This document shows, piece by piece, positions 1 to 64,000 of a DNA stretch of 64,000 nt. The notes under the pieces were generated by a model. The model was not told the origin of the DNA. It worked only from the letters and a program-made list of their open reading frames with translations, and made no database searches. The translations under genes were made by a program, and so were the position numbers. Every line of letters begins with the position of its first letter. Within the stretch, counting starts at the first letter, position 1. Origin of the DNA: Gordonia crocea (GTDB lineage: Bacteria; Actinomycetota; Actinomycetes; Mycobacteriales; Mycobacteriaceae); NCBI RefSeq assembly GCF_009932435.1, contig NZ_BJOU01000001.1, forward strand, positions 1 through 64,000, read 5' to 3'.

Positions 1-415
1 CCGCCAGGATCCACCGGCGCGGGCGGCCGAGGACGTAGTCGCTGAGCCAACACACCACCGCGGCGGCGATGACGGCGATCGCCACGGTTTTGAGCAGCCC
101 GAGAAACATTCCCGAGGTCAGCGTCGGCTCGTCGGGCAGCGACATCAGGAAACTGCCGAACACCACGATCAGATAGGGCACGCCGAGCCAGAGCTTGGCG
201 ATCGAACCGGCCGTCGCCTCGGTGCGCCGCCGGCGCTTGGCCGCGGCCCGGTCGACGGCCTCGCGCTCGCGCTGCGCTTGGCGGTCCCGCTCGTCGCGCT
301 CGCGCTGTTCCCGCTCGCGGCGCTCCTGTTCCAGCTGGTCGTCGCGTGCTTGTGCCTCCGCCGCCCCGGCCAACGCCGACGCGGTGATCAGCTTGCTCAG
401 TTCCTCGTCGTCCAC
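1..415 (-). CDS. Membrane protein, N-terminal part (runs off the window)
   Basis: Only the N-terminal ~138 residues lie in the window; the gene continues past base 1. It starts at a GTG four bases after the stop of the AAA+ gene, so it is probably the last gene of that operon. The protein opens with VDDEELSKLI, followed by a charged Arg/Glu-rich stretch (about residues 15-60, probable coiled coil), then at least two hydrophobic segments and the motif LGRPRRWILA. The 339-residue protein at 27389-28408 opens with VDDEELSRLI and carries LGRPLRWILA at the matching place, so the two are paralogues. Both sit beside a ClpB-like AAA+ gene. Function is unknown; an inner-membrane partner of the AAA+ protein is an inference. 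Confidence 0.8.
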   Translation of the reverse strand, partial: MDDEELSKLITASALAGAAEAQARDDQLEQERREREQRERDERDRQAQREREAVDRAAAKRRRRTEATAGSIAKLWLGVPYLIVVFGSFLMSLPDEPTLTSGMFLGLLKTVAIAVIAAAVVCWLSDYVLGRPRRWILA

Positions 416-419
416 CCGA

Positions 420-2486
420 TCACGCCTCGCTGATCACGATATCGGAGTCGCGGACCTGCACCCGGACGGTGGACACCCCCTTTTCGGAGAACGTCACCAG
501 ATCCGAGAGCAACCGGCGTTCGATGTTGCGCTGCAGGTGCCGCGCCCCGTACGCCGGGTCGTAGCCCGTTGTCGCGAGCCAGTCGATGACCTCGTCGTCG
601 ACGCCGACGGTCCACCCGCGGCTGGCCAGCATGTCGATCGCCCGGTCCACCTCGTCCCGCGCGATCTCGGTGATCGCCGCCAACGAGAGCTCCTCGAACT
701 GGGCGACTTCGTCGATCCGGTTGAGCAACTCCGGCGGCATCGTGTCCTTCAGCGCACCCAGGGCCAGTTCGCGGGACCGCTCCACCCCGGCTGCGGCGCC
801 GAATCCCAACGGTTTCGAATTGGCTTCGCGCACACCGATATTGCTCGTCATCACGACCACGGCGTCACGGAAGTCCGCCGTCACCCCGCGGCTGTCGCTG
901 AGCCGCCCGGCGTCGAAGACCTGGAGGAAGACGTTCCACACCACCGGGTGCGCCTTCTCGATCTCGTCGAGCAGCACGACGCACCGCGGCCGGTTGGCGA
1001 CCTTGGTGGTGAGCCAGTCGTCCGGGCTGTCCGAACCGACGTATCCGGGCATCGGCCCGGTCAGGCGGCTGACCCCCCAGCTGTCGGAGTACTCCGACAT
1101 GTCCAGGCGGATCAGCGCGTCCTCGCCGCCGTATTCGACCCGTGCGATTTCGCGGGCGAGTTCGGTCTTGCCGACACCGGTCGGCCCGACGAAGAGGAAC
1201 ACCCCGTTGGGGCGCTCGGGGCGCAGGTCCAGGTTCGACCGGGTCAGCGCCAGCCGTCGGGTGACCGCCTCGATCGCCGTGTCCTGTCCCTTGACCCGCG
1301 ACTTCATCGCCGTCGACATCTCTTCGACCTTGCGGCGCAGCGCCGGCACCGAGCCGTCGCGGTGCAGGTCGACGATCGTCGCGGTGTCGCGTCCCTCGAT
1401 AGCGGCCCTGGCCAGGGCGATGTCGAGTCGCCGGGCGGCCAGGCCCGGGTGGGCGAATTTCTCGGTCCGCGCCGGTGGCGCCGACACCGCCGACATCAAC
1501 TCGTCGTCGGGTCGCACCTTTTCGTAGCGCGCGGCGATCTTGTCGACGGCCCGCTTGATCGCCGCCTCGCCGGCGTCGTCGGTCATCGTCGGCAGGGCGA
1601 CGATGTGCCCGAAGTCGGTCACATAGGACTCGAACCGCCCGAGGCTCGCCTGTTCGAGGACGACGATGACCCTCGCCTTGGTGCTCTCGCTGGCCCCGCG
1701 CAGCGCGCGCAGCATCTCCACCATCGGCAGTTGGTCGCGCAGCATGGCGCGCTGGTCGAGGTCGTCGACGACGATGACCGAGTCGTCGGGTGCCTGGCGC
1801 AGCAACCGGTAGAGGTCCTCCGGACTGACTTCCTGGCCGCGGGGGACCCCGAACACGGTGAGTCCGACCCCGGCATCGGCCAGCACCGGGGGCAGCCCGT
1901 GGATAAAGCTGGTGCGGCCCGATCCGCGTTCACCGGTGACGATGATCGGCCCGGCGGATTCGGCCAACAGCAGCGCGGCAACCTCGCGGTGCTCGGCCTC
2001 GCGGCCCTGGATCCGCTCACCCGCCACCCGGGTGGCCAGACCGAGGATCTGTTCCCGGTCCTGCGCCGGTTTCTCGCTCTCCGGTATCGAGCCGTCCGCC
2101 GCAGTTGGCGTCGGGCCGCCCGCGGCAGCCGCTACCTCGCCGCCGTCCGCCGGCGTCGCCTCGGCGGGCCGGTTCTTCGTGAGCACGACCGGGTCGTCGG
2201 TCACCGGCGCCGCATCGACGAGTTCGCGCAGCTTCGCCAGGATCTCCGCACGCGATCCGCTCGACAGCAGTTCCCGCACATCGGATTCGTCACCGACGTA
2301 GACGGCATTGCCCAGCCGTTCCTCCACCGCAGCGATGCCGTCCTCGCCGAATGCTTCCCGAAACTCCACCGACCACCGGCGGTCCAGGACCGCGGCCAGG
2401 TGCAGGTATCCGGGTGCGTCGCCGCCCCAGCGCTTGACCTCGGAGCGGCTGGCTTCGACTAGTGACTCGACTTCACCACTGTCCAT
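420..2486 (-). CDS. ClpA/ClpB-like double AAA+ ATPase with degenerate first Walker A
   Basis: 688 residues, starting at the ATG at 2486, only 5 bases after the preceding stop. Residues 1-60 resemble a Clp N-domain. The first AAA module carries GERGSGRT (185-192), where the usual Walker A lysine is arginine, and a Walker B-like IVVDDLD (238-244). The second module is canonical ClpB-type: VGPTGVGKT (433-441), LLDEIEKAH (505-513), and an SNIG sensor. Known family members unfold or remodel proteins as hexamers. This one is shorter than ClpB (~850 residues) and lacks the long middle coiled coil, so it is not the housekeeping chaperone. The likely operon is YbjN-like protein, AAA+, membrane protein. 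A paralogue lies at 24113-25990. The substrate is unknown. Confidence 0.85.
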   Translation of the reverse strand: MDSGEVESLVEASRSEVKRWGGDAPGYLHLAAVLDRRWSVEFREAFGEDGIAAVEERLGNAVYVGDESDVRELLSSGSRAEILAKLRELVDAAPVTDDPVVLTKNRPAEATPADGGEVAAAAGGPTPTAADGSIPESEKPAQDREQILGLATRVAGERIQGREAEHREVAALLLAESAGPIIVTGERGSGRTSFIHGLPPVLADAGVGLTVFGVPRGQEVSPEDLYRLLRQAPDDSVIVVDDLDQRAMLRDQLPMVEMLRALRGASESTKARVIVVLEQASLGRFESYVTDFGHIVALPTMTDDAGEAAIKRAVDKIAARYEKVRPDDELMSAVSAPPARTEKFAHPGLAARRLDIALARAAIEGRDTATIVDLHRDGSVPALRRKVEEMSTAMKSRVKGQDTAIEAVTRRLALTRSNLDLRPERPNGVFLFVGPTGVGKTELAREIARVEYGGEDALIRLDMSEYSDSWGVSRLTGPMPGYVGSDSPDDWLTTKVANRPRCVVLLDEIEKAHPVVWNVFLQVFDAGRLSDSRGVTADFRDAVVVMTSNIGVREANSKPLGFGAAAGVERSRELALGALKDTMPPELLNRIDEVAQFEELSLAAITEIARDEVDRAIDMLASRGWTVGVDDEVIDWLATTGYDPAYGARHLQRNIERRLLSDLVTFSEKGVSTVRVQVRDSDIVISEA

Positions 2487-2491
2487 GCCGA

Positions 2492-2929
2492 TCAGTCGTC
2501 TTCGTGGAATCGCGTCCCGCCGAACTGCGACTTCAGTTCGTCGTCGATCTTGTCGCCGATTTGGGCCAACAACCGCACGGCTTCCATCAGCTCCGGCTCG
2601 TCGAGGTAGTCGCCCTGCAGGCTGTGCTCGAGCGTAATCACAACCTTGCCCGGGTCCTCGTCGCTGGCGTTGAGCCCGATGGTGCCGAAAACCCAGTCGC
2701 TGGCATGAAAAGCGATGTACTCGTACAACTCCGGCGAGCGGGGGACGTCGAACAGCACGGGGACCTCGAACTTGACCAGGGTGTCCTTGTCGCCCCACTG
2801 GCGCACGCTGACGAATATCTGTGCCGACCCGTTGCGGATGGTGAACCCGTCTTTCGTCAGGCCGACGTTGTTCAGGTTCGAGACGAGGAACTCCTGCACC
2901 TTGCTCTTGACGGCGTCCACGTTGGCCAT
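2492..2929 (-). CDS. YbjN / type III chaperone-like (TY-Chap) domain protein
   Basis: 145 residues with no signal peptide or membrane segment. The alternating strand/helix layout (FTIRNGSAQIFVSV, LVKFEVPVLFDV, GKVVITLEHSL) matches the YbjN / T3SS-chaperone fold, a small peptide-binding domain often found beside AAA+ and conflict-system genes. The start ATG at 2929 has a GGAGAACC-type ribosome site directly upstream. It is the first gene of an operon with the ClpB-like ATPase (5-base gap). An adaptor that binds clients or partner peptides for the ATPase is plausible from the family and context, but not shown. The family assignment rests on fold pattern alone. Confidence 0.65.
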   Translation of the reverse strand: MANVDAVKSKVQEFLVSNLNNVGLTKDGFTIRNGSAQIFVSVRQWGDKDTLVKFEVPVLFDVPRSPELYEYIAFHASDWVFGTIGLNASDEDPGKVVITLEHSLQGDYLDEPELMEAVRLLAQIGDKIDDELKSQFGGTRFHEDD

Positions 2930-3075
2930 TGGTTCTCCTCAGCATTGGGGTGAAACGGGTGTCGATTGCCAATCTATCGGTGCCCGCCGACACTCGCGCC
3001 TGATGCACGGGATCTTCCCTCGAACGGGCTAATCGCCCCATTCGCCCACCGGAGACCCACCTCGAGCACCGGGCC

Positions 3076-3086
3076 GGGGAAACGGC
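3076..3086 (+). promoter_or_regulatory. GGGGAAACGGC motif, copy 1
   Basis: An 11-base motif 30 bases before the start of the PaaK-like gene. It is identical to copies at 7118-7128, 30516-30526 (minus) and 30745-30755, all upstream of genes. This copy continues with CTG rather than TAG. Likely a regulator site or promoter-spacer element. Confidence 0.6.
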
Positions 3087-3116
3087 CTGTCCTCCACGCC
3101 GATTGAAGGAGGCACC

Positions 3117-4505
3117 GTGAAACCAGGACTCGAACGAGCCGTCGACATCGCCAACCGGGCACTGCGCCACGTGCCCGCGTACCGGGACTTCACCGGTGGC
3201 CGGGGCCCGGTCACCGCCGCGGGGTTTGGTTCGCTGCCGCCGACCGGCAAGGTCGACTACTTGCAGCGCTACCGCGTCGCCGACCTGGTGTGGCACGGCG
3301 ACCCGAGCACGGCCGGCACCTGGTCGGCCACCTCGGGGTCGACCGGCGCGCCGACCTACTTCCCCCGCGATGCCCTCGCCGGAGCCGATGCGGCCTCGGC
3401 GTACGACCGGATCTTCCGGGCTTTCGGCGCGCACCACCGCAGCACCCTGGTGGTGGTGTGCTTCGCGATGGGCTCCTGGATCGGCGGCACCTACACCTAC
3501 CTGGCCGCCCTCGAGCTCAAGCGGCGCGGCCTCCGGATCTCGGTGGCGACGCCCGGGATCGACGCCGACGCGGCCGTCGACGTCCTCACCACACTCGGGC
3601 CGCACTACGACCAGGTCGTCCTGACCGGTTATCCGCCCTTCGTCAAGGACGTCCTCGACCAAGCGGCGCCCGAAGCGCTCGCCCAACAGATCCGCATCTT
3701 GCTGGCCGGCGAAGCGATCACCGAGCCGTGGCGCGACCATCTCCTGCGGCGCATCGGGGCGCCGGGCCAGACCGACCGCATCTGTCTCATCTACGGCACC
3801 GCCGAGGCCGGCGTCATGGGCCACGAGACCCCACTCACGACGGACATCCGGCGCGCCGCCGTCGCCGATCCGGCACTGGACCGCCTCCTGTTCGGCGAAG
3901 CGGGTTCGCGCACATCGACTTTCGTCGAGTTCGACCCGCAGGCACGCTTCACCGAATCCGTCGACGGGTTCCTCCTGTTCACCTGCGACTCCTCGGCGAT
4001 GCCGTTGATCCGCTACCGCATCAACGACGTCGGCACCGTCGTCGACGGGCCCGCGCTCCGCGACCTCCTCCACGAGACGGGTCACCACGGCCTCGCCGCG
4101 CAGGTTCCCCCGTCGGGCGGATTCCTCACCCTCGCCGGGCGCCCCGACGTCGCCGAGACCTTCTACTCGCTCAACATCTATCCCGCGGATCTGCGCGAGA
4201 CCTTCGACGACCCGCGCTTCGCCGACGACGTCACCGGGAAGTTCGTGGTCGAGGCCCGGCACGACGACCAGCACGACCAACAGCTGACGATCACCGCGGA
4301 ACTCTCCACCGCGGCCGGCCTCGGCGACGCGATCGTCCATGCCCTGACCACCGCCTGCACCGAGGCGTTGAGCCGCAACAACCGCGAGTACCGCGCGCTG
4401 CGGGCCAGCATCGGCGATCGCGCCACTCCCCGGGTCAGGCTGTGCCCCAGGGGTTCCGGACCGTTCGCCCCCGCCACCAAACACCGCTACACCGGGAGGT
4501 CCTGA
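3117..4505 (+). CDS. PaaK-like adenylate-forming enzyme
   Basis: 462 residues, GTG start with an AGGAGG site at 3107-3112. It carries the ANL-superfamily AMP-binding loop as SATSGSTGAPTYF (about residues 69-81), the YGTAEAG motif (~227) and an RYRIND hinge-type motif (~303). The length and loop resemble phenylacetate-CoA ligase (PaaK), which makes an acyl-AMP and then a thioester. The acid substrate cannot be read from sequence. The stop overlaps the next start (TGATG), so it is coupled to a ThiF/E1-like adenylating enzyme. Two unrelated carboxylate-activating enzymes in one operon suggest activation of a small molecule or peptide tail rather than aromatic degradation; no paa genes are nearby. 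Regulated, probably, by the motif at 3076. Confidence 0.8.
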   Translation: MKPGLERAVDIANRALRHVPAYRDFTGGRGPVTAAGFGSLPPTGKVDYLQRYRVADLVWHGDPSTAGTWSATSGSTGAPTYFPRDALAGADAASAYDRIFRAFGAHHRSTLVVVCFAMGSWIGGTYTYLAALELKRRGLRISVATPGIDADAAVDVLTTLGPHYDQVVLTGYPPFVKDVLDQAAPEALAQQIRILLAGEAITEPWRDHLLRRIGAPGQTDRICLIYGTAEAGVMGHETPLTTDIRRAAVADPALDRLLFGEAGSRTSTFVEFDPQARFTESVDGFLLFTCDSSAMPLIRYRINDVGTVVDGPALRDLLHETGHHGLAAQVPPSGGFLTLAGRPDVAETFYSLNIYPADLRETFDDPRFADDVTGKFVVEARHDDQHDQQLTITAELSTAAGLGDAIVHALTTACTEALSRNNREYRALRASIGDRATPRVRLCPRGSGPFAPATKHRYTGRS

Positions 4506-5524
4506 TGATCGAGATCCTGCACCCCGTCGACGACCGCGCACGCATCGATCAGCTGGCGTCGACCCTGACCACCGTCGACGCCTGGGACGACGCCCTCGAC
4601 GAGTTGGGCGCCCTCAACCGTTTCGACCATCAGGCGCCGCCGATTCCGCCGGACCTCGACGAGATCAGCCGCTATGTCCACTACCCGTGGCGCGGCGTGC
4701 TCGTCCGGCTGCCGGATTCGCCGACGTTCCTGCGGATGCGCACCGCCCGCAACCGGCTTCTGATCACCGACGACGAGCAGGCGGTCTGGTCGTCGTCGCT
4801 CATCGCCGTCGCCGGCCTCAGCGTCGGGGCCGCCCTGCTGCACACCTGCTCGATGACCGGGGCGCGCCGGTTCCACGTCGCCGACCCCGACGTCCTCGGC
4901 CTGACCAACCTCAACCGGTTGGCCGGATCGGTCTGCGACCTGGGTGTGTCCAAAGCCGTTCTCGCGCAGCGCCGCATACTCGAGACCGACCCCTACAGCG
5001 ACGTCACCCCGTTCCCCGACGGATTCACCGCCGACGCGGCGTCGGGGTTTCTCGGGGCGCCCGAACCGGTCGGCGTCGTCCTCGAAGAAGTCGACGATCT
5101 GGCGGCCAAGGTCGAGATCCGACGCCGGGCGCGGGAACGCGGAATCCCCGTCGTGATGGTCACCGACGACGGCGACGGGGTGATCGTCGACGTCGAGCGC
5201 TACGACCTCGAACCGGACTACCCGTTGTTCCACGGGCGCGCCGACGGCATCGAGCGCCTGGGCGCCGACGAGCTGCGCGACCCGCAACGGCGGATCGCCC
5301 TGGTGACGGCGATCGTCGGCGACGACATCGGGGAACGGACCCGGGCCGCGCTGGGTCAGGTGGGCCGCACGATCCCCACGTGGCCGCAGTTGGGCACCGC
5401 GTCGACGCTGGCGGGCGCCGCGGGGGCCGCGGTGGCCCGGGCCGTCGTCTGCGGTGTGCCCGTCCCGTCCGGGCGGCGGTCGATCCGCCTCGATGACCTG
5501 TCGGCCGCGTCGTTAGGCGGGTAG
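4505..5524 (+). CDS. ThiF/MoeB/E1-like adenylyltransferase
   Basis: 339 residues. The Rossmann nucleotide loop is AGLSVGAALL (about residues 102-111), followed by FHVADPDVLGLTNLNRL (119-135), the acidic and TNLNR motif typical of E1-like enzymes. There are no CxxC zinc pairs, unlike ThiF and MoeB. The family adenylates the C-terminal carboxylate of small beta-grasp proteins or peptides. No ubiquitin-like protein gene is visible nearby, so the substrate may be a small molecule or be encoded elsewhere. The start ATG overlaps the PaaK-like stop. The 3' end overlaps the convergent response-regulator gene by 12 bases. Confidence 0.8.
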   Translation: MIEILHPVDDRARIDQLASTLTTVDAWDDALDELGALNRFDHQAPPIPPDLDEISRYVHYPWRGVLVRLPDSPTFLRMRTARNRLLITDDEQAVWSSSLIAVAGLSVGAALLHTCSMTGARRFHVADPDVLGLTNLNRLAGSVCDLGVSKAVLAQRRILETDPYSDVTPFPDGFTADAASGFLGAPEPVGVVLEEVDDLAAKVEIRRRARERGIPVVMVTDDGDGVIVDVERYDLEPDYPLFHGRADGIERLGADELRDPQRRIALVTAIVGDDIGERTRAALGQVGRTIPTWPQLGTASTLAGAAGAAVARAVVCGVPVPSGRRSIRLDDLSAASLGG

Positions 5525-6250
5525 CGGCGCCAGCACGTCCTCGTGGCCGTTACGCCGGCACCAGCTGACGATGTAGCGGGCATGCAGTCCGCACCAGCGG
5601 TACACCGCGGCCTGGGTGAGCGGCAGCCGGTCGTCGTGCTCGCGGCGGGCCAGCATGATCGGCCCCAGATAGTTGGGGGCCACTTTGCTGGCGGTGTTCG
5701 CCGAGACCTTTGCCGCCGTCGCCAGGGAGGCGTTGTCCACCGCCGCCCCCGAGGCGATCGCCCCGGCCAACCGCCCGGCTGTCGTCCCCCGCCGGCTGCT
5801 GAAGTGCTCGTAGAGCGACGGCCGATTGTCGAGTTGCCCGGTGTAGCGCACGCCCTGGCCGAAGGCCACCGCCCGCAGCGCCTCGATCAACGTCTGCAAA
5901 CCGTCGGATTTGGACACCACACCGGCGATGTCGGTGCGCGCCACCGCCTCGGCGAGGAGGTCGGCCTCGATGGAGGTCCCCTGCCGGGCCAGCAGGACCG
6001 GGGCGGTCCGCTTGGTCCGGATCAGCATCTCGATCACGTCGAGCCCGTCGAAGGTCCACTCGTGCGCCGGGTGGTTGAACACCAGGTCCGCGGAAACCAC
6101 GTCGAACCGGACGCGCGCGGCGATGGCGTCGGCGACGGCGTCGCGATCATGGGCCACCACGACGTGCGCCCCCGCGAACGCGGTCCGCAACGGCGCCGCC
6201 ACGACGTCGCCCAATGGTGACGCGATGAGTATCCGCAAACCCGAATCCAT
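5513..6250 (-). CDS. Response-regulator-like DNA-binding protein
   Basis: 245 residues. The N-terminal ~120 residues look like a receiver domain: LRILIAS at the start, VVSADLVF with the probable acceptor aspartate, and VVSKSDG with the conserved lysine. The rest includes a helix-turn-helix-like stretch (LATAAKVSANTASKVAPNYL) and a C-terminal Trp/Cys-rich tail. It is not a standard NarL/LuxR C-terminus. No sensor kinase is adjacent. It is divergent from the broken LuxR-type gene and convergent with the ThiF-like gene, so it is a candidate local regulator. The ATG at 6250 was chosen because the receiver strand begins at once. A perfect 7+7 palindrome lies 33 bases upstream. Confidence 0.65.
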   Translation of the reverse strand: MDSGLRILIASPLGDVVAAPLRTAFAGAHVVVAHDRDAVADAIAARVRFDVVSADLVFNHPAHEWTFDGLDVIEMLIRTKRTAPVLLARQGTSIEADLLAEAVARTDIAGVVSKSDGLQTLIEALRAVAFGQGVRYTGQLDNRPSLYEHFSSRRGTTAGRLAGAIASGAAVDNASLATAAKVSANTASKVAPNYLGPIMLARREHDDRLPLTQAAVYRWCGLHARYIVSWCRRNGHEDVLAPLPA

Positions 6251-6282
6251 GTACGCGATTATGCGCGAACCCCATATTCGAT

Positions 6283-6301
6283 GCGCGATCGGGTATCGCG
6301 C
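6283..6301. promoter_or_regulatory. Palindrome in divergent regulator promoter
   Basis: GCGCGAT-CGGGT-ATCGCGC, a perfect 7-base inverted repeat with a 5-base spacer, lies between the divergent starts at 6250 and 6431. Related half sites (CGCGAT, GCGCGA) occur at 6254-6268. It looks like an operator for one of the two regulators; the binding protein is inferred from position only. Confidence 0.4.
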
Positions 6302-6430
6302 TATCTCATTTGTGCGTCCCCGTTCACCCATTCGGATCAGAAATGCCGATAGCGGAAGTGTATGGGTCATCCAAACCAGTGAATCTAGGTACAGAACGCC
6401 GCACCCCTCCCCCGATCCACTGGAGTTTTC

Positions 6431-7036
6431 GTGACCGCCTCCCCCGTCGACACGCTGTCCGCCTTGAACCTGGGCCCCCGGTTTGACGCCGAAGTCGCCA
6501 TCATCTGCGAGGGCGATCTGACCGACACCGTCCTCGATTCCTTCATCGAGGGCTCCGGCCTCAGCACCCGACTGGTCGACCTCGACCACGACGAGCGGCC
6601 CTACCCCACGGTCCGCGCCGTCGTGGTCCGCACCGCGGGCAAGGTGATGCGCGTGCAGTGGATCCGCGAATTCTCCGGCGCCACGATCATCGCGATCGGC
6701 GCCCACGACCCGCAGCACGGCGTGGTGGTCCTGCCCGACTCCCCGCACGGGGCGCGGCGCCTGCGTTAGATCCTGCTCGAGGACCTGCGCGACGAACCCA
6801 CCCACGCCCCAGTCCACCTCAGCGACCGCGAGCGCGAGGTCATCGTGACCTACACGCTGGGGACCACCGTCCGCGACACCGCCCGTCAGCACTTCATCAC
6901 CGAGAACACCGTGCGCTCCCACTTTCGCCGGGTGATGCGGCGCTACCGCGATGCCGGCCGACCGGTGACCAACAAGTCCCAACTCTTGATCCAACTGATC
7001 GCCGACGGCTGGGTCGCCCCCGACCAGCTCAAGTGA
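6431..7036 (+). pseudogene. LuxR-type regulator interrupted by in-frame amber codon
   Basis: Read from the GTG at 6431, the frame gives 112 residues, a TAG at 6767-6769, and then continues in the same frame to 7036 with a complete LuxR-type helix-turn-helix (LSDREREVIV, TENTVRSHFRRVM). The full 202-codon frame matches the 206-residue regulator at 29849-30469 in length and layout, including NKSQLL(I) and ADGW near the end. It is therefore a paralogue with one nonsense codon. Options are a true pseudogene, a sequencing error, or restart at the GTG at 6845, which lacks a good ribosome site. The HTH half still looks intact. Confidence 0.75.
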
Positions 7037-7117
7037 CCCGCCGCCGGCTTCGCCCCCGCCTTTAGCCGGTCGGGCTGGTACCCGGCTCGGAGAACCCTGG
7101 CAGTCCCCTGCCAATGT

Positions 7118-7128
7118 GGGGAAACGGC
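7118..7128 (+). promoter_or_regulatory. GGGGAAACGGC motif, copy 2
   Basis: Lies 99 bases before the start of the four-gene CHAT operon. It is followed directly by TAGAAA, a possible -10 element. The 15-base core TGGGGAAACGGCTAG is identical to the copy at 30744-30758. Confidence 0.6.
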
Positions 7129-7227
7129 TAGAAACCAGACGTCGACCGCGGCGCTCGACGGTCGGCTGCGAGACTGGATCGACGAGCAGCGCCGCAAGGC
7201 CGATCCACGACGGGAGGAGTGCGCCAG

Positions 7228-8541
7228 ATGGAACGACTCGTGCCGCCCGTCGTCGACGCGGAACCGCCGCAGTCGGTGGTCGTCGAGATCCCGAACGAGG
7301 GAATCGGGCGCAACGCCCTCCTGCGCGCCTACAAGGACGCGATGGTGCGTCCGGTCCCCGACGGCAAGTCGCTCGACCACGCACTCAAGGCCTGGTCCGG
7401 GATCCTCGGGGCGGCGCCCTGGTTCCGCGCGGCCCAGCCGACCACGGCACTGGCGTTGCGCAGCCCGGTGGTGCGATCGGACGAACCGACCTTCCGCGAA
7501 GCCCTCGCAGCGGTGACGGCGTTCGTCGATCCACTGAGCCGCTATTCCGCCGGCTGGTGCGACAGCCTGAAACCGCTGCGGTGGAACACCTTCCAGCGCC
7601 CGCTGTCCGACGCGGTCCACGAGGCCCGACGCTACGGCGCCCGCCGCGTGCACGACGACATGGCGGCGCGGGAACGTGCGATGACTGACCAACCCGCGGT
7701 GCAGGAGTCCGAGGAATCCCTGCGCGCCTTTCTGCGCGACCCGAGCGTCCGCCACGCCCGCGACGAACAGATCGCCCTGAACGGCTTCGCGACCAAGATC
7801 GCCGAGCTGGTCGACCTCGGCGGTACCCGGACGATGCGGCTCACCGACGAGGAACGCGACCTGCTCATCGAGTGGGAGGAGCGCCTCGTCGACGACTTCG
7901 ACGCCGCACCCACCCGCGTCCCCACCGAGGAGGAGCTCGACCGGTACCACCGTGTCGCGGTCGCCTTCCTCGAACGCGCCTTCGCCGAGGCCGATATCGA
8001 CGGTTTCACCCACGACGACGTCAACGAGGCCTTCCGCCGCCTGGTGGTCTCCGCCGTCAACCGGCAGATCATCGACCGCCCGCTCGACGGACTCGAACGC
8101 GCCATCCGCCCGCGGATCCGGGCAGTGGCCGCCGACGACGCCCGGAAACGGCACCGGCAGCGCGAGACCGCGTTCATCGCGGGCGACGACCCCACCGCCG
8201 GCGGTGCGCACGACCGGTTCGACGCCCTGCCGGAGGGGGCCGAACGCGCCGCCGACATCGTCGCCATCGCCGCGGCCCTCATCGAACGCGATCCGGCCCT
8301 CCTCCTCGACGGGCGGCCGTGTTGGGAGGCGCACACCGCGCACACCCTGCTCACCCAACCCCACCTCGCTGCCGACTCGCCCCAACGGTTCGTCCTGGAC
8401 GCGTGGTCGTCGGGCGTGCCTCCTCACGCGCGATCGGCCTCCGCGCCGGCCGCCGCGATGGACGTGCTGCTGATCATGCGCACCGCAGTCGCCCGCGCCA
8501 CCCTTGAGGCCGACGGCATCGACGAGGGGCAACGCGCATGA
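7228..8541 (+). CDS. Uncharacterised protein, first gene of CHAT operon
   Basis: 437 residues from the ATG at 7228, which sits 9 bases after a GGAGG site; the upstream in-frame GTG at 7219 is too close to that site. No membrane segment or known catalytic motif was recognised. The sequence is largely helical and charged, with acidic stretches around residues 205-235 and a region near residues 270-320 rich in Arg/Asp (ADDARKRHRQRETAF). I do not recognise a family. Its stop overlaps the next start (ATGA), and the operon ends with a CHAT peptidase and a TPR protein, so it may be a substrate, sensor or regulatory subunit. Confidence 0.75.
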   Translation: MERLVPPVVDAEPPQSVVVEIPNEGIGRNALLRAYKDAMVRPVPDGKSLDHALKAWSGILGAAPWFRAAQPTTALALRSPVVRSDEPTFREALAAVTAFVDPLSRYSAGWCDSLKPLRWNTFQRPLSDAVHEARRYGARRVHDDMAARERAMTDQPAVQESEESLRAFLRDPSVRHARDEQIALNGFATKIAELVDLGGTRTMRLTDEERDLLIEWEERLVDDFDAAPTRVPTEEELDRYHRVAVAFLERAFAEADIDGFTHDDVNEAFRRLVVSAVNRQIIDRPLDGLERAIRPRIRAVAADDARKRHRQRETAFIAGDDPTAGGAHDRFDALPEGAERAADIVAIAAALIERDPALLLDGRPCWEAHTAHTLLTQPHLAADSPQRFVLDAWSSGVPPHARSASAPAAAMDVLLIMRTAVARATLEADGIDEGQRA

Positions 8542-9869
8542 GTGGCATCGTTCATCACCACGCCGACGGCAGCATCTCCGTGCGAGCCGATACCGGGATC
8601 GCCGTCGTGCCGGTCACCGTCGGCGACGATGCGGTTCGGGTCACGGTCGACGCCGCCTTCCCCGACCGGGTCGTCGACCTCGCCGCGGCGTCGCCGGAGG
8701 CGCTACGCACCCGGGCCGCGCGGTTCCGCGACGGGGATTCGGTCCGCCGGATTGCCGCGGCCGCCGACGGCGAGGTCGTCGACGCGCCGGTGCTGGCCGA
8801 TGCCTGGGCCCGGATCGCGACGGTCGCCGCGGTCGACGCCGTTCACCTCGGCCCCCTCGACGACGCGGTCGTGCACCTCGACACCGCCCACGCCCGGGCG
8901 TTGGCCGGGGATCCCGATGCCGACCGGTACTACGCCTTCGGCGCCGCCGTCGTCGACCGCCTCGTCGACGAACTGCGTGCGGCGCGGGCCCACGGTCCGG
9001 TCGTCGCGCGCACCGCCGAAGCCGTCGAAGCCGCCTCGGCGGCGGTCTTCCGGCCGGGCCGCCGCGCGGCACTGCTGCGCGCACTGGCCGATGCCGACGA
9101 CGTCACCGATCGGGCCTGGCGGTCGTTGTCCGCCGATGTGGCCGATCCGTCGCCGACGCTGGCCCTGTCGTTGAACCGGGCGGTCACCGTCGACGCCGGC
9201 CTCGCCGACCTTGCGCCGCTGCGACCGCGGCTCCTGCGTTTTGACGGCCCCGACGAGCCCGAGATCTCGGTGCGCCACCTCGGCGACGGCACCGTCGTCC
9301 TCGCGGCGGCACTGCGCAACGGCGTCGACGAAACGACCGAGCAGGCGGCCGGGATCTTCGCGGTGGTGGCGGACGCGCGCAGCGGCGAACCGGTGGCCCA
9401 TGCGCCGGCCGTGCTGGCGGACGGACAGATCCGTGCCCGGGTCGCACTCAACGGCGCCGACCCTCACTCGATCCGATGCGCGTTCCTCGATTCGACGGCC
9501 AACCTGGACGCGCTGCGGTTGGATCCGACGGGCATCGCGCTGACCCGCATCGACCGCTACTGCCGCTATGCCTGGAGCCAGCACCGCCTCGCCGGCGCCC
9601 TGCGCGCCGCACTCGGCGCGGGAAACACCGCCGCCGAGATCGACCGGGCCCAGGCAGCCGCCGACACGGCACTGTCGATCGCCGTCGATGCCGCCGACAC
9701 CGCACTCGGACTGGTCCGGCAGTTGCGTCGCAAACGGCGCGACACCACCGATCTGGCCCACCGCGCGGCGGCGTTGAACCGTTTCCGCGACGTGTGTGCT
9801 GCCCCGCCCGCCGTGGCCGGTCCCACCGGACCGACGCTGGCCGAGCTGTGCTCGGTCGCCCTGGGGTGA
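8538..9869 (+). CDS. Uncharacterised protein, second gene of CHAT operon
   Basis: 443 residues, no signal peptide. The first ~60 residues are beta-rich (SISVRADTGIAVVPVTVGDDAVRV). The middle and C-terminal parts are Ala-rich helices, ending in a likely coiled coil (about residues 350-420, ALRAALGAGNTAAEIDRAQAAA). Two central beta segments (EISVRHLGDGTVVLAAAL, AGIFAVVADARSG) could form a sandwich domain. No family was recognised. It is coupled by 4-base overlaps to both neighbours, so fixed stoichiometry with the CHAT protein is likely. Confidence 0.75.
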   Translation: MSGIVHHHADGSISVRADTGIAVVPVTVGDDAVRVTVDAAFPDRVVDLAAASPEALRTRAARFRDGDSVRRIAAAADGEVVDAPVLADAWARIATVAAVDAVHLGPLDDAVVHLDTAHARALAGDPDADRYYAFGAAVVDRLVDELRAARAHGPVVARTAEAVEAASAAVFRPGRRAALLRALADADDVTDRAWRSLSADVADPSPTLALSLNRAVTVDAGLADLAPLRPRLLRFDGPDEPEISVRHLGDGTVVLAAALRNGVDETTEQAAGIFAVVADARSGEPVAHAPAVLADGQIRARVALNGADPHSIRCAFLDSTANLDALRLDPTGIALTRIDRYCRYAWSQHRLAGALRAALGAGNTAAEIDRAQAAADTALSIAVDAADTALGLVRQLRRKRRDTTDLAHRAAALNRFRDVCAAPPAVAGPTGPTLAELCSVALG

Positions 9870-11167
9870 GTGCCGTGGGCGACTCGGTCCTGCTCGTCCG
9901 CGCCGTCGACGCCGGCCCGACCTACGTGTCCTACCGGTGGCTCGACGACCCGTCCAATCCGACGGTCCACTCGATCGACCGGCAGCTGCTCACCGAACTC
10001 GGGGCCCGGCTGGACGCCGCCCTCGTCGATCCGCGCGCCATCGACGACCCGGTCCACCAGGTACAGCGGGCGCTGCTGGGACCGCTGTCGCGGGCCGACG
10101 CCGAGCACGATCTGAGCCGCGCGGTCACCGCCGCCGTCCTGCCGGGCCAGCTCACCGCCGAGATCGATCGACGGGCCCGGCGCGGGACGGTCCGCATCCG
10201 GGTCACCCCGAGCCCGTCGCTGGCCCGCGTCCCGTTCGGCCTCTTGGTCGTCGGGGAGGATCGGCGGCTCTTGGAGGTCGCCGAAATCTGCTACGAGCCG
10301 CCCGCCGCGATCCACTCCGGACGGGGGCGCATGCCCGAGCCGTGGACCGACGAGGTCGCGGCCCGCCCGGTCTTGTCGGTGATCGACCCGAAACTTCCCC
10401 CGGGATCGGGGCTCTCGCGCATCCTCGGCCCGGTCGCCCGGTCCGCCAATGCCCGGCTGCTCGCCGACCGGGTCGCGGCCGGCCCGCACACCCCGTCGTC
10501 GGGGGTCGGGCGGATTGTCGGGCGCTGGGAGTTGAGCGACGACCTGCGCACCCGCCCGGGCCGCCTGTTCTACCTCGGCCACGTCTCCTCGACGCTGGCC
10601 ATCCCCGGATCGGCGTCGGTCCACCTTTCCGACGACGCCGACACGTGGGGGCTGGCCCGCCCCCTCAACGAGGCCCATGTACCGCTGTCGGCGCTCGACC
10701 TGCTCGTCGGGACGTCCGCGCCCGAGTACGGCCCCGACGGGGACGGCCCACCCGCGCCCCACCGGCCCGGGCACGAACTGTGGCCGATGCCGCCGCGCGT
10801 CGCGTTGATCGCGTGCGAGGGCGGTGCCGACTACCGCAGCTTGGAGACGTTCGGCCTGGTGATGGCCATCTTCAGCGCTGGCGCCGAGGTGGTGACCACG
10901 ACCCAGTGGGCCTTGCCGTCCGACGAGGCGTTCCGCCGGTTGGCCGGGGTGGACGCGGTGCCCGGCCCCACGACCGCGCTGGCCCTCGCCGTCGACGACA
11001 CGCATCGGGCCGCCGATCCGGTCGCCGCGCTGGCCCGCTGGCAGCGCCAGCGGCTGCACGCCTGGCGGGCCGATCCGGGTCCGGCCAACTCCCCGCTGAC
11101 CTGGGCGTCGGTGACCTGCCACGTGTGCCCGCCCCGCGCGGTCCACCCGACGCCGAGACTACCCTGA
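9866..11167 (+). CDS. CHAT-domain (caspase-like) peptidase
   Basis: 433 residues from the GTG at 9866 (GTGA overlap; a second GTG at 9875 is possible). The C-terminal half carries the two CHAT hallmarks: YLGH with catalytic His239, and LIACEGG with catalytic Cys317, at the spacing usual for caspase-HetF-associated-with-TPR peptidases. Residues 1-160 form a mixed alpha/beta N-terminal region typical of CHAT proteins. The family cleaves partner proteins on activation in several bacterial conflict systems. The next gene encodes a TPR protein, the classic partner. The two upstream unknown proteins are candidate substrates or sensors. Confidence 0.85.
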   Translation: MSAVGDSVLLVRAVDAGPTYVSYRWLDDPSNPTVHSIDRQLLTELGARLDAALVDPRAIDDPVHQVQRALLGPLSRADAEHDLSRAVTAAVLPGQLTAEIDRRARRGTVRIRVTPSPSLARVPFGLLVVGEDRRLLEVAEICYEPPAAIHSGRGRMPEPWTDEVAARPVLSVIDPKLPPGSGLSRILGPVARSANARLLADRVAAGPHTPSSGVGRIVGRWELSDDLRTRPGRLFYLGHVSSTLAIPGSASVHLSDDADTWGLARPLNEAHVPLSALDLLVGTSAPEYGPDGDGPPAPHRPGHELWPMPPRVALIACEGGADYRSLETFGLVMAIFSAGAEVVTTTQWALPSDEAFRRLAGVDAVPGPTTALALAVDDTHRAADPVAALARWQRQRLHAWRADPGPANSPLTWASVTCHVCPPRAVHPTPRLP

Positions 11168-12654
11168 TGGCCGTGCCCGACGCCCAGTTCATCGACCCGG
11201 AATTCGCCGCCTGGTCGCGCGAGTTCGAGCGGCGGTCCCTGCGCGTCCGGGATGCCCAGCAGGCCGATGAGCCCCGCGAGCTCGCCGCGGCCCAGGTCGC
11301 GCTCGCCGACCACCTCGCCGGCCACGCCGACCCCACGGTCGTCGTCGGCGTGCTCCGCGACGCCCGACGGGCCTACCGTCGATTCGACCCGCGCCAGGCG
11401 GCCCGGTGCCTCGTCGACATTGCGGCGCTCATGGCCGCCGACGGGGATCACGACTACGCCTACCGCGCCTACCGCCAGGCCGCCGGGGAGTTCACCGGCC
11501 CCGACGCTGCCGAACTGCGGGCCGACTGCCTGACCGATGCCGGTGCCATGGCGCTGGAATGCGGCGAGTTCGACGACGCCGAACGCGCCGTCCGCGACGC
11601 CATCCGGATCTATCACCGCCGCCACCACACGTTCGGAGCAGCCCAGGCACGGATCACGCTGGCCAACGTCTACCGACTCTCCGGGCGTCGGGCGTTGGCC
11701 GTGCAGGAGTTCGGGTCGCTGCTGTCGATCTTCGCCGACGGCTCGGTGGAGCACGCCCTGTGCGAGGCGTCGCTGGCCGAACTCCACGTCGACGACGGCG
11801 AGCCGTGGACGGCGCGGCCCCTGTACGAGCGGGCCGCGGCAACGCTGGGCGCCATGGGGGTGGTCGAGGAGGCGCTCGACGCCCAGCTCGGTTTGGCCTG
11901 GGTGCTCGTCGCGACCGGTGACGGCGAGCGCGGCGCCGAGCTGTTGGCGCAGGTGCGCCACGAGTTCGAGTCCATGGACCGGCCCGACAAGGTCGCGATC
12001 TGCGACTACGTCCGCGCCGCGCACCTGCTGACCAGCGGAGACTTCGCCGGCGCCGATGCGGCTTTCGACACCGCCGCGGCCGGCCTGATGGCCGCCGACA
12101 TGCACCACCAACTCGCCAAACTGCAGTGGAACCGGGTCACCCGCCTGCTCCGCGAGGCCGATGCGGTCCCCGCCAACCAGGAGCGACTCGTCGCGGAAGC
12201 CGTCGACACCGCGGTGTCGGCGTTGATCGCCGCGGACTACGAGCGCTTCCAGTTCACCGATGCCCGACGTCGGGCCGCGTGGACGACGATGCTCGAGCAC
12301 CGCACCACGACGACGTTCTGGCTGGTCGAGCAGCTCGGGTCGCCCGGCTTGCTCGCCGACCTCATCGAGACCCGGCTCAGCGCCGGCGTCTACGGCGCCG
12401 ACATCCGCGACGACCACCTGCCGCACGTGGACGGGTCGACCTCGTCGCGGTCGCCGATTCCCGACGACGGGCTGGCCTTGACCCTCGGGGCCGCCGCCCT
12501 GCTGGCGACCGATGCACTGCCGCTGGGACCGCCCCCCGCGCTCGTCGACGACACCGGCCGGGTCCTCCTGGCCCATCAGCGCGCGATGGCCGCCGCCCTC
12601 GACCCGGAACTGGGCGACGTGCTGTCCTCGGTTCCACGCGTCTCGGCTTGGTGA
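11167..12654 (+). CDS. TPR-repeat protein paired with CHAT peptidase
   Basis: 495 residues, start overlapping the CHAT stop (TGATG). Residues ~35-330 are helical pairs with TPR-like spacing and small residues at the turn positions, for example CLTDAGAMALECGEFDDAER and ARITLANVYRLSGRRALAVQ. The last ~120 residues form a separate Ala/Leu-rich region. TPR proteins bind peptides and commonly scaffold or restrain CHAT peptidases. No enzyme motif is seen. It closes the four-gene operon; the next gene is convergent. Confidence 0.8.
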   Translation: MAVPDAQFIDPEFAAWSREFERRSLRVRDAQQADEPRELAAAQVALADHLAGHADPTVVVGVLRDARRAYRRFDPRQAARCLVDIAALMAADGDHDYAYRAYRQAAGEFTGPDAAELRADCLTDAGAMALECGEFDDAERAVRDAIRIYHRRHHTFGAAQARITLANVYRLSGRRALAVQEFGSLLSIFADGSVEHALCEASLAELHVDDGEPWTARPLYERAAATLGAMGVVEEALDAQLGLAWVLVATGDGERGAELLAQVRHEFESMDRPDKVAICDYVRAAHLLTSGDFAGADAAFDTAAAGLMAADMHHQLAKLQWNRVTRLLREADAVPANQERLVAEAVDTAVSALIAADYERFQFTDARRRAAWTTMLEHRTTTTFWLVEQLGSPGLLADLIETRLSAGVYGADIRDDHLPHVDGSTSSRSPIPDDGLALTLGAAALLATDALPLGPPPALVDDTGRVLLAHQRAMAAALDPELGDVLSSVPRVSAW

Positions 12655-12682
12655 CGACCTTCTACCCGCAGCGTTGACCCCG

Positions 12683-14341
12683 TCAATAAAGCGACCCAAT
12701 GGCGTCGACACCAGTCTCAATGCTGTGTCCGATGCCGTTCAAAGCATCCACCACGAGGGGTTCGAGTTGCTCTTTGACTGCGTCGGAGACCTGATCTTTC
12801 AAGTAGTCCACGGCCTCAGCCTTGACAATCACCACCAACGACTTGGTGATCGATGATTCCTTCGCGATCTGCGCGACAAAGCTGAGTAGACTGACGCCTT
12901 CTTTGTTGTACCCCGCAGCGATGAGTGCGGTGCCAATATCAGCGACCATCTTCGCTTGGGATTTGCGTTGGCTCCCTTCTAGGCCGGGGTCGGGCAGTGA
13001 GACCGAGATAATGTGTCCCAGCCACAGGTATTCACTCGGATTGGCAGACACTGCCGCAGTCGATATCGGCTTGGTTGCTCCCACCACCCCTTTGACCGAC
13101 TTCTGGATGCGTGTGGCTTCGCGAGCCGCGTTACCCTTGGTCCCGAACTGCCGCTCACCCAACACTTTGATGAGGGCCGCGTAGACGACGGTGCGCTTCA
13201 CGTTGGCATCCGTGCCGCCAGTCTTCGCGAGGTTGACGATATGGGGGCTGGCCTTCGCCATGGCCGACGCGAAGTGTCGCTCTTGGTCATGCACCCGAGC
13301 CGATTCGGCGGCGGCCGTGTAGGAGAGCACGGTGGCGACGGGCTCAGCGCTGCGCGCGAAGCCGTTCCCAGCAGCCATGTAGTGGTAGTACGCACTGCGG
13401 TGGAACGACTTCCTGGAATCCGCATCTCCCATTTCGCGATGTCGCACGGCTCGAGACCTGCCCGTGATAGACGCCGCCACCCGCGGTTCGGGGTCGAGTA
13501 CGTCCCATGGCCCCGCCGAGCTGCGGACCGACTCATAGAGATACCTGCCCTGTGCGATGACCAGCAGGTTGTTGCTCACCCAGTAGCCGACGACCGCCAG
13601 CGGAAAGAACGGAGCCGAAACCAGGACTCCCAGCGGGAATACGTACAACGCCAGCACGTTCATCAGCCGTTCTTGTTCGGTGAAGGTAGCGACCCGACGG
13701 GAGGCCACATAGCGCGCATTCACATGCGAAGCGATGGCCCCGATTATTGCCAACAGTCCGATCACAACGATGATCCGAGCGCGGCTGGGTATTTCGCCAT
13801 GGGCACCGAATACTTCAAGCATTGAATCCGGCGACCGCATCGCCACCGCCAAGGGAACTCCAGCGACCCGCGCCGCCATGAAGGAATCGACGTCGGTAGC
13901 ACTGAAGACGTAGTTGGCTGCGTCCCCAACGGAATCACCGAAAGACTTGATGACATGAAAAAGGGCGATAAACACCGGAATTTGCAGAAATATTGGAACA
14001 CATCCCATCAATGGGTTGAACTCCGCCTGACGCTGGAGCTTCTGCATCTCCTCGGACATTCTGGCCTGGTCCCCTCTGTACCGACGCCGAATATCCTGCA
14101 TTTGCGGCTGAAGCTCCTTCATCCGCATAATCGTGCGCTTCATCCTGATTTGCATCGGAATGAACAGCAGGCGAACGGTGGCCACCAACCCGAAGACGGC
14201 AAGCATCCAGGACCAGCCGCTGTCTGGGCCGAATACGAGTCCGAATACTTTATGCCAGAACCACAACAATGCCGATACCGGATAGTAGAGAAAATCTAGG
14301 CTGGCGATTTCGTATCCCATCGCCGTCGTCATTTGGCTCAT
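12683..14341 (-). CDS. YidC/Oxa1-family insertase paralogue with long C-terminal extension
   Basis: 552 residues. The first ~270 residues are YidC-like: hydrophobic segments near 17-35, 42-62, 115-130, 190-205 and 225-265, with the cytoplasmic helical hairpin between the first two (MKELQPQMQDIRRRYRGDQ, about residues 77-95). The remaining ~280 residues are soluble, helical and not part of housekeeping YidC. GC content is clearly below that of the neighbours, suggesting transfer. It is the last gene of the TerY-P operon; its start overlaps the metallopeptidase stop by 4 bases. Housekeeping yidC normally lies beside rnpA/rpmH, so this is a specialised copy, perhaps inserting or anchoring a partner of the triad. 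Confidence 0.85.
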   Translation of the reverse strand: MSQMTTAMGYEIASLDFLYYPVSALLWFWHKVFGLVFGPDSGWSWMLAVFGLVATVRLLFIPMQIRMKRTIMRMKELQPQMQDIRRRYRGDQARMSEEMQKLQRQAEFNPLMGCVPIFLQIPVFIALFHVIKSFGDSVGDAANYVFSATDVDSFMAARVAGVPLAVAMRSPDSMLEVFGAHGEIPSRARIIVVIGLLAIIGAIASHVNARYVASRRVATFTEQERLMNVLALYVFPLGVLVSAPFFPLAVVGYWVSNNLLVIAQGRYLYESVRSSAGPWDVLDPEPRVAASITGRSRAVRHREMGDADSRKSFHRSAYYHYMAAGNGFARSAEPVATVLSYTAAAESARVHDQERHFASAMAKASPHIVNLAKTGGTDANVKRTVVYAALIKVLGERQFGTKGNAAREATRIQKSVKGVVGATKPISTAAVSANPSEYLWLGHIISVSLPDPGLEGSQRKSQAKMVADIGTALIAAGYNKEGVSLLSFVAQIAKESSITKSLVVIVKAEAVDYLKDQVSDAVKEQLEPLVVDALNGIGHSIETGVDAIGSLY

Positions 14342-14910
14342 TGCGCCTTACCTTCTTTCAACCGGCACAGCAGGGCCGGCATCCCTTCATCGCGGAGAAT
14401 TGTCATTGCTTCACGGAACCCCGCGCCATAGTTGTCGGACCGGTTGACGATTACGTTTCGGTGCCGCTCCGAGCCGGGGACAAAACGGTTCAGATAGAAG
14501 TAGGAGATCGCATTACAGAATCCTTCTTCCAACGAATCGCTCGCGTTGAAGCCCTCACCTCGCGCGTAGGCATGACCCAACTCGTGGACGAAGGTGGAGA
14601 TCGCGTCGACGCGTGGCAAACCGCGACGGAGGACCACTTCGACGCGAGTGACTTTGCCGTTGATCGTCCAATGCGAACACCAACCGGTAACCAGGTGCCG
14701 ACGCTCAGGCGACCTGTCTTCGCCCTCCGACATCCGAAAGCTCGGCTGGATGGAGAATTCCATCCCCAAACGTTGCAAGTCCCGTAACGCCTTCAGCCCA
14801 AGCCGGCCGGCTTCCTTCGCGCTGACCCGCTCGTCGGCACATCGCGGACAGTAGTGGAAGTTGAACTCGTGCACCGACGCCGGCCGATGGCAAAACGTGC
14901 AGAACGTCAC
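14338..14910 (-). CDS. DA1-like zinc metallopeptidase with N-terminal treble-clef
   Basis: 190 residues. The N-terminus has a zinc-binding pair of CxxC motifs (Cys4/7 and Cys21/24). The peptidase site is HELGHAY with His109, Glu110 and His113, followed by a downstream EEGF (Glu128/129) that can supply the third ligand. This is the layout of DA1-type peptidases, which in plants act with ubiquitin signalling and in bacteria occur as short Zn-ribbon-peptidase proteins. No signal peptide, so probably cytosolic. It overlaps the kinase stop by 4 bases and the YidC-like gene follows. A kinase-controlled protease that processes the insertase or another partner is possible but inferred. Confidence 0.75.
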   Translation of the reverse strand: MTFCTFCHRPASVHEFNFHYCPRCADERVSAKEAGRLGLKALRDLQRLGMEFSIQPSFRMSEGEDRSPERRHLVTGWCSHWTINGKVTRVEVVLRRGLPRVDAISTFVHELGHAYARGEGFNASDSLEEGFCNAISYFYLNRFVPGSERHRNVIVNRSDNYGAGFREAMTILRDEGMPALLCRLKEGKAQ

Positions 14911-15845
14911 CGCTTCGGCATGAGCGCCTGCAGGAGCATGCGCGTCGTCGGCCGGCCATCGGGAGCTGCGGTAACCATTCGCAACAGCAGGGTCGCGGCG
15001 TCGGCGGGGAATGCCTGCCGGATCCGGGGCGCAGCGTCATCGATCGAATAGGTCAGCGCCGCATCCTCGGTCTCATCGAACAGTCGGATGATGGCCAACC
15101 CCAGTTTGAAGATGTCGGTGCTACGGGTGCGCACCTGTCCCTGTGCAAGCAGCATCTCGGCCCGGAAGCCCCCAATCTTGGCCGCCTCTTCCTCGACCGC
15201 CATCGTCTCGGGCGTCCGCCACTGCCCCGCGTCACCCTGCGGGATCGGTGGCGCGGAGTCGGCGAGACGGAAGGAGTCGACGTCGAGGAACTTCACCCGG
15301 AAGCCGCCGGAAAACAACGCCGGATTGGTCAAGACGACGTTGTTGCCGCTGAGATCGCCGACCACCAGATCATTGTCGTGAATCAGGTGCAATGCATAGA
15401 TCAACCGAATCGTCAGGCCCACGAGATCCGACCGCGACGGCACGGCCAAGCCGCGCTTGCGGATCTGGGTCGGTGCATCGCACAGCATCTTCAACGAGAA
15501 CGGCAGCTGCTTCCCGCGCATCTCGAACCAGAACGGATCCTGGATCCGCCCCATCAAGATGCCGACCAGACGCCCGTCGTCGACGACGACGTCGCGCGGC
15601 CACACCGTCACACTCAACAAATCCTTGCGACGAGCCTCCGACAACCCATCGGGATAGTCGACGATGAGAGGCAGCCCGTTCGCCAACGCGGCCCCGTGGT
15701 CGGCCAGCAGTGATCGCTTGTACTCCTTGAAGACGACCTCGGTCCCGATCTTCGGATGCCGGTACGACGGCACGGAATAGAGGGTGGCCTGGTTGCCGGC
15801 ATTGAGTCTGACCATCGAGCCGAGGCTCGACTTCTCCACCACCAT
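14907..15845 (-). CDS. TerY-P triad protein kinase
   Basis: 312 residues, start overlapping the phosphatase stop (TGATG). Kinase-fold residues are visible: Lys40 in VVFKEYK, a divergent catalytic loop GDLSGNN (163-169) in place of HRDLKPEN, and LDVDSF (187-192) in place of DFG. The SGNN and DxD forms are typical of the kinases that accompany TerY-type vWA and PP2C proteins. The metal and catalytic aspartates are present, so activity is plausible. Family knowledge: TerY-P triads occur with or without tellurium-resistance Ter proteins and act in stress signalling. Confidence 0.8.
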   Translation of the reverse strand: MVVEKSSLGSMVRLNAGNQATLYSVPSYRHPKIGTEVVFKEYKRSLLADHGAALANGLPLIVDYPDGLSEARRKDLLSVTVWPRDVVVDDGRLVGILMGRIQDPFWFEMRGKQLPFSLKMLCDAPTQIRKRGLAVPSRSDLVGLTIRLIYALHLIHDNDLVVGDLSGNNVVLTNPALFSGGFRVKFLDVDSFRLADSAPPIPQGDAGQWRTPETMAVEEEAAKIGGFRAEMLLAQGQVRTRSTDIFKLGLAIIRLFDETEDAALTYSIDDAAPRIRQAFPADAATLLLRMVTAAPDGRPTTRMLLQALMPKR

Positions 15846-17056
15846 CAGCAGGTCCACACAATCACAGCGGTACGGTCGTCGTCGCCGGAGGGATTCATCA
15901 GCGACGCGGCCTGGATCAGCCGGACTACGTCGACCGGGCCATGTCCCCACTCGTCGTGCAGATAGACCCCCGCGACACCGGCGCCGCCGGCAATCATCCC
16001 GCTGAAGCCATCCGTGACCAACATGAAAGCCTGACCGGGTTCGAGCTGCCCGGCGTTGATGACCGGCGGCCGACCCGGGTCGCGCGGCAGCGGCACCACG
16101 CCGAAATCGGCCGGCGCGTCCTTCTGGTCGGGCTGGCCGTCGCGAATCGTCGACCAGCCGAGTACCGGATCGAGCAGATACGACGTCCCGTCACCGGCCA
16201 TCGACGCGTGCACATAGCGATACCGACCGTCGGCGTCGGGTGCGGTAGCCACGAGGGCGATGTCGAGTGTCGTCGAGAGCGCCAACGCCAACGTCTCCAC
16301 GCTCGGCGCATCCTTACCGGGTGCCGGTGCTGGCACCGATCGGCGAGCAAAAGCCTCGACCGAGGCCCGCACCTCTTCGGCAACGGTCGCCCACTGCCCC
16401 GGCGTCGGCAGGTCACCGACGTCGTCGAGTAGCGCCCGGACCAACGTTGACGCGCGGATCACCGCGTGCTGCGCAGCAAGGTGCGACCACGGTGCCGCCG
16501 ACACCCCGTCGGCCACGGCGATGATGACCCAGTCATCGGTGTGCCCGAGCGAATAGGCGTCTTGGCGCACCGCGAGCCGCGCCTTCGCATGGTGACCGAT
16601 TCCGCGCAACGACACCGCTCCGACAGCCAGAGAGTCGTTGATCCAGCCCATATCGGCGGCGACGTCGGAACGATGCCCGCCACGGGCATGACCGACGGCG
16701 GTGGGGCGTGTCTGGTCCAAACCCTCGAGGTCGGGACCACTCGAAGCAATCGGGCGACCTGCATAGAAGCCGCCCTCCAGAGTGGCGAGGACGTGCTCCT
16801 CGGCCAACTCGCGCAGCACCCACTCCCGTTCCGCGACAGGAGGTTCCGGGGCGATCGCCGGGTACGGCCCGACATCATCGGGCGGTTTCACGACGGGCGG
16901 CACGTCGACGACACCCGCGTCAACCGGGGACAGTGGATCAATCCCACTTGCCGGTGGTGCCACAGGTGGTGGGACCGCCGGGTCACCGGTCGGATCGGCC
17001 TCGGCCGGACCCGTTTCAGCGCCTGGCGCCGGTGTCGGTTGCGCGCGACGCCACAT
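15845..17056 (-). CDS. TerY-P triad PP2C-type phosphatase
   Basis: 403 residues. The first ~75 residues are Pro/Ala-rich and probably disordered. The PP2C core starts near residue 120: GHRSD, DDWVIIAVADGVSAA with metal-binding Asp183, VTDGFS, and the closing GDDDRTAVIV. These are the metal-site aspartates of PPM phosphatases. It removes Ser/Thr phosphates, probably those placed by the kinase in the next gene. The gap to the vWA stop is 2 bases, so the three genes form one unit. Confidence 0.85.
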   Translation of the reverse strand: MWRRAQPTPAPGAETGPAEADPTGDPAVPPPVAPPASGIDPLSPVDAGVVDVPPVVKPPDDVGPYPAIAPEPPVAEREWVLRELAEEHVLATLEGGFYAGRPIASSGPDLEGLDQTRPTAVGHARGGHRSDVAADMGWINDSLAVGAVSLRGIGHHAKARLAVRQDAYSLGHTDDWVIIAVADGVSAAPWSHLAAQHAVIRASTLVRALLDDVGDLPTPGQWATVAEEVRASVEAFARRSVPAPAPGKDAPSVETLALALSTTLDIALVATAPDADGRYRYVHASMAGDGTSYLLDPVLGWSTIRDGQPDQKDAPADFGVVPLPRDPGRPPVINAGQLEPGQAFMLVTDGFSGMIAGGAGVAGVYLHDEWGHGPVDVVRLIQAASLMNPSGDDDRTAVIVWTC

Positions 17057-17058
17057 GT

Positions 17059-17826
17059 CTATCCGGTCGCCTCGTTGAGGCCGGCGGCGATCGCGTCGTC
17101 GTCACGGAAGGCGTCGGCGAGTTGCCGCATGAAGTCGTCGATGTCGTCGTCGTCGTCGCTGGCGCTGGTCCCGGCCAGCGCGCCGTTGCCGACCATCTTG
17201 ATGATGGTTCCGAGGAAGTTGCTCATCGCAGCGGCGATCGCGTCGGCTGAAGTCTTCTCCGGGTTGTCGCGACACACGACGGCGAAGCCCTTGGGGCCGG
17301 TAAACGGGGTGAGGTCGGCGAGGGTGACGTCGTTGCCGACGCCGAACATCAGGATCCGCGGCGCCCAACTCGGATCTGCCATCAATGCGTCGAACGCGGC
17401 CTGACGGTCGTCGGCCTTGCAGTTCGGATCACCATCGGTCAGAAAAAACACGACCGGTCGCAACACGGCGTCACCGTCGGCCTGCAGCCGGGCGAAGTCA
17501 GCGGCAAAGGTAGTGCGCAGAAGATTGAACACCGCGGTGTAGTTCGTCCGACCGCGCGGTTCAAAATCGACGGCGACATTCGCGTCAGCGAAGCCGAGCG
17601 GGGCGACCACCCGCGCATCATCAGCCATCGCGATGTAGCTGATGCGCACCTTCGCGCGCAGCGCCGGTTCTTCAAGCGCCGCGGTCTGGACGTTGGGGAT
17701 AATGTCGCGCACCGCATCGATGCGCGGCGGATCGCCGGCGCGCATGCTTTGCGAGGTGTCGAGCACCATGTACACCGGCAGGCGCTTGCGCGCGTCGGCG
17801 TTGGCCTTGTCGAGACTCACCACCAT
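17059..17826 (-). CDS. TerY-like vWA domain protein
   Basis: 255 residues. A single vWA domain with the metal-ion site DTSQS (23-27), a GRTNY threonine and LTDGDP as the third MIDAS element. The C-terminus holds a run of five aspartates (DDDDDID) and a helical tail. TerY-type vWA proteins are the scaffold of TerY-P triads and bind partners through the metal site. It is the first gene of a five-gene operon (vWA, PP2C, kinase, metallopeptidase, YidC-like). The ATG at 17826 has an AAGGAG site upstream. Confidence 0.85.
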   Translation of the reverse strand: MVVSLDKANADARKRLPVYMVLDTSQSMRAGDPPRIDAVRDIIPNVQTAALEEPALRAKVRISYIAMADDARVVAPLGFADANVAVDFEPRGRTNYTAVFNLLRTTFAADFARLQADGDAVLRPVVFFLTDGDPNCKADDRQAAFDALMADPSWAPRILMFGVGNDVTLADLTPFTGPKGFAVVCRDNPEKTSADAIAAAMSNFLGTIIKMVGNGALAGTSASDDDDDIDDFMRQLADAFRDDDAIAAGLNEATG

Positions 17827-17948
17827 TGTGTTTCACTCCTTCGCAGGTCCTCGGCGAGACCCGATTCCCAAACCCTAGCCAACAACGACGAACATCGACG
17901 TCACCTGAACGGGGTAATTCATCGCACCGAGAGAGAGTTTCTCTACCA

Positions 17949-19091
17949 ATGTCTGGAAGGGTGGACGCGGTGAGTGCCCTCCACATCGCAGTAGTCGATC
18001 CGGCCGGGGTCGACGACTTCGATTGGCCGGCATTCCGCGATCGGTGCGGAGACGGATTCACCGGGGTCGTGGTCATCGACGGCAAGTCGGCAAGGGCGAT
18101 CCTCTCCGGTATGCGGGCCGCGCAGGCGCCGGTGAACCTGACACTGCCGCCCATGCAACCCGGCGGCCTCGACGACGGGGTGGGTCTGCGCCGCGACTTG
18201 CTGCACATGATCGGCGCGACGAGTGCGTCCGCGACGGCCATCAGTGTTTACGGCACCGCCACAACCCGCGACCATCTGAACGACCTGAAGTCGCTTCCCG
18301 ACACGACGGTGTCCTTCATCAACGGATCGGGCAGTGTGGCGCCGGCCGCGAGCAAACCGACCGCGAACAAGGCGGTGTCGACGAGCGGATCGAATGCGGA
18401 TCGTCCGAACACACCCAGGCCTGGTGCCCGACCCAAATCCACCCGACCGTCGACGCCGGTCACGGTCAAGAGCAACACCAACTATCGCACTACCGTCGGC
18501 CCCAACAAGGGCGCCGCAGCGAAGAGCGGCGCCAAACGCACGAGCGGGAAGAAGCGACGCACCACATCAAGCTCCACAGCGAAGGCCCAGGCGAGTGCGT
18601 CATCATCGACTGGTCTTCTCCCACCCGGCTTCTCGATGGTGCTGCCGCTCAGTGGCGGACTCGCACTGTTCTCCGGAATCGTCCGGGCAATCACGATCTG
18701 TCCGTTCGTTGGTATGTTCGGCGCCGACGCACCGCACGGAGTCGCCTCAGCAGCCTTCTTCGTCGCCGCGATCCTCCTGATCCCGATGCTGGTTCGCCTC
18801 ATTGACGACATCTTCGGGCTCTACCGCAAACTCTCCGTGTACTCATTATTCGTCGGCGGCCTCGCGGCCCTCCTCGCCCCAATAGGGTTCATCACCCAAT
18901 GGATGGCCAACCACGACCCGGGATGGGGAGCCGGGTTGCCGTCAGCGTTCACCGCACCCTTCGGTTGGTTCGCCGCCCCGGGCCAATGGCTGGCGTCAAC
19001 CGCGCCGAGCTGGCTGTTCTGGATCATCTACGTGATCTGCCTGCTGGCCTTCTGGACGGTCAGCCTCTACACCGTAGAGGATGATGCGTAG
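17949..19091 (+). CDS. Membrane protein with long disordered linker, divergent from TerY-P operon
   Basis: 380 residues from the ATG at 17949; a GTG at 17970 is an alternative. The N-terminal ~120 residues form a soluble alpha/beta domain (LHIAVVDPAGVDDF, GVVVIDGKSARAIL). Residues ~130-215 are Ser/Thr/Lys-rich and low complexity. The C-terminal ~165 residues hold four hydrophobic segments. No family was recognised. It is transcribed away from the TerY-P operon across a 122-base shared promoter region, so it may be a membrane partner of that system. Confidence 0.7.
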   Translation: MSGRVDAVSALHIAVVDPAGVDDFDWPAFRDRCGDGFTGVVVIDGKSARAILSGMRAAQAPVNLTLPPMQPGGLDDGVGLRRDLLHMIGATSASATAISVYGTATTRDHLNDLKSLPDTTVSFINGSGSVAPAASKPTANKAVSTSGSNADRPNTPRPGARPKSTRPSTPVTVKSNTNYRTTVGPNKGAAAKSGAKRTSGKKRRTTSSSTAKAQASASSSTGLLPPGFSMVLPLSGGLALFSGIVRAITICPFVGMFGADAPHGVASAAFFVAAILLIPMLVRLIDDIFGLYRKLSVYSLFVGGLAALLAPIGFITQWMANHDPGWGAGLPSAFTAPFGWFAAPGQWLASTAPSWLFWIIYVICLLAFWTVSLYTVEDDA

Positions 19092-19250
19092 GCCGCTGGT
19101 TTCTCATTCTGAGGTCGGTGGCTTCAGATGGGCTGCTGATGCCCCCCTGGTCCCGACCAGACCACCGGAGAGCAGCGATCACCCATCGTGTGAGACTTCG
19201 GCGGCGACTGTCGTTGAACCATCCCTGGGCCACCGACCTCCTGCGCTAGC
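19092..19250. other. Intergenic spacer before the IS element
   Basis: 159 bases between the membrane protein and the IS481 element. No gene, hairpin terminator or clear promoter was recognised. Before the insertion this was the short spacer facing the kinase stop codon at 20349. Confidence 0.5.
19245..19250. repeat. Target duplication GCTAGC, left copy
   Basis: Six-base direct repeat flanking the IS element; the right copy is at 20348-20353. It fits the NCTAGN target preference of IS481. Confidence 0.85.
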
Positions 19251-20347
19251 TGTACTTCCCCGACACGTTGTGAACATCTGAGGTAAGACGAAGACCTCCG
19301 GGCAGGATGTGGGTTACCACACTCACCATCTAGCCACGGAGGTCTTCGTGACTCACGCTAACGCACCTTTGACGCCGGAGGGGCGTCGACGTCTTGCTTC
19401 ACTCGTGGTGGACCAGGGCTGGTCACTGCGGCGCGCTGCCGAACGGTTCCAGTGTTCACCGGCCACAGCCAAGCGGTGGGCCGACCGCTACCGCGCCGGC
19501 CAGGTGCTGACCGACCGCAGTTCCCGACCCGCCCGTTCACCGGCCCGGCTGCCCCGCCGCACCGAACGGCGGATCATCTGCCTGCGGTACACGCGCCGGT
19601 GGGGCCCGCATCGGATCGCCTATCACCTGGGTATCCCGCGTTCGACGGTCGGCCGGGTCCTCGACCGCTATCAGATGCCGCTGCTGGCCAATATCGACCA
19701 GGCCACCGGACTGCCGGTACGCAGACCGAAACCGAAACGGTACGAGGTCGGCCGGCCCGGCCAGCTCGTGCACGTCGACATCAAGAAACAAGGCCGAATC
19801 CCCGACGGCGGCGGCTGGCGTGTGCATGGTCGCGGATCGGCCGCCGACCGTACCGCCGGTGTGGCCCGCGACCGGGCAGCACGCTCGGGAGCACCGGGCT
19901 CGCGTGGCTACCGCTACCTACACCACGCCGTCGATGACCACTCCCGGGTGGCGTACTCGGAGATCCTTGATGACGAACGCAAGGAGACCGCGGCCGGCTT
20001 CTGGCGGCGGGCGAACGCGTTCTTCGCCGAGCACGGCGTGAGGGTGACCGCAGTGATGACCGACAACGGCTCCTGCTACCGCTCAACGATGTTCGCCGAA
20101 GCACTGGCCGACGCCGGGATCAAACACAAGAAGACCAAGCCCTACCGGCCACAGACGAACGGGAAGGTCGAACGCTTCAACCGGACCCTGGCCGCCGAAT
20201 GGGCCTACGCGAAACCCTATGCCAGCGAAGCCGAACGAGAAGCCGCCTACACCGCATGGCTCCACCACTACAATCACCACCGACCCCACACCGGGATCGG
20301 CGGCCAAGTCCCCTCAGACCGCGTACACAACCTCACGGGGAAGTACA
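19251..20347 (+). mobile_element. IS481-family insertion sequence, complete
   Basis: 1097 bases, bounded by inverted repeats that begin TGTACTTCCCCG: left end 19251-19275, right end 20323-20347, 21 of 25 positions matching. It is flanked by the 6-base duplication GCTAGC and carries one transposase gene. All parts are intact, so the insertion is probably recent and may still be mobile. The target CTAG is the stop codon region of the kinase gene at 20349. Confidence 0.9.
19288..19349 (+). promoter_or_regulatory. Hairpin masking the transposase ribosome site
   Basis: A perfect 13-base inverted repeat, ACGAAGACCTCCG at 19288-19300 and its complement at 19337-19349. The right arm contains the CGGAGG ribosome site and the first two bases of the GTG start. 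A transcript entering from outside the element would fold and hide the start, a known way for insertion sequences to limit transposase made from read-through. Confidence 0.7.
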
Positions 20348-20352
20348 GCTAG
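19348..20352 (+). CDS. IS481-family transposase
   Basis: 334 residues from the GTG at 19348, with CGGAGG 5 bases upstream. N-terminal helix-turn-helix (SLRRAAERFQCSPATAKRWADRY) followed by an rve integrase domain: first Asp in AVDDHSR, second in MTDNGSC, and the glutamate in NGKVERFNRTL. The last codons read TAC AGC TAG, and the TAG lies in the target duplication, so the stop codon is supplied by the insertion site. Cuts and joins the element's ends during transposition. Confidence 0.9.
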   Translation: MTHANAPLTPEGRRRLASLVVDQGWSLRRAAERFQCSPATAKRWADRYRAGQVLTDRSSRPARSPARLPRRTERRIICLRYTRRWGPHRIAYHLGIPRSTVGRVLDRYQMPLLANIDQATGLPVRRPKPKRYEVGRPGQLVHVDIKKQGRIPDGGGWRVHGRGSAADRTAGVARDRAARSGAPGSRGYRYLHHAVDDHSRVAYSEILDDERKETAAGFWRRANAFFAEHGVRVTAVMTDNGSCYRSTMFAEALADAGIKHKKTKPYRPQTNGKVERFNRTLAAEWAYAKPYASEAEREAAYTAWLHHYNHHRPHTGIGGQVPSDRVHNLTGKYS

Positions 20353-20353
20353 C
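20348..20353. repeat. Target duplication GCTAGC, right copy
   Basis: Right copy of the duplication. Its CTAG gives the TAG stop codon of the transposase on the plus strand and of the kinase on the minus strand. Confidence 0.85.
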
Positions 20354-22148
20354 CACGGATTTCCCGGAACCAGTCGACCTCGGCCGCCCCCGGATGGGCG
20401 TCGATGTTGCCGCGCAGCGCGGTGACCACCTGCTCGGCCGCACCGGCCTTCGCCGCGAGTGCCGGGCCGTAGACCAGACGTGCGAGGACCCGCTTCTCCG
20501 TGGTGCCACGGTCGGCGTCAAAACCACCGCCGCCGGTGAGCCGCTGGAGCTGGCCGTTGTCTCGGATCATCTTCTCGCTGGCCGCCGCGACCCCGTGCGC
20601 ATCGGCATCCACCGCGGCGAACCCCGGCCGCTGCGGACTCTCCAACGCGCCGATCAACCCGGTGCCGTGCAACTCGGCGACGACCTCGGCCGCGACGTCG
20701 TCGGTGGTCGCGGCAACGCCGAGACGCGCCAGATCGGCGCGGCCGTTCAACGCGAACCCGCGGTAGACGAGCTGTTGCTCCGGCGCGATCTGCGCCAAGA
20801 AATACACGGCCCGCAAATGCGGCGGCCACGAGTTCTGGTACCGCGAGAACGGCCATGCTTCGGCGCCGAACTCCGCCTGCACCCATCGGATGAACTGTTC
20901 GGCGCCCTGGCCGCTGAGGCTGCCGGCGAATCCGACGGGGTCCGCCGTCGCGGCCACGCCGATCTCGTCGAGGGTGTAGAGGCTGCCCGATCCGGGAAAG
21001 GCGTACGGGTCGCGGGCCCGGGTCTTCGGCTGGCCGTCGGCCCCGCCGGAATCCGGTTGCAGCGCTTCGCCGTCCACCGTCGGCGAACCGCCGTCGATCC
21101 ATGTCATGACCTCGCCGAACCCCCAGCGCCGGGCGGGGGCGCGGGTCAACAGCCCGGTCAACAGCAGCTTCCACCGGACGCGCTCCGACTCGCTCATCCA
21201 GTCGACGCCGTCGAGTGCGTCCAGCGAGATGCTCTCGGTTTGCAGGTTGTATTCGATGGTCGTGTCGCTGAACCGCCGGCCGTCGGGGGTGGTGAAGTAG
21301 TCGCGGCCCACCAACACGCGGAACATGATCATGCCCACGCTCCACCAGTCGGCCTCCAACGAGGACTGCACCAACGCGCCGGGTGCACTATAGGCCAGCG
21401 TCCCCTTGCCGTTGTTGGTGACCCGCGAGCGGTTGGTCATCGCGACGCTGATCCCGAAGTCGGTGAGGACGATGTCGAACGGGGCGACGGTGCGGACGAG
21501 CACGTTCTCCGGTTTGATGTCGCCGTGCACCAGCCGTACCCCGCGGTCCGGTTCCTGGATCGCGTGGAGCGCGGTGGCGATCTCGTGCAGCACCGACAAC
21601 CCCTGGGTGTGGTTGGCGACGCGCCCGTCCGGGCGGCTGTCGAGGAAGTCGACCAGGGTGCCCGGCGCGCAGTACTCCATGACGTCGTAGTGGCGGCCGT
21701 CGGGATCCTTGGCGCGCCGGTAGACGACGACGGCGTGCTCATAGGGGAACTGGGCGGCGAACTCGTGGGTGGCGAACGGAATGGCGAACTCGGGCTCGTA
21801 GCCGTGCGAGTACACCTTGACCGCAAAGTGCTCGCCCTGCTCGATCAGCCCGGTGTTGTCTACGCAGAGATACACCGTCCCCTCCCCGCCCTGTCCCAGC
21901 GTGCGGATCGGGGTCAGGTGTGGGTCGAGGGCCGACGGCAGCACGGTGACCCGGGTGTTCGGCGCGCCACCGGCGGTGGCGCCGAAGGCGTTGTCGAGCC
22001 GGGTCCCGGGCGCCGAATCGGCGAACGCGTCCAACCGGGTGCCGGCCGGCGCTCCGTCGAGGCTGGTGGGCGCCGGTTGCGCGGCACCGTCGAGCCGGGT
22101 CGACCGGGGCTCGTCGCCGGTGTTGTCCAGTCGCGTCGGATCGGTCAT
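20349..22148 (-). CDS. Ser/Thr protein kinase with N-terminal TxxD repeat tail
   Basis: 599 residues. Residues 1-55 carry five T-x-L-D motifs (Thr5, 17, 28, 37, 49) in a disordered Ala/Gly/Pro region. The kinase domain follows: glycine loop GQGGEGTV (85-92), Lys111, HGD (208-210) with Asn215, and DFG (230-232), so it is probably active. The C-terminal ~220 residues are helical and unassigned. No membrane segment, unlike PknB-type kinases. pT-x-x-D is a classical FHA-binding pattern, and an FHA gene lies two genes upstream. It is the last gene of the operon; the stop codon is TAG inside the IS target duplication. Confidence 0.88.
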   Translation of the reverse strand: MTDPTRLDNTGDEPRSTRLDGAAQPAPTSLDGAPAGTRLDAFADSAPGTRLDNAFGATAGGAPNTRVTVLPSALDPHLTPIRTLGQGGEGTVYLCVDNTGLIEQGEHFAVKVYSHGYEPEFAIPFATHEFAAQFPYEHAVVVYRRAKDPDGRHYDVMEYCAPGTLVDFLDSRPDGRVANHTQGLSVLHEIATALHAIQEPDRGVRLVHGDIKPENVLVRTVAPFDIVLTDFGISVAMTNRSRVTNNGKGTLAYSAPGALVQSSLEADWWSVGMIMFRVLVGRDYFTTPDGRRFSDTTIEYNLQTESISLDALDGVDWMSESERVRWKLLLTGLLTRAPARRWGFGEVMTWIDGGSPTVDGEALQPDSGGADGQPKTRARDPYAFPGSGSLYTLDEIGVAATADPVGFAGSLSGQGAEQFIRWVQAEFGAEAWPFSRYQNSWPPHLRAVYFLAQIAPEQQLVYRGFALNGRADLARLGVAATTDDVAAEVVAELHGTGLIGALESPQRPGFAAVDADAHGVAAASEKMIRDNGQLQRLTGGGGFDADRGTTEKRVLARLVYGPALAAKAGAAEQVVTALRGNIDAHPGAAEVDWFREIRG

Positions 22149-22924
22149 CGCGAGAACCCTTCTGTCAGCGGCCCGGCGGGCGGTTGCGGAGTGCGTCGGG
22201 GCGGGGCGAGGCGCAGGTGGACGGCGGTCGCGTTGTCGCCGCCGCCCCCGGCCAACGCCAACTCGACCAGCCGGTCGGGCACCGAGCGCGGCGAGTCGGT
22301 CCGGGTCAGCTCCGCTTTGACGGCGGCGTCGTCGACGTAGTCGGCGATGCCGTCGGAGCACAGCACGATGCCCGCCTCGTCGACGACGGTGTCGTAGGCC
22401 GCCGGCTCGAGGACGCAGCGTTGACCGCCGCCCAGCGTCTGCGTCAGATTGCCGGTCTGGGCGGATCGGTGGTCGATGGTCAGTTGCGCCAAGAACCCCG
22501 ACTCCATGCGGTAGGCCCGGGCGTCGCCGACGTTGACGATCAGCACCTCGCCGCCGGGCGCGATGTACGCGCCGACGACCGTCGTCCCCAGCCCGCGGTA
22601 CTCGGCCGACGTTTCGGAGATCGTGTTGATCTCGTCGGAGGCCTGTTGCAGCAGCGCGGCGGCCGAGGCCCGGTCGAGGGCGGTCGCGTCGTCGACGGTG
22701 GTGCACCGTTGGGCCGCCAGCACACTGGCCCGCTCGCCGCCGGCGTGTCCGCCCATCCCGTCGCAGACCGCGATCGCCTGCGGGCGGTCGAGCGGCAGCG
22801 TCAGGTAGAGGGTTCGCGCCTTGTCGCCCTGCAGGGCGAATCCGTTGATGCCGACGGCATCCTCGTTGTATTCGCGCACCAGCCCGGTGTGCGAGGCGAC
22901 GGCCACCCACAGCGATCGGATCAC
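22145..22924 (-). CDS. PP2C-type Ser/Thr phosphatase
   Basis: 259 residues, GTG start overlapping the FHA stop (GTGA). Complete PPM core: VREYNEDA near the start, VCDGMGGHAGGE with the metal aspartate, VGDARAY, LCSDGIADYV, and GGGGDNATAV at the end. It resembles PstP/PppA-type phosphatases that reverse Hanks-type kinases. The kinase gene follows with a 4-base overlap, so the pair is co-made. Confidence 0.88.
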   Translation of the reverse strand: MIRSLWVAVASHTGLVREYNEDAVGINGFALQGDKARTLYLTLPLDRPQAIAVCDGMGGHAGGERASVLAAQRCTTVDDATALDRASAAALLQQASDEINTISETSAEYRGLGTTVVGAYIAPGGEVLIVNVGDARAYRMESGFLAQLTIDHRSAQTGNLTQTLGGGQRCVLEPAAYDTVVDEAGIVLCSDGIADYVDDAAVKAELTRTDSPRSVPDRLVELALAGGGGDNATAVHLRLAPPRRTPQPPAGPLTEGFSR

Positions 22925-23466
22925 GGTGTCCCCCAATCCAATCCGAGGGGTACGTCGGCGGCCAGGCGCAGCGCCTGCCCGGGGTGGACCTCGTACTCCG
23001 CCCCCGACTCGATCCGGGTGCCGTTGACGAACGTGCCGTTGGACGACCCGAGGTCGGTGACATACACGCGCCCGCCCGCGTAGCGCAGCGCCGCATGGAT
23101 GCGCGAGACGTTGTCGAACCCACTCTCGGGGGCGAACAGATCCGCATGCGGATAGTCGGGGCTGCGGCCCAGGCCGACGGTCTCCCCGTCGGCGATCGTG
23201 ATCGTCCGGGACCCGACGGTCAATCGCAGCGGAGCCACCACCGCCGCCGGCTCGGGCACGGGTGCGGGTGCGGGGGTCGGCGACACGACCTCGGTGACCG
23301 GTTCGCCCTTGCGGAGCGAGACCCGGCCACCCGGGGCCGCCGGGGCCGCCGGGGCCGGGTCGGGCGCCGGCCCGGCGTCGACAATCCAGTCCGAACCGCA
23401 TTCGCGGCACTGCGGGGTCAGCTGCGGGTCGCCGGTGTGGCCGCGTTTGCACTGGGCGCTACTCAT
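22921..23466 (-). CDS. FHA-domain protein with N-terminal zinc ribbon-like cysteines
   Basis: 181 residues. The N-terminus has Cys6, His10, Cys20 and Cys23 in a short zinc-binding pattern. Residues ~30-80 are Pro/Ala-rich. The FHA domain is at the C-terminus: VGLGRSP, VSRIHAAL and LGSSNGTFVNG contain the phosphothreonine-binding Arg, Ser and Asn. It should read phosphothreonine, most simply the TxxD sites on the neighbouring kinase tail. It overlaps the radical SAM stop by 4 bases and the phosphatase start by 4 bases. Confidence 0.88.
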   Translation of the reverse strand: MSSAQCKRGHTGDPQLTPQCRECGSDWIVDAGPAPDPAPAAPAAPGGRVSLRKGEPVTEVVSPTPAPAPVPEPAAVVAPLRLTVGSRTITIADGETVGLGRSPDYPHADLFAPESGFDNVSRIHAALRYAGGRVYVTDLGSSNGTFVNGTRIESGAEYEVHPGQALRLAADVPLGLDWGTP

Positions 23467-24116
23467 GTCAGCCACGACCTCCGACCCAGGGTGATCCCGT
23501 CGGCCGCCAGGGCGGTCTCGAGTTCGGCCAAGTCTCCCGGCCGCGGGATGCCGACCATCCAGATACTGTCGTCGTCGACGTGCAGGCCGATCGTGTCGCG
23601 CTGGTGCGCCAGGTCGGCGTCGACGCGGCCGTACCGCCGCCGGCCCAGCGCCGTCATCGGCGTGACCACCTGGTTCGACGAGCCGCGCAGCGCCAGCGTC
23701 GCGTCGACGCGGTCGGCGAGGAACGGCTCGCTGATGACGACGTCGGCCAGGCCCGCCAACCCCGGGACGAGTTCGACCGCTTCGGCCAGCGATCGGCCCG
23801 TGTAGACGAGGACGTCGAGGTCGTCGCGCCGTCCGCGCAACCGGTCGATCCCGGCGAGCAGCTCGTGCAGGGCCGCCGGCTGATCGGTGGGCTCGCCACC
23901 GGAGATCGTGACGCCGTGCGCCGACGGCAGGTCGGCCGCAATCCGGTCGAGGACGGCGTCCACCTCCACCGCGTCGTCGGGCCGGGCGGGCCAGGTGTCG
24001 CGGGAGACGCACCCGCGGCAGTGCACGGTGCAGCCCTGCACCCAGACACCGATCCGCGTCCCGTGACCGAGGTTGGTCACCGGGAAGTGGATGCGCGACA
24101 AGTCGATCCGGGTCAT
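23463..24116 (-). CDS. Radical SAM, NrdG/activase-like 4Fe-4S protein
   Basis: 217 residues. CTVHCRGC places Cys29, Cys33 and Cys36 as the CxxxCxxC cluster ligands, followed by the ISGGEP SAM-binding motif (about 70-75). The length and the VWVQGCTVHCRGC context resemble the activating enzymes for glycyl-radical proteins (NrdG, PflA). No glycyl-radical enzyme gene is in the window. Its place between an AAA+ ATPase and an FHA protein, with 4-base overlaps on both sides, suggests it modifies or senses for that complex rather than activating a reductase. Confidence 0.8.
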   Translation of the reverse strand: MTRIDLSRIHFPVTNLGHGTRIGVWVQGCTVHCRGCVSRDTWPARPDDAVEVDAVLDRIAADLPSAHGVTISGGEPTDQPAALHELLAGIDRLRGRRDDLDVLVYTGRSLAEAVELVPGLAGLADVVISEPFLADRVDATLALRGSSNQVVTPMTALGRRRYGRVDADLAHQRDTIGLHVDDDSIWMVGIPRPGDLAELETALAADGITLGRRSWLT

Positions 24117-25990
24117 CGGAGCACCACGCTCCACCCCTCGTCGGAGTTCACGAACTCCTCGAGCACGACTGCCGGCGGCACCTGGTCGTAGGCGAACAAC
24201 GCCCGTGCGAGCGGGTTGATCAACATCGACTCGACGACGTTGCCGACGCCGCGGCCGCCGAAGTCGAGGTTGGCGCACGCCGCCTGCGTCAACGTCGCCA
24301 GGGCCGCATCCGAGACGGTCAACTCGGTGCCCGGGGACTCCCGGACGCGGTCGACGATGTTGGCGACGAACTTCGCCACCAGGCGCGCGCCGATCTCGTC
24401 GGCGATGAAGTCGAAGACGACGATGTTGTCGCCGATCCGGTTGAGCAGTTCGGGCCGCCCGATCTCCTTGGTGAAGTGCTCCTGCACGGCCGCGCGGATG
24501 GTGGACTCGACCGTCTCGTAGGGCGCACCCCGCTGCACGACGGGTCGACGCACCCCGTCCGGACCGGTCACGTACACGCCGAGGTTGGACGTGAACACGA
24601 TCAGCGCCTCGGAGAAGTGCACGGTCGACCCGTTGCCGTCGGTGAGCCGCCCGTCCTCGAGGATCTGCAGGAACTTGTCCAAAATCCGCGGGTGGGCCTT
24701 CTCCACCTCGTCGAACAAGATGAGCCGGAACGGTTGTTGGCGGATGGCGTTGGTGAGCTCGCCGCCGGCGTTGTGTCCGATGTATCCGGGCGGCGCGCCG
24801 ATCAGTCGGGCCTCGGCGTGCTCGGAGGAGAACTCGCTCATGTCGAAGCGCAGGAACGCGTCCTTGAGTCCAAAAACGAGTTCGGCCATCGCCTTGGCGA
24901 GTTCGGTCTTGCCCACGCCGGTCGGCCCGGCGAAGAACAGCACGCCCTGCGGACGGTTGCTCGAACTGGTGGTCTGGGCGCCGGTCAGCCCCATCGACGA
25001 CCGGATGAGGATGTCGGCGGCTTTGCGGATCGCGGCGGGCTGGCCGAACACGCTGGCCGACAACCGTTCGGTGGCCTCCTTGAGCTTCGATTTGAGATCG
25101 CCCTCGTGCCACGGGTTGTCCGGGATGCCGACGCGGTAGGTGCGGATCGCGTCGTCGATGTCCTGGGCGGTGATCCCGCGGTCGATCGCCAGGCGGTTGA
25201 CCTCGTCGATCGACCGCAGCGAGAGTCCCGTGGTCTGGCTCGCGTAACGGTCGACGACCTCCTCGGTCGCCTCGTCCAGCGGTGCGGTGAACGGGATCGG
25301 CTCAATCCCCGGCAGCGAGTTGATCAGCGCCCGGATGCGCCGGCGCCGGTCACCGTGCGACGGCATGGGCACCGAGACCACGCGCATGAGGTCGCTGCCG
25401 ACGAGCCAATGCGGCAGGTCGCCCTCGCGGTCGAGGAGCCAGAAGACCGAGTTGTACAGCGGGCTCCGGTGCGGGCCGTCGACCGAGTTCCGCGGTGCGC
25501 CGAGCATCATCGCCTCGGCGGTGACGAGCAGGTCGTGCATCGGTTCCTCGACCGCCTCGGGGTCGACGCGCAGCCGCGACGCGCCTTCGATGATCAGGCA
25601 GCACGGCGACGGCGATTGCGCGACGGCCCGGACCAACTCGCGCAGGACCGCCAGCGGCCCGGCGTCGTCGCCGGCCGCGGATTGGGCCTGGCCGATCAGG
25701 CCGGTCGCGACCCCGCCGCCGTCGAGGACGGCCCGTCCGCCGCCGGACCGGTCGAAGACGACGAGGTTGGTGTGCCCGGCGGTGACGAGCATCTGCTCGA
25801 CGGCCTGGGCCACGGTCACCGGGGTGAGCGGCGGTCCCTGCGGAAAGTCGGGGTTGGGGACTGGGACGAGGTCGCGGATGTTGCCGCACACCGCGATCTG
25901 TGGGCTGGCCGCCAGCGCGACGTCGGCCTCGCGCAGCCACGTCGGCGTCTGCGCGGCCCACCCCGCGACGTCGGCCTGCCCGGAGGTCAT
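24113..25990 (-). CDS. ClpB-like AAA+ ATPase, single active module
   Basis: 625 residues. The N-terminal ~300 residues follow an AAA-like layout but have no Walker A; LIIEGAS (132-138) sits where Walker B would be. The C-terminal module is complete: AGPTGVGKT (354-362), LILFDEVEKAH (423-433), FTSNLG sensor, and a ClpB-type C-terminal subdomain (ACANLDFGGRGVGNVVE). It is a paralogue of the protein at 420-2486. Likely forms a ring that remodels proteins. It sits between a coiled-coil protein and a radical SAM protein in a phospho-signalling operon. Confidence 0.85.
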   Translation of the reverse strand: MTSGQADVAGWAAQTPTWLREADVALAASPQIAVCGNIRDLVPVPNPDFPQGPPLTPVTVAQAVEQMLVTAGHTNLVVFDRSGGGRAVLDGGGVATGLIGQAQSAAGDDAGPLAVLRELVRAVAQSPSPCCLIIEGASRLRVDPEAVEEPMHDLLVTAEAMMLGAPRNSVDGPHRSPLYNSVFWLLDREGDLPHWLVGSDLMRVVSVPMPSHGDRRRRIRALINSLPGIEPIPFTAPLDEATEEVVDRYASQTTGLSLRSIDEVNRLAIDRGITAQDIDDAIRTYRVGIPDNPWHEGDLKSKLKEATERLSASVFGQPAAIRKAADILIRSSMGLTGAQTTSSSNRPQGVLFFAGPTGVGKTELAKAMAELVFGLKDAFLRFDMSEFSSEHAEARLIGAPPGYIGHNAGGELTNAIRQQPFRLILFDEVEKAHPRILDKFLQILEDGRLTDGNGSTVHFSEALIVFTSNLGVYVTGPDGVRRPVVQRGAPYETVESTIRAAVQEHFTKEIGRPELLNRIGDNIVVFDFIADEIGARLVAKFVANIVDRVRESPGTELTVSDAALATLTQAACANLDFGGRGVGNVVESMLINPLARALFAYDQVPPAVVLEEFVNSDEGWSVVLR

Positions 25991-27174
25991 CGGCCCGCCC
26001 CCTGTTGGCGCGGCCGACGCTTGCGGGCGGGCCGACCCGCCTTCTCAGCGGTTCCGCCGGTCGACGGAACCGTCGCCAGACCCGGGATCCGTTTCGCCGG
26101 CACCAGTCCGGCGGGTTGCTTGCGGACCCGGCCGGGGGTGATGCCGTCGGCGGTCATCGCCTCCAGCAGCTCCGGCAGGGCCTCGCACAGGGCATCGTCG
26201 GCAGCCTTGTCCTGGGCCGGGGTCGTCGCCTGTCCGTCGGCGACGACGGACCGGATGTCGACCTCGTCGCCGACGCTCACCTGCACCGCGTGGCCGTCAC
26301 CGGCACGTCGGGCGACCAGCGAATCGGGCGTGTCGAGCCCGACGTCGACGGTGGCGTAGCCGAGTTCGCCCAGGGAGGCGCGCAGCGAATCCAGGACGGC
26401 GCGACGGTCGCGCTCGCGTTGTTCGTCGGCCGCCTGCGTCCGGGCGAGCACAGCGATCTGGTCGAGGGCGGCGGATTCGTCGGCGCCACCGTCGATCGAC
26501 GCCTCCACCCGGTCGAGGCGCTGGCGCAGTGCCGCCGGGCGCAGCAATGCGCCCACGGCGGCCCGCACGGCACCTAGTTGCGACAGCTGTGCCTGGCGGT
26601 GTTCCCGCGTGCGGGCCGCCCGGGCGATCGTCGACGACAGTTCCGACAGGCTCATCGCCGCCTCGGCGGCGGTGCTGGCGGTCGCGGCGCTGCGGGCGGC
26701 GCGCTCGACCGCGGCGTCGACGAACGCGGCCGCCCGCAGGCGATCAACCACCTCACGGCGATGCGCGCCGACATCGAAAGCCGGTGCGGCATCGCCCGGT
26801 TCGGCTTGACTGGCCGGTGATGCTTGACTGCCGGCGGCCCGGCGCGCCGCGTCGTCTTGGGCCGCGATCTGGTCGAGACCGGCCGAGATGTCGATGGCCA
26901 CGGCCCGCCCCGCGCGCTCCACGAGGGCGGCGTTCAACACCTCCTCGGCACCGACGATCTGCTCCTCGAACCGGGCGCACACGGCCTCGACGTCGTCGGC
27001 GGTGTCACCGGGCGCCTCGGGCACCGCCACCGCCGGGACCGCTACCCCGTGGGCCGCGGCGCGGCGGGCGAGGTGGTCGCACCGCACCCGCAGTCCCTGC
27101 CAGCGCGCGCGTGCCTCCTCCAGGCGCCGCCGGGCTTGGGCGAGTTCGTACTCGATCCCTTTCGGACCGCTCAC
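25987..27174 (-). CDS. Coiled-coil protein, first gene of AAA/kinase operon
   Basis: 395 residues from the GTG at 27174, six bases after a GGAGG site; the GTG at 27180 abuts that site. Rich in Ala, Arg and Glu with long heptad-like helices (about residues 5-60, 120-260). The C-terminus is basic (PARKRRPRQQ). No catalytic motif and no family recognised. It overlaps the ClpB-like gene by 4 bases. A scaffold or substrate adaptor for the ATPase is a reasonable guess. Confidence 0.7.
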   Translation of the reverse strand: MSGPKGIEYELAQARRRLEEARARWQGLRVRCDHLARRAAAHGVAVPAVAVPEAPGDTADDVEAVCARFEEQIVGAEEVLNAALVERAGRAVAIDISAGLDQIAAQDDAARRAAGSQASPASQAEPGDAAPAFDVGAHRREVVDRLRAAAFVDAAVERAARSAATASTAAEAAMSLSELSSTIARAARTREHRQAQLSQLGAVRAAVGALLRPAALRQRLDRVEASIDGGADESAALDQIAVLARTQAADEQRERDRRAVLDSLRASLGELGYATVDVGLDTPDSLVARRAGDGHAVQVSVGDEVDIRSVVADGQATTPAQDKAADDALCEALPELLEAMTADGITPGRVRKQPAGLVPAKRIPGLATVPSTGGTAEKAGRPARKRRPRQQGAGR

Positions 27175-27388
27175 TGCCACCCTCCTCCTGCCCCGGCCTG
27201 CAGCGTCCACCCTAGGCGAGGAGGCGGCCGGGATTCGGGGACAAACCGGTAAAGGACCCAAAGAGGTGAGTAACCGCTTGGCGACCGCGCCAGGCCCGCC
27301 TTCCCTGGCCCGATCGGGTGATAATCCCCGTCGTTGGCGCTTGTCGGGCCCCGGGTTGGTATAGAACGAGATTCGAAAGGGGTTGACC

Positions 27389-28408
27389 GTGGACGACGAG
27401 GAACTGAGCCGTTTGATCGCGGCGTCTGCCCTCGCCGCCTCCGCGGATGCCGACGCCACCGACGAGCGGGTGCGCCGCGAGCGCGCCGAGCAATCCGAAC
27501 GCGCACGCCTCGAGGCGCAGCGCCGGGAGGCGGCTGCGCAGGCCCAGGCCCGGGCGGCCGAAGAGCGTGCCCATCGCCGCGCCGAATCGCTGCGCGGCCT
27601 GACCAAAGTGCTGTTCGCGGTGCCCTATTGCCTGGTGATCCTCGCCGGATTCGACTTGGAACACCCGTCCCCGTCTCTCGTCTGGTACCTGGTCATCAGT
27701 GTCGCGATCAGCGCGATCCTGGCCACCGCGGCCTGCTATTTCTCCGACCGGGTCCTGGGGCGGCCGCTGCGCTGGATTCTGGCGGTCTGTACCTCGCTCG
27801 GCTTCTCCCTCGGCTGGTGGCTCGGCGTCGCCGGCGGCTCACAGTTGTTCTTCCTGCCGATCCTGACCACGACGCTGGCCTACGCCGGTGCCGCCTGGCT
27901 GTCGAACAACACCCCGGCGGTGGCCACCGCCGGGGTGTTGTCCGCCTCCGCCAGCGCGAAGCTGCGCATCGCGAGCCGCGCGTCCTGGGCGGGTGTCCTC
28001 CTCGGCGGCTATCAACTCATGGCCAGCGCCTCCCCCACCCTGGCGCGCAGCGCCGACAAGTGGGCCCGACGCGAGGCGGGGAGTGTCTGGGGTTTCTGGC
28101 AGGCGGTGGTGTCCTGGTTCGGCGGGGTATCGCGCACCGACGACCTGGCCTGGTGGGTCATCCCGTGCACGGTGCTGATCATCGTGATGAACGTGTGGAA
28201 GTCGGGCCGGGCGCCATCGGGCGACCCGGATTCGGAGAACCGCTATTCCACCGCAGAGGCCGTCATCATCGCCGTCGCGGCGGTCGGATCCGTGTTGGGC
28301 ATCCTGCACCAGTGGACCTACGTCATGCTGATCGTTGGCTACGTCGTCGTCTGGGTGGCATGTATCGGAATCGCTCTGGCCATCGTGATCGGCTGGTTCA
28401 CGGGCTGA
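27389..28408 (+). CDS. Polytopic membrane protein paired with the AAA/kinase operon
   Basis: 339 residues from the GTG at 27389, six bases after AAAGGGG; an in-frame TTG at 27383 is less likely. Residues 1-75 form an Arg/Glu/Ala-rich coiled coil. At least six hydrophobic segments follow. It is divergent from the coiled-coil/AAA+ operon over a 214-base shared upstream region. The paralogue at 1-415 starts with almost the same residues and is also next to a ClpB-like gene, so this membrane protein and that ATPase form a conserved pair. Function unknown. Confidence 0.75.
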   Translation: MDDEELSRLIAASALAASADADATDERVRRERAEQSERARLEAQRREAAAQAQARAAEERAHRRAESLRGLTKVLFAVPYCLVILAGFDLEHPSPSLVWYLVISVAISAILATAACYFSDRVLGRPLRWILAVCTSLGFSLGWWLGVAGGSQLFFLPILTTTLAYAGAAWLSNNTPAVATAGVLSASASAKLRIASRASWAGVLLGGYQLMASASPTLARSADKWARREAGSVWGFWQAVVSWFGGVSRTDDLAWWVIPCTVLIIVMNVWKSGRAPSGDPDSENRYSTAEAVIIAVAAVGSVLGILHQWTYVMLIVGYVVVWVACIGIALAIVIGWFTG

Positions 28409-28448
28409 CCCGTGACCGATCCACACAATAGAAGGGTGGGAGATCTCC

Positions 28449-28577
28449 ATGACCGACCGGGTTGGGCACATCGGCTGGGGCGCGTTCCTGGACTGCCCGC
28501 ACCTGGTGGTCGAGTGCTCACCCGGATCCTTCGCCCACCGGTACTGCGAGGCCAACGGCATCCACCATGTCGGCTGA
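28449..28577 (+). CDS. Small 42-residue protein coupled to permease
   Basis: Starts MTDRVGHIGW and has three cysteines (two in DCPHLVVEC) and four histidines. A GGGTGGGAG stretch 6 bases upstream can serve as ribosome site. Its stop lies 11 bases inside the permease gene, so translation may be coupled. The Cys/His content would suit metal binding. No family recognised; the short length keeps confidence modest. Confidence 0.4.
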   Translation: MTDRVGHIGWGAFLDCPHLVVECSPGSFAHRYCEANGIHHVG

Positions 28578-29706
28578 GTCACCGGCGACTGCGCCGGGAC
28601 TCGGCGGTTTCGTCAAGAGCCACCTGTTTCCGATCGTCGCGTCGGCGCTGGCGCTGGCCTCGTGCTTCGTCGTCCGTCCGTCGCGGGAGTACCTCCACTA
28701 TTTCGAGCCCCGCACGCTCGTGAGCCTCTTCTGCTTCCTCGCCGTCGTCCGGGCGCTGGAAAGCGCCCACGTGATCAACGAGTTGGCCGAGGTCACGGTG
28801 CGGTGGCTGCGATCCCGGCGCGCACTCATCATCGGGTTGGTCTTCCTGGCGCTCGTCGCTTCGATGCTGATCACCAACGACATGGCGCTGATCGCTTTCC
28901 TGCCCCTGGCCTACACGGCGCTGAAGAACACCGGCAACCTGCGCTATCTGGCATTCACGTTTGTGATGATGGCCGTTGCCGCCAACCTCGGCGGAATGAT
29001 CACCCCGTTCGGCAGCCCCCAAAACCTCTACCTGTACCAGCAGTTCCATATTCCGTTCCTCGAGTTCCTCCGGGTGATGTCACCACCGTTCCTCATCTCG
29101 GTGGTGCTGATCCTCGCCGTCTCCGCGGCGGTGCGGTCGAAGCCGGTGACCCCGTTTGACTCGGTCGGAACCGTTGACGTCCGTCGGGCCGTGCTGTACG
29201 CCTTACTCTTCGGCATCGTCGTCGCGATCGTGCTGCGCGTCGTCCCGGTGTGGAGCGGGGCCATCGTGATCGGTGCACTCCTCCTCGTCGACCGGGCCGC
29301 CCTCCGCTCCGTCGATTACGGGCTGATGCTGACATTCGTCGCATTCTTCCTGCTCACCGGCAACATCAAGCAGATCCATGCGGTGGATACCGTCCTGTCG
29401 GACGTGCTCGATGGGCGCGTCCTCGTCTTGAGCGCCTTGGCCAGCCAGTTCATCTCGAACGTCCCGACCGCTTTCCTGTTCGCCCCCTTCACCGACAACT
29501 ACCAGGAGCTCTTGGTCGGGGTGAACATCGGCGGCGTCGGCACCGTCATCGCCTCCCTGGCAAGCCTGATCGCACTGCGCCACTACAACCAGTACCAACC
29601 CGGCGAGTCCCGCCGCTTCATGCGGATATTCTCGATTGTCAACTTCGGGTTTCTGGCGGTGCTGTTGGTATCGATGCAAGCCCTGTTCACATCGGGGGCA
29701 TTCTGA
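28567..29706 (+). CDS. SLC13/ArsB-type ion permease
   Basis: 379 residues, about ten hydrophobic segments. Family motifs include LITNDMALIAFLPL in the first half and the pseudo-repeat FISNVPTAFLFAPF in the second half, the paired N-D/N-V hairpin loops of ion transporters in the SLC13/ArsB/NhaD group. FGSPQNLYLY is also typical of the fold. It is shorter than ArsB (~430). The ion or acid carried cannot be stated from sequence. The ATG at 28567 gives a normal N-terminus before the first membrane segment. Confidence 0.78.
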   Translation: MSAESPATAPGLGGFVKSHLFPIVASALALASCFVVRPSREYLHYFEPRTLVSLFCFLAVVRALESAHVINELAEVTVRWLRSRRALIIGLVFLALVASMLITNDMALIAFLPLAYTALKNTGNLRYLAFTFVMMAVAANLGGMITPFGSPQNLYLYQQFHIPFLEFLRVMSPPFLISVVLILAVSAAVRSKPVTPFDSVGTVDVRRAVLYALLFGIVVAIVLRVVPVWSGAIVIGALLLVDRAALRSVDYGLMLTFVAFFLLTGNIKQIHAVDTVLSDVLDGRVLVLSALASQFISNVPTAFLFAPFTDNYQELLVGVNIGGVGTVIASLASLIALRHYNQYQPGESRRFMRIFSIVNFGFLAVLLVSMQALFTSGAF

Positions 29707-29709
29707 CCA

Positions 29710-29731
29710 AGCCCGGCCGGTTCGCCGGGCT
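29710..29731. terminator. Hairpin between convergent permease and regulator genes
   Basis: AGCCCGGC-CGGTTC-GCCGGGCT, a perfect 8-base stem starting 4 bases after the permease stop. No run of T follows. Plausible terminator for the permease transcript. Confidence 0.45.
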
Positions 29732-29848
29732 CGAGCACCAATCCTGGCGCACCTACGAGCACGTCTCGGCGAGGCGTATCGGCGTACCGGGGTCGTCATC
29801 GACCCGTACGAGTCGAGCCCGCCGGAGGACCTTCCGCCCGTCCGGTGA

Positions 29849-30469
29849 TCACGCACCGGAGGGGCGGACCGGACCGGTCTGCGCCCCCGGCAACGTGATC
29901 CAACCGTCGGCGACCATCTGCAACAGCAGCTGCGCCTTGTTCTGCGCCGGCCGTCCGGCCGCCTCGTATTTGGCCGCTACCCGCCGCTTGTGCGACTTCA
30001 CGGTCGCCTCCGCGAGCGTGAACCGCTGAGCGGTTTCGGCGATCGTCGCGCCCAGCACGTACTCGGTGACGACTTCGCGCTCGCGGTGGGACAGGTGGAC
30101 GAGGTCGCGCCGGGTGCCGGCTGCGGGCCCGACGGCATTGTGCAGGATCCGGCCGAGTTCGCTGGCCGCCGAGGATCCGCGCAACAGGTGGGTGCGCCCC
30201 ACCCGCCGCGACGACTGTCCGGACGGGATGAGGACGACGAGTGGGACCGGCCGACCGGGCAGGTCCCGCGCGACCCGCGCCGCCATGAGTTCGTCGCGCA
30301 CGATGACCACTCGCGGACGCTGGTCGGCAACGCCGTTCAGCGGGACGAGATCGGCGCGGTAGCCGCATTTCTCGACCAGTGCGGCGGCGGCGCAATCGAA
30401 TGCCGATCCATCCGTGACGACGACCACGGGTGCTGCCGGGGTCGCGGTCCAATCGAGCGCTTCACTCAT
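29849..30469 (-). CDS. LuxR-type transcriptional regulator
   Basis: 206 residues, ATG at 30469 with an AGGAGGA site 6 bases upstream. The N-terminal ~125 residues form a Rossmann-like, receiver-like domain (VVVVTDGSAFDC, VVIVRDELM) without a full set of phosphoacceptor residues. The C-terminus is a LuxR helix-turn-helix: LSHREREVV, TIAETAQRFTLAEATVKSHKRRV. It is a paralogue of the broken regulator at 6431. A GGGGAAACGGC motif lies 46 bases before its start, so it may control itself and the other genes with this motif. Confidence 0.85.
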   Translation of the reverse strand: MSEALDWTATPAAPVVVVTDGSAFDCAAAALVEKCGYRADLVPLNGVADQRPRVVIVRDELMAARVARDLPGRPVPLVVLIPSGQSSRRVGRTHLLRGSSAASELGRILHNAVGPAAGTRRDLVHLSHREREVVTEYVLGATIAETAQRFTLAEATVKSHKRRVAAKYEAAGRPAQNKAQLLLQMVADGWITLPGAQTGPVRPSGA

Positions 30470-30515
30470 GGGGTTCCTCCTGTGGTTTCAGCGGCGGGCA
30501 TACCGGTACCCGGAA

Positions 30516-30526
30516 GCCGTTTCCCC
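30516..30526 (-). promoter_or_regulatory. GGGGAAACGGC motif, copy 3
   Basis: Minus-strand copy 46 bases before the LuxR regulator start. Followed by TTC rather than TAG. Suggests autoregulation. Confidence 0.55.
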
Positions 30527-30732
30527 ACACGAGTCGCCAGCGCGCGCGACGCGCGTAAGGTGATCGGTCATGCGAGGCGCTCGGAGTAGATTGCCGCGGC
30601 AAGAACATCTACTGCCATAGGAGACCCTCCCTCTCGCACCGGGATGGTCGGGTACGCGACCGGCACCCCTACCGCGACGACGCCCAACCCCAACGACTCC
30701 CCCGCCGGCCACCCCCTTGCCCGGCCGACCTC

Positions 30733-30761
30733 TTGCCCGTCGGTGGGGAAACGGCTAGTTT
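30733..30761 (+). promoter_or_regulatory. Promoter with GGGGAAACGGC motif, copy 4
   Basis: TTGCCC at 30733-30738, a 17-base spacer, and TAGTTT at 30756-30761 form a good -35/-10 pair. The motif GGGGAAACGGC (30745-30755) fills the spacer right up to the -10. This places the motif where a regulator could act on a suboptimal promoter. Confidence 0.5.
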
Positions 30762-30862
30762 GGTGGATTCGCGCCCAGCGCGAATCGCGAGCATTCGCTC
30801 CTTCACCGACGCCCCATCCGGGGTGAGCTCTGCCCTGAGCCGTGTCCACACAAGGAGGAGAA

Positions 30863-31171
30863 ATGAACAGCCACAACCCCGACGTCGTCGAGGACGCGAT
30901 CGAGCGCCGCAAGGTGCGCGACCCGGAGATGATCCACCGGATCCGCTCGGAACTACTCCGGGCCGCATCGGGGGTGCACCGCCGCCGGCTGCGCGAGTGG
31001 GCCGCCGACGACGACGCCGAGTTCCCCACCGAGACGGAGTCGCAACGGATCGCGATCGTCGAGGTCGAACTGCTCATCCGCTCGCTCGGCAAGTACGCGG
31101 GGATCCCCGGCGAGGACCTGTTCACCGAGCCGTTGATCCGGATGCTGCACTCCCCGTTCGAATGGGAGTGA
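30863..31171 (+). CDS. Small conserved-looking protein, motif-controlled
   Basis: 102 residues, ATG at 30863 with AAGGAGGAG 4 bases upstream, a very strong ribosome site. The protein is helical and charged (EDAIERRKVRDPEMIHRIRSE), with no cysteine, signal peptide or membrane segment. No family was recognised. It is alone in its transcript: a strong hairpin follows. The shared upstream motif groups it with the CHAT and PaaK-ThiF operons. Confidence 0.65.
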   Translation: MNSHNPDVVEDAIERRKVRDPEMIHRIRSELLRAASGVHRRRLREWAADDDAEFPTETESQRIAIVEVELLIRSLGKYAGIPGEDLFTEPLIRMLHSPFEWE

Positions 31172-31179
31172 CCGGCCCG

Positions 31180-31206
31180 CCCCGCACACCGCCACGGTGT
31201 GCGGGG
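31180..31206. terminator. Strong hairpin terminator between convergent genes
   Basis: CCCCGCACACC-GCCAC-GGTGTGCGGGG, an 11-base perfect stem between the 102-residue gene and the DUF6745 gene on the other strand. No T run; may act in both directions. Confidence 0.65.
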
Positions 31207-31211
31207 CCGGC

Positions 31212-32366
31212 TCAGCGCCGCGCCTGCAGACCCCGATAGACCTCCGCCGATACCCCGTATGAATCGGCGATCGCCTCCACCGGATCGTCGAGATCGGCGC
31301 GCACCACGATGCCGTACCGCCGCGCACTGCCATCCCGCTCCAGTGACCCGTTGGTGCACAAGCAAACTCGGACGTCACGGGGGTAGGCCTCCAGAATCTC
31401 GTCGGGGAGGTCGTACAACTCCAGCCGATGCGGCGCGTTGCCCGGGTCTGGTGCCTCGGCGACCAGTTGGGCGCCGGCCCGGGTGAGGAACTCGCCCCAG
31501 CCCATGTGCTCGGCCGCGCACCGGCGCACCTCGAGGTTGCGCTCCGCCAGGATCCGGGCGACCGACCACGACTCCCCGTGGATCATGTCCGCCGGCACCG
31601 CGGTGCCGTGCCACGCGTACACCGCGTACCCGTCGGCGAAGATCAGGGCGGGCCCGTCCTCACCGTGCAGGCATCCCATGGCGTCGCAGCGGATCACCGT
31701 CGGACGCTCCACCACAACCACCGCACCGTCCATCGGCCACCAGCACCCGACCGCGGCGGTCAGCGCGGCGACTGCCGTCAACCGGCTGGTGTCACTGATC
31801 CCGGCGAACGTCGTCTCGCAGATCAGCCGGGCGAGCCACACCCCATCCCACCAGGCGCTCAGCTCGGAGCAGTACCAGGAGGCCAAGGGGTCGGCCAGCC
31901 GGTCTTCCTTGTGGACGACGGCGGCGGCATCGAGTTGTCGGACGATCTGGCGCCACATCGGCTGATCGAGTTCGGTTCCCTGGCCCAACCGCGCACGCGC
32001 GCCCAACGCCCGCCAGATCCGCTCGTCGAGCGTGCGCGAACCCTCGTCGAGCAGCATCCGCTCCAACTGGTCGTCGAGGTCGTCGCGGAGGTCCTTGCCC
32101 ATGTGTGGTCCGAGGTGACGGTGATCGGCCGCCAACCGCATGACGTGTGCGATCCCGGCGACCGGCGAGTCCACCCGGGTGACCGTGCTCGGCGGGGAAA
32201 ATCCGAATGCCTGGTAGACCCGGTCCACGAGATACCGCACGTCATGGCGGTCACACCGCTCGGTGGAGAGCACGCGCCGCTCCCAGAACTCGCCGATCCG
32301 GGCGGCGTACTCCAGTTGCTCCGCGCTCAACGCCCCGCGGGGCCCGATACCCCTCAGCTCCGTCAT
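31212..32366 (-). CDS. DUF6745-type protein
   Basis: 384 residues, no membrane segment. The motif block CLHGEDGPALIFADGYAVYAWHG (about residues 228-250) followed by VPADMI is the signature of the DUF6745 family, usually seen in actinobacterial and cyanobacterial accessory regions. Role unknown. The N-terminal half is helical (ERMLLDEGSRTLDERIWRAL). It follows the 136-residue gene by 4 bases, so the two form an operon. The C-terminal ~60 residues look like a separate small domain (DVRVCLCTNGSLERDGSARRYG). Confidence 0.7.
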   Translation of the reverse strand: MTELRGIGPRGALSAEQLEYAARIGEFWERRVLSTERCDRHDVRYLVDRVYQAFGFSPPSTVTRVDSPVAGIAHVMRLAADHRHLGPHMGKDLRDDLDDQLERMLLDEGSRTLDERIWRALGARARLGQGTELDQPMWRQIVRQLDAAAVVHKEDRLADPLASWYCSELSAWWDGVWLARLICETTFAGISDTSRLTAVAALTAAVGCWWPMDGAVVVVERPTVIRCDAMGCLHGEDGPALIFADGYAVYAWHGTAVPADMIHGESWSVARILAERNLEVRRCAAEHMGWGEFLTRAGAQLVAEAPDPGNAPHRLELYDLPDEILEAYPRDVRVCLCTNGSLERDGSARRYGIVVRADLDDPVEAIADSYGVSAEVYRGLQARR

Positions 32367-32370
32367 CGGC

Positions 32371-32781
32371 TCAGTCGAGGACGGGCCGTCCGATTTCGGC
32401 CTGACGGCGGATCTGATAGGTCCCCTCGCCGACGAGGAGTCCGCCGTGTTCCTCGTGGCTCAGGAACACCTCGGAACCGGCGGGCACGGTCAGCACACCC
32501 ACGACCTTCACGTCGTAGTGCTCCCCCAGGCGCAGCGCGCGCCAGTAGGCGGGCCCGCACGGATGCAGGGTGTGGGTGTTGGCCGACGCCTCCGATTCGA
32601 CGACGACAACGGTGCGCGGCATCTCCTCGGTCGCGGGCTCCTCGTCGTCGGCGCGGACCACCAGCACGTCTCCTTGCGCCCCGGCCGTGGTGATGATCGG
32701 GATCGTGGCGTCGTGGTCGAGGTGGTCGAGCACGCGCTTGCCGGTCGTTTCGACCATTTGGCCAATCGTCCACACCGTCAT
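32371..32781 (-). CDS. Small protein in DUF6745 operon
   Basis: 136 residues from the ATG at 32781, with GGAAGGA upstream. A beta-rich C-terminal half (YDVKVVGVLTVPAGSEVFLSHEEHGGLLV) follows a helical start (TIGQMVETTGKRVLDHLDH). No signal peptide. I do not recognise the family. The tight coupling to the DUF6745 gene suggests a shared function. Confidence 0.6.
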   Translation of the reverse strand: MTVWTIGQMVETTGKRVLDHLDHDATIPIITTAGAQGDVLVVRADDEEPATEEMPRTVVVVESEASANTHTLHPCGPAYWRALRLGEHYDVKVVGVLTVPAGSEVFLSHEEHGGLLVGEGTYQIRRQAEIGRPVLD

Positions 32782-32951
32782 GTCAGGGTCCTTCCTGTTC
32801 CCGTGTGCGACGAGGCTAGCGATCCGCTCCGACATTGCGCGCCGCCCGATCGGACCAACCGCCGCCCTCACCCGATTCGGGTAGTCGCCTACTCGAGCCG
32901 GGGGCGCCCAGCGGTGTGACGCTCGATCCACCCCTGGAGAGGAGATCCCCG

Positions 32952-33398
32952 ATGAAGACCGCAACGCCCCTGACCGTCGTCAGCTTCCCCACCCTGATCG
33001 CCCCTGCCCTGATCATCACCGCCCTGACCATCACCGCGCCGGCACCCGACGCCGTGGCCGCACCCCAGCCTCCCGGGGTGAAGGCCCTCGAGGTCGGGAC
33101 AACCTCGGGGACGGGCGTGTACGGCATGGGATGCGAATACGGCGCGTTCGCGACGGTGGGGGCCAACGCCGGCTGGGTCACCTTCACCGAGGAATCGGCC
33201 TCCGGCGGCGACAAGATCGTTCTGGGCAAGGTCCGACCCCGCCACACCGACCACATTGCCGCCATCGAGTGGACGCCCAAGAAGCCCGGTTTGCGCCGCG
33301 TTACCGCGGTCCAACAGGGCTCGACCCGCGTCGCGACGACGCCGATCCTGCGCGCTGGCCCGTCGTTCCACCTCGGCCCGTTCTGCTTCGGCATCTAG
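32952..33398 (+). CDS. Small secreted cysteine protein, copy A
   Basis: 148 residues. Residues 1-37 are a Sec signal peptide ending near PDAVAA. The mature part is beta-rich with two cysteines: MGCEYGAFATV near the start and FCFGI at the very end, likely one disulfide. WTPKKPGLRRVTAVQ matches WTPTTPGRRTLQAVQ in the next gene, so the two are tandem duplicates. An Ig-like or cell-surface protein is possible. GGAGAG upstream supports the ATG. Confidence 0.7.
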   Translation: MKTATPLTVVSFPTLIAPALIITALTITAPAPDAVAAPQPPGVKALEVGTTSGTGVYGMGCEYGAFATVGANAGWVTFTEESASGGDKIVLGKVRPRHTDHIAAIEWTPKKPGLRRVTAVQQGSTRVATTPILRAGPSFHLGPFCFGI

Positions 33399-33525
33399 CG
33401 CCGGTTAGTCCGTTTGGGGGAGATTTGCCGACCCACAGCGTTCTCCCAGCGATTTCGCGGGTTCGACTCATCGAAATGTCGCATCCTGTAGGTGGTTGAC
33501 ACTTTTGACCACCGAGGAGATCGAT

Positions 33526-33936
33526 GTGAGAAGGACGACTGCCGCAGCGTGCGGAGTTGCCGCCGGCTGCGTTGCCGCGACCATGCTGACCGCCCCGACC
33601 GCATCGGCGACGGTCGTGTCGCGGGTGGGTCTGCCCTCCCCCGGTTCGTTCTCGAACTTCACCATCGGGTGCCGCTATGAGGCCCGGGTCAAGGTCAACG
33701 ACGCCGCTACCGTCGTGCGGCTGGTCGAGAGCCGCGAGGGCAGCGGTCTGAAGACCGTCGTGGCCCGCACCATCCCCGCCGCCGACACCGCCGTTTTCGT
33801 GTGGACCCCGACGACCCCTGGTCGCCGGACCCTGCAGGCGGTGCAACCGACCCGGGGCCGTCTGGTCTACAGCCACCCGATCACCGTCACCGTCTCCCGC
33901 GGGATCACCGCCGCCGGATTCTGCTTCTCGATCTGA
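33526..33936 (+). CDS. Small secreted cysteine protein, copy B
   Basis: 136 residues from the GTG at 33526, after a GAGGAGA site. Signal peptide of ~28 residues ending APTASA. The mature domain has IGCRYEARVKV and a closing FCFSI, like its upstream neighbour, and the same WTP-x-x-PG-x-R motif. The pair shares fold and cysteine positions but only modest identity, so the duplication is old. Function unknown. Confidence 0.7.
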   Translation: MRRTTAAACGVAAGCVAATMLTAPTASATVVSRVGLPSPGSFSNFTIGCRYEARVKVNDAATVVRLVESREGSGLKTVVARTIPAADTAVFVWTPTTPGRRTLQAVQPTRGRLVYSHPITVTVSRGITAAGFCFSI

Positions 33937-33943
33937 TTTCCCG

Positions 33944-35293
33944 TCAGTACCGCTCCACCAATCTGTCCCAGGGAAGCGGACCCGACGGGAAGCGGCGCAC
34001 GGCTTCAGCTATGGGCGGAGCCCACCAAAAGTGACCCTCAGGATGGCCAGCGACGAGCTCGAGGTACCGGCCGTATCCAATATTCCTGACCACCTCCGCT
34101 GCGTCTCCACCGGTATCGAGGAGTGCTTCGGCGGCATGAAAGTAGACCAGGGGGAACAGCGGCCGGACGTTGCCGTGTCGCGCGATCTCGGTGGCCGCGG
34201 CGAAGAGCTTCGCCCGGCGCTGCGGTTCGGATTCATGGATGCCCACCAGATACAGGGCCAGCACGTCATCGCCGGCAGTCGCCCAACCCACCACGTCGGA
34301 CACCTCGTCCAGATGCAGCTCCGCCAGGCGCACCGCCGCATCGAACTCTCCGACCACCTGCGCCGCCGCCGCGGCCAACGCCAGCACATGGCCGCGCCGG
34401 AGGAGCAGCTGCTCTTCGGGCGGCACGTCGTTCCCGACCGGCCGCACCCGATCGACGCCGGCCAACAACGTGCGCACGGTGTCGTCGTCCTCATAGGCGG
34501 CAGCCAGGAGTACGGCGGTCAGTAATCGGCGGCCACACCGATCCCCGGCGGCGAGTTGCTCTTCGGCGATCGCGCGCACCATCGCCGCTTCGGACTCGGT
34601 GGGCGACGAACCGGGACGAATGCAGGCACTTGCCACCTCGATGTTCACCGCGTCCAGGGCGCGGCGCATGAGGTCGAGGAACTGTTCCGGCCCGGCTTCG
34701 TCGGGCGCCACCCAGGTCGATACACACAGCAGGGCGAGCTCGTCATCGAGGTCCAGCTCGCCGGATCGGAGATCGGTCACTATCTGCCGGACCTCGGCGC
34801 TTGCCGGCAACGACTGGAGGCAGGTTGCTGCCAACCCGTTGGCGCGCACGTCCGCGATCACCGTTTGCCCGACTTGCGGGAAGTCCGCGTCGAGCCATTC
34901 CCACATTGTCTGTCGGCTGTTCTCCGGCGCCCCCGTCTTGCCGTCATCGGTCTTGCTGTCTTGCGTCTTGCTGTCGTGCGCGTCGTGCACCGCATCCCCG
35001 TAGGCCTGTACCGCGCACCGTGCGAGGACCTCGGTAGGCGGAGCCCCCATCAGCTCGCCCACCCGGCCCGCCCCGGCGAAGAGCGCCCCGACGAAGCTCT
35101 TGGCGACGGCATGCCGCGCGGGGTCGTCGGTCGACAGCTTGACCGACTCACTGATCCACAACTCGGTCAGCGCCGAATCCAGCTCTGCGGGCAGATAGGC
35201 CCCGCGGGCCCACCTCTTGTACACGACGGGGACCTGCGTCCCGAAGCGGGCGATTGCTGCCTCGGCCTCGGGCGACAACTCTGACTCGGTCAA
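33944..35293 (-). CDS. Uncharacterised helical protein, last gene of MoxR-vWA operon
   Basis: 449 residues, ATG start overlapping the SWIM gene stop by 4 bases. Mostly helical. A low-complexity insert with three related units (SKTQD, SKTDD, GKTG) lies near residue 110. The C-terminal half has TPR-like helical pairs (LALAAAAAQVVGEFDAAVRLAELHL). No family was recognised. It has no counterpart that I know in the E. coli yehLMPQ cluster, so it is a lineage-specific partner. Confidence 0.7.
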   Translation of the reverse strand: MTESELSPEAEAAIARFGTQVPVVYKRWARGAYLPAELDSALTELWISESVKLSTDDPARHAVAKSFVGALFAGAGRVGELMGAPPTEVLARCAVQAYGDAVHDAHDSKTQDSKTDDGKTGAPENSRQTMWEWLDADFPQVGQTVIADVRANGLAATCLQSLPASAEVRQIVTDLRSGELDLDDELALLCVSTWVAPDEAGPEQFLDLMRRALDAVNIEVASACIRPGSSPTESEAAMVRAIAEEQLAAGDRCGRRLLTAVLLAAAYEDDDTVRTLLAGVDRVRPVGNDVPPEEQLLLRRGHVLALAAAAAQVVGEFDAAVRLAELHLDEVSDVVGWATAGDDVLALYLVGIHESEPQRRAKLFAAATEIARHGNVRPLFPLVYFHAAEALLDTGGDAAEVVRNIGYGRYLELVAGHPEGHFWWAPPIAEAVRRFPSGPLPWDRLVERY

Positions 35294-36990
35294 TCACCCT
35301 CCCGAGGTTCGAGCCACGAATCCCTGAGTCGCCGCACCTGCTCGGCAATAGCGTAACTGCGCAACACCTGGACCGCGGGCTCGACGTCGACGTCGGCCGG
35401 GAACACGGTGAACCCGGCCACGCGCAACTCCCGGTGGCGCCGGCGCAGCTCCTCGGCGACGCCCGGCGCGCGCGACGGGGCGATTCCGCGTTCGACGATC
35501 CGCTGCAGCCACGCGAGGAAGCCCTCGATCGGGGTTGGCGCGGGGGCAACCGCGCCGACGCGAGGCGTGGCCGCGGCCGTGCTCCTCGTCCTCGAGTGCG
35601 GCTTGTCGAAATAGAGGCAGTCCACCGGCGAGTCGGCGCACGACAGGTGCGGCCGGATCAGGCTGAGCGGCATCAGCGCCAGTCCCTCCTCGGAGCGGTC
35701 GACCCGTCCGACGACCAGCAGCTCCGGCTGCCACGCCACCGCCCGCAGCCGGGCCACCGCGTTCGCGGTGTACTCCGAATACCGCAGGCGAACGACGACG
35801 TCGGCGCCGACGGAGTCGATCAACGGCCACTCGACCCGCTGGCGCACCTCGTCGAAGCGGGGTTCGCGCGCCGCGGTCGGGGCGAGCACCACCCAGTCCC
35901 CCAGTTCGTCTCGGGGTTCGAGCAATCCGACCGGCTCCCCGGCATGGGAAAGGTCGGCCCACCGCCGGATCGGGGACAGCGCCGCGAACAGTTCCGCCGA
36001 GCTGGCCGGCTCGTGCTGGGCGAGGGTGTCATCGCCGCCGGAGAGACGCCCGTTCGGATTGCGCCGCGCCCGCGCGAGGTCGATCTCGGCCCCGGCCGCC
36101 CGGCTCGCTGACGCCAACCCCGGCCACACCGGCGCCGACGAATACGCGGCCACCGGGTCGAACCCCGGTGCGGTCGCGACCGGGCGGGTCAGCGTCGACG
36201 AGAGGAACCGGCCGTCCTCGCGCGACCAGAACAGGGTCGTCAGGCCCCGGTATCCCGACGCCGTCTGCCACGGATAGCTGCCCAGCCCGACCAGCGACAG
36301 CCGGGCGATCTTCTCGTAGCCGGTGCGCCCCAACCCGATGAGGTCGACCGGCGGCGGCGTCCCCACCGGCACCGCGTCCAGCGCGCCGATCAGCGCCAGG
36401 GTCGACGCGAGGTCGGCGGCGACGTGCGCCTCGCCGGCACCGGCTGTGCGTGCGACGATGCGGCGCAGATGATCGGCGATGCGGCGCAACGCGGCCGCCA
36501 ACCGGTAGTGCTCGGCGACCTGCGCCGAGATGGCCGCCGCCGAGCAGCGCTCCACGGTCGCCGCCGATGCGTGCGCGATGCCGACGGCGACGATCTCGCT
36601 CAACAAGGCTGCGACAGCGGTGCGCATCTGTGCCCTCGCCTCGTGGCGGGCCAGTTCGGCGCGGGTCGGCCCGGTGTCGTCATCCGCCGCCGGCACCGCC
36701 TCGGGCGCCGGCTGGACCCCGGTCCCCAACCAGAGGCAGGCGGCGATGAGGTGGCGGCAGACCCCGACGGCGGGGCAGTCGCACCGGGCCGTCTCCGGGC
36801 CAGCTTCGTCGAACCGGACGTGCGCGCCGGCCACCGCGACGACCAGCTCGGCGTCGTCGGCGACCACCACCGGAACGGCGGCCGCCAGATCCTTGCGGGC
36901 CCGCCGCACCAGTCCGGCACTGGCGCGCGCCGCCCACGCCTCGTCGTCGAATCGGGCACACCTGGCCGCAATCGCGGCTCGGTTGCTCAT
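35290..36990 (-). CDS. SWIM zinc-finger protein (YehQ-like)
   Basis: 566 residues. The SWIM motif is CDCPAVGVCRH with Cys70, Cys72, Cys78 and His80. SWIM domains bind zinc and act in protein or nucleic-acid contacts. The rest is helical, with no other motif recognised. It lies between the vWA and 449-residue genes with ATGA overlaps on both sides. In E. coli the equivalent place beside a vWA protein is held by YehQ, also a SWIM protein. Confidence 0.8.
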   Translation of the reverse strand: MSNRAAIAARCARFDDEAWAARASAGLVRRARKDLAAAVPVVVADDAELVVAVAGAHVRFDEAGPETARCDCPAVGVCRHLIAACLWLGTGVQPAPEAVPAADDDTGPTRAELARHEARAQMRTAVAALLSEIVAVGIAHASAATVERCSAAAISAQVAEHYRLAAALRRIADHLRRIVARTAGAGEAHVAADLASTLALIGALDAVPVGTPPPVDLIGLGRTGYEKIARLSLVGLGSYPWQTASGYRGLTTLFWSREDGRFLSSTLTRPVATAPGFDPVAAYSSAPVWPGLASASRAAGAEIDLARARRNPNGRLSGGDDTLAQHEPASSAELFAALSPIRRWADLSHAGEPVGLLEPRDELGDWVVLAPTAAREPRFDEVRQRVEWPLIDSVGADVVVRLRYSEYTANAVARLRAVAWQPELLVVGRVDRSEEGLALMPLSLIRPHLSCADSPVDCLYFDKPHSRTRSTAAATPRVGAVAPAPTPIEGFLAWLQRIVERGIAPSRAPGVAEELRRRHRELRVAGFTVFPADVDVEPAVQVLRSYAIAEQVRRLRDSWLEPREGD

Positions 36991-38150
36991 GACATGACCC
37001 CGACGAGCCAGTCGGCCAGACCCCGCGGGTCGAGAGCGGCGATCTGCATCCCGGCTGCGGCCATCTGCTGGGCGGTCTGGCGGTCGTAGTACGGTTGGGC
37101 CTGGCCGGATTTCAATGTCAACGACGCCAGGCCCAGCAGGTGGACGCCGGCGTCGGCGAGTTCGCCGGTCACCTGCAGCAGGCGGTGCGGCGAGCCGCCC
37201 TCGCAGAAGTCCGACAGCAGCACCAGCACCGTGTTGCGGGGGTTGGTGACCAGGGTCGAGCAGTAGTGCAGTGCGCCGCCGATGTCAGTGCCGCCACCGA
37301 GCTGCGTCGACATCAAGACGTCGACGGGGTCGTCGGCGATCGGAGTGAGGTCGACGACCGCGGTGTCGAAGACCACCAGCTTGACCCGCACCGTCCCTAG
37401 CCCGGCGAAGATCCCCGCCATCACCGCACTGTGGATGACCGAGTCGGCCATGCTGCCACTCTGGTCGACGCACAGGATGACGTCCCATGCGATGTGACGG
37501 CGGTGGCGTTCGAAGAAGCGCAACCGTTCGACGACGATCCGACCGGTCTGCGGGTCATAGTTCTTCAGGTTGGCCGCGATCGTGCCGGCGACGTCGAAGT
37601 TCGCGGCGACCGGGATCGGGGAATGGGCGAAGCTGCGCTTGGGCCCACTCATGGCGCGGCGCACCTCCGGTTCGAGCCGTGCGCGCAGGTCGTCGACGAC
37701 GGCGGCGATGAGCCGCCGCAGGCTCGACTCGAGTTCCGGCGGCATCGAATGGCGCAGCCCCAGGAGCAGCGCGAGGAGTTCGGTGCTCGGCGAAAGCCGG
37801 TCGAGGAGTGCGGGATCGGTGAGCAGGTCGGTGAGGCCGAAGCGATCCAGCGCGTGCCCGGTGACGACGTCGCAGACCGACTGCGGGAACAGGTCGCGCA
37901 CCTCGCCCAGCCAGACGACGGCGTGCGGTGCCGAGGCGCCGAGTCCGCTCGTCGGTTCGTCGCCGAGTTCGTCGGGATCGGCGTTGCTTTCGTCCTCGCC
38001 CGGTGCGACGTCGCGCCCGACGTAGGCGTGCCGGTACAGGTAGTCCAAGGCTTCCCCGCGACGCCCTTCGACCGAGCCGCCGGGCGCCTGCCCGAGTTGG
38101 TCGCGGGCGAAGCCGCCCAGTACGAGACGCCACCGTTCGAGTTCGCTCAC
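36987..38150 (-). CDS. MoxR-associated vWA protein (YehP-like)
   Basis: 387 residues from the GTG at 38150, chosen because it gives the same GTGA overlap seen elsewhere in this operon; an ATG at 38165 is also in frame. A helical N-terminal half precedes a vWA domain: DQSGS (229-233), GGGTDIGGAL and LSDFCEGG form the metal site. vWA proteins coupled to MoxR ATPases load or assemble partner complexes. A YehP-type role fits the gene order. Confidence 0.85.
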   Translation of the reverse strand: MSELERWRLVLGGFARDQLGQAPGGSVEGRRGEALDYLYRHAYVGRDVAPGEDESNADPDELGDEPTSGLGASAPHAVVWLGEVRDLFPQSVCDVVTGHALDRFGLTDLLTDPALLDRLSPSTELLALLLGLRHSMPPELESSLRRLIAAVVDDLRARLEPEVRRAMSGPKRSFAHSPIPVAANFDVAGTIAANLKNYDPQTGRIVVERLRFFERHRRHIAWDVILCVDQSGSMADSVIHSAVMAGIFAGLGTVRVKLVVFDTAVVDLTPIADDPVDVLMSTQLGGGTDIGGALHYCSTLVTNPRNTVLVLLSDFCEGGSPHRLLQVTGELADAGVHLLGLASLTLKSGQAQPYYDRQTAQQMAAAGMQIAALDPRGLADWLVGVMS

Positions 38151-40573
38151 GGCACCCCCAACCATCCGGAGAGTCCTTGCGCGGCAAGGAGTTCCGCCGC
38201 ACGATCGGCTACCTTCCGATTCCCGCCGACTGGGCCCTCTTTCCCGCCGACTGGGCCCTCATTCCCGCCGACTGGGCCCGACCGCCCCGCCACGACGGCC
38301 GCGACGCGATCGGTCTCCGCCGGGGTGAGCTCGGCCAGCGCCAATCGCAGGGCGGGAAGCGCCTCGAGGAACTGCGTCTCGGTCCACCCGTCCAGCAGTG
38401 CACCGACCACTTCGACGAGATGTGGCTCCTGCCAGGCGAATTCGCGCGCCGTGCGCATCAACCCGGAGAGGAACGGCAGCGCCTCGACGACCGGCACCGT
38501 TCCCGACAACGAGCCGCGCAGCGCGTCGGCGACCTCCTCGGCCGTCGACTCCCCGGCGGTATAGCGGATACCGGCTGCCGCGCCGCGGACCTCCGCGGAC
38601 TCGTGCGTCTGCGCGAACAACCGGACCACGGCGCCGAAGTCGTCCCGGTCGGTCTGTTGGTCGAGAACCCCCGACTCGCCCCCGCTTTCTGCGCTCAGCG
38701 CATCCCGCATCGCCAGCAGTGCGGTCACCATCTCGGTCGGCGATTCCGACGGCAGGAGTCGGGCCAGGTAGTCCGCGCGCCGGAACGCGATCCGTGCCAA
38801 GTCGTCGAGCCCGGGAAAGTCGCGGGCGTCCAACGGTTCCCGCGCACGGTGCAGCATCGCCAACTGGTGGCAGGCGGCGGCCGCAGCGCAGAACGACGGT
38901 TCGTCGGCGATGGCGGTCGTCGCCGCGGCGGCCAGCTCCTCGTCGAGGTCGCGCACCCCGATGACGCAGCTGCGGGCGATCAACGACACCGCCATGGCCG
39001 CACCCCGGCCCGCGTGTCCGGTGAAGTCGTCGACCGCTTCGGAAAAACACGCGGCCACCGCTTCGGGCAGCGTGCTCCCGTACCGGGACGCCTCGACCAG
39101 ACCCGCCTCGGTACCCGGCGACCACCGATACGTCCAGCGCTCGTTGATCAGGTGCAACCCGGTCCCGACGACGAAATCCGGCCCGGCGACCAGCGAGGCG
39201 AACGGCACCTCCAACAGGGCCAACCCGTGGAGCAGCCGACTCGTCTGCCGGTGGGCCGGGCGGCGGTAGACGGCGAGCGACAGTTCCCGCGGCGCCGGAT
39301 CGTCGACGACGAGGCGCGCCGCCGTCAGCCGCGCCAGTGCGTCGGCGACGAGGGGTGGGGTCGCGGTGCCCGGTGGTACCCGACCCACCTTGTCCCCGGT
39401 GAGGACGGCTTCGGCAACGGCGAGCGGCACCATGCCCTCGACGGCGATGTCGCCTTTCACAAAGGTCGACGCGACCGCATCGCGCACATCCCACCGGGTC
39501 GGCCCGGGGCGCCCGCGCAGCGCCGCGAGGCGTTCCACGTGTTCGGCGGCGTCGACGACGGTCGGCATCGAGGCCGGCACGCCGCGCGCCCGCAACCGCT
39601 GCGCGACGTCGAGCAGGACCTCGCGCGCCGCACGGGACCGGTGGTCGGTGCGCTTGCGCCTCCCCTCCTCCCAGGCCCGTTGGCGCCAGCCGGGCGACCG
39701 GATTCCCGACGCATAACCGTTCACCGAATCGACTTGCTCGAAGGTGAAGCGGATCAGCGCGGCCCGGCTCGACGGTGCCTTGATCACCGGTCGGGGCGGC
39801 GGGTCCTCGAGCAGGTCGGGCAGGGCGACGGCGTGGTACCCGCCGACGACGACCAGCACCGGTCCCCGACCATTAGCCTCGGCGACGGCCTCCCGGATAT
39901 GCCACGCCATCTCCGCTTCGCGGGCGTCGGTGCCGTCGCGCTTGTGCTCGCCGGGATTGCTGTCGGCCCGCGCCAGCGCACAGTAGGCGGTCATGCGCGC
40001 GGAATGCTCGGCGGCATCGACGACGTCGGTCTCGAAGAGGTGGTCCCACAGCTCTTCGGTGTCTCGGCACCCCAACCGCTGCGCCATCCCGACCAGAGTT
40101 TCGCTGAACAGCAGCCGCCGCTCGTCCCACTGCATGTCCGACACGTCGTCGCGCTTGACCACGGCATGCTGTTCGGCGATGTCGAGGTCGATGAACGACG
40201 CCGGGATCCCGGCCGCGCGCGCCTCCCGCAAGGCCACGAGTTCGGGTGAGAAATCGCAGAAGGGGTAGTACGCACCCAGCCCTCGAAACCGCGCGGCGCC
40301 CCGGCCGGCGGACTCGGTATAGGCATACACGGCGAGCGGCGCGCGGGTGCGGCTGTCGGTGAGCGCGTCGATCAGCGGGTTGAACGAGCGCGGCCCTTCG
40401 ACGAGAACCGCTGCGGGACGGTACTTCTCGATCGCGAGATGCACGGCGCGAGCGCAGGCCGGGGAATGGTGGCGCACCCCGATGATGACCCGTTCGGCAG
40501 TGACCAGCCGCGCCGCCAATGCGCGGATGTCATTGGCGTTCAACGGCTCTGCCCGGACCGACGTCCCCCTCAC
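38147..40573 (-). CDS. DUF5682 protein (YehM-like)
   Basis: 808 residues from the GTG at 40573, overlapping the MoxR stop (GTGA). The start region VIIGVRHHSPACARAV followed by AAVLVEGPRSFNPLI is the signature of DUF5682, always found beside MoxR and vWA genes. The family's activity is unknown; the N-terminal part resembles a hydrolase-like fold with conserved His and Glu. The C-terminus has three near-identical GPVGGN/K-E units encoded by a 21-base tandem repeat. Central partner of the MoxR-vWA machine. Confidence 0.85.
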   Translation of the reverse strand: MRGTSVRAEPLNANDIRALAARLVTAERVIIGVRHHSPACARAVHLAIEKYRPAAVLVEGPRSFNPLIDALTDSRTRAPLAVYAYTESAGRGAARFRGLGAYYPFCDFSPELVALREARAAGIPASFIDLDIAEQHAVVKRDDVSDMQWDERRLLFSETLVGMAQRLGCRDTEELWDHLFETDVVDAAEHSARMTAYCALARADSNPGEHKRDGTDAREAEMAWHIREAVAEANGRGPVLVVVGGYHAVALPDLLEDPPPRPVIKAPSSRAALIRFTFEQVDSVNGYASGIRSPGWRQRAWEEGRRKRTDHRSRAAREVLLDVAQRLRARGVPASMPTVVDAAEHVERLAALRGRPGPTRWDVRDAVASTFVKGDIAVEGMVPLAVAEAVLTGDKVGRVPPGTATPPLVADALARLTAARLVVDDPAPRELSLAVYRRPAHRQTSRLLHGLALLEVPFASLVAGPDFVVGTGLHLINERWTYRWSPGTEAGLVEASRYGSTLPEAVAACFSEAVDDFTGHAGRGAAMAVSLIARSCVIGVRDLDEELAAAATTAIADEPSFCAAAAACHQLAMLHRAREPLDARDFPGLDDLARIAFRRADYLARLLPSESPTEMVTALLAMRDALSAESGGESGVLDQQTDRDDFGAVVRLFAQTHESAEVRGAAAGIRYTAGESTAEEVADALRGSLSGTVPVVEALPFLSGLMRTAREFAWQEPHLVEVVGALLDGWTETQFLEALPALRLALAELTPAETDRVAAVVAGRSGPVGGNEGPVGGKEGPVGGNRKVADRAAELLAAQGLSGWLGVP
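38220..38280 (-). repeat. 21-base tandem repeat in the DUF5682 gene
   Basis: About 2.9 copies of TTCCCGCCGACTGGGCCCTC plus one variable base. In frame, so copy changes would add or remove seven residues (GPVGGNE) near the C-terminus. Confidence 0.85.
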
Positions 40574-41673
40574 CCCCGTGAGGAGCGGTGGCCGTCGAGT
40601 GCGGCCGCCCACGTCTTCGACTTCTTCGCCCGTCCGCGGACCACGATGTCGAAGTATTGGTCGAGCTTGGGCCCGTCCTCGGCGTTGTCCTTGAGGACGG
40701 TGCCGAGGAGCTGGCGCGCCACATGTGCCCCGGTCGCGACCCCGCCGTCGAAGTAGTGCGCATCGAGCACGGCGGCATACCCGACCGCGACGGCCTCGGC
40801 GGCGGACATGACCGCCGCCGGCGCGGCCACCGCGGTGCCCTCGACCGTCGCCCCCGACCGCAGGTCGCTGAACACGTCGACGAGCAGTTCGACGACGTCG
40901 GGCGCGAGGCGCGCCTGCACGCCGGCCTCGTCGAGCAGGCCCGCGGTCTGGTCGGCAATGAGCCGGGCCTGCAGTGTGCGATCGACCAGCGGGGCCACCG
41001 TCTCGAAGTTGAACCGCCGCTTGAGCGCGCTGGACAACTCGTTCACCCCGCGGTCGCGCAGGTTGGCGGTGGCGATGACGTTGAACCCCGGCCGCGCGCC
41101 GAGCACCGCATCGGCATCGTCGCCGAGTTCGGGGATGTGCAGGGATTTGTCCGACAGCACGCCGATAAGTGAATCGGAGATCTCCGGCTGGATGCGCGTG
41201 ATCTCCTCGATACGGCAAATGCTCCCGGCCGCCATCGCCTGGTACAGCGGGCCCTGCACCAGGGCGCGCTCGCTCGGCCCCTCGGCGATGAGCAGCGCAT
41301 AGTTCCAGGTGTAGGCGATCTTGTCCTCGGTGGTTCCGACGCTGCCCTGCACCACCCGCTGCGACGAACCGGAGATGGCCGCCGAAAGCAGTTCGGACAG
41401 CATCGATTTCGCGGTTCCCGGCTCCCCGACGAGGAGCAGGCCGCGTTGGCTCATCAGCGTGACGATGGCGCGCTCGACGAGCGGGTCGTCGCCGTAGAAC
41501 TTGCGGCTGATCCCCAGTGCGGGATCGCCGACGATGAAGCTGCGCACGCTGCGCGGGCTCAGCCGCCAGCCCGACGGGCGGGCAGACCCCGCGTCGGCCT
41601 CGGCCAATCGCTTCAGTTCACCGGCGTAGGTCTGTTCGGCCGGGGCGCGCAGCACGCCTTGCGGATCGGTCAT
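40570..41673 (-). CDS. MoxR-family AAA+ ATPase (YehL-like)
   Basis: 367 residues. Walker A GEPGTAKS (83-90), a Walker B region CRIEEI (~152-157) and the NVIATANLRDRG sensor 1 region identify a MoxR ATPase. These act as chaperones with vWA proteins to assemble or activate target complexes. Overlaps the DUF4132 stop by 4 bases (ATGA) and is followed by DUF5682, vWA and SWIM genes, the yehLMPQ arrangement. Cytosolic. Confidence 0.88.
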   Translation of the reverse strand: MTDPQGVLRAPAEQTYAGELKRLAEADAGSARPSGWRLSPRSVRSFIVGDPALGISRKFYGDDPLVERAIVTLMSQRGLLLVGEPGTAKSMLSELLSAAISGSSQRVVQGSVGTTEDKIAYTWNYALLIAEGPSERALVQGPLYQAMAAGSICRIEEITRIQPEISDSLIGVLSDKSLHIPELGDDADAVLGARPGFNVIATANLRDRGVNELSSALKRRFNFETVAPLVDRTLQARLIADQTAGLLDEAGVQARLAPDVVELLVDVFSDLRSGATVEGTAVAAPAAVMSAAEAVAVGYAAVLDAHYFDGGVATGAHVARQLLGTVLKDNAEDGPKLDQYFDIVVRGRAKKSKTWAAALDGHRSSRG

Positions 41674-44600
41674 GCGTAGTCCACCTTGTCCTCCCAGTCC
41701 GGCTCGTAGGCGCCCAGTGCGGCGATGGCCGCGGCGTCGGCCACCGCGGCCGACAGGAGTGCCGACGGTACCGCGCCCAGGCGCATCGAGCCGCGTGAGT
41801 CGCGGAAAGTCACCTGTTTGAGCGCGACGGTGACGTCGTTCAACTGCTGTTGGGCGCCGGAGAATCCGATGGTCACGGTGATCCCCAGGATCGGGAAGGT
41901 GCGCTGGAAGTCGAAGACGACCCCGCCGTCGCCGGTTTCCCCGCGCTCGTACCCGCGCTTGGTGGCCGCGGACCGCAGGGCGAACATCCCCAGCAGGTGG
42001 CCGGTGAAGTCGTCGACGGATCGCGCTTGCGGATTGGGTGGGCGGTAGACCGGCGCGAACTGTCCGAACAACGGCTCGACGTCATAGTCGTCGAAGTGGG
42101 TCGCCCACCGCGCCACGGTGTCGCCGTCGAGGACGGCGGCCGACGCGATCTGGACCGTCGCGCCCGCCGACAGGGTGACCTCGTCGTCGTGGACGTCGGT
42201 CAGCGTGCCGTCGTCGAGGGGTCGGAATGCCGTGCCGTCGTCGGCGATCCAGACCAGGCGTTGTGCCAGGATCCCGACGATAGGGTGGCCGCGCAGGTAG
42301 CGGTTCCAGTCGTCGGCCGACCACGCCCGTTCGGCACACATCGCTTCGTAGAGCCGCTCGGTGGCCTGCTTCACCGCGGTTTTCACGGTTCGACGCGCCG
42401 CCGACAGCGCCTTCTTGGCCTCGGCGGCCGCCGTCTCGTCATCTGAAATGCGCGGTGCGGGAAGGGATTTCAGCCGCGCCCCGTTGTCGTCGAAAAGGGC
42501 GACCGTCCCGTTGGTGGCGATGCGGGCGTGGAAGCGGCGCGGGCCGAAGTCGAGGAGTAGCTCACCGCCGACGAATCCCGCATCGGGCACGGTGCGGTCG
42601 GCGAGTTCGGCCGACGACCATCCGCGGCGTTCGGCGAGTTCGTCGACCCGTCCCCCGGCCGTCTTCTGGATTCCCGCGGTCCGGAACCGGGTGGCGATGG
42701 ACAGCAGCAGCTGCGCGGCGGACGGGTCGTCAACCCAGCCGAGCATGGCCAACAGCGCTTTGCACTGCGCGGCGCGCCAGCCGTAGTAGGTGCGGATGTA
42801 GTGCTCGGCGACGGGTGCCGCGTGGGCGCGGCATGCGGCCGCGCAGATCGCGAGCATCCCCTTGTCGGCGACGCTGTTCTCCTGTGCGCACCACGCGTCG
42901 AGGAGCCAGTCGGCGAAGCGCTCGGCATCGGCCGCGTCCAGCAGGCCCAGGTAGTAGCGCAGCGACACCGACGGTTCGGGATTCTTCGCCTTCACCGTCG
43001 ACGCGACGAGCCAGCGCAGCGTTGCCTCGTCGACGGGCTCGCCGCCACCCGACCACCGCACCGTGGGGGCGGCTTCCCAGTCGAGCCAGGCGGGCCCGGG
43101 CGCTGTCGACTTCGCGACCTGGGCCGACAGGGTTTCGCGGTTGAGGTAGTGGTTCGGCGAACGCCCCAGCGCCGCGAGCGCGGTGAGCACCGCATCCTTG
43201 CCGCGGTCGGTGCGCTCGGCGTGATAGCGGGCGTCGAGGACCTCGATGTCGTCGGCGGTGCCGAACTCGGCGAGCCACTCCGCGGCGATCACGCGGGTGT
43301 CGATCGCCGACGAGCGCAGTGCCGCGACCACCCGTTGATGCCGCCGCGGATCGTTGGCCAACGCCCGACGGGCATTGACCCGCCGGTCCCGCGGACCGGC
43401 GAAGGCCAACCGGTACACCGCGTCGGCGGCCCCGGTCGGCAACGGCGCCGCCAGCGCGAGCAGGGTCAGCGCCGTCGTGCTGCTGTCGCTCCACCAGTCC
43501 TGCCCGCCGTTCTCGGCGACGGCGACGTACTTGTCGACGTGGGCGGCGACCAGTGCGGCGACCTCGTCGTCGGGCCACCCGGACAGGCACCCTTCCCACC
43601 CGGAGGCGGCGACGACGGCGGCCCCGTTGAATCCGAGGCCGTCGAGCATGGCGATGGTCTGCGCGATGGTGGGCTCCCCGGTGCGGTCCCGAAGATCGGC
43701 GAGAGTCGTTGCGGCCAGGCGGTGGAGTTCCTCCCCGCGCCACGTGACCAGTTGGCCGAGCCGGTTCAGCACGGTGATCATGTTCGCGGCGGTCACCCCC
43801 GGCGTCGCCGCGTAGGCCTCGACGAGGTCGCCGGAATCGATGTACCGCGATTCGCCCCGGAACCGCCGAGGCGGTTGCGGCGTCCGCGACTCCCGCACGA
43901 TGTCAGCCAAGGCGGCATCGTCGAAGTAGGGATGCTTCAGATAACTGGTCGCCTTGTTCACGCCGCGCTGCAGGGTCTGCAGCGCCGCCGTGACTTCCGG
44001 CGTCACCGGGAACGACCAGTCGATCACAACCGGTGCGCTCGGTGGGGGCGGCGGTGTCGGGTCGGGGATCGACGCGGTGGCCGCCCACGACGCGGTGAGG
44101 TCGCGGGCCGGATCCGAGTCGATCCCGGCGACGATGTCGGCCGCCCAGTCCCGATCGCCGTCGGCCGCATCGAGCTGCCACAGCGCATCGAGGGCGCGAA
44201 GTTGGCGGCCGCGTTTGGCCGTGGCGGCGATCTCGCGCAGCGCCGCCGACAGGGGCCCGACCGGGCAGCGGCGGGCTGTCGCCGTCGCCGCGGTGAGGAT
44301 CGTCGACGACCCGTCGACGAGGTAGCGGGCCACGGCGGGCGCGAAATCGGCGAGCGCCGCGTCGGCAACGGGGGCGAGGTTGTCCAGGATGTCTGCGCGC
44401 AACCCGCCCGGGGCGTCGAGGGCGAGCGACCCCAGCGCCGCGCCGCGATCGGCGACCGCCGCCGGATAGTCGGGCAGCGTGCGCACCAGGGTGCGCGTGG
44501 TCGAGTAGGTGGTGGCGCCGCGCCCGGGACGGAACACCGCGGTCACCACATCGCCGCGCTGCCCGCCGCCGGCCTCGACGATGGCCTCCAGCGTCGCCAA

Positions 44601-45026
44601 GTGCACGGGTACCGACTCTCGTCGCTTCGCGTCCACCACTGCGAAGTGATACGAGCGGGTCAGGTCGTCGACGAGGCACTCGACCCGGTCGCCGCCGGCC
44701 ATCGGCTCGAGCGACGGCGTGAAGTGCCGGGTCGTCGCGCCGGTGACCCGGGCCCAGCGCCAGCCCTGCTCGGCCGGGGCCTGGTCGAGTTGGGCATACA
44801 ACCGCTGGCGCGCCCGGCGCTCGTCATCCATCCACTGCGACGTCCAGTAGCCCGGTTGGGCCGCGGCGATCTCCGCCAACACCGACGATTCCCCCGCGCC
44901 GGTCTCGATGTATTCGGCCACCCGGTCCGGCAGCGATCGGTCACCGTTGTGCCCCACGTTCTGCTTGATCACCGCCGCCGCGGCCTGCGCGAACGACCCA
45001 CCGCGCTTGCGGTTGAACAACCCCAT
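41670..45026 (-). CDS. DUF4132 / MolR-like giant protein (YehI-like)
   Basis: 1118 residues, first gene of the six-gene operon. The size, HEAT-like helical middle (EWLAEFGTADDIEVLDARYH), and the C-terminal region with YRPPNPQARSVDDFTGHLL and RGYERGETGDGG match DUF4132 proteins, which include E. coli YehI and MolR. No catalytic residues are assigned for the family. The start MGLFNRKRGG lies 50 bases from the SnoaL-like gene, where the operon promoter must be. It probably acts as the large scaffold or effector of the MoxR-vWA system. Confidence 0.85.
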   Translation of the reverse strand: MGLFNRKRGGSFAQAAAAVIKQNVGHNGDRSLPDRVAEYIETGAGESSVLAEIAAAQPGYWTSQWMDDERRARQRLYAQLDQAPAEQGWRWARVTGATTRHFTPSLEPMAGGDRVECLVDDLTRSYHFAVVDAKRRESVPVHLATLEAIVEAGGGQRGDVVTAVFRPGRGATTYSTTRTLVRTLPDYPAAVADRGAALGSLALDAPGGLRADILDNLAPVADAALADFAPAVARYLVDGSSTILTAATATARRCPVGPLSAALREIAATAKRGRQLRALDALWQLDAADGDRDWAADIVAGIDSDPARDLTASWAATASIPDPTPPPPPSAPVVIDWSFPVTPEVTAALQTLQRGVNKATSYLKHPYFDDAALADIVRESRTPQPPRRFRGESRYIDSGDLVEAYAATPGVTAANMITVLNRLGQLVTWRGEELHRLAATTLADLRDRTGEPTIAQTIAMLDGLGFNGAAVVAASGWEGCLSGWPDDEVAALVAAHVDKYVAVAENGGQDWWSDSSTTALTLLALAAPLPTGAADAVYRLAFAGPRDRRVNARRALANDPRRHQRVVAALRSSAIDTRVIAAEWLAEFGTADDIEVLDARYHAERTDRGKDAVLTALAALGRSPNHYLNRETLSAQVAKSTAPGPAWLDWEAAPTVRWSGGGEPVDEATLRWLVASTVKAKNPEPSVSLRYYLGLLDAADAERFADWLLDAWCAQENSVADKGMLAICAAACRAHAAPVAEHYIRTYYGWRAAQCKALLAMLGWVDDPSAAQLLLSIATRFRTAGIQKTAGGRVDELAERRGWSSAELADRTVPDAGFVGGELLLDFGPRRFHARIATNGTVALFDDNGARLKSLPAPRISDDETAAAEAKKALSAARRTVKTAVKQATERLYEAMCAERAWSADDWNRYLRGHPIVGILAQRLVWIADDGTAFRPLDDGTLTDVHDDEVTLSAGATVQIASAAVLDGDTVARWATHFDDYDVEPLFGQFAPVYRPPNPQARSVDDFTGHLLGMFALRSAATKRGYERGETGDGGVVFDFQRTFPILGITVTIGFSGAQQQLNDVTVALKQVTFRDSRGSMRLGAVPSALLSAAVADAAAIAALGAYEPDWEDKVDYA

Positions 45027-45076
45027 GGCTCAAACCTAGGCCACCGCGCCGACAGGCGAATGACGGCCGACGACGA

Positions 45077-45565
45077 CTACGCCTCCGGTGCGGCGGCCCC
45101 CAGCAGCAGCCGGGCGCGTTCGTCGCCGGTGAGCGTGCGGGTGGTGCGTTGGGCGATCTGCCACCGCCCGTCGACGCGGGCCAGGTCGAATCGGTTCGCG
45201 CTGGCCCGGGCGACGAGGAACCGGGCGTCGCGGTGGACGACGAGGAGCGATTCGCACACCGCGACCGCGGTGTCGCCGTCGACGCGGATGCGCGCCGGGC
45301 CCAGGAAGTGCGAGGACCCCCGCGCGATCAAACCTTGTTGGGCCTCGGAGGCGACCATGTCCCGGACCTCCTCGCGGCTGCCCATCGACCAGTCCTCGAC
45401 GTCGTACCCGCCGTCGACGGTCCACATCGCGGCGATGGCGTCGGCGTCACCCGCGTCGACGAGCGGCCCGTAGCCCGCGATCAGCTGCCCGATCTCGACC
45501 TGGTCGCGCAAGGCCGCGACCGTGCGTTCCAGCCGGTCGAGCCGTTCGGTCACCGGATCGGTCAC
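45077..45565 (-). CDS. SnoaL/NTF2-like protein
   Basis: 162 residues, GTG start overlapping the oxidoreductase stop (GTGA). An N-terminal coiled helix (ERLDRLERTVAALRDQ) precedes an NTF2-like cone fold: LIAGYGPLVDAGDADAIAAMW, VDGGYDVEDW and a C-terminal RVDGRWQIAQRTTR. Members bind or convert small hydrophobic molecules; catalytic residues vary. Third gene of an SDR, LLM, SnoaL operon, so probably works on the same metabolite. Confidence 0.8.
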   Translation of the reverse strand: MTDPVTERLDRLERTVAALRDQVEIGQLIAGYGPLVDAGDADAIAAMWTVDGGYDVEDWSMGSREEVRDMVASEAQQGLIARGSSHFLGPARIRVDGDTAVAVCESLLVVHRDARFLVARASANRFDLARVDGRWQIAQRTTRTLTGDERARLLLGAAAPEA

Positions 45566-46389
45566 AGTGCCTCCGCAATCTCGTGCAGCGCGGCCAACTG
45601 GTCGCAATAGTGTGCCACGTCGTCGCCGGCGACCTTGCACACCGCGACGGTGGCACCCAGGTCGCGCAGGCGGGCCAACCGGGAGCGCACCCCGTCGGCG
45701 TCGCCGGCCGGGTCCAGCAGCGGCCCCGGCGACAACAGCACCTCGAATCCCGACGGCGCTTCGGCGGCGGCAAGGAACTCGCGCAGCTGCGCCCCGCCCA
45801 ACCCGAACGGCACCCAGCCCGCGCCGAACTCGACCGCACGCCGCAGCGACCGCCGGGTCCGGCCGCCGACCCAGATCGTGGGAGTCGTGGACGTCGCATG
45901 CGGTTCGACGGTGAACCCGTCCACCGATCCGCGTCCCCACCAGGCGCGCAGCTGCGCCAGCCGCTCGTCGGCGACGGCGCCGCGCCCCGCCCAGTCCGCG
46001 CCGAGCAGGTCGAACTCCGGCGCCAACGAGCCCACGCCGACACCCAGCACCAGACGTCCGCCGCTGAGCACGTCGAGCGTCCCGTAGCGCTTGGCGATCG
46101 CCAGCGGCTGGTGATAGCCCAGGACCAACACCGAGGTCGCCAGCCGGATCCGGCGGGTGTGGGCGGCAAGGAAGGACAGCGTCGCGAGCGGGTCCCAATA
46201 GACCCCGCCGCGCTCGGCGGCATCGGCGGCGGGCACCCCGACGTGCTCGGAGCAGGTGAGGTGGTCGTAGCCCAGGTCGTCGGCGGCCTGCGCGACGCGG
46301 ACCAGCTCGTCGGGTCCGGCCGTCAACTCCCACTCGTTGACCAGCCCGGGTTGGGCGGTGACGATCGGCGTCGACAGTCCCAGTCTCAT
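45562..46389 (-). CDS. LLM-class F420-dependent oxidoreductase
   Basis: 275 residues. Luciferase-like TIM-barrel motifs: CSEHVGVP near residue 46, TSVLVLGYHQPLAIAKRYGTLDVLSGGRLVLGVGVG, and PTIWVGGRT. The SGGRL-x-LGVG-x-G block is typical of F420-dependent members in actinobacteria. It takes the position of Rv0044c upstream of ino1 in the M. tuberculosis order. Substrate unknown. It overlaps both operon neighbours by 4 bases. Confidence 0.85.
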   Translation of the reverse strand: MRLGLSTPIVTAQPGLVNEWELTAGPDELVRVAQAADDLGYDHLTCSEHVGVPAADAAERGGVYWDPLATLSFLAAHTRRIRLATSVLVLGYHQPLAIAKRYGTLDVLSGGRLVLGVGVGSLAPEFDLLGADWAGRGAVADERLAQLRAWWGRGSVDGFTVEPHATSTTPTIWVGGRTRRSLRRAVEFGAGWVPFGLGGAQLREFLAAAEAPSGFEVLLSPGPLLDPAGDADGVRSRLARLRDLGATVAVCKVAGDDVAHYCDQLAALHEIAEAL

Positions 46390-47195
46390 CGGCGGTGCGC
46401 TTCAGTCTGGGCCATCAGCTTGCGCATCGCCTGGTCGTTGCGCAGGGCCGTCACGGCCCGGTCGGGGTTGCTGTGCGCCTCCGCGAGCCGCCGGTGGGCC
46501 TCGATGACGTGGATCGGCCCGGAACCCAGCGCGTCGAGGCCCTCGCGCGCCACGTCGTCGGGTTCGGAGACCGTCATCCCCGGCACGTCGAAGCTCAGTC
46601 CGACGCGGGCCATCGCCGGGGTGCGGGTGACGCCGAGGACCAGTTCGACGACGTCGACGTCGTAGTCGCGCAGCTCCAACCAGAGGCTCTCGGCGAACAT
46701 CCGGCCGAAGGCCTTCACCCCCGAGTAGACGGTATGGCGGGTCGAGCCGAGGTATCCCGACAACGACCCGACGAGGAGGATGCCGCCGCGGCGGCGTTCG
46801 CGCATACCCGCGCCGAAGTGGTGCACCAGCGCCATCGGCGTCGTGATGTTGAGGTCGACGACCGCGCCGAAGGCTTCGAGATCACCGTCGAGGAATTCCG
46901 CACTGTGCGAGTTGGCGCCGGCGTTGTGGATGAGCAGGCCCACCTCGACGTCGTCGACGAGCGCCGCGACCTGGTCGGCGGCCGACGGGTCGGCCAAGTC
47001 GGTGGCCAGCACGCGGACCCCCACGCCGTACTCCCGGCACAGTTGCGCGGCCTCCTCGAGCGGTTCGGGTTTGCGCGCCACCAGCGCCAGGTTGATCCCG
47101 GCCTGCGCCAGCCGCAGCGCGAAGCAGCGCCCGACCCCTTCCGAACCGCCGGTGATCACGGCCCACGGCCCGTACTTCGCTGCGTCGAAAGGCAC
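46386..47195 (-). CDS. Short-chain dehydrogenase/reductase
   Basis: 269 residues, classical SDR: TGGSEGVGRCFA cofactor loop (about 15-26), HNAGANS, and the YSGVKAF catalytic pair (Tyr and Lys, ~155-159) preceded by VGSLSGYLG with the catalytic serine. NAD(P)-dependent alcohol or keto substrate. First gene of the SDR-LLM-SnoaL operon. Confidence 0.88.
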   Translation of the reverse strand: MPFDAAKYGPWAVITGGSEGVGRCFALRLAQAGINLALVARKPEPLEEAAQLCREYGVGVRVLATDLADPSAADQVAALVDDVEVGLLIHNAGANSHSAEFLDGDLEAFGAVVDLNITTPMALVHHFGAGMRERRRGGILLVGSLSGYLGSTRHTVYSGVKAFGRMFAESLWLELRDYDVDVVELVLGVTRTPAMARVGLSFDVPGMTVSEPDDVAREGLDALGSGPIHVIEAHRRLAEAHSNPDRAVTALRNDQAMRKLMAQTEAHRR

Positions 47196-47245
47196 TGTTC
47201 GGTTCTAACACAGTCGCCCGCACCCCTGGCCGGGACTGGAAACGA

Positions 47246-47278
47246 CGAGACCCCCGGCCGCACTGGCCGGGAGTCTCG
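47246..47278 (-). terminator. Terminator of ino1
   Basis: CGAGACTCCCGGCC on the minus strand pairs with GGCCGGGGGTCTCG across a 5-base loop, with one mismatch. It starts 37 bases after the ino1 stop. Minus-strand bases that follow are TCGTTT-rich. Confidence 0.7.
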
Positions 47279-47314
47279 GGTGGGCGTGAAGCCCGGGGTT
47301 CGTACTCGGCGTTC

Positions 47315-48409
47315 TTACTCGGCGCCGATGATGAAGGCCTCGAGCTGCTGACGCGCGATGTCGTCGGCGATCTGCTCCGGCGGGCTCTTCATCAGGTAGG
47401 CCGAGGCCGGCAGGATCGGGCCGCCCAGGCCACGGTCCTTGGCGATCTTCGCGGCGCGCACGGCGTCGATGATGATGCCGGCCGAGTTCGGCGAGTCCCA
47501 GACCTCGAGCTTGTACTCCAGGTTCAGCGGGGCGTCACCGAAGGCGCGGCCCTCGAGGCGGACGTAGGCCCACTTGCGGTCGTCGAGCCACTGGACGTAG
47601 TCCGACGGGCCGATGTGCACGTTCTTGTCGTAGACCTTGCCGGCCAGCGGGCCGTCGAGGATCGACGTCACGGCCTGGGTCTTGGACACCTTCTTAGACT
47701 CCAGGCGCTCACGCTCGAGCATGTTCTTGAAGTCCATGTTGCCGCCGACGTTCAGCTGGTAGGTGCGGTCGAGCTCGACGCCGCGGTCCTCGAACAGCTT
47801 GGCCATCACGCGGTGGGTGATGGTCGCGCCGACCTGGCTCTTGATGTCGTCGCCGACGATCGGAACGCCGGCATCGGCGAACTTCTTGGCCCACTCGGGG
47901 TCGGAGGCGATGAACACCGGCAGGGCGTTGACGAACGCGACGTTCGCGTCGATGGCGCACTGGGCGTAGAACTTGTCGGCCTCTTCCGAGCCGACCGGCA
48001 GGTAGGAGACGAGGACGTCGACCTGCGCGTCCTTCAGCGCCTGGACCACGTCGACGCCGGTGCCGTCGGCCTCGGTGATGGTCTCCTTGTAGTACTTGCC
48101 CAGACCGTCGAGGGTGTGGCCGCGCTGGACCGGGACGTTCAGCGGCGGAACGTCAGAGATCTTGATGGTGTTGTTCTCCGACGCGTTGATCGCCTCGGAG
48201 AGGTCGAAGCCGACCTTCTTCGCGTCGACGTCGAACGCGGCGACGAATTCCACGTCACGCACGTGGTACTGACCGAACTTGACGTGCATCAGACCGGGGA
48301 CGGTCGCGTTCTCGTCGGCGTCGCGGTAGTAGTGGACTCCCTGGACCAGGGATGAAGCGCAGTTTCCCACGCCAACAATGGCCACACGCACCTTATTGGG
48401 CTCACCCAT
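47315..48409 (-). CDS. ino1: Inositol-1-phosphate synthase (myo-inositol-3-phosphate synthase)
   Basis: 364 residues, ATG at 48409 after AAGGAGAG. Converts glucose 6-phosphate to inositol phosphate, the first step toward phosphatidylinositol, mycothiol and PIM/LAM glycolipids. [16 protein letters not shown] is the NAD loop; [13 protein letters not shown] and [12 protein letters not shown] are family signatures of actinobacterial Ino1. Length and gene order (PadR regulator overlapping upstream) match M. tuberculosis Rv0046c. Cytosolic. Confidence 0.95.
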
Positions 48410-49001
48410 GGTCGGGCTCTCCTTTTCTTCTCGACGACGCAGCTTTCTTCGCCGTCGTTGTCTTACTTGTGGATTCATCGGCGTCAGAGGCTTCTGCCGC
48501 GATGAGTTCGTTGAGCCAGCGGACTTCGCGTTCGCTGGACTCCAGGCTCAGCTCGTGGAGCTGCCGGGTGTAGCGGTCGTCGGCCCGGTTGGACCGGCCG
48601 AGCATGTCGCGCAGCCCTTCCCGCCGTTCCTCGACCTGCCGCCGGCGGCCCTCGAGAATGCGCATCCGCGCCACAGCCGGGGTGCGGCTGAAGAACGCCA
48701 GATGCACACCGAAGCCGTCGTCGGTGTAATTCTGCGGACCGGTGTCGGCGACCAGTTCGTTGAAACGAACCTTGCCGGCCTCGGTCAACTCGTAGACCCG
48801 ACGACCGCGACGCACCTTCGTGCCGTCGGGAGTCGTGTCTTCGACGATCAATCCATCGGCCTGCATCCGGCGCAGCGTGGGGTAGAGCGAACCGTACGAA
48901 AACGCCCGGAACGCACCCAGCAGGCCGGTGAGCCGCTTGCGCAGCTCGTACCCGTGCATCGGCGATTCGAGCAAGAGTCCGAGGATTGCCAGTTCGAGCA
49001 C
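48402..49001 (-). CDS. PadR-family transcriptional regulator
   Basis: 199 residues. Winged helix: [23 protein letters not shown] at the start, [19 protein letters not shown] as the recognition part, then [12 protein letters not shown]-terminal dimer helix and a Lys-rich tail follow. Overlaps ino1 by 8 bases and so is co-transcribed, as in Rv0047c-Rv0046c. It probably represses its own operon; an inverted repeat of PadR type lies 82 bases upstream of its start. Confidence 0.88.
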
Positions 49002-49082
49002 ACCCTCTCCCTTCCTCTAGGCCGCACGAAACCGTGCGGTCGCGCCTATCACGATGAGCCATCAGATCGATGCTGCATTCAA

Positions 49083-49101
49083 ATGTATCGCACCGATATA
49101 T
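49083..49101. promoter_or_regulatory. Candidate PadR operator
   Basis: ATGTATCG-CAC-CGATATAT, 7 of 8 arm positions paired, between the divergent PadR and DUF5318 genes. AT-rich against its surroundings. PadR-family sites are commonly ATGTAT/ATACAT-like; the match and position support it. Confidence 0.5.
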
Positions 49102-49172
49102 TCGGATGCCACTCCGGTGGGGAGGATCACCCCGACCCTCACCGACCTCCCCGCAGCCGAGAGGCACGCGGG

Positions 49173-49178
49173 TAGTCT
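49173..49178 (+). promoter_or_regulatory. -10 element for leaderless DUF5318 transcript
   Basis: TAGTCT ends 7 bases before the ATG at 49186, with no ribosome site between. This spacing is typical of actinobacterial leaderless genes, where transcription starts at the first base of the start codon. Confidence 0.5.
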
Positions 49179-49185
49179 CGTCCCC

Positions 49186-49617
49186 ATGGCAGCACCCAGC
49201 CCGGACCCGGCCACGTGGGGGGAGGCGGCGGCCCGACAGGTCGTCGACTACTCCCTGCGCCGCCGCGCGCGGCTGGCCGAGGTCAACTCGGGCCGGATCG
49301 GCATCGGCGAGGTGTGCGACGCCAATCCCTATCTCCTCACCGCCGCCGAGTTCCACGGCGCCCCGTCGGACATCTCCTGTCCGATTTGCCGCAAGGAGAA
49401 CCTGACGCTGGTGTCCTGGGTTTTCGGGGACCGGCTCGGACAGGCGTCGGGGTCGGCGCGCTCGGCCGCCGAACTGGAGCAGCTCGCCCGCAAACACACC
49501 GATTTCTCGGTGCACGTCGTCGAGGTGTGCCGCAGCTGCCATTGGAACCATTTGGTCCGCTCCTACGTTTCCGGCCTGAAATCGCAGCCGACGCGAACGC
49601 GTAAAATGGCTAAGTGA
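49186..49617 (+). CDS. DUF5318 protein
   Basis: 143 residues. Conserved block QVVDYSLRRRARLAEVNSGRIG, then two CxxC pairs (CPIC, CRSC) that should bind one zinc. Same place as Rv0049 upstream of ponA in M. tuberculosis. Function unknown; conserved across Mycobacteriales. The ATG at 49186 is preferred because a -10 element sits 7 bases away and the family block follows. Confidence 0.85.
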   Translation: MAAPSPDPATWGEAAARQVVDYSLRRRARLAEVNSGRIGIGEVCDANPYLLTAAEFHGAPSDISCPICRKENLTLVSWVFGDRLGQASGSARSAAELEQLARKHTDFSVHVVEVCRSCHWNHLVRSYVSGLKSQPTRTRKMAK

Positions 49618-49685
49618 TCCTTGCGCCGACCGCGGCCTGTCATAGATTCGACAGTGCGCCGCGCGGCACACCGAAAGGCGACTAG

Positions 49686-51926
49686 ATGACCAGCTCCACC
49701 GGTTCACCGAAGGGCGGAACCCCCAGCTCAAGCGGCAAATCGGGCTCGGCGGCCAGCAAGTCGTTGGCGACTGCCCGCCAGCATGCGACCGAGACCAAGC
49801 AGAAGCGCATCGCCTGGGGCGTGGGCCTCGTCGGAGCCGCGCTGCCGATCATCGCCGTCGTCGGAATTTTGGCGTTTCTGATCACCTACATCTTCGCCCA
49901 CGTGCCGGCTTCGGGTGAGATCAAGCACAACCAGGTCGCCAACATTCTCTACTCCAACGGCCAGGTGATGACCAAGGTCATCCCACCGGAGGGCAACCGC
50001 ACCGACGTCAAGATCAGCGAGATCCCCAAGTCGTTGCAGGACGCCGTGATCGCCGCCGAGGACCGCGAGTTCCGTAGCAACTCCGGCTTCTCCGTGCGCG
50101 GCCTGGGCCGTGCCGTCGTCGGGCGCCTCACCAATCGCGAGGACGCCGGCGGTGGCTCGACCATCACCCAGCAGTACGTGAAGAACGCCCTCGTCGGCGA
50201 CGAGCACTCGTACAAACGCAAGTTCACCGAGTTGGCCATCGCCACCAAGATGAGCAACGAGTGGACCAAAGACGACATCATGGCCGCGTACCTGAACACC
50301 ATCTACTTCGGCCGCGGCGCCTACGGTGTGTCTGCGGCGGCGCAGGCCTACTTCCGCAAGCCGGTGTCCAAGCTGACGACGGCGGAGTCGGCGGTGCTGG
50401 CCGCGTCGATCCGGTCGCCCTCCAACTACGACCCCGAGACCAACCGAGAAGCCGCCGAGGCGCGCTGGCACTACGTCCTCAACGGCATGGAGGCCATTGG
50501 TGTGCTGACCGCCGCCGACCGGGCCAAAATGGTCTACCCGAAGGTCGTGAAGTACAACGAGGGCGGCGCGACGCAGGACGACGGTCCGATGGGCCTGGTG
50601 CGCCGCCAGGTGCTCAACGAGCTCGGCGAGCTCAACATCACCGAGCAGCAGGTCCGCACCGAGGGTCTGAAGATCACCACGACGATCGACAAGCAGACCC
50701 AGAAGTCGCTGGTCGACGCGGCCAACTCCAAGCTCGCCGACTACCCGAAGACGACGCGCACCGGGATCGTCTCGATCGATCCCGCGACCGGCGGCGTTCG
50801 CGGTTACTACGGCGGCAAGGACGGCCAGGGCTGGGACTACGCGAACGCCGGCCTGCAGACCGGGTCGTCGTTCAAGGTGTTCGCGCTGGTCGCCGCGCTC
50901 GAGCAGGGCATCCCGCTGTCGAAGATCTACAGCTCGGCGCCGTATGAGGGCACCGGCGGACTGAAGGTCACCAACTCCGACGGCGAGTCCTGCGGCTCGT
51001 GCAACCTGGCGACGGCGATGAAGATGTCGCTCAACACCGTCTACTACCGGCTGATGATGGACCTCAACGGGCAGGCCCAGGCCGTCGCGGACGCGGCGCA
51101 CAAGGCCGGTGTCGCGGAGAGCTTCGGCGACATCCCCCACACGCTGCAGGAGAAAAACGGCGGCACCGAGGGCGGCGTCGTCCTCGGCCAGTACGCCTCC
51201 CGCGTCTTCGACATGGCGTCGGCCTATGCCACGCTCGCCGCGTCGGGCATCTACCGCAAGCCGCACTTCGTCACGAAGGTGGAGAACAACGACGGCGTGG
51301 TGCTGTTCAACCGCAAGCCCGACGCCGGCAAGCGCGTTTTCGAGGCCAAGGTCGCCGACAACGTGACCGCCGCCCTCGCGCCGATCCCCGCCTACTCCAA
51401 CGGCAACAGCCTGAGCGACCCGACGCTGGGCTCGCGCCCGTCGGCCGCCAAGACCGGCACCGCGCAGCTCGGCGACACCGGCCAGAACAAGGACGCGTGG
51501 ATGGTCGGGTACACCCCGCAGCTCTCGACCGCGGTCTGGGTCGGCACCGACAAGGGCACCGCGCTGAAGACCCCGTGGGGCGGCCCGGTGTACGGCTCGG
51601 GTCTGCCGGCGCAGATCTGGAAGGCCGCGATGGACGGTGCGCTGGAGGGCAAGGAGATCAAGAATCTCCCGACGCCCGAGGCCGTCGGCGGTCAAGCCGG
51701 CGTTCCGTACGAGGCGCCCCCGGCACCGAAGTACACGCCCCGGTCGCGCGACGATGACGACAATGAGCGGCCGCGCCTGCCCGGCGAGGGCGATGACGGT
51801 CGGATCACCATCGCCCCGGGCATCACCCTGCCGGCGCCCGGTGGTCGTCCCCCGCGCCAGCGCCAGCAGCAGCGACGCCAGCAGCAACCGCAGCGGCGTC
51901 CTCGCAGTTACCGCGACGACTACTGA
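49686..51926 (+). CDS. ponA: Class A penicillin-binding protein (PBP1)
   Basis: 746 residues. Disordered cytoplasmic start (1-40), one membrane segment (about 43-70), a GT51 glycosyltransferase domain with AAEDREFRSNSGF (Glu125) and GGGSTITQQYVKNAL, then a transpeptidase domain with SSFK (Ser394, Lys397), SLN in MKMSLNTVYY, and KTGT (Lys589). It polymerises and crosslinks peptidoglycan outside the membrane. The C-terminal ~60 residues are Pro/Arg/Gln-rich. Gene order matches Rv0050 (ponA1). Confidence 0.93.
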   Translation: MTSSTGSPKGGTPSSSGKSGSAASKSLATARQHATETKQKRIAWGVGLVGAALPIIAVVGILAFLITYIFAHVPASGEIKHNQVANILYSNGQVMTKVIPPEGNRTDVKISEIPKSLQDAVIAAEDREFRSNSGFSVRGLGRAVVGRLTNREDAGGGSTITQQYVKNALVGDEHSYKRKFTELAIATKMSNEWTKDDIMAAYLNTIYFGRGAYGVSAAAQAYFRKPVSKLTTAESAVLAASIRSPSNYDPETNREAAEARWHYVLNGMEAIGVLTAADRAKMVYPKVVKYNEGGATQDDGPMGLVRRQVLNELGELNITEQQVRTEGLKITTTIDKQTQKSLVDAANSKLADYPKTTRTGIVSIDPATGGVRGYYGGKDGQGWDYANAGLQTGSSFKVFALVAALEQGIPLSKIYSSAPYEGTGGLKVTNSDGESCGSCNLATAMKMSLNTVYYRLMMDLNGQAQAVADAAHKAGVAESFGDIPHTLQEKNGGTEGGVVLGQYASRVFDMASAYATLAASGIYRKPHFVTKVENNDGVVLFNRKPDAGKRVFEAKVADNVTAALAPIPAYSNGNSLSDPTLGSRPSAAKTGTAQLGDTGQNKDAWMVGYTPQLSTAVWVGTDKGTALKTPWGGPVYGSGLPAQIWKAAMDGALEGKEIKNLPTPEAVGGQAGVPYEAPPAPKYTPRSRDDDDNERPRLPGEGDDGRITIAPGITLPAPGGRPPRQRQQQRRQQQPQRRPRSYRDDY

Positions 51927-51944
51927 CACGGGCTCGGGGGTCAC

Positions 51945-53456
51945 GTGAACTCACCCGTGCCGTTGGCACCCGACCACGACAAGTCGGTACGACGGTGGTC
52001 ACCGTCGATCGACGACCCACTCGTCGCCCCCGGCTCGGCCCGGATCGGCGGGCCCGTGGGGCGCCATGCCGCCATCGGCCGGTCGCGGATGTCGGCGCTG
52101 CGGGTGCTGTTCGCCCTCGCCCTACTCGGGCTGGCGCTCGGATGGTCGGGTAAGACCGCCTGCCTTCAGGAGACCCCGGCAAAGCCGTCCGCCGCGGGCG
52201 GCTCCACGTCGGCCACCGACCCCAAGTACCGGTCCGCCGACGACGGCAAGCGCCTCAACTGGGACAACCAGCGCGAGTGGTATTCGCTGTGTTTCACCCG
52301 AATCCCGCCGACCTATACCCGCAAACATCTCGCCGACGGGCTGCCGTACTGGACGTCGTGGCAGGAGCATGCCGACGGCAAGACCAGCACCCACCGCCTC
52401 GAGGACCCGGTGGGGATCGGCTTCTTCGCGTACGGCGCGGCCTGGTTGACCGGTGAGTGGCAGGGGCTGCACGAGCGCTGGGGCGTGCCGTCGGCGATCA
52501 GCCCCGTCGTCTTCTTCACCATCGTCGCGATCGTGCTGGCCCTGTGTTGGCTGGTGACGATCTGGGCGCTGGTCAAGATTTCCGACGAGCGGCGCTGGTT
52601 CGTCTGGGTTGCCGCGCTGTCCCCGGTGATCGTCGTGCACGCATTCACCTCGTTCGACCTGTTGACCGTGATGCTGGTGATGACCGGCCTGCTCGCCTGG
52701 GACCGGCGGCGGTGGTGGCCGGCGGGCATCCTGTTCGGCCTGGCGTGCACAACGGCGATGTGGCCGCTGCTGGTCTTGTTCGCCATCGTGTTGACCTGGA
52801 TCGCCGGGAGCGCGGTGTCCCGCGACGGCCTGCTGCGGACCTTCGTCGCCACCTTCGCGACCTGGCTGGTGGTCAACCTGGTCCCGATGTTCGGGGCGAC
52901 TGACGGCTGGGCGCTCTACTGGCGGTTCTGGACCGCGCGCGCCCCCGAACCCGACAGCGTTTACGGCGCGCTGGCCATCCTGACGAAGATCAACCTGAAC
53001 GTGACCGTGGTCAACATCATTTCCTTGGTGTTGGTCCTTGCGGTCGTCGCGACGATCACCGCGCTGGTGATCCGCGCCCCCCGCCCGTTCACCGTGTACG
53101 AGGTGGCATTCCTGCTGCTTGCCGGGGTGCTGATCGTCGCCAAGGCGTGGAGCCCGCAGAGCGCGCTGTGGCTGGTCCCGCTGGCCGTGTTGGCGGTGCG
53201 GTCGAGCCGCGTCCTGATGGCCTGGATGCTCGTCGAGGCGTTGACCTGGGTGCCGCGCGCCGGGGTGTTCCTCGCCGCCGACCACCATTGGCTCCCGCCG
53301 CAGTTCTACCCGTTGGCGGTGGTCATCCGGATCATCGCAGTGGTCGGCGTGTGCCTGCACATTGTGTGGGAGCACTATGACGAGCCGGCGGAGCTCGACG
53401 AGCCGCTGCCGCCTCATATGGGCCGCTCCCCCTCCCAGGTCGCCTCGGCAAGCTGA
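51945..53456 (+). CDS. Polytopic membrane protein, GT-C / GT87-like
   Basis: 503 residues, GTG start 18 bases after ponA. The first ~45 residues are soluble; an inner ATG at 52089 just before the first membrane segment is an alternative. About ten hydrophobic segments follow. The loop YSLCFTRIPPTYTRKHLADGLPYW and the context after ponA match Rv0051, considered a GT-C-type (DUF2029/GT87) polyprenyl-linked sugar transferase. Acts at the outer face of the plasma membrane; the sugar is unknown. Confidence 0.8.
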   Translation: MNSPVPLAPDHDKSVRRWSPSIDDPLVAPGSARIGGPVGRHAAIGRSRMSALRVLFALALLGLALGWSGKTACLQETPAKPSAAGGSTSATDPKYRSADDGKRLNWDNQREWYSLCFTRIPPTYTRKHLADGLPYWTSWQEHADGKTSTHRLEDPVGIGFFAYGAAWLTGEWQGLHERWGVPSAISPVVFFTIVAIVLALCWLVTIWALVKISDERRWFVWVAALSPVIVVHAFTSFDLLTVMLVMTGLLAWDRRRWWPAGILFGLACTTAMWPLLVLFAIVLTWIAGSAVSRDGLLRTFVATFATWLVVNLVPMFGATDGWALYWRFWTARAPEPDSVYGALAILTKINLNVTVVNIISLVLVLAVVATITALVIRAPRPFTVYEVAFLLLAGVLIVAKAWSPQSALWLVPLAVLAVRSSRVLMAWMLVEALTWVPRAGVFLAADHHWLPPQFYPLAVVIRIIAVVGVCLHIVWEHYDEPAELDEPLPPHMGRSPSQVASAS

Positions 53457-53492
53457 GGGAACCATCCAGCCGGTTCCGTGCGTCCAAGGGAC

Positions 53493-54317
53493 ATGGATTT
53501 CGGGGTGTACACACGAAGAACCCTGATCGGGCGCGGCTTCTCCGACGTCCAGATCAAGCGGGCGGTCCGGGAGGGAAGGCTGACCCCCGTGCGGCGGGGT
53601 TGGTATGCCCGGGACCGTGCCGATCCCGACGCGGTGACCGCGGTCCGCAAGGGCGGCGCGCTGACCTGCGTCTCCGCCCTGGACAAGCACGGACTCTGGG
53701 TACCGCCGGGGAAGACACGCCTCCACATCCGCCTGAGCAGACACCACGGACCGGCGCGCGCGTCTTGCCGCGGATACGGCGGGCCCTGTCCCGTCGACCA
53801 AGCGGTCGACGACATCCCGCACGCGCTGCTGTGTGCCGCCCGTTGTGTCCCCGAGGACTACTGGGTCGCGATTGCTGATTCGGTGCTGCGGCGACGGGCG
53901 GTCTCCGTCGAGGAACTCCGCGGCTGCATGCCCTGCGTCCCACCGGCGGTGGAGCGCATGCTGCGCAAATGCGACGGCAGGTCCCAATCCGGAACCGAAT
54001 CAATTGCCCGGGTCCGGTTGCGCGGCGAAGGGTTCAAGGTCGTCGTACAACCGGAAGTCGCCTCCTTCCACGGCCATGCCGATCTGCGGATCGGCCGGCT
54101 GCTCGTCGAATGCGACAGCTTCGAATTCCACGCCGCGGACCGAGACGCCTACCGGTACGACCGCTATCGCGACCGGAAGTCTCTCGTCGGGCGCTGGTTC
54201 ACCATGCGGCTGACCTACGACGACGTGGTCTACGGCTGGGGCGAAGTCCTCAACGACATCCGCGAATTCACCCGGGCCGACCGCCATCGCCTCCGCGGCG
54301 ACCGTCGTCCCCGCTGA
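53493..54317 (+). CDS. AbiEi-like antitoxin domain plus DUF559-like nuclease-fold protein
   Basis: 274 residues from the ATG at 53493; a GTG at 53478 is possible. The N-terminus (VYTRRTLIGRGFSDVQIKRAVREGRLTPVRRGWY) is a winged-helix AbiEi-type domain. The C-terminus has a Vsr/DUF559-like core: ADLRIGRLLVECDS followed by EFHAADRDAYRYDRYRDRKSL, with the Asp/Glu/Asp pattern of PD-(D/E)XK enzymes. Such fusions are common single genes in Gordonia, Nocardia and Rhodococcus. No toxin gene is adjacent, so an antitoxin role is doubtful. Confidence 0.75.
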   Translation: MDFGVYTRRTLIGRGFSDVQIKRAVREGRLTPVRRGWYARDRADPDAVTAVRKGGALTCVSALDKHGLWVPPGKTRLHIRLSRHHGPARASCRGYGGPCPVDQAVDDIPHALLCAARCVPEDYWVAIADSVLRRRAVSVEELRGCMPCVPPAVERMLRKCDGRSQSGTESIARVRLRGEGFKVVVQPEVASFHGHADLRIGRLLVECDSFEFHAADRDAYRYDRYRDRKSLVGRWFTMRLTYDDVVYGWGEVLNDIREFTRADRHRLRGDRRPR

Positions 54318-54324
54318 CTGCTGC

Positions 54325-54393
54325 CAGAAACGGCCGAATCCGAGGGGGTCGAGGGCATATTGCCCTCGAGGGCCCTATTCTCGGCCGTTTCTG
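54325..54393. terminator. Large imperfect hairpin between convergent genes
   Basis: Outer arms CAGAAACGGCCGA and its exact complement (13 bases), inner arms TCGAGGGCA and complement (9 bases) around a TAT loop, with a mismatched middle. It fills the 80-base gap between two convergent genes and probably ends both transcripts. Confidence 0.6.
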
Positions 54394-54397
54394 TCAG

Positions 54398-54976
54398 CTA
54401 TCCGATGCGTTCGAGCAGTCGCGCCTTTGCGTCGGGCCAGTCCTCATCGGTCATCGCGTACTGGGCGGTCGTGCGCCACCCGTCCCCGAATCGGCGGTGC
54501 TTGCGCAGCAAACCTTCGAAGCGGGCGCCGAGCTTGGCGATCGCCGCGCGGGAGCGGGCATTGTTCTCGTGCGTGTGCCACACCACCCGCACCGCGCCGT
54601 GGTCATCAAAAGCGTTGCGCAGCAACAGGAACTTGCTGATCGGGTTGACCACCGTCCCCTGGGCGGACTCGGTGTAGAAGGTGTAGCCCACCGAGACCGA
54701 CAGCGATTCCGGATCGATCTCGTAGTAACTCGTCGACCCGACCACCAGACCGTCGCGCAGCACCGCGTACGCCTGCCGCGTCCCGGCCGCGCGCGCCCGC
54801 AGCGCCGCGTCCACAAAGTCCCGCGCCTCGACGACATTGGTGGGCACCCCCGGCGACCACCGGAACACCTCGGGATCGCCGACGAGTCCACTCAAGGCCT
54901 CGGCATCGTCGGACGACAGCAGTCGCAGGCTCACCGGCCCGTATTCGAGGACATCATCCCCGAGCCAGTCGCTCAC
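54398..54976 (-). CDS. GNAT-family acetyltransferase (RimJ/RimL-like)
   Basis: 192 residues. GNAT pattern: VSLRLLSSDDAEAL at the start, YAVLRDGLVVGSTSYYEID, LSVSVGYTFYTESAQGTVVNP, and NARSRAAIAKLGARFEG at the acetyl-CoA site. The WRTTAQYAMTDEDWP ending is typical of RimJ/RimL-like enzymes that acetylate amino groups. Overlaps the upstream DUF1304 gene by 4 bases. Substrate unknown. Confidence 0.85.
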   Translation of the reverse strand: MSDWLGDDVLEYGPVSLRLLSSDDAEALSGLVGDPEVFRWSPGVPTNVVEARDFVDAALRARAAGTRQAYAVLRDGLVVGSTSYYEIDPESLSVSVGYTFYTESAQGTVVNPISKFLLLRNAFDDHGAVRVVWHTHENNARSRAAIAKLGARFEGLLRKHRRFGDGWRTTAQYAMTDEDWPDAKARLLERIG

Positions 54977-55380
54977 GCCAGGACGGCGACGAGCAGCGCG
55001 ACGACGGCGATCCCCGGCAACAGCCCCTGCTTGAGTGCGGCTCCCCGGTGCGCCGGCGAGGACAGGCCCAGCACCAACGCGGCCGCCAGCATGGAACCGG
55101 CACCCGCGAAGATCAGCGCGTCACCGATCGCAGCGTGGTCGCCGATGAGCCGGAACAGCACGCCGACGATGGTGACCACCGCGAGGAAGAGGTTGTAGAA
55201 GCCCTGGTTGTAGGCCATCTCCTTGGTGGCCTGCGCCTCGTCGGCGCTGGTGCCGAAGACTGCCCGGGCGCGCGGCGAGGTCCAGGCCAGCGCCTCCAGG
55301 TAGAAGATGAAGACGTGCAGCAGCGCCGCCAGCACGGCGGCGACCAACGCGATGACAAGGGCGACATCCGAGAGCGTCAT
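54973..55380 (-). CDS. DUF1304 small membrane protein
   Basis: 135 residues with four membrane segments. The block HVFIFYLEALAWTSPRARAVFG followed by KEMAYNQGFYNLFLA is the DUF1304 signature. Function unknown. Coupled to the acetyltransferase gene. Confidence 0.85.
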   Translation of the reverse strand: MTLSDVALVIALVAAVLAALLHVFIFYLEALAWTSPRARAVFGTSADEAQATKEMAYNQGFYNLFLAVVTIVGVLFRLIGDHAAIGDALIFAGAGSMLAAALVLGLSSPAHRGAALKQGLLPGIAVVALLVAVLA

Positions 55381-55389
55381 GGGTCGAGC

Positions 55390-56859
55390 CTACGTCGCGG
55401 GCACCGCTACCGCGCCGCGATCCGACAGGAGCGCCCGGCGCTGCGGCACCCGGAAGCCGAACGACGCCAACGGCTCTCGCGGTGTCGCCTTGACGAAGGC
55501 GAAGATCAGGTAGACCAACAGCGCCGCGTGCACCCACACGCCGAAGTTGACCCCGCCGATCACCCACCACTTCATCGGCGGGTGGGTCGGGTTGTTGAGG
55601 ATCCCGAACAGGCGGAAGATCGTCAGGTCCAGCGACAGGTCGGCGACGAGGTAGGCCACGATCACCGGCCACCGCACGTTCAGCAGCACGAAGAACGGGA
55701 GGATCCACAGCGTGTACTGGGGCGAGTGCACCTTGTGGAACACCATGAACCCGGCGAGCATCGCACCGCAGACACCGATCCACGGGTAGACCCCGATCGT
55801 CGTCATGCCCGGGCGGTACACCCGCCAGCCCAGCCACACGGCGAGGATGAACGACGCGACGATCAGCAGCGGCGACGCGATCCCGACGATCGTGTTGTAG
55901 AGATCGGTCTGCCCGCCCGTCAGATGGCGCAGGCCCCAGTACCAAATGGAGTTGGTGTCGATGTCGGACTTGCGCTTGCCCTGGAAGGACAGCGACCCGC
56001 GCCACCCCGCCCAACCCAGGATCATGAACGGCGCCTGGGTGAGTGTGACCGTCGCGGTCGCGGCACCGGCGGTGTAGAAGAAGCCGCGCCAATCCAGGTC
56101 GGCCGGCACATCCTTGGGCGACCGGAATCGGCTGACGAATCCGCCACCGCGGGTGAGGACGTAAATGGCCAGTGGCAGCACGAAGAACCCGGGATAGAGC
56201 TTGAGGCTGAACCCGATGCCGAACAGCACCGCCGCCCATACCGCGGCGGTCCGCACCGACAGTCGGGGGTTCCCGTCGGCGTCGAGCGAGGCCCCCCACG
56301 CGACGACGGCGATGCCGCCGACGCACGTGGCGACGACGGGCAGCTCCCAATTGTGGAACGCGTAGAGCACCAGCGGCGGGGTCGCGGCCCACAGCAGCGC
56401 CCACCAGCGGACCAGGTACACCAGCAGCAGCGTGACGACGATGCCGAACGGGGCCAGGATCAGCGCCGAATGGATGAAGAAGTCCAGGTCGGTGTGCGCG
56501 CCGATCGCCCCCAGCCACATCAACATCCCGGAGAGCACCGGGTATTCGACGGAGCCGCCGACGAGGTGGCCGTGCTCGGTGATGGCGCCGTGGATGTAGG
56601 GGAAGACGTGGTTGTTGATGTCGCGCCCCAACCACAGGTTCATCTGGTCGTTGTAGCAGGGGATGATGGCGTGCGGATCGCCGACGGGCCAGCGACGCGA
56701 GCGCCCCTCCGCGTTGAACGGCGCACCGGCGCACTTCACCTTGGCGTGGAAGCTCCAAGCCATCGCCAGGCAGGTGAACAGCACCGAGACGACGGCGGCC
56801 AGCACCGCCTCGCCGCGCCGGGTGCGGTCCAGCGGCCCGAAGGTCACGTCGTTTGACAT
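55390..56859 (-). CDS. GT-C-like mannosyltransferase-type membrane protein
   Basis: 489 residues, about ten membrane segments. YNDQMNLWLGRDINNHVFPYIHG followed by VEYPVLSGMLMW resembles the first loop of GT87 polyprenol-phosphate-mannose transferases, and KLYPGFFVLPLA is a usual family motif. The start ATG at 56859 gives a short cytoplasmic tail. It probably adds a sugar to a cell-envelope glycolipid at the periplasmic side. Divergent from the rpsF operon. Confidence 0.8.
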   Translation of the reverse strand: MSNDVTFGPLDRTRRGEAVLAAVVSVLFTCLAMAWSFHAKVKCAGAPFNAEGRSRRWPVGDPHAIIPCYNDQMNLWLGRDINNHVFPYIHGAITEHGHLVGGSVEYPVLSGMLMWLGAIGAHTDLDFFIHSALILAPFGIVVTLLLVYLVRWWALLWAATPPLVLYAFHNWELPVVATCVGGIAVVAWGASLDADGNPRLSVRTAAVWAAVLFGIGFSLKLYPGFFVLPLAIYVLTRGGGFVSRFRSPKDVPADLDWRGFFYTAGAATATVTLTQAPFMILGWAGWRGSLSFQGKRKSDIDTNSIWYWGLRHLTGGQTDLYNTIVGIASPLLIVASFILAVWLGWRVYRPGMTTIGVYPWIGVCGAMLAGFMVFHKVHSPQYTLWILPFFVLLNVRWPVIVAYLVADLSLDLTIFRLFGILNNPTHPPMKWWVIGGVNFGVWVHAALLVYLIFAFVKATPREPLASFGFRVPQRRALLSDRGAVAVPAT

Positions 56860-56985
56860 GCGGTACAGGTTAGCGGAGCACCCCACCCCACGATTTCGCA
56901 GGTCAACCCGTCTTCATGTATCTTGGAGCGGTTGCCGACGCAGGCGACCCTCCTGCCGCGGACCGTCCGTGGCCGATTAGCCCAT

Positions 56986-56995
56986 AGGAGGTGAT
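56986..56995 (+). promoter_or_regulatory. Full-consensus Shine-Dalgarno of rpsF
   Basis: AGGAGGTGAT is a full match to the 16S anti-Shine-Dalgarno sequence. The core AGGAGG ends 12 bases before the ATG at 57004, longer than usual. Start codons nearer the site are out of frame. Confidence 0.7.
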
Positions 56996-57003
56996 GTGGT
57001 CTT

Positions 57004-57285
57004 ATGCGTCACTACGAATTGATGGTCATTCTCGATCCGAACCTGGACGAGCGCACCGTCGCCCCCTCCCTGGATACCTTCCTCAATGTTGTCCGCTCTG
57101 ATGGCGGTTCGGTGGATGGTGTCGACATCTGGGGCAAGCGCCGTCTTGCCTACGAGATCGAAAAGCACGCCGAGGGCATTTACGCCGTCATCGATCTGAA
57201 CGCCAAGCCGGACACGGTCAACGAGCTCGACCGTCAGCTGAAGCTGAACGAGTCGGTTCTGCGGACCAAGGTCCTGCGCAAGTGA
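57004..57285 (+). CDS. rpsF: Ribosomal protein bS6
   Basis: 93 residues. [26 protein letters not shown] and [12 protein letters not shown] are bS6 hallmarks. Binds bS18 and 16S rRNA in the 30S platform. First gene of the conserved rpsF-ssb-rpsR-rplI operon. Confidence 0.97.
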
Positions 57286-57415
57286 GCGTGCGCGTCTGCG
57301 CGTAACGCTCGCACATGTCGGTGCCGCTCCTTAGGCTGGGCGCTAAACCCAGGCTGGACCGGCACGTCGAGCACGAGTCGCACCAACCGACACCACGAAC
57401 CTCGAGGGGAAGCAC

Positions 57416-57913
57416 ATGGCTGGAGAAACGGTTATCACCGTCATCGGAAACCTGACGGCCGACCCGGAACTGCGTTTCACGCCGTCCGGTGCCGCGGTCG
57501 CCAATTTCACGGTGGCGTCGACGCCGCGCACCTTCGACCGTCAGACCAATGAGTGGAAAGACGGCGAGGCGCTGTTCCTGCGGTGCAACATCTGGCGCGA
57601 GGCCGCCGAGAACGTGACGGAGTCCCTGACCAAGGGCACCCGCGTCATCGTTTCCGGTCGTCTCAAGCAGCGCTCCTTCGAGACTCGCGAGGGTGAGAAG
57701 CGGACGGTGTACGAGCTCGACGTCGACGAGATCGGCCCCTCGCTGCGGTATGCCACGGCCAAGGTCACGCGCGCCTCGCGCGGTGGCGGCGGTGGCGGCT
57801 TCGGCGCGTCTGGCGGCGGTGGCCGTCCGGCGCCGAGCCAGCCCGCGGCGAACGAGGACCCGTGGGGCAGCGCGCCCCCGGCCTCCGGTGCCGGCGACGA
57901 ACCACCTTTCTGA
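57416..57913 (+). CDS. ssb: Single-stranded DNA-binding protein
   Basis: 165 residues. OB fold: [55 protein letters not shown]. Gly-rich disordered linker (about 120-150) and the acidic tip GAGDEPPF at the end, the partner-binding tail of replication SSB proteins. Protects single strands at the fork. The 130-base gap after rpsF may hold an internal promoter. Confidence 0.97.
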
Positions 57914-57932
57914 GATCTATCTGGAGTAATAC

Positions 57933-58187
57933 ATGGCAAAGCAAAAGGGACGGAAGCCCCGCGTCGAAAAGGTCGTCAAGGCCAAGGCGTGCAGCTTCTG
58001 CAAGGACAAGGGCCAGGTCATCGACTACAAGGACACCGCGCTGCTGCGCCGGTTCCTGTCGGACCGCGGCAAGATTCGGTCGCGTCGCGTGACTGGTAAC
58101 TGCGTGCAGCACCAGCGCGATATCGCGATCGCCGTCAAGAACTCGCGCGAGGTGGCGCTGTTGCCGTTCACCTCGACGGGTCGCTGA
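57933..58187 (+). CDS. rpsR: Ribosomal protein bS18
   Basis: 84 residues. Typical bS18 core [36 protein letters not shown] near the start plus the later Cys make this a zinc-binding (C+) form, so it may be exchanged for a zinc-free copy under zinc limitation, as in mycobacteria. Confidence 0.96.
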
Positions 58188-58207
58188 GCAGGAAGGGAGA
58201 CAGACTG

Positions 58208-58660
58208 ATGAAGCTCATCCTGACTGCCCCCGTCGAGAACCTCGGTGTCGCCGGCGACACCGTCGAGGTCAAGGACGGCTACGGCCGCAACTACCTGCTG
58301 CCCCGCGGCCTGGCGATTGTCGCCACCAAGGGCGCGCAGAAGCAGGTCGAAGGCATCAAGCGCGCGCAGGACGCCCGCGAGGTCCGCGACGTCGAGCACG
58401 CCAACGAGCTGAAGCAGGCCCTCGAGGGCCTGTCGTCGGTGTCGCTGGGTGTGAAGACCCACGACTCGGGCAAGCTGTTCGGCTCGATCACCGTCGGTGA
58501 CGTCGTCAGCGCCATCAAGGCTGCTGGCGGCCCGTCGGTCGACAAGCGCAGCGTGGAACTGCCCAAGGGCCACATCAAGGCCATCGGCACCTACCCGGTG
58601 ACCGTGAAGCTGCACTCGAACGTCGCCGCCAACCTCGAGGTTGCCGTCGTCGCGGAGTAA
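58208..58660 (+). CDS. rplI: Ribosomal protein bL9
   Basis: 150 residues. [34 protein letters not shown] is the bL9 N-domain signature, followed by the long connecting helix and the C-domain. 50S subunit protein near the L1 stalk. Last gene of the operon; a strong terminator follows. Confidence 0.97.
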
Positions 58661-58679
58661 GCCGCACCCATCACGAACA

Positions 58680-58717
58680 GCCGCCGCCGGGGTTTTCCCG
58701 GGCGGCGGCTTTCGTTT
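58680..58717 (+). terminator. Rho-independent terminator after rplI
   Basis: GCCGCCGCCGGG paired with CCCGGGCGGCGGC around a TTTT-containing loop, followed by TTTCGTTT. Starts 20 bases after the rplI stop. Confidence 0.9.
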
Positions 58718-58788
58718 AAAGGCCCGAAGTGGGCAATCGTTACCACCGTCCGGCCAACACCGCCGGTCCGCGTTGCTAATCTTCCGGC

Positions 58789-59214
58789 ATGACGAAGATG
58801 AAATTCGCCTTTCCCGCCCTATTCGCCGCCGGCGTGGGTGTCGCCGCCACCCTCGTGGCAGTCGGCACCGCCGACGCCGCTCCGAACTATCGTCCGACGG
58901 AACTGACCACCATCAAGTTCCGGTCGAGCCAGCAAACGATCGTGATGACTGCCAAGCCGTTGCCGGTGCGGAAGGGCTGGACCTACACCTGCGCGCTGAC
59001 GCGCCAGGCGAAGAATTCCAACGCTGCTCCGGGCGGGCCCGGCGGTAAGGTCTATCGCACGAGCGGCAAGGGCCCGGTGCTGACGGTCAGCACCGAGAAG
59101 TTGGCGCCCGGTGCGTACAACGTCTTCGGCCGCTGCGATTTCAAGGCACCCAATCTCCCGTTTGGCGCACCCCAACTGGTCACGTCGAGCAGCCAGCGCG
59201 TGCCCGTCCGCTAA
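58789..59214 (+). CDS. Small secreted protein
   Basis: 141 residues. Signal peptide of ~30 residues ending near GTADAA. Beta-rich mature part with two cysteines (YTCALTRQ, FGRCDFKA), likely a disulfide. No family recognised. It lies in the usual rplI-dnaB interval, which varies between genera. Confidence 0.7.
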   Translation: MTKMKFAFPALFAAGVGVAATLVAVGTADAAPNYRPTELTTIKFRSSQQTIVMTAKPLPVRKGWTYTCALTRQAKNSNAAPGGPGGKVYRTSGKGPVLTVSTEKLAPGAYNVFGRCDFKAPNLPFGAPQLVTSSSQRVPVR

Positions 59215-59235
59215 CCCACCGACGATCCAGCGGAA

Positions 59236-59270
59236 CCCCTCGACGGCGCGGCGCGCCGACGGGGGGTTTC
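59236..59270. terminator. Imperfect hairpin between convergent secreted-protein genes
   Basis: CCCC and CGGCGC on the left pair with GCGCCG and GGGG on the right, followed on the plus strand by TTTC. Likely a shared terminator. Confidence 0.5.
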
Positions 59271-59275
59271 GCGTT

Positions 59276-59827
59276 CTACCGCAACGACTTCGGCAGCTTG
59301 TCCGCGGGCGGGTTCGGATTGCGGACGTCGGCGGGCCCGACGAACTTGTGCCACTTGGGACTGATGACGAAGGCGCGACCCCGCGAGGTGCACGACACCA
59401 CGTGGGTCCGCGGGCGGGCGCACGTGACGTCGTAGATGTTGATGCTGCGCTTCACCGGCAGCACCGGGGCGCGGAAGTGCGCGTTGGGCACCAGGTCGAT
59501 ATTCGGGGCGGCAAGACCACCCGGGGTGATCCACCACGGTCCCTGCGAGTTGTTCAGCAGCACGCCCTGGGTCCCGGCCGGGGCGGTGGCGACGAAGCCC
59601 TTGCAGGCGACCCGGCCGGGGTACTGGCCGATGGAGCAGTAGTAGCCGCCGGCGCGGAAGAAGGCGCGGCCGTTGTTGTCGTAGTTGTAGGAGACGTAGC
59701 GCTTGGCGTTGACGGCCGGGTACTTCGCGAAGTCGAGTTCGGGGGCGGTCGCCGAGGCCGATGCGGGTGCGAGCGCCGACCCGGCGACGGCGATCGCAAT
59801 CAGCGCGAACTGGAGTACGTGTTTCAT
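59276..59827 (-). CDS. Secreted protein with four cysteines
   Basis: 183 residues from the ATG at 59827. Sec signal peptide of ~26 residues (ASASA end). Mature part has four cysteines (GYYCSIGQ, VACKGF, VTCARP, VSCTSRG), suggesting two disulfides. WWITPGGLAAPNIDLVPNAHF and the aromatic-rich start suggest an extracellular binding domain. No enzyme motif. Family not recognised. Confidence 0.7.
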   Translation of the reverse strand: MKHVLQFALIAIAVAGSALAPASASATAPELDFAKYPAVNAKRYVSYNYDNNGRAFFRAGGYYCSIGQYPGRVACKGFVATAPAGTQGVLLNNSQGPWWITPGGLAAPNIDLVPNAHFRAPVLPVKRSINIYDVTCARPRTHVVSCTSRGRAFVISPKWHKFVGPADVRNPNPPADKLPKSLR

Positions 59828-60394
59828 GCTTGGTTCTCCCCTTGGTTTGCTGCATGCCATTTCATCACGAGATCTCGGACCGCGGGCTGGCTGGGGATAA
59901 TTCCCAGCCGATGCGCAGCGACGTGGATCGGATACACGGATTGTTGTGAGCCCGTTCACATAATCGTCGCCCACTCGGAGTTGAAGGTTTGCTTGAGGGT
60001 TGTTTCGGCGCGTTGCGCGCGACACTCCGGGGATCACGCAACTCACCCGGTGTGGACAAGAAATATAGGCGTCTACCTGGGTTTATCCCGTCCGGATGAA
60101 TCTTACTCGTGAGTTTTCCCCGACGTTTCCCACAACCCGTCTCGACAAAGTGCCGACAATCCACAGGTTGTCCACACCGCTTTCCACAACTGCGTTTGAG
60201 TGAGATTGCCATCCCAAATAATCTCCCCCGTTGTTGGATCGCCACGCCCGCGCGGGCGGGTGCCGGACGGATAGGGTCATCGCCGCCGGCTCCGCTTGTC
60301 AGGGTGGTGGCGTATCAAGAGACGCAGAGGCGAGCCGTCGCGGCTCAGGACGACTACCGGGGCTGGATACCAGGTTCCGAAAGGGGGTGGGCGA
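59828..60394. promoter_or_regulatory. dnaB upstream region with DnaA-box cluster
   Basis: 567 bases without a gene. Between 60051 and 60188 there are two perfect actinobacterial DnaA boxes, TTGTCCACA at 60168-60176 (plus) and at 60051-60059 (minus), and three near matches at 60126, 60157 and 60180. The last three boxes on the plus strand are 11 and 12 bases apart. Frames in this region have poor codon usage and are rejected. Confidence 0.6.
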
Positions 60395-62605
60395 GTGTCG
60401 GTGACCGAAGATCAGGGTCACGAACCGATGCCTGAGGATTTGCCGAACGAAGACTTCGGCAGGCAGCCCCCCCAGGATCAGGCCGCAGAGCAGTCGGTGC
60501 TCGGCGGGATGATGCTCTCCAAGGACGCCATCGCCGACGTCCTGGAGAAGATCCGCCCCGGCGACTTCTACCTCCCGTCGCACCAGGCCGTCTATGACGC
60601 AATCCTCGAGCTGTACGGCAAGGGCGAACCCGCCGACGCCGTCACCGTCGCCGCCGAGTTGGACCGCCGCGGCGACCTCAAGCGCATCGGCGGCGCCCCG
60701 TACCTCCACACGCTGATCTCGACGGTGCCGACGGCGGCCAACGCCGGGTATTACGCGGAGATCGTGGCCGAGAAGGCGATCCTGCGCCGCCTCGTCGAGG
60801 CGGGCACCCGCATCGTCCAGTACGGCTATGCCGGCGGTGAGGGCCAGGACGTGGCCGAGGTCGTGGACCGCGCCCAGGCCGAGGTGTACGACGTCACCGA
60901 GCGGCGCACCACCGAGGACTACCTCCCGCTCGAGCAGCTGCTGCAGCCGACGATGGACGAGCTGGACTCGATCGCCTCGCGCGGCGGGATCTCGCTGGGC
61001 GTTCCCACCGGCTTCGCCGACTTGGACAAGCTGACCAACGGGCTGCACGCCGGGCAGATGATCATCGTCGCGGCGCGCCCCGGTGTCGGCAAGGCACTCG
61101 CCCTGGACACCCCGCTGCCCACCCCCACCGGGTGGACGACGATGGGCAACGTGGCCGTCGGCGACGAACTGCTCGACGCCGACGGCAAGCCGACCCGCGT
61201 CGTCGCCAGCACCGAGGTCCTCACCGAGCGGCCGTGCTACGCGGTGCGGTTCAACGACGGCGCCGTCCTCGTCGCCGACGCCCACCACCAGTGGGAGGCG
61301 CAGGTCGACGACCGGACGATCATCGCCACCACCGAGGAACTGCGCCCGCATGTCGGGTGCGTGGTCGTGCGCAACGCCGCGCCGATGGAACTGCCCAACC
61401 GGCGCTTCGCCTATGGTCCGTACACGGTGGGCGCCCTGGCCGGGATGGCGTTCAACGACCCGGAGATCGGGATGCGCATCGACGCCGAGGGCCCGGTCGA
61501 CGTGCTGACCCTGATGGCCGACCTGGGCGGGCAGGTGCCTGTCGAATACCTGCGCGGCTCCATCGCCCAGCGCCGCGCCCTGCTGGCCGGCATCCTCGAC
61601 GCGCGCGCCGTCGTCGAAGACGACGGCCGGATCACCGTCGCCGCCGCCACCCGGCACATGACCTTCATCGTCGCCGACCTGGTCGCCGGGCTCGGCTACT
61701 CGTATCGGCGGCTGTCGTCGGGCTGGTTGAGCTTTGAGGCCGACGACGACGTCTTCACCGTCCACCATAAGGCGATCCGGCACAAGGAGCTGCGCCGGCC
61801 GGCCCGGTCGCGCCGGATCATCGCGATCAACCCGGTGCCCAGCGTGCCGGTGCGCTGCGTGCAGGTGGACAACGCCGACCACATGTACCTGGCCGGCGAG
61901 GCCATGGTGCCGACGCACAACTCGACGCTGGCCATGGACTTCCTGCGGTCGTGCTCGATCCACCACGGGTTGACCAGCGCCATGTTCTCGCTGGAAATGA
62001 GCAAGAGCGAGATCGTGATGCGCCTGCTCTCCGCCGAGGCCAAGGTGAAGCTCGCCGACATGCGCTCCGGTTCGATGAGCGACGACGACTGGACCCGCCT
62101 GGCCCGCCGGATGGGCGAGATCTCCGAGGCGCCGCTGTTCATCGACGATTCGCCGAACCTGACGATGATGGAGATCCGCGCGAAGGCCCGCCGGCTCAAG
62201 CAGCGCCACGATCTGAAGATGGTCGTCGTGGACTACATGCAGCTGATGACGTCGGGCAAGAAGGTCGAGTCCCGTCAGCAGGAAGTCTCGGAGTTCTCGC
62301 GGTCGCTCAAGCTACTGGCCAAGGAGCTCGAGGTCCCGGTCATCGCGATCTCCCAGCTGAACCGCGGTCCCGAGCAGCGCACCGACAAACGCCCCCAGGT
62401 CTCCGACCTGCGTGAATCGGGATCGCTAGAGCAAGATGCCGACATGGTCATCCTGCTACACCGCCCCGACTCCATCGAGCGCGACGACCCCCGAGCCGGC
62501 GAGGCCGACATCATCGTGGGCAAACACCGCAACGGCCCGACCGCGACGATCACCGTTGCCCACCAGCTGCATTTGAGCCGCTTCGTCGACATGGCCCGCG
62601 GCTGA
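60395..62605 (+). CDS. dnaB: Replicative DNA helicase with intein
   Basis: 736 codons, GTG at 60395 seven bases after AAGGGGG. Without the intein the helicase is 460 residues, normal for DnaB. N-domain: PPQDQAAEQSVLGGMML; RecA-like motor: ARPGVGK / STLAMDF Walker A (split by the intein), KMVVVDYMQLM Walker B, and VIAISQLNRGPEQR. Unwinds DNA at the replication fork as a hexamer. Helicase function requires protein splicing, since the insertion lies between Lys and Ser of the ATP site. Last conserved gene of this core block. Confidence 0.95.
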   Translation: MSVTEDQGHEPMPEDLPNEDFGRQPPQDQAAEQSVLGGMMLSKDAIADVLEKIRPGDFYLPSHQAVYDAILELYGKGEPADAVTVAAELDRRGDLKRIGGAPYLHTLISTVPTAANAGYYAEIVAEKAILRRLVEAGTRIVQYGYAGGEGQDVAEVVDRAQAEVYDVTERRTTEDYLPLEQLLQPTMDELDSIASRGGISLGVPTGFADLDKLTNGLHAGQMIIVAARPGVGKALALDTPLPTPTGWTTMGNVAVGDELLDADGKPTRVVASTEVLTERPCYAVRFNDGAVLVADAHHQWEAQVDDRTIIATTEELRPHVGCVVVRNAAPMELPNRRFAYGPYTVGALAGMAFNDPEIGMRIDAEGPVDVLTLMADLGGQVPVEYLRGSIAQRRALLAGILDARAVVEDDGRITVAAATRHMTFIVADLVAGLGYSYRRLSSGWLSFEADDDVFTVHHKAIRHKELRRPARSRRIIAINPVPSVPVRCVQVDNADHMYLAGEAMVPTHNSTLAMDFLRSCSIHHGLTSAMFSLEMSKSEIVMRLLSAEAKVKLADMRSGSMSDDDWTRLARRMGEISEAPLFIDDSPNLTMMEIRAKARRLKQRHDLKMVVVDYMQLMTSGKKVESRQQEVSEFSRSLKLLAKELEVPVIAISQLNRGPEQRTDKRPQVSDLRESGSLEQDADMVILLHRPDSIERDDPRAGEADIIVGKHRNGPTATITVAHQLHLSRFVDMARG
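61094..61921 (+). other. Class 3-type DnaB intein, endonuclease degenerate
   Basis: 276 residues inserted after Walker A Lys233. The first residue is alanine, so no class 1 Cys/Ser start. The WCT triplet of class 3 inteins is present: Trp67, Cys255 and Thr274, and the end is THN followed by extein Ser510. A LAGLIDADG-like stretch, LLAGILDARAVVEDDG (about residues 162-177), lacks the usual acidic residue pattern, and the size is too small for a full two-motif homing endonuclease. Confidence 0.85.
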
Positions 62606-62650
62606 TCTAGGTGTATGTCGAGATGCAGCGAAGATTAGCAAGGTGGTCCC

Positions 62651-62665
62651 GCTTGTTTAACAAGC
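62651..62665. promoter_or_regulatory. Palindrome downstream of dnaB
   Basis: GCTTGTT-T-AACAAGC, perfect 7-base arms with one central base, 46 bases after the dnaB stop. Could be an operator for the promoter at 62719 or a weak terminator stem. Confidence 0.35.
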
Positions 62666-62718
62666 CTGATCACGGCGTAAGAATCGCCCTGACTAGGGCA
62701 AACATGGTCAGGCGAGCG

Positions 62719-62746
62719 TTGCCCGTAGCCCGCGTTTCGGTATGAT
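62719..62746 (+). promoter_or_regulatory. Good sigma-A-like promoter with no clear gene
   Basis: TTGCCC, 16-base spacer, TATGAT. It reads toward a 15-codon frame (62826-62873) and then antisense into the gene at 62880. A small RNA or antisense transcript is possible. Confidence 0.4.
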
Positions 62747-62879
62747 TTCCTGCTAATTTTGCCGGGGAATCTATTCCTGGAAATCGCCGAGTGCGCGGGT
62801 GAAACCGGGCGACGAAGGGGCTGAAGTGACCGGCGGCTGGCGGCAGGCTATCGGCGATTGGCTTGTGGGATGAGCTCGT

Positions 62880-63698
62880 CTAATTCGCAGATGACGTTGG
62901 TGCTGGTTTTGGGGATGTGCTCGGCGGATTCGACGCTTGCTCGGTGACTCCGTGACCGGGCTTGGTCAGCGGAAGGGTTGCGAGGTGCTTCTGGAGCCGC
63001 TTCGACATCGGCATGAACGTGACGAAGGTCAGGCTTCCCGAGACAACCGCGCCTACCAGCGGCACGACCTTGGCTGCGCTCTTGGCGAAGACCTGCTTGG
63101 TCATCTGAATGCCCAGGAGCCCTGCAACCTTCTTGACCACCGGATATATCGCACCCTTGGTGAGAGCCTTCTGCGGCAGCTTCCTGGCCACTTCACTTGC
63201 GATCAACTTCGAGACTTGCGCCACGCCGGCCTGGGCCGCGTTCACGCCAAACATCACGCCGATGAACAGCGTGAGCATGCTTTCGGTCGCGGAGTCCATT
63301 CCGTCGGCGCTGTCGTCGAAGAGCTCCGGCCAGCTGTAGATGTAGGCGAGCTTCTGGACGACGCGAAGAAGGTGCCCATAGTACTGCGCGATATCAGCCG
63401 GGACCGTGCCGATCGCTGCGAGGCCTCCAGGGATGCCGGCTGCCGTGGAAAGTGTCGTCACCTTGCCGGTCTCGAACTTGATCACGCTGTTGGCGATCTT
63501 GTCGATCACTTGAGGTGTTACGCCTGCTTCGGCCGGTGTTGTGGCGATAGCGAGTTTGATCTGCTCGTCGGTGCAGTATCGCTTCAGCTCTCTGCGGAGG
63601 AAGGCCTCCCGGTTGATCTGCACACCCGGCAGCTGAGCCGATGCCTGCAGCGTCTGCTCGAACTTCGTCGACGGAGCGACCTGATTGCCTTTGGCCAT
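62880..63698 (-). CDS. EcsC-like protein, lower GC
   Basis: 272 residues. The stretch TLSTAAGIPGGLAAIGTVPADIAQYYGHLLRVVQKLAYIYSWPEL (split over residues ~82-125) has the Gly-rich hydrophobic plus helical pattern of EcsC-type proteins. Two further hydrophobic segments (LTLFIGVMFGVNAAQAGVAQ, VVPLVGAVVSGSLTFVTF) suggest membrane association. The C-terminal ~30 residues are Pro/Ser/Thr-rich. GC content is lower than that of dnaB, hinting at recent arrival. Family call is tentative. Confidence 0.6.
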   Translation of the reverse strand: MAKGNQVAPSTKFEQTLQASAQLPGVQINREAFLRRELKRYCTDEQIKLAIATTPAEAGVTPQVIDKIANSVIKFETGKVTTLSTAAGIPGGLAAIGTVPADIAQYYGHLLRVVQKLAYIYSWPELFDDSADGMDSATESMLTLFIGVMFGVNAAQAGVAQVSKLIASEVARKLPQKALTKGAIYPVVKKVAGLLGIQMTKQVFAKSAAKVVPLVGAVVSGSLTFVTFMPMSKRLQKHLATLPLTKPGHGVTEQASNPPSTSPKPAPTSSAN

Positions 63699-63870
63699 GG
63701 GAGCAACCTATCGCAGCCTTCCGACACGGACCGCTGATGGGGCGAAGGAGACGTCGGCCTATCACCCGAAATGCCTCGCTGACCGATTGTCGACTTGCTC
63801 CCTTAGTAGCCCTTCGACCTCGATTTCTTGCTAGATTTGGTGCTAATTCCTGCGGAAGCGGAGGTGTCAC

Positions 63871-64000
63871 TTGACCGAGAGTTCCCGCGCGGCGGTGACG
63901 TGGCGGTTCCGATTCGCTGGCGACAAGGTGTCCCGCGTGTTGAACTGGCGGTCCGACGGTCCGCCGGATCTCGCACGTGTAGTTCCGATTCGCAAGCCTC
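63871..64000 (+). CDS. Possible gene start, cut by window end
   Basis: An open frame from the TTG at 63871 (LTESSRAAVTWRF...) runs to the window end. GGAGGTG 6 bases upstream could be its ribosome site. A GTG at 63864 opens another frame with poorer codon use. Only 43 codons are visible, so identity cannot be judged. Confidence 0.35.
   Translation, partial: MTESSRAAVTWRFRFAGDKVSRVLNWRSDGPPDLARVVPIRKP

Follow-up and report, generated by a model that had tools for sequence, protein, structure and literature searches.

A gene-facing motif conserved before several transcription units of one Gordonia crocea gene cluster, a candidate core of a dedicated promoter class

Genes and motif copies at the locus

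We analyzed a 64,000-nt stretch of Gordonia crocea DNA (the window), which carries a gene cluster with the following members.

3117..4505, +: AMP-binding (PaaK-like) protein, 462 aa (Pfam AMP-binding, 21.6 bits; cut-off 29.9)
4505..5524, +: ThiF/E1-like protein, 339 aa (Pfam ThiF, 54.5 bits; cut-off 28.1)
5513..6202, -: MSMEG_1198-family transcriptional regulator (NCBIfam NF052426, 354.7 bits, above the cut-off of 300); no motif copy before the gene
6431..7036, +: second LuxR-type regulator (match 6488-7018), interrupted by an in-frame TAG at 6767-6769
7228..8541, +: CHAT operon gene 1, no Pfam or NCBIfam match
8538..9869, +: CHAT operon gene 2, no Pfam or NCBIfam match
9866..11167, +: CHAT-domain protein (Pfam CHAT, 24.7 bits; cut-off 24)
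11167..12654, +: TPR/SNAP-like repeat protein (Pfam SNAP, 35.5 bits; cut-off 25)
29849..30469, -: LuxR-type regulator, receiver-like N-domain plus GerE helix-turn-helix (Pfam GerE, 32.1 bits; cut-off 23.5)
30863..31171, +: 102-residue protein, no Pfam or NCBIfam match; its homolog adjoins a LuxR gene in G057 (G and L numbers are our handles for genomes and loci)

The AMP-binding assignment of the first gene is weak, since its score lies below the cut-off. The domain pairing of the regulator at 29849-30469 is that of NarL/FixJ-type proteins, and the best PDB matches of its protein model (pLDDT 86.8) were FixJ, VpsT, and StyR. The 6431 homolog in G206 is open over its length. A protein kinase and two PP2C genes are also encoded in the cluster. 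For ten proteins examined with PADLOC, all matches were generic (kinase, ATPase, and E1), and no complete system with a name was identified.

The window contains four exact copies of the motif GGGGAAACGGC, all of them intergenic and facing a gene.

3076..3085, +: copy A, core GGGGAAACGG preceded by C; upstream of the AMP-binding (PaaK-like)/ThiF pair; inferred +1 at 3096
7118..7127, +: copy B, upstream of the four-gene CHAT operon; +1 expected at 7138, without a pyrimidine-purine step
30517..30526, -: copy C, upstream of the LuxR-type regulator; +1 expected at 30506, without a pyrimidine-purine step
30745..30754, +: copy D, upstream of the 102-residue gene; inferred +1 at 30765
30766..30786, +: inverted repeat GATTCGCGC-CCA-GCGCGAATC, immediately behind the +1 inferred for copy D

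The preliminary description had listed these four exact copies, each upstream of and facing a gene, and its positions and strands were all correct. It had seen no other copy by eye, in agreement with our pattern search of the whole window, which returned no further copy of GGGGAAACGGC even at one mismatch. The extended identity that it reported between the copies at 7118 and 30745 is real, but spans 16 bases (GTGGGGAAACGGCTAG) and not 15. Judging from its letters, the inverted repeat behind copy D would fold the RNA's 5' end into a hairpin.

Distribution and conservation of the motif

The number of copies is not unusual in itself: allowing one mismatch, shuffled versions of the window gave a mean of 2.63 copies and at least four copies in 24 of 100 shuffles. 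Their placement is more distinctive. Intergenic space makes up 4,582 of the 64,000 window bases by our own gene calls, and no 11-mer of the window other than GGGGAAACGGC and its shifted versions lies wholly in intergenic DNA more than twice. Across the whole genome (3.78 Mb) there are nine exact copies, compared with five for a reversed-pattern control. The five copies beyond those in the window all lie within long open frames, four of them being identical and in one repeated frame of 592 codons, presumably of transposase type, and the fifth over a frame of 681 codons that we take to be dxs-like. If six independent places were distributed randomly, the probability that at least four would fall within 27.7 kb is ~1.5e-5. 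The 10-base core has 11 genomic copies, and the two additional ones (C3:248 and C19:121177) have a C before GGGG and lack the start-like step described below.

Conservation was assessed in other genomes. We found TGGGGAAACGG in the cluster of six of the seven other Gordonia genomes that have a homolog of the 7228 gene (G206, G203, G211, G238, G201, and G226), and did not find it in the cluster of the seventh, G220. Copy A, which has the pyrimidine-purine step, is kept before the same gene in all six. A counterpart of copy B precedes the homologous gene in G206 and G238 and, as GGGGAATCGG, in Mycobacterium sp. MBM; counterparts of copy C precede LuxR/GerE genes in G206, G201, L126, L115, and L119; and copy D is the same in G206. 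Before homologous genes the motif takes the form GGGGAATCGG in Mycobacterium sp. MBM, GGGGGATCGG in Nocardia, and GGGGG[AT]NCGG in Rhodococcus. An element of the general form GGGG[AG][AT]NCGG is present directly before, and facing, genes of the cluster in Gordonia, Mycobacterium sp. MBM, Nocardia, and Rhodococcus, with a form particular to each lineage. Sixteen of the 30 fetched PaaK-like loci of the family carry a form of this type upstream and 14 do not. No recognizable lineage form was seen in L127-L138, the loci of CHAT relatives (about 30-44% identity) from Williamsia, Tessaracoccus, and others.

For alignment we curated 45 sites from 20 fetched stretches. The Gordonia part comprises every exact GGGGAAACGG in six stretches and the window, minus four near-duplicates from G206, plus one GGGGAAGCGG from G201. 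Mycobacterium sp. MBM contributed five of the seven GGGG[AG]A[ATG]CGG-type matches considered, the match at 17368 and other weak ones being excluded. The Nocardia and Rhodococcus-type part consists of sites preceding PaaK-like and GerE genes. Seven sites come from L124, which is apparently the same genome as G309. Pattern matches that were left out lie mostly in frames (for example, L121 15975 and 19263, L119 10150, L120 18654, and window 8732, 19793, and 21114). A suitable gene start lies within 130 nt on the same strand for 41 of the 45 sites, vs. eight on the other strand.

The preliminary description had considered four such placements improbable at random, which the intergenic 11-mer control and the clustering within 27.7 kb bear out. 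It had also named two findings that would speak against a regulon, many genome-wide copies inside coding regions and a lack of conservation upstream of orthologous operons. Coding copies do exist, but there are five, with a single repeated element accounting for four of them, and conservation before the orthologous operons was observed. Its proposal of one cluster-wide regulon is supported by the presence of the motif before several transcription units without scatter elsewhere in the genome, by its recurrence before homologous genes in other species, and by its gene-facing orientation.

Position of the inferred start and the candidate reader

A pyrimidine-purine step at bases 19/20, counted from the first G, is present in 37 of the 45 curated sites, while the mean for other columns is 11.3. 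The result was kept when lineage-form copies in the same 20 stretches were recounted without curation (38/48). Among the window's own copies, two of four have the step (it is absent at 7118 and 30517), and copies outside the clusters have it in five of 18 cases. In four genes an ATG lies exactly at offset 20 (G238 31516, L115 7232, L119 7181, and L124 3605); the two Nocardia genes among these are related to each other. From this strong positional signal, the step together with the ATG at the same place, we infer that offset 20 would be the transcription start, which would put the motif at -20 to -11 of a promoter. The AT fraction is raised at bases 10, 12, and 13 past the first G (0.73, 0.67, and 0.62 vs. 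0.38 in the flanks). One feature counts against this start: the leaders of Nocardia and Rhodococcus contain an inverted repeat that opens some 2 to 4 bases past CGG and crosses offset 20, so an RNA beginning there would miss the upstream part of the repeat.

The standard promoter boxes were not recognizable around the motif. None of the 45 sites has a TANNNT beginning at offsets 6 to 10, the place expected for a -10 box, and the position following CGG is variable; the suggestion that TAG in the extended copies can serve as the start of a -10 box accordingly did not hold. The 45 site windows contain four TANNNT in total, while 500 first-order Markov sets average 13.5, with four sets as low; an estimate from base composition (29 expected) made the depletion too strong and was discarded. 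Upstream of the motif, no column of the 45 aligned sites has half the information of the motif columns, and a second conserved column group, as expected for the -35 and -10 boxes of an ECF promoter 16-19 bases apart, was absent from the alignment. We also rejected the motif as a -35 box, since the -10 box belonging to the copy at 3076, 16-18 bases further downstream, would run into the Shine-Dalgarno sequence.

Co-occurrence suggests that the motif is probably read by the cluster's FixJ/NarL-like LuxR (GerE) regulator. Of the 20 stretches from which the 45 sites were taken, 17 encode a GerE protein of one subfamily, and the genomes of the other three encode one elsewhere. The motif stands directly before six GerE genes (in the window, its near-copy G206, G201, L126, L115, and L119). 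Since G211 and G238, which have the motif, contain a single LuxR homolog (E <= 1e-12) of the 6431 type, a LuxR reader, if there is one, would have to be the subfamily and not the 29849 gene alone. Ten Gordonia stretches with a LuxR homolog contain no GGGGAAACGG, and none of 20 fetched GerE loci from six Rhodococcus-type genomes has the motif in the stretch scanned around the gene starts. Most LuxR-family sites are dyads bound around -35, but GGGGAAACGG lacks self-complementarity, and the 45 sites show no conserved columns in a mirrored arrangement. The MSMEG_1198-family protein encoded at 5513 was rejected as a common reader, as it has no tblastn match in L115-L126. A near-palindrome before 5513 homologs, ATGCGT-AT-ACGCAT, was considered as a second operator and dropped, the strict pattern being present in only 12 of 30 loci.

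Explanations and comparison with known systems

On balance we lean toward a dedicated promoter class with the motif as its core, by which several units of one cluster would be switched on jointly, with transcription starting 20 bases on and a LuxR protein as the reader. In this mechanism the motif would occupy about -20 to -11, and transcription would begin 20 bases downstream of the first G. A FixJ/NarL-like LuxR regulator may read the motif, the weaker part of the proposal, and would activate the AMP-binding/ThiF pair, the CHAT-TPR operon, the 102-residue gene, and, in several genomes, its own gene. A further-reaching version is possible, and we hold it tentatively: the promoter class would be private to the cluster, with ten contiguous bases at -20 to -11 replacing both the -35 and the sigma-A -10 box, a form that drifts jointly at all promoters of a genome because the reader is encoded by the cluster itself, and a specificity that moves with the cluster.

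Alternatively, an orphan alternative sigma factor (e.g., ECF) encoded elsewhere could use the motif as its -10-like element, with CGG[T/C] at -13 to -10 standing in for the ECF -10 box and the LuxR protein being only a bystander or co-regulator. The strict orientation, the fixed distance to the start-like step, the AT-rich run just after the motif, and the lack of a sigma-A box would all fit. We nevertheless consider it unlikely, as no conserved column marks a -35 box about 16-19 bases upstream, the regulon genes expected outside the cluster were not found in the genome, the form of the motif differs between genera, unlike that of most ECF promoters, and none of 30 cluster proteins scanned has a Pfam sigma-70 region 2.

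Less likely still is a role in RNA, with transcription starting upstream and GGGGRANCGG and the following hairpin forming a leader element to which a protein or small RNA binds to control translation or decay. Hairpins do directly follow the motif in Nocardia and Rhodococcus PaaK-like leaders (z -1.07 to -6.11, 8 folds), where the outer arm begins before the inferred start, and the fold after copy D (30755-30862) has z = -3.07. However, folding is not in excess in the other three leaders of the window (z -0.39, 0.45, and 0.81), upstream TANNNT -10 boxes are not enriched either, and the coincidence of the ATG-at-offset-20 genes with the pyrimidine-purine step would be left unexplained. That the copies reflect chance or a functionless spreading short repeat, as the unremarkable one-mismatch count might suggest, is highly improbable given the lineage forms, orientation, and start signal, and is refuted by conservation before homologous genes in other genera while the flanks differ, provided that the annotation of the homologous loci is right.

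Through the motif, the adenylating-enzyme/ThiF pair, the CHAT-TPR operon, the LuxR regulator, and the small 102-residue protein, with 23 kb of other genes between, are joined into one controlled system in a genus and its relatives, and further members can be sought by it where genomes lack annotation. Should the motif indeed lie at -20 to -11 with no standard boxes, this would be an unusual promoter architecture with a candidate reader. Outside subscription journals, no title among the listed literature matches to GGGGAAACGG or GGGGGATCGG/GGGGAATCGG/GGGGGTTCGG indicated such a promoter, and no match combined at least five of CHAT, LuxR, PP2C, vWA, actinobacteria, and ThiF. One occurrence of the motif letters is a phage gene-replacement primer.

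MSMEG_1198 is reported to activate the "BREX-like" island MSMEG_1191-1200 of Mycobacterium smegmatis, which affects phage TM4, and to be inhibited by the kinase StpK7 (PMC13355554). The protein at 5513-6202 scores within the MSMEG_1198 family model, and the Gordonia cluster also encodes a protein kinase and two PP2C genes, though we do not claim that the clusters are the same. The 5513 gene has no motif copy before it and is missing from the motif-bearing loci L115-L126. ECF sigma promoters have GGAAC near -35 and CGTC near -10. The motif likewise contains GGAA and CGG words in an oriented promoter, but both lie in one contiguous 10-mer, and no second box is conserved at 16-19 bases. The NarL/FixJ (LuxR, GerE-domain) response regulators control regulons such as the DosR regulon. 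Whereas the cluster motif is non-dyad, strictly oriented, and adjoins the start instead of lying over -35, the likeness to these regulons is that the cluster encodes FixJ/NarL-like regulators, the regulator gene itself has the motif in several genomes, and the targets share one motif.

Copies of the motif in the cluster and the genome

The 3.78-Mb genome contains a 2.47-Mb contig whose first 64 kb form the window, and the cluster extends from base 1 to about base 33,000.

Gene content of the cluster (bases 1 to about 33,000)
Two AAA ATPases and a TY-Chap1 protein
AMP-binding (PaaK-like) and ThiF pair, the AMP-binding assignment being below cut-off
CHAT-TPR operon and a YidC-like protein
Two PP2C proteins and another PP2C-type frame
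Radical-SAM-type protein, FHA protein, kinase and VWA protein
CitMHS transporter and DUF6745 protein
Intact LuxR gene and a 102-residue protein
Interrupted LuxR gene and an MSMEG_1198-family regulator

As the preliminary description stated, four exact copies of the motif, which has a GGGG[AG][AT]NCGG-type core, are present:
3076, before the PaaK-like/ThiF pair
7118, before the CHAT-TPR operon
30516 (-), before the LuxR gene
30745 (copy D), before the gene for the 102-residue protein

Among the 11-mers of the window, solely this family has more than two wholly intergenic copies. All five other exact copies in the genome lie inside long open frames, four of them in one repeated frame that we take to be of transposase type and the fifth in a presumably dxs-like frame. 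The occurrence of the 11-mer in the transposase-type frame, whose four near-identical copies lie at C1:414735, 1106071, 1176081 and 1968302, is a coincidence. The near relative Gordonia araii carries the same four motif copies and a fifth (C86:37844), which precedes a gene for a protein of roughly 700 residues; its counterpart place would fall beyond base 1 of the window, at the contig end, and no counterpart was found elsewhere in the G. crocea genome.

Between the motif-bearing units lie genes for VWA (17059-17826), kinase (20349-22148), PP2C (22145-22924), FHA (22921-23466) and radical-SAM-type (23463-24116) proteins, none of which has a motif copy before it. By contrast, in Mycobacterium sp. 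MBM the motif stands before the VWA homolog and before the homolog of the PP2C gene at 15845-17056. The cluster also holds an integrase-core (rve) transposase-type gene (19309-20352, +).

Conservation within and between genera

The first protein of the CHAT operon is encoded in 8 of 59 Gordonia genomes, including that of G. crocea. TGGGGAAACGGC is present in 15 of the 59: G. crocea itself, five of the seven others with this protein, where it lies near the first CHAT-operon gene on the same contig, and nine of the 51 that lack the protein. In the sixth of the seven (G211), TGGGGAAACGGA precedes the PaaK-like gene; in the seventh (G220), no motif was present in the 20 kb read. Outside clusters, 12 of 12 places were inside open frames, which were 148-1004 codons long. 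Since the proteins of these Gordonia clusters are only 32-59% identical, the unchanged 11-mer does not reflect background similarity. Hand-chosen (curated) sites numbered five in a Gordonia MAG (G238) and six in G. aichiensis. GGGGAAACGG was absent from 10 Gordonia stretches chosen for a LuxR homolog, of which one (G104) has PaaK-like/ThiF genes and none a CHAT-operon match; in another (G129), TGGAGAAACGG precedes the LuxR gene.

A scan with the CHAT alignment yielded 28 loci. Mycobacterium sp. MBM has four copies of TGGGGAATCGG and one of TGGGGAAGCGG; they precede a membrane protein gene, a GerE gene and homologs of a CHAT-operon gene, a PP2C gene and the VWA gene. Rhodococcus sp. KRD162 has seven sites of the form GGGGG[AT]NCGGT, each ahead of genes, and in Nocardia GGGGGATCGG precedes all six PaaK-like genes examined and two GerE genes. 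The PaaK-like protein was found in 37 of 401 family genomes searched. Among 30 PaaK-like loci read, which overlap in part with the genomes counted before, 16 had a motif form (six Gordonia GGGGAAACGG, four GGGGGATCGG, one GGGGGACCGG and five GGGGGTTCGG) and 14 had none.

We conclude that this is a real, conserved promoter motif, private to the cluster. The preliminary description had read its copies as marking one probable regulon; their confinement to clusters and their conservation within and between genera support that reading, and we regard a cluster-wide regulon as very probable.

Position of the motif relative to the probable transcription start

Our alignment comprised 45 curated sites in 20 stretches, with offsets counted from the first G. 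A pyrimidine-purine step at offset 19/20 was present in 37 of the 45 (mean of other columns, 11.3) and was the outstanding feature apart from the motif and one base either side. The step occurred in 19 of 25 sites from Gordonia and Mycobacterium, in 16 of 18 other sites left after removal of near-duplicates, in 38 of 48 uncurated copies, in 5 of 18 copies outside clusters and in two of the four window copies. In four genes the A of the ATG falls exactly at offset 20; mycobacteria commonly have leaderless mRNAs (PMC4633059). Offsets 10, 12 and 13 are AT-rich in the curated sites. The aligned regions of the 45 sites contain TANNNT four times, as against 13.5 on average in Markov sets, and in no case where a -10 box would lie. 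Together, the step, the ATG position, the AT-rich bases and the scarcity of TANNNT lead us to position the motif between -20 and -11, and we consider a start so positioned likely.

Inverted repeats conflict with this placement in other genera. In an alignment of 11 leaders from Nocardia and Rhodococcus-type genomes, the motif is followed by a repeat whose outer arm begins about 2 to 4 bases past CGG, ahead of the inferred start. Eight folds of such leaders gave z values between -1.07 and -6.11. Three readings are open: an earlier start at these promoters, the existence of an upstream start, or a motif that belongs to an RNA. The repeats themselves are unrelated in sequence and constant in place, between the motif and the ribosome-binding site.

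PaaK-like leaders with an inverted repeat (locus, position)
L115, 3213
L116, 14221
L117, 7055
L119, 3166
L120, 3276
L121, 11631
L169, 9700
L170, 9541
L172, 10753 (-)
L174, 9852
L175, 9517

In the window, copy D has a repeat at 30766-30786, beginning just past the inferred start, and no unusual folding was found in the leaders of the other three copies.

Candidate regulators

GerE proteins sharing a C-terminal pattern occur in 17 of the 20 stretches; for G116 and G324 such a protein lies elsewhere in the genome, and for G309, apparently the same genome as Rhodococcus sp. KRD162, on the same contig. A LuxR protein is a plausible candidate reader of the motif. The cluster in the window has two such genes:
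29849-30469 (-), intact
6431-7036 (+), broken by an in-frame TAG (6767-6769)

The G. araii homolog of the second is open along its whole length. G211 and G238 have one such LuxR protein apiece, of the 6431 type, so for a LuxR protein to be the reader this type must be capable of the role. The model of the LuxR protein encoded at 29849-30469 (mean pLDDT 86.8) has a receiver-like domain and a helix-turn-helix. Its nearest PDB structures are FixJ, VpsT and StyR, with overall TM-scores of 0.26-0.37, which are low because its two domains are placed differently.

The gene at 5513-6202 (-) matches the MSMEG_1198 model (NCBIfam), and members of the family occur in 41 of the 59 Gordonia genomes. Many homologs of this gene have a near-palindrome, ATGCGT-AT-ACGCAT, some 90 nt ahead of them; a strict pattern matched at 12 of 30. 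According to a review (PMC13355554), MSMEG_1198 activates a "BREX-like" island affecting phage TM4 and is controlled by the kinase StpK7. This family match may offer a lead on the function of the cluster, in stress or phage defence.
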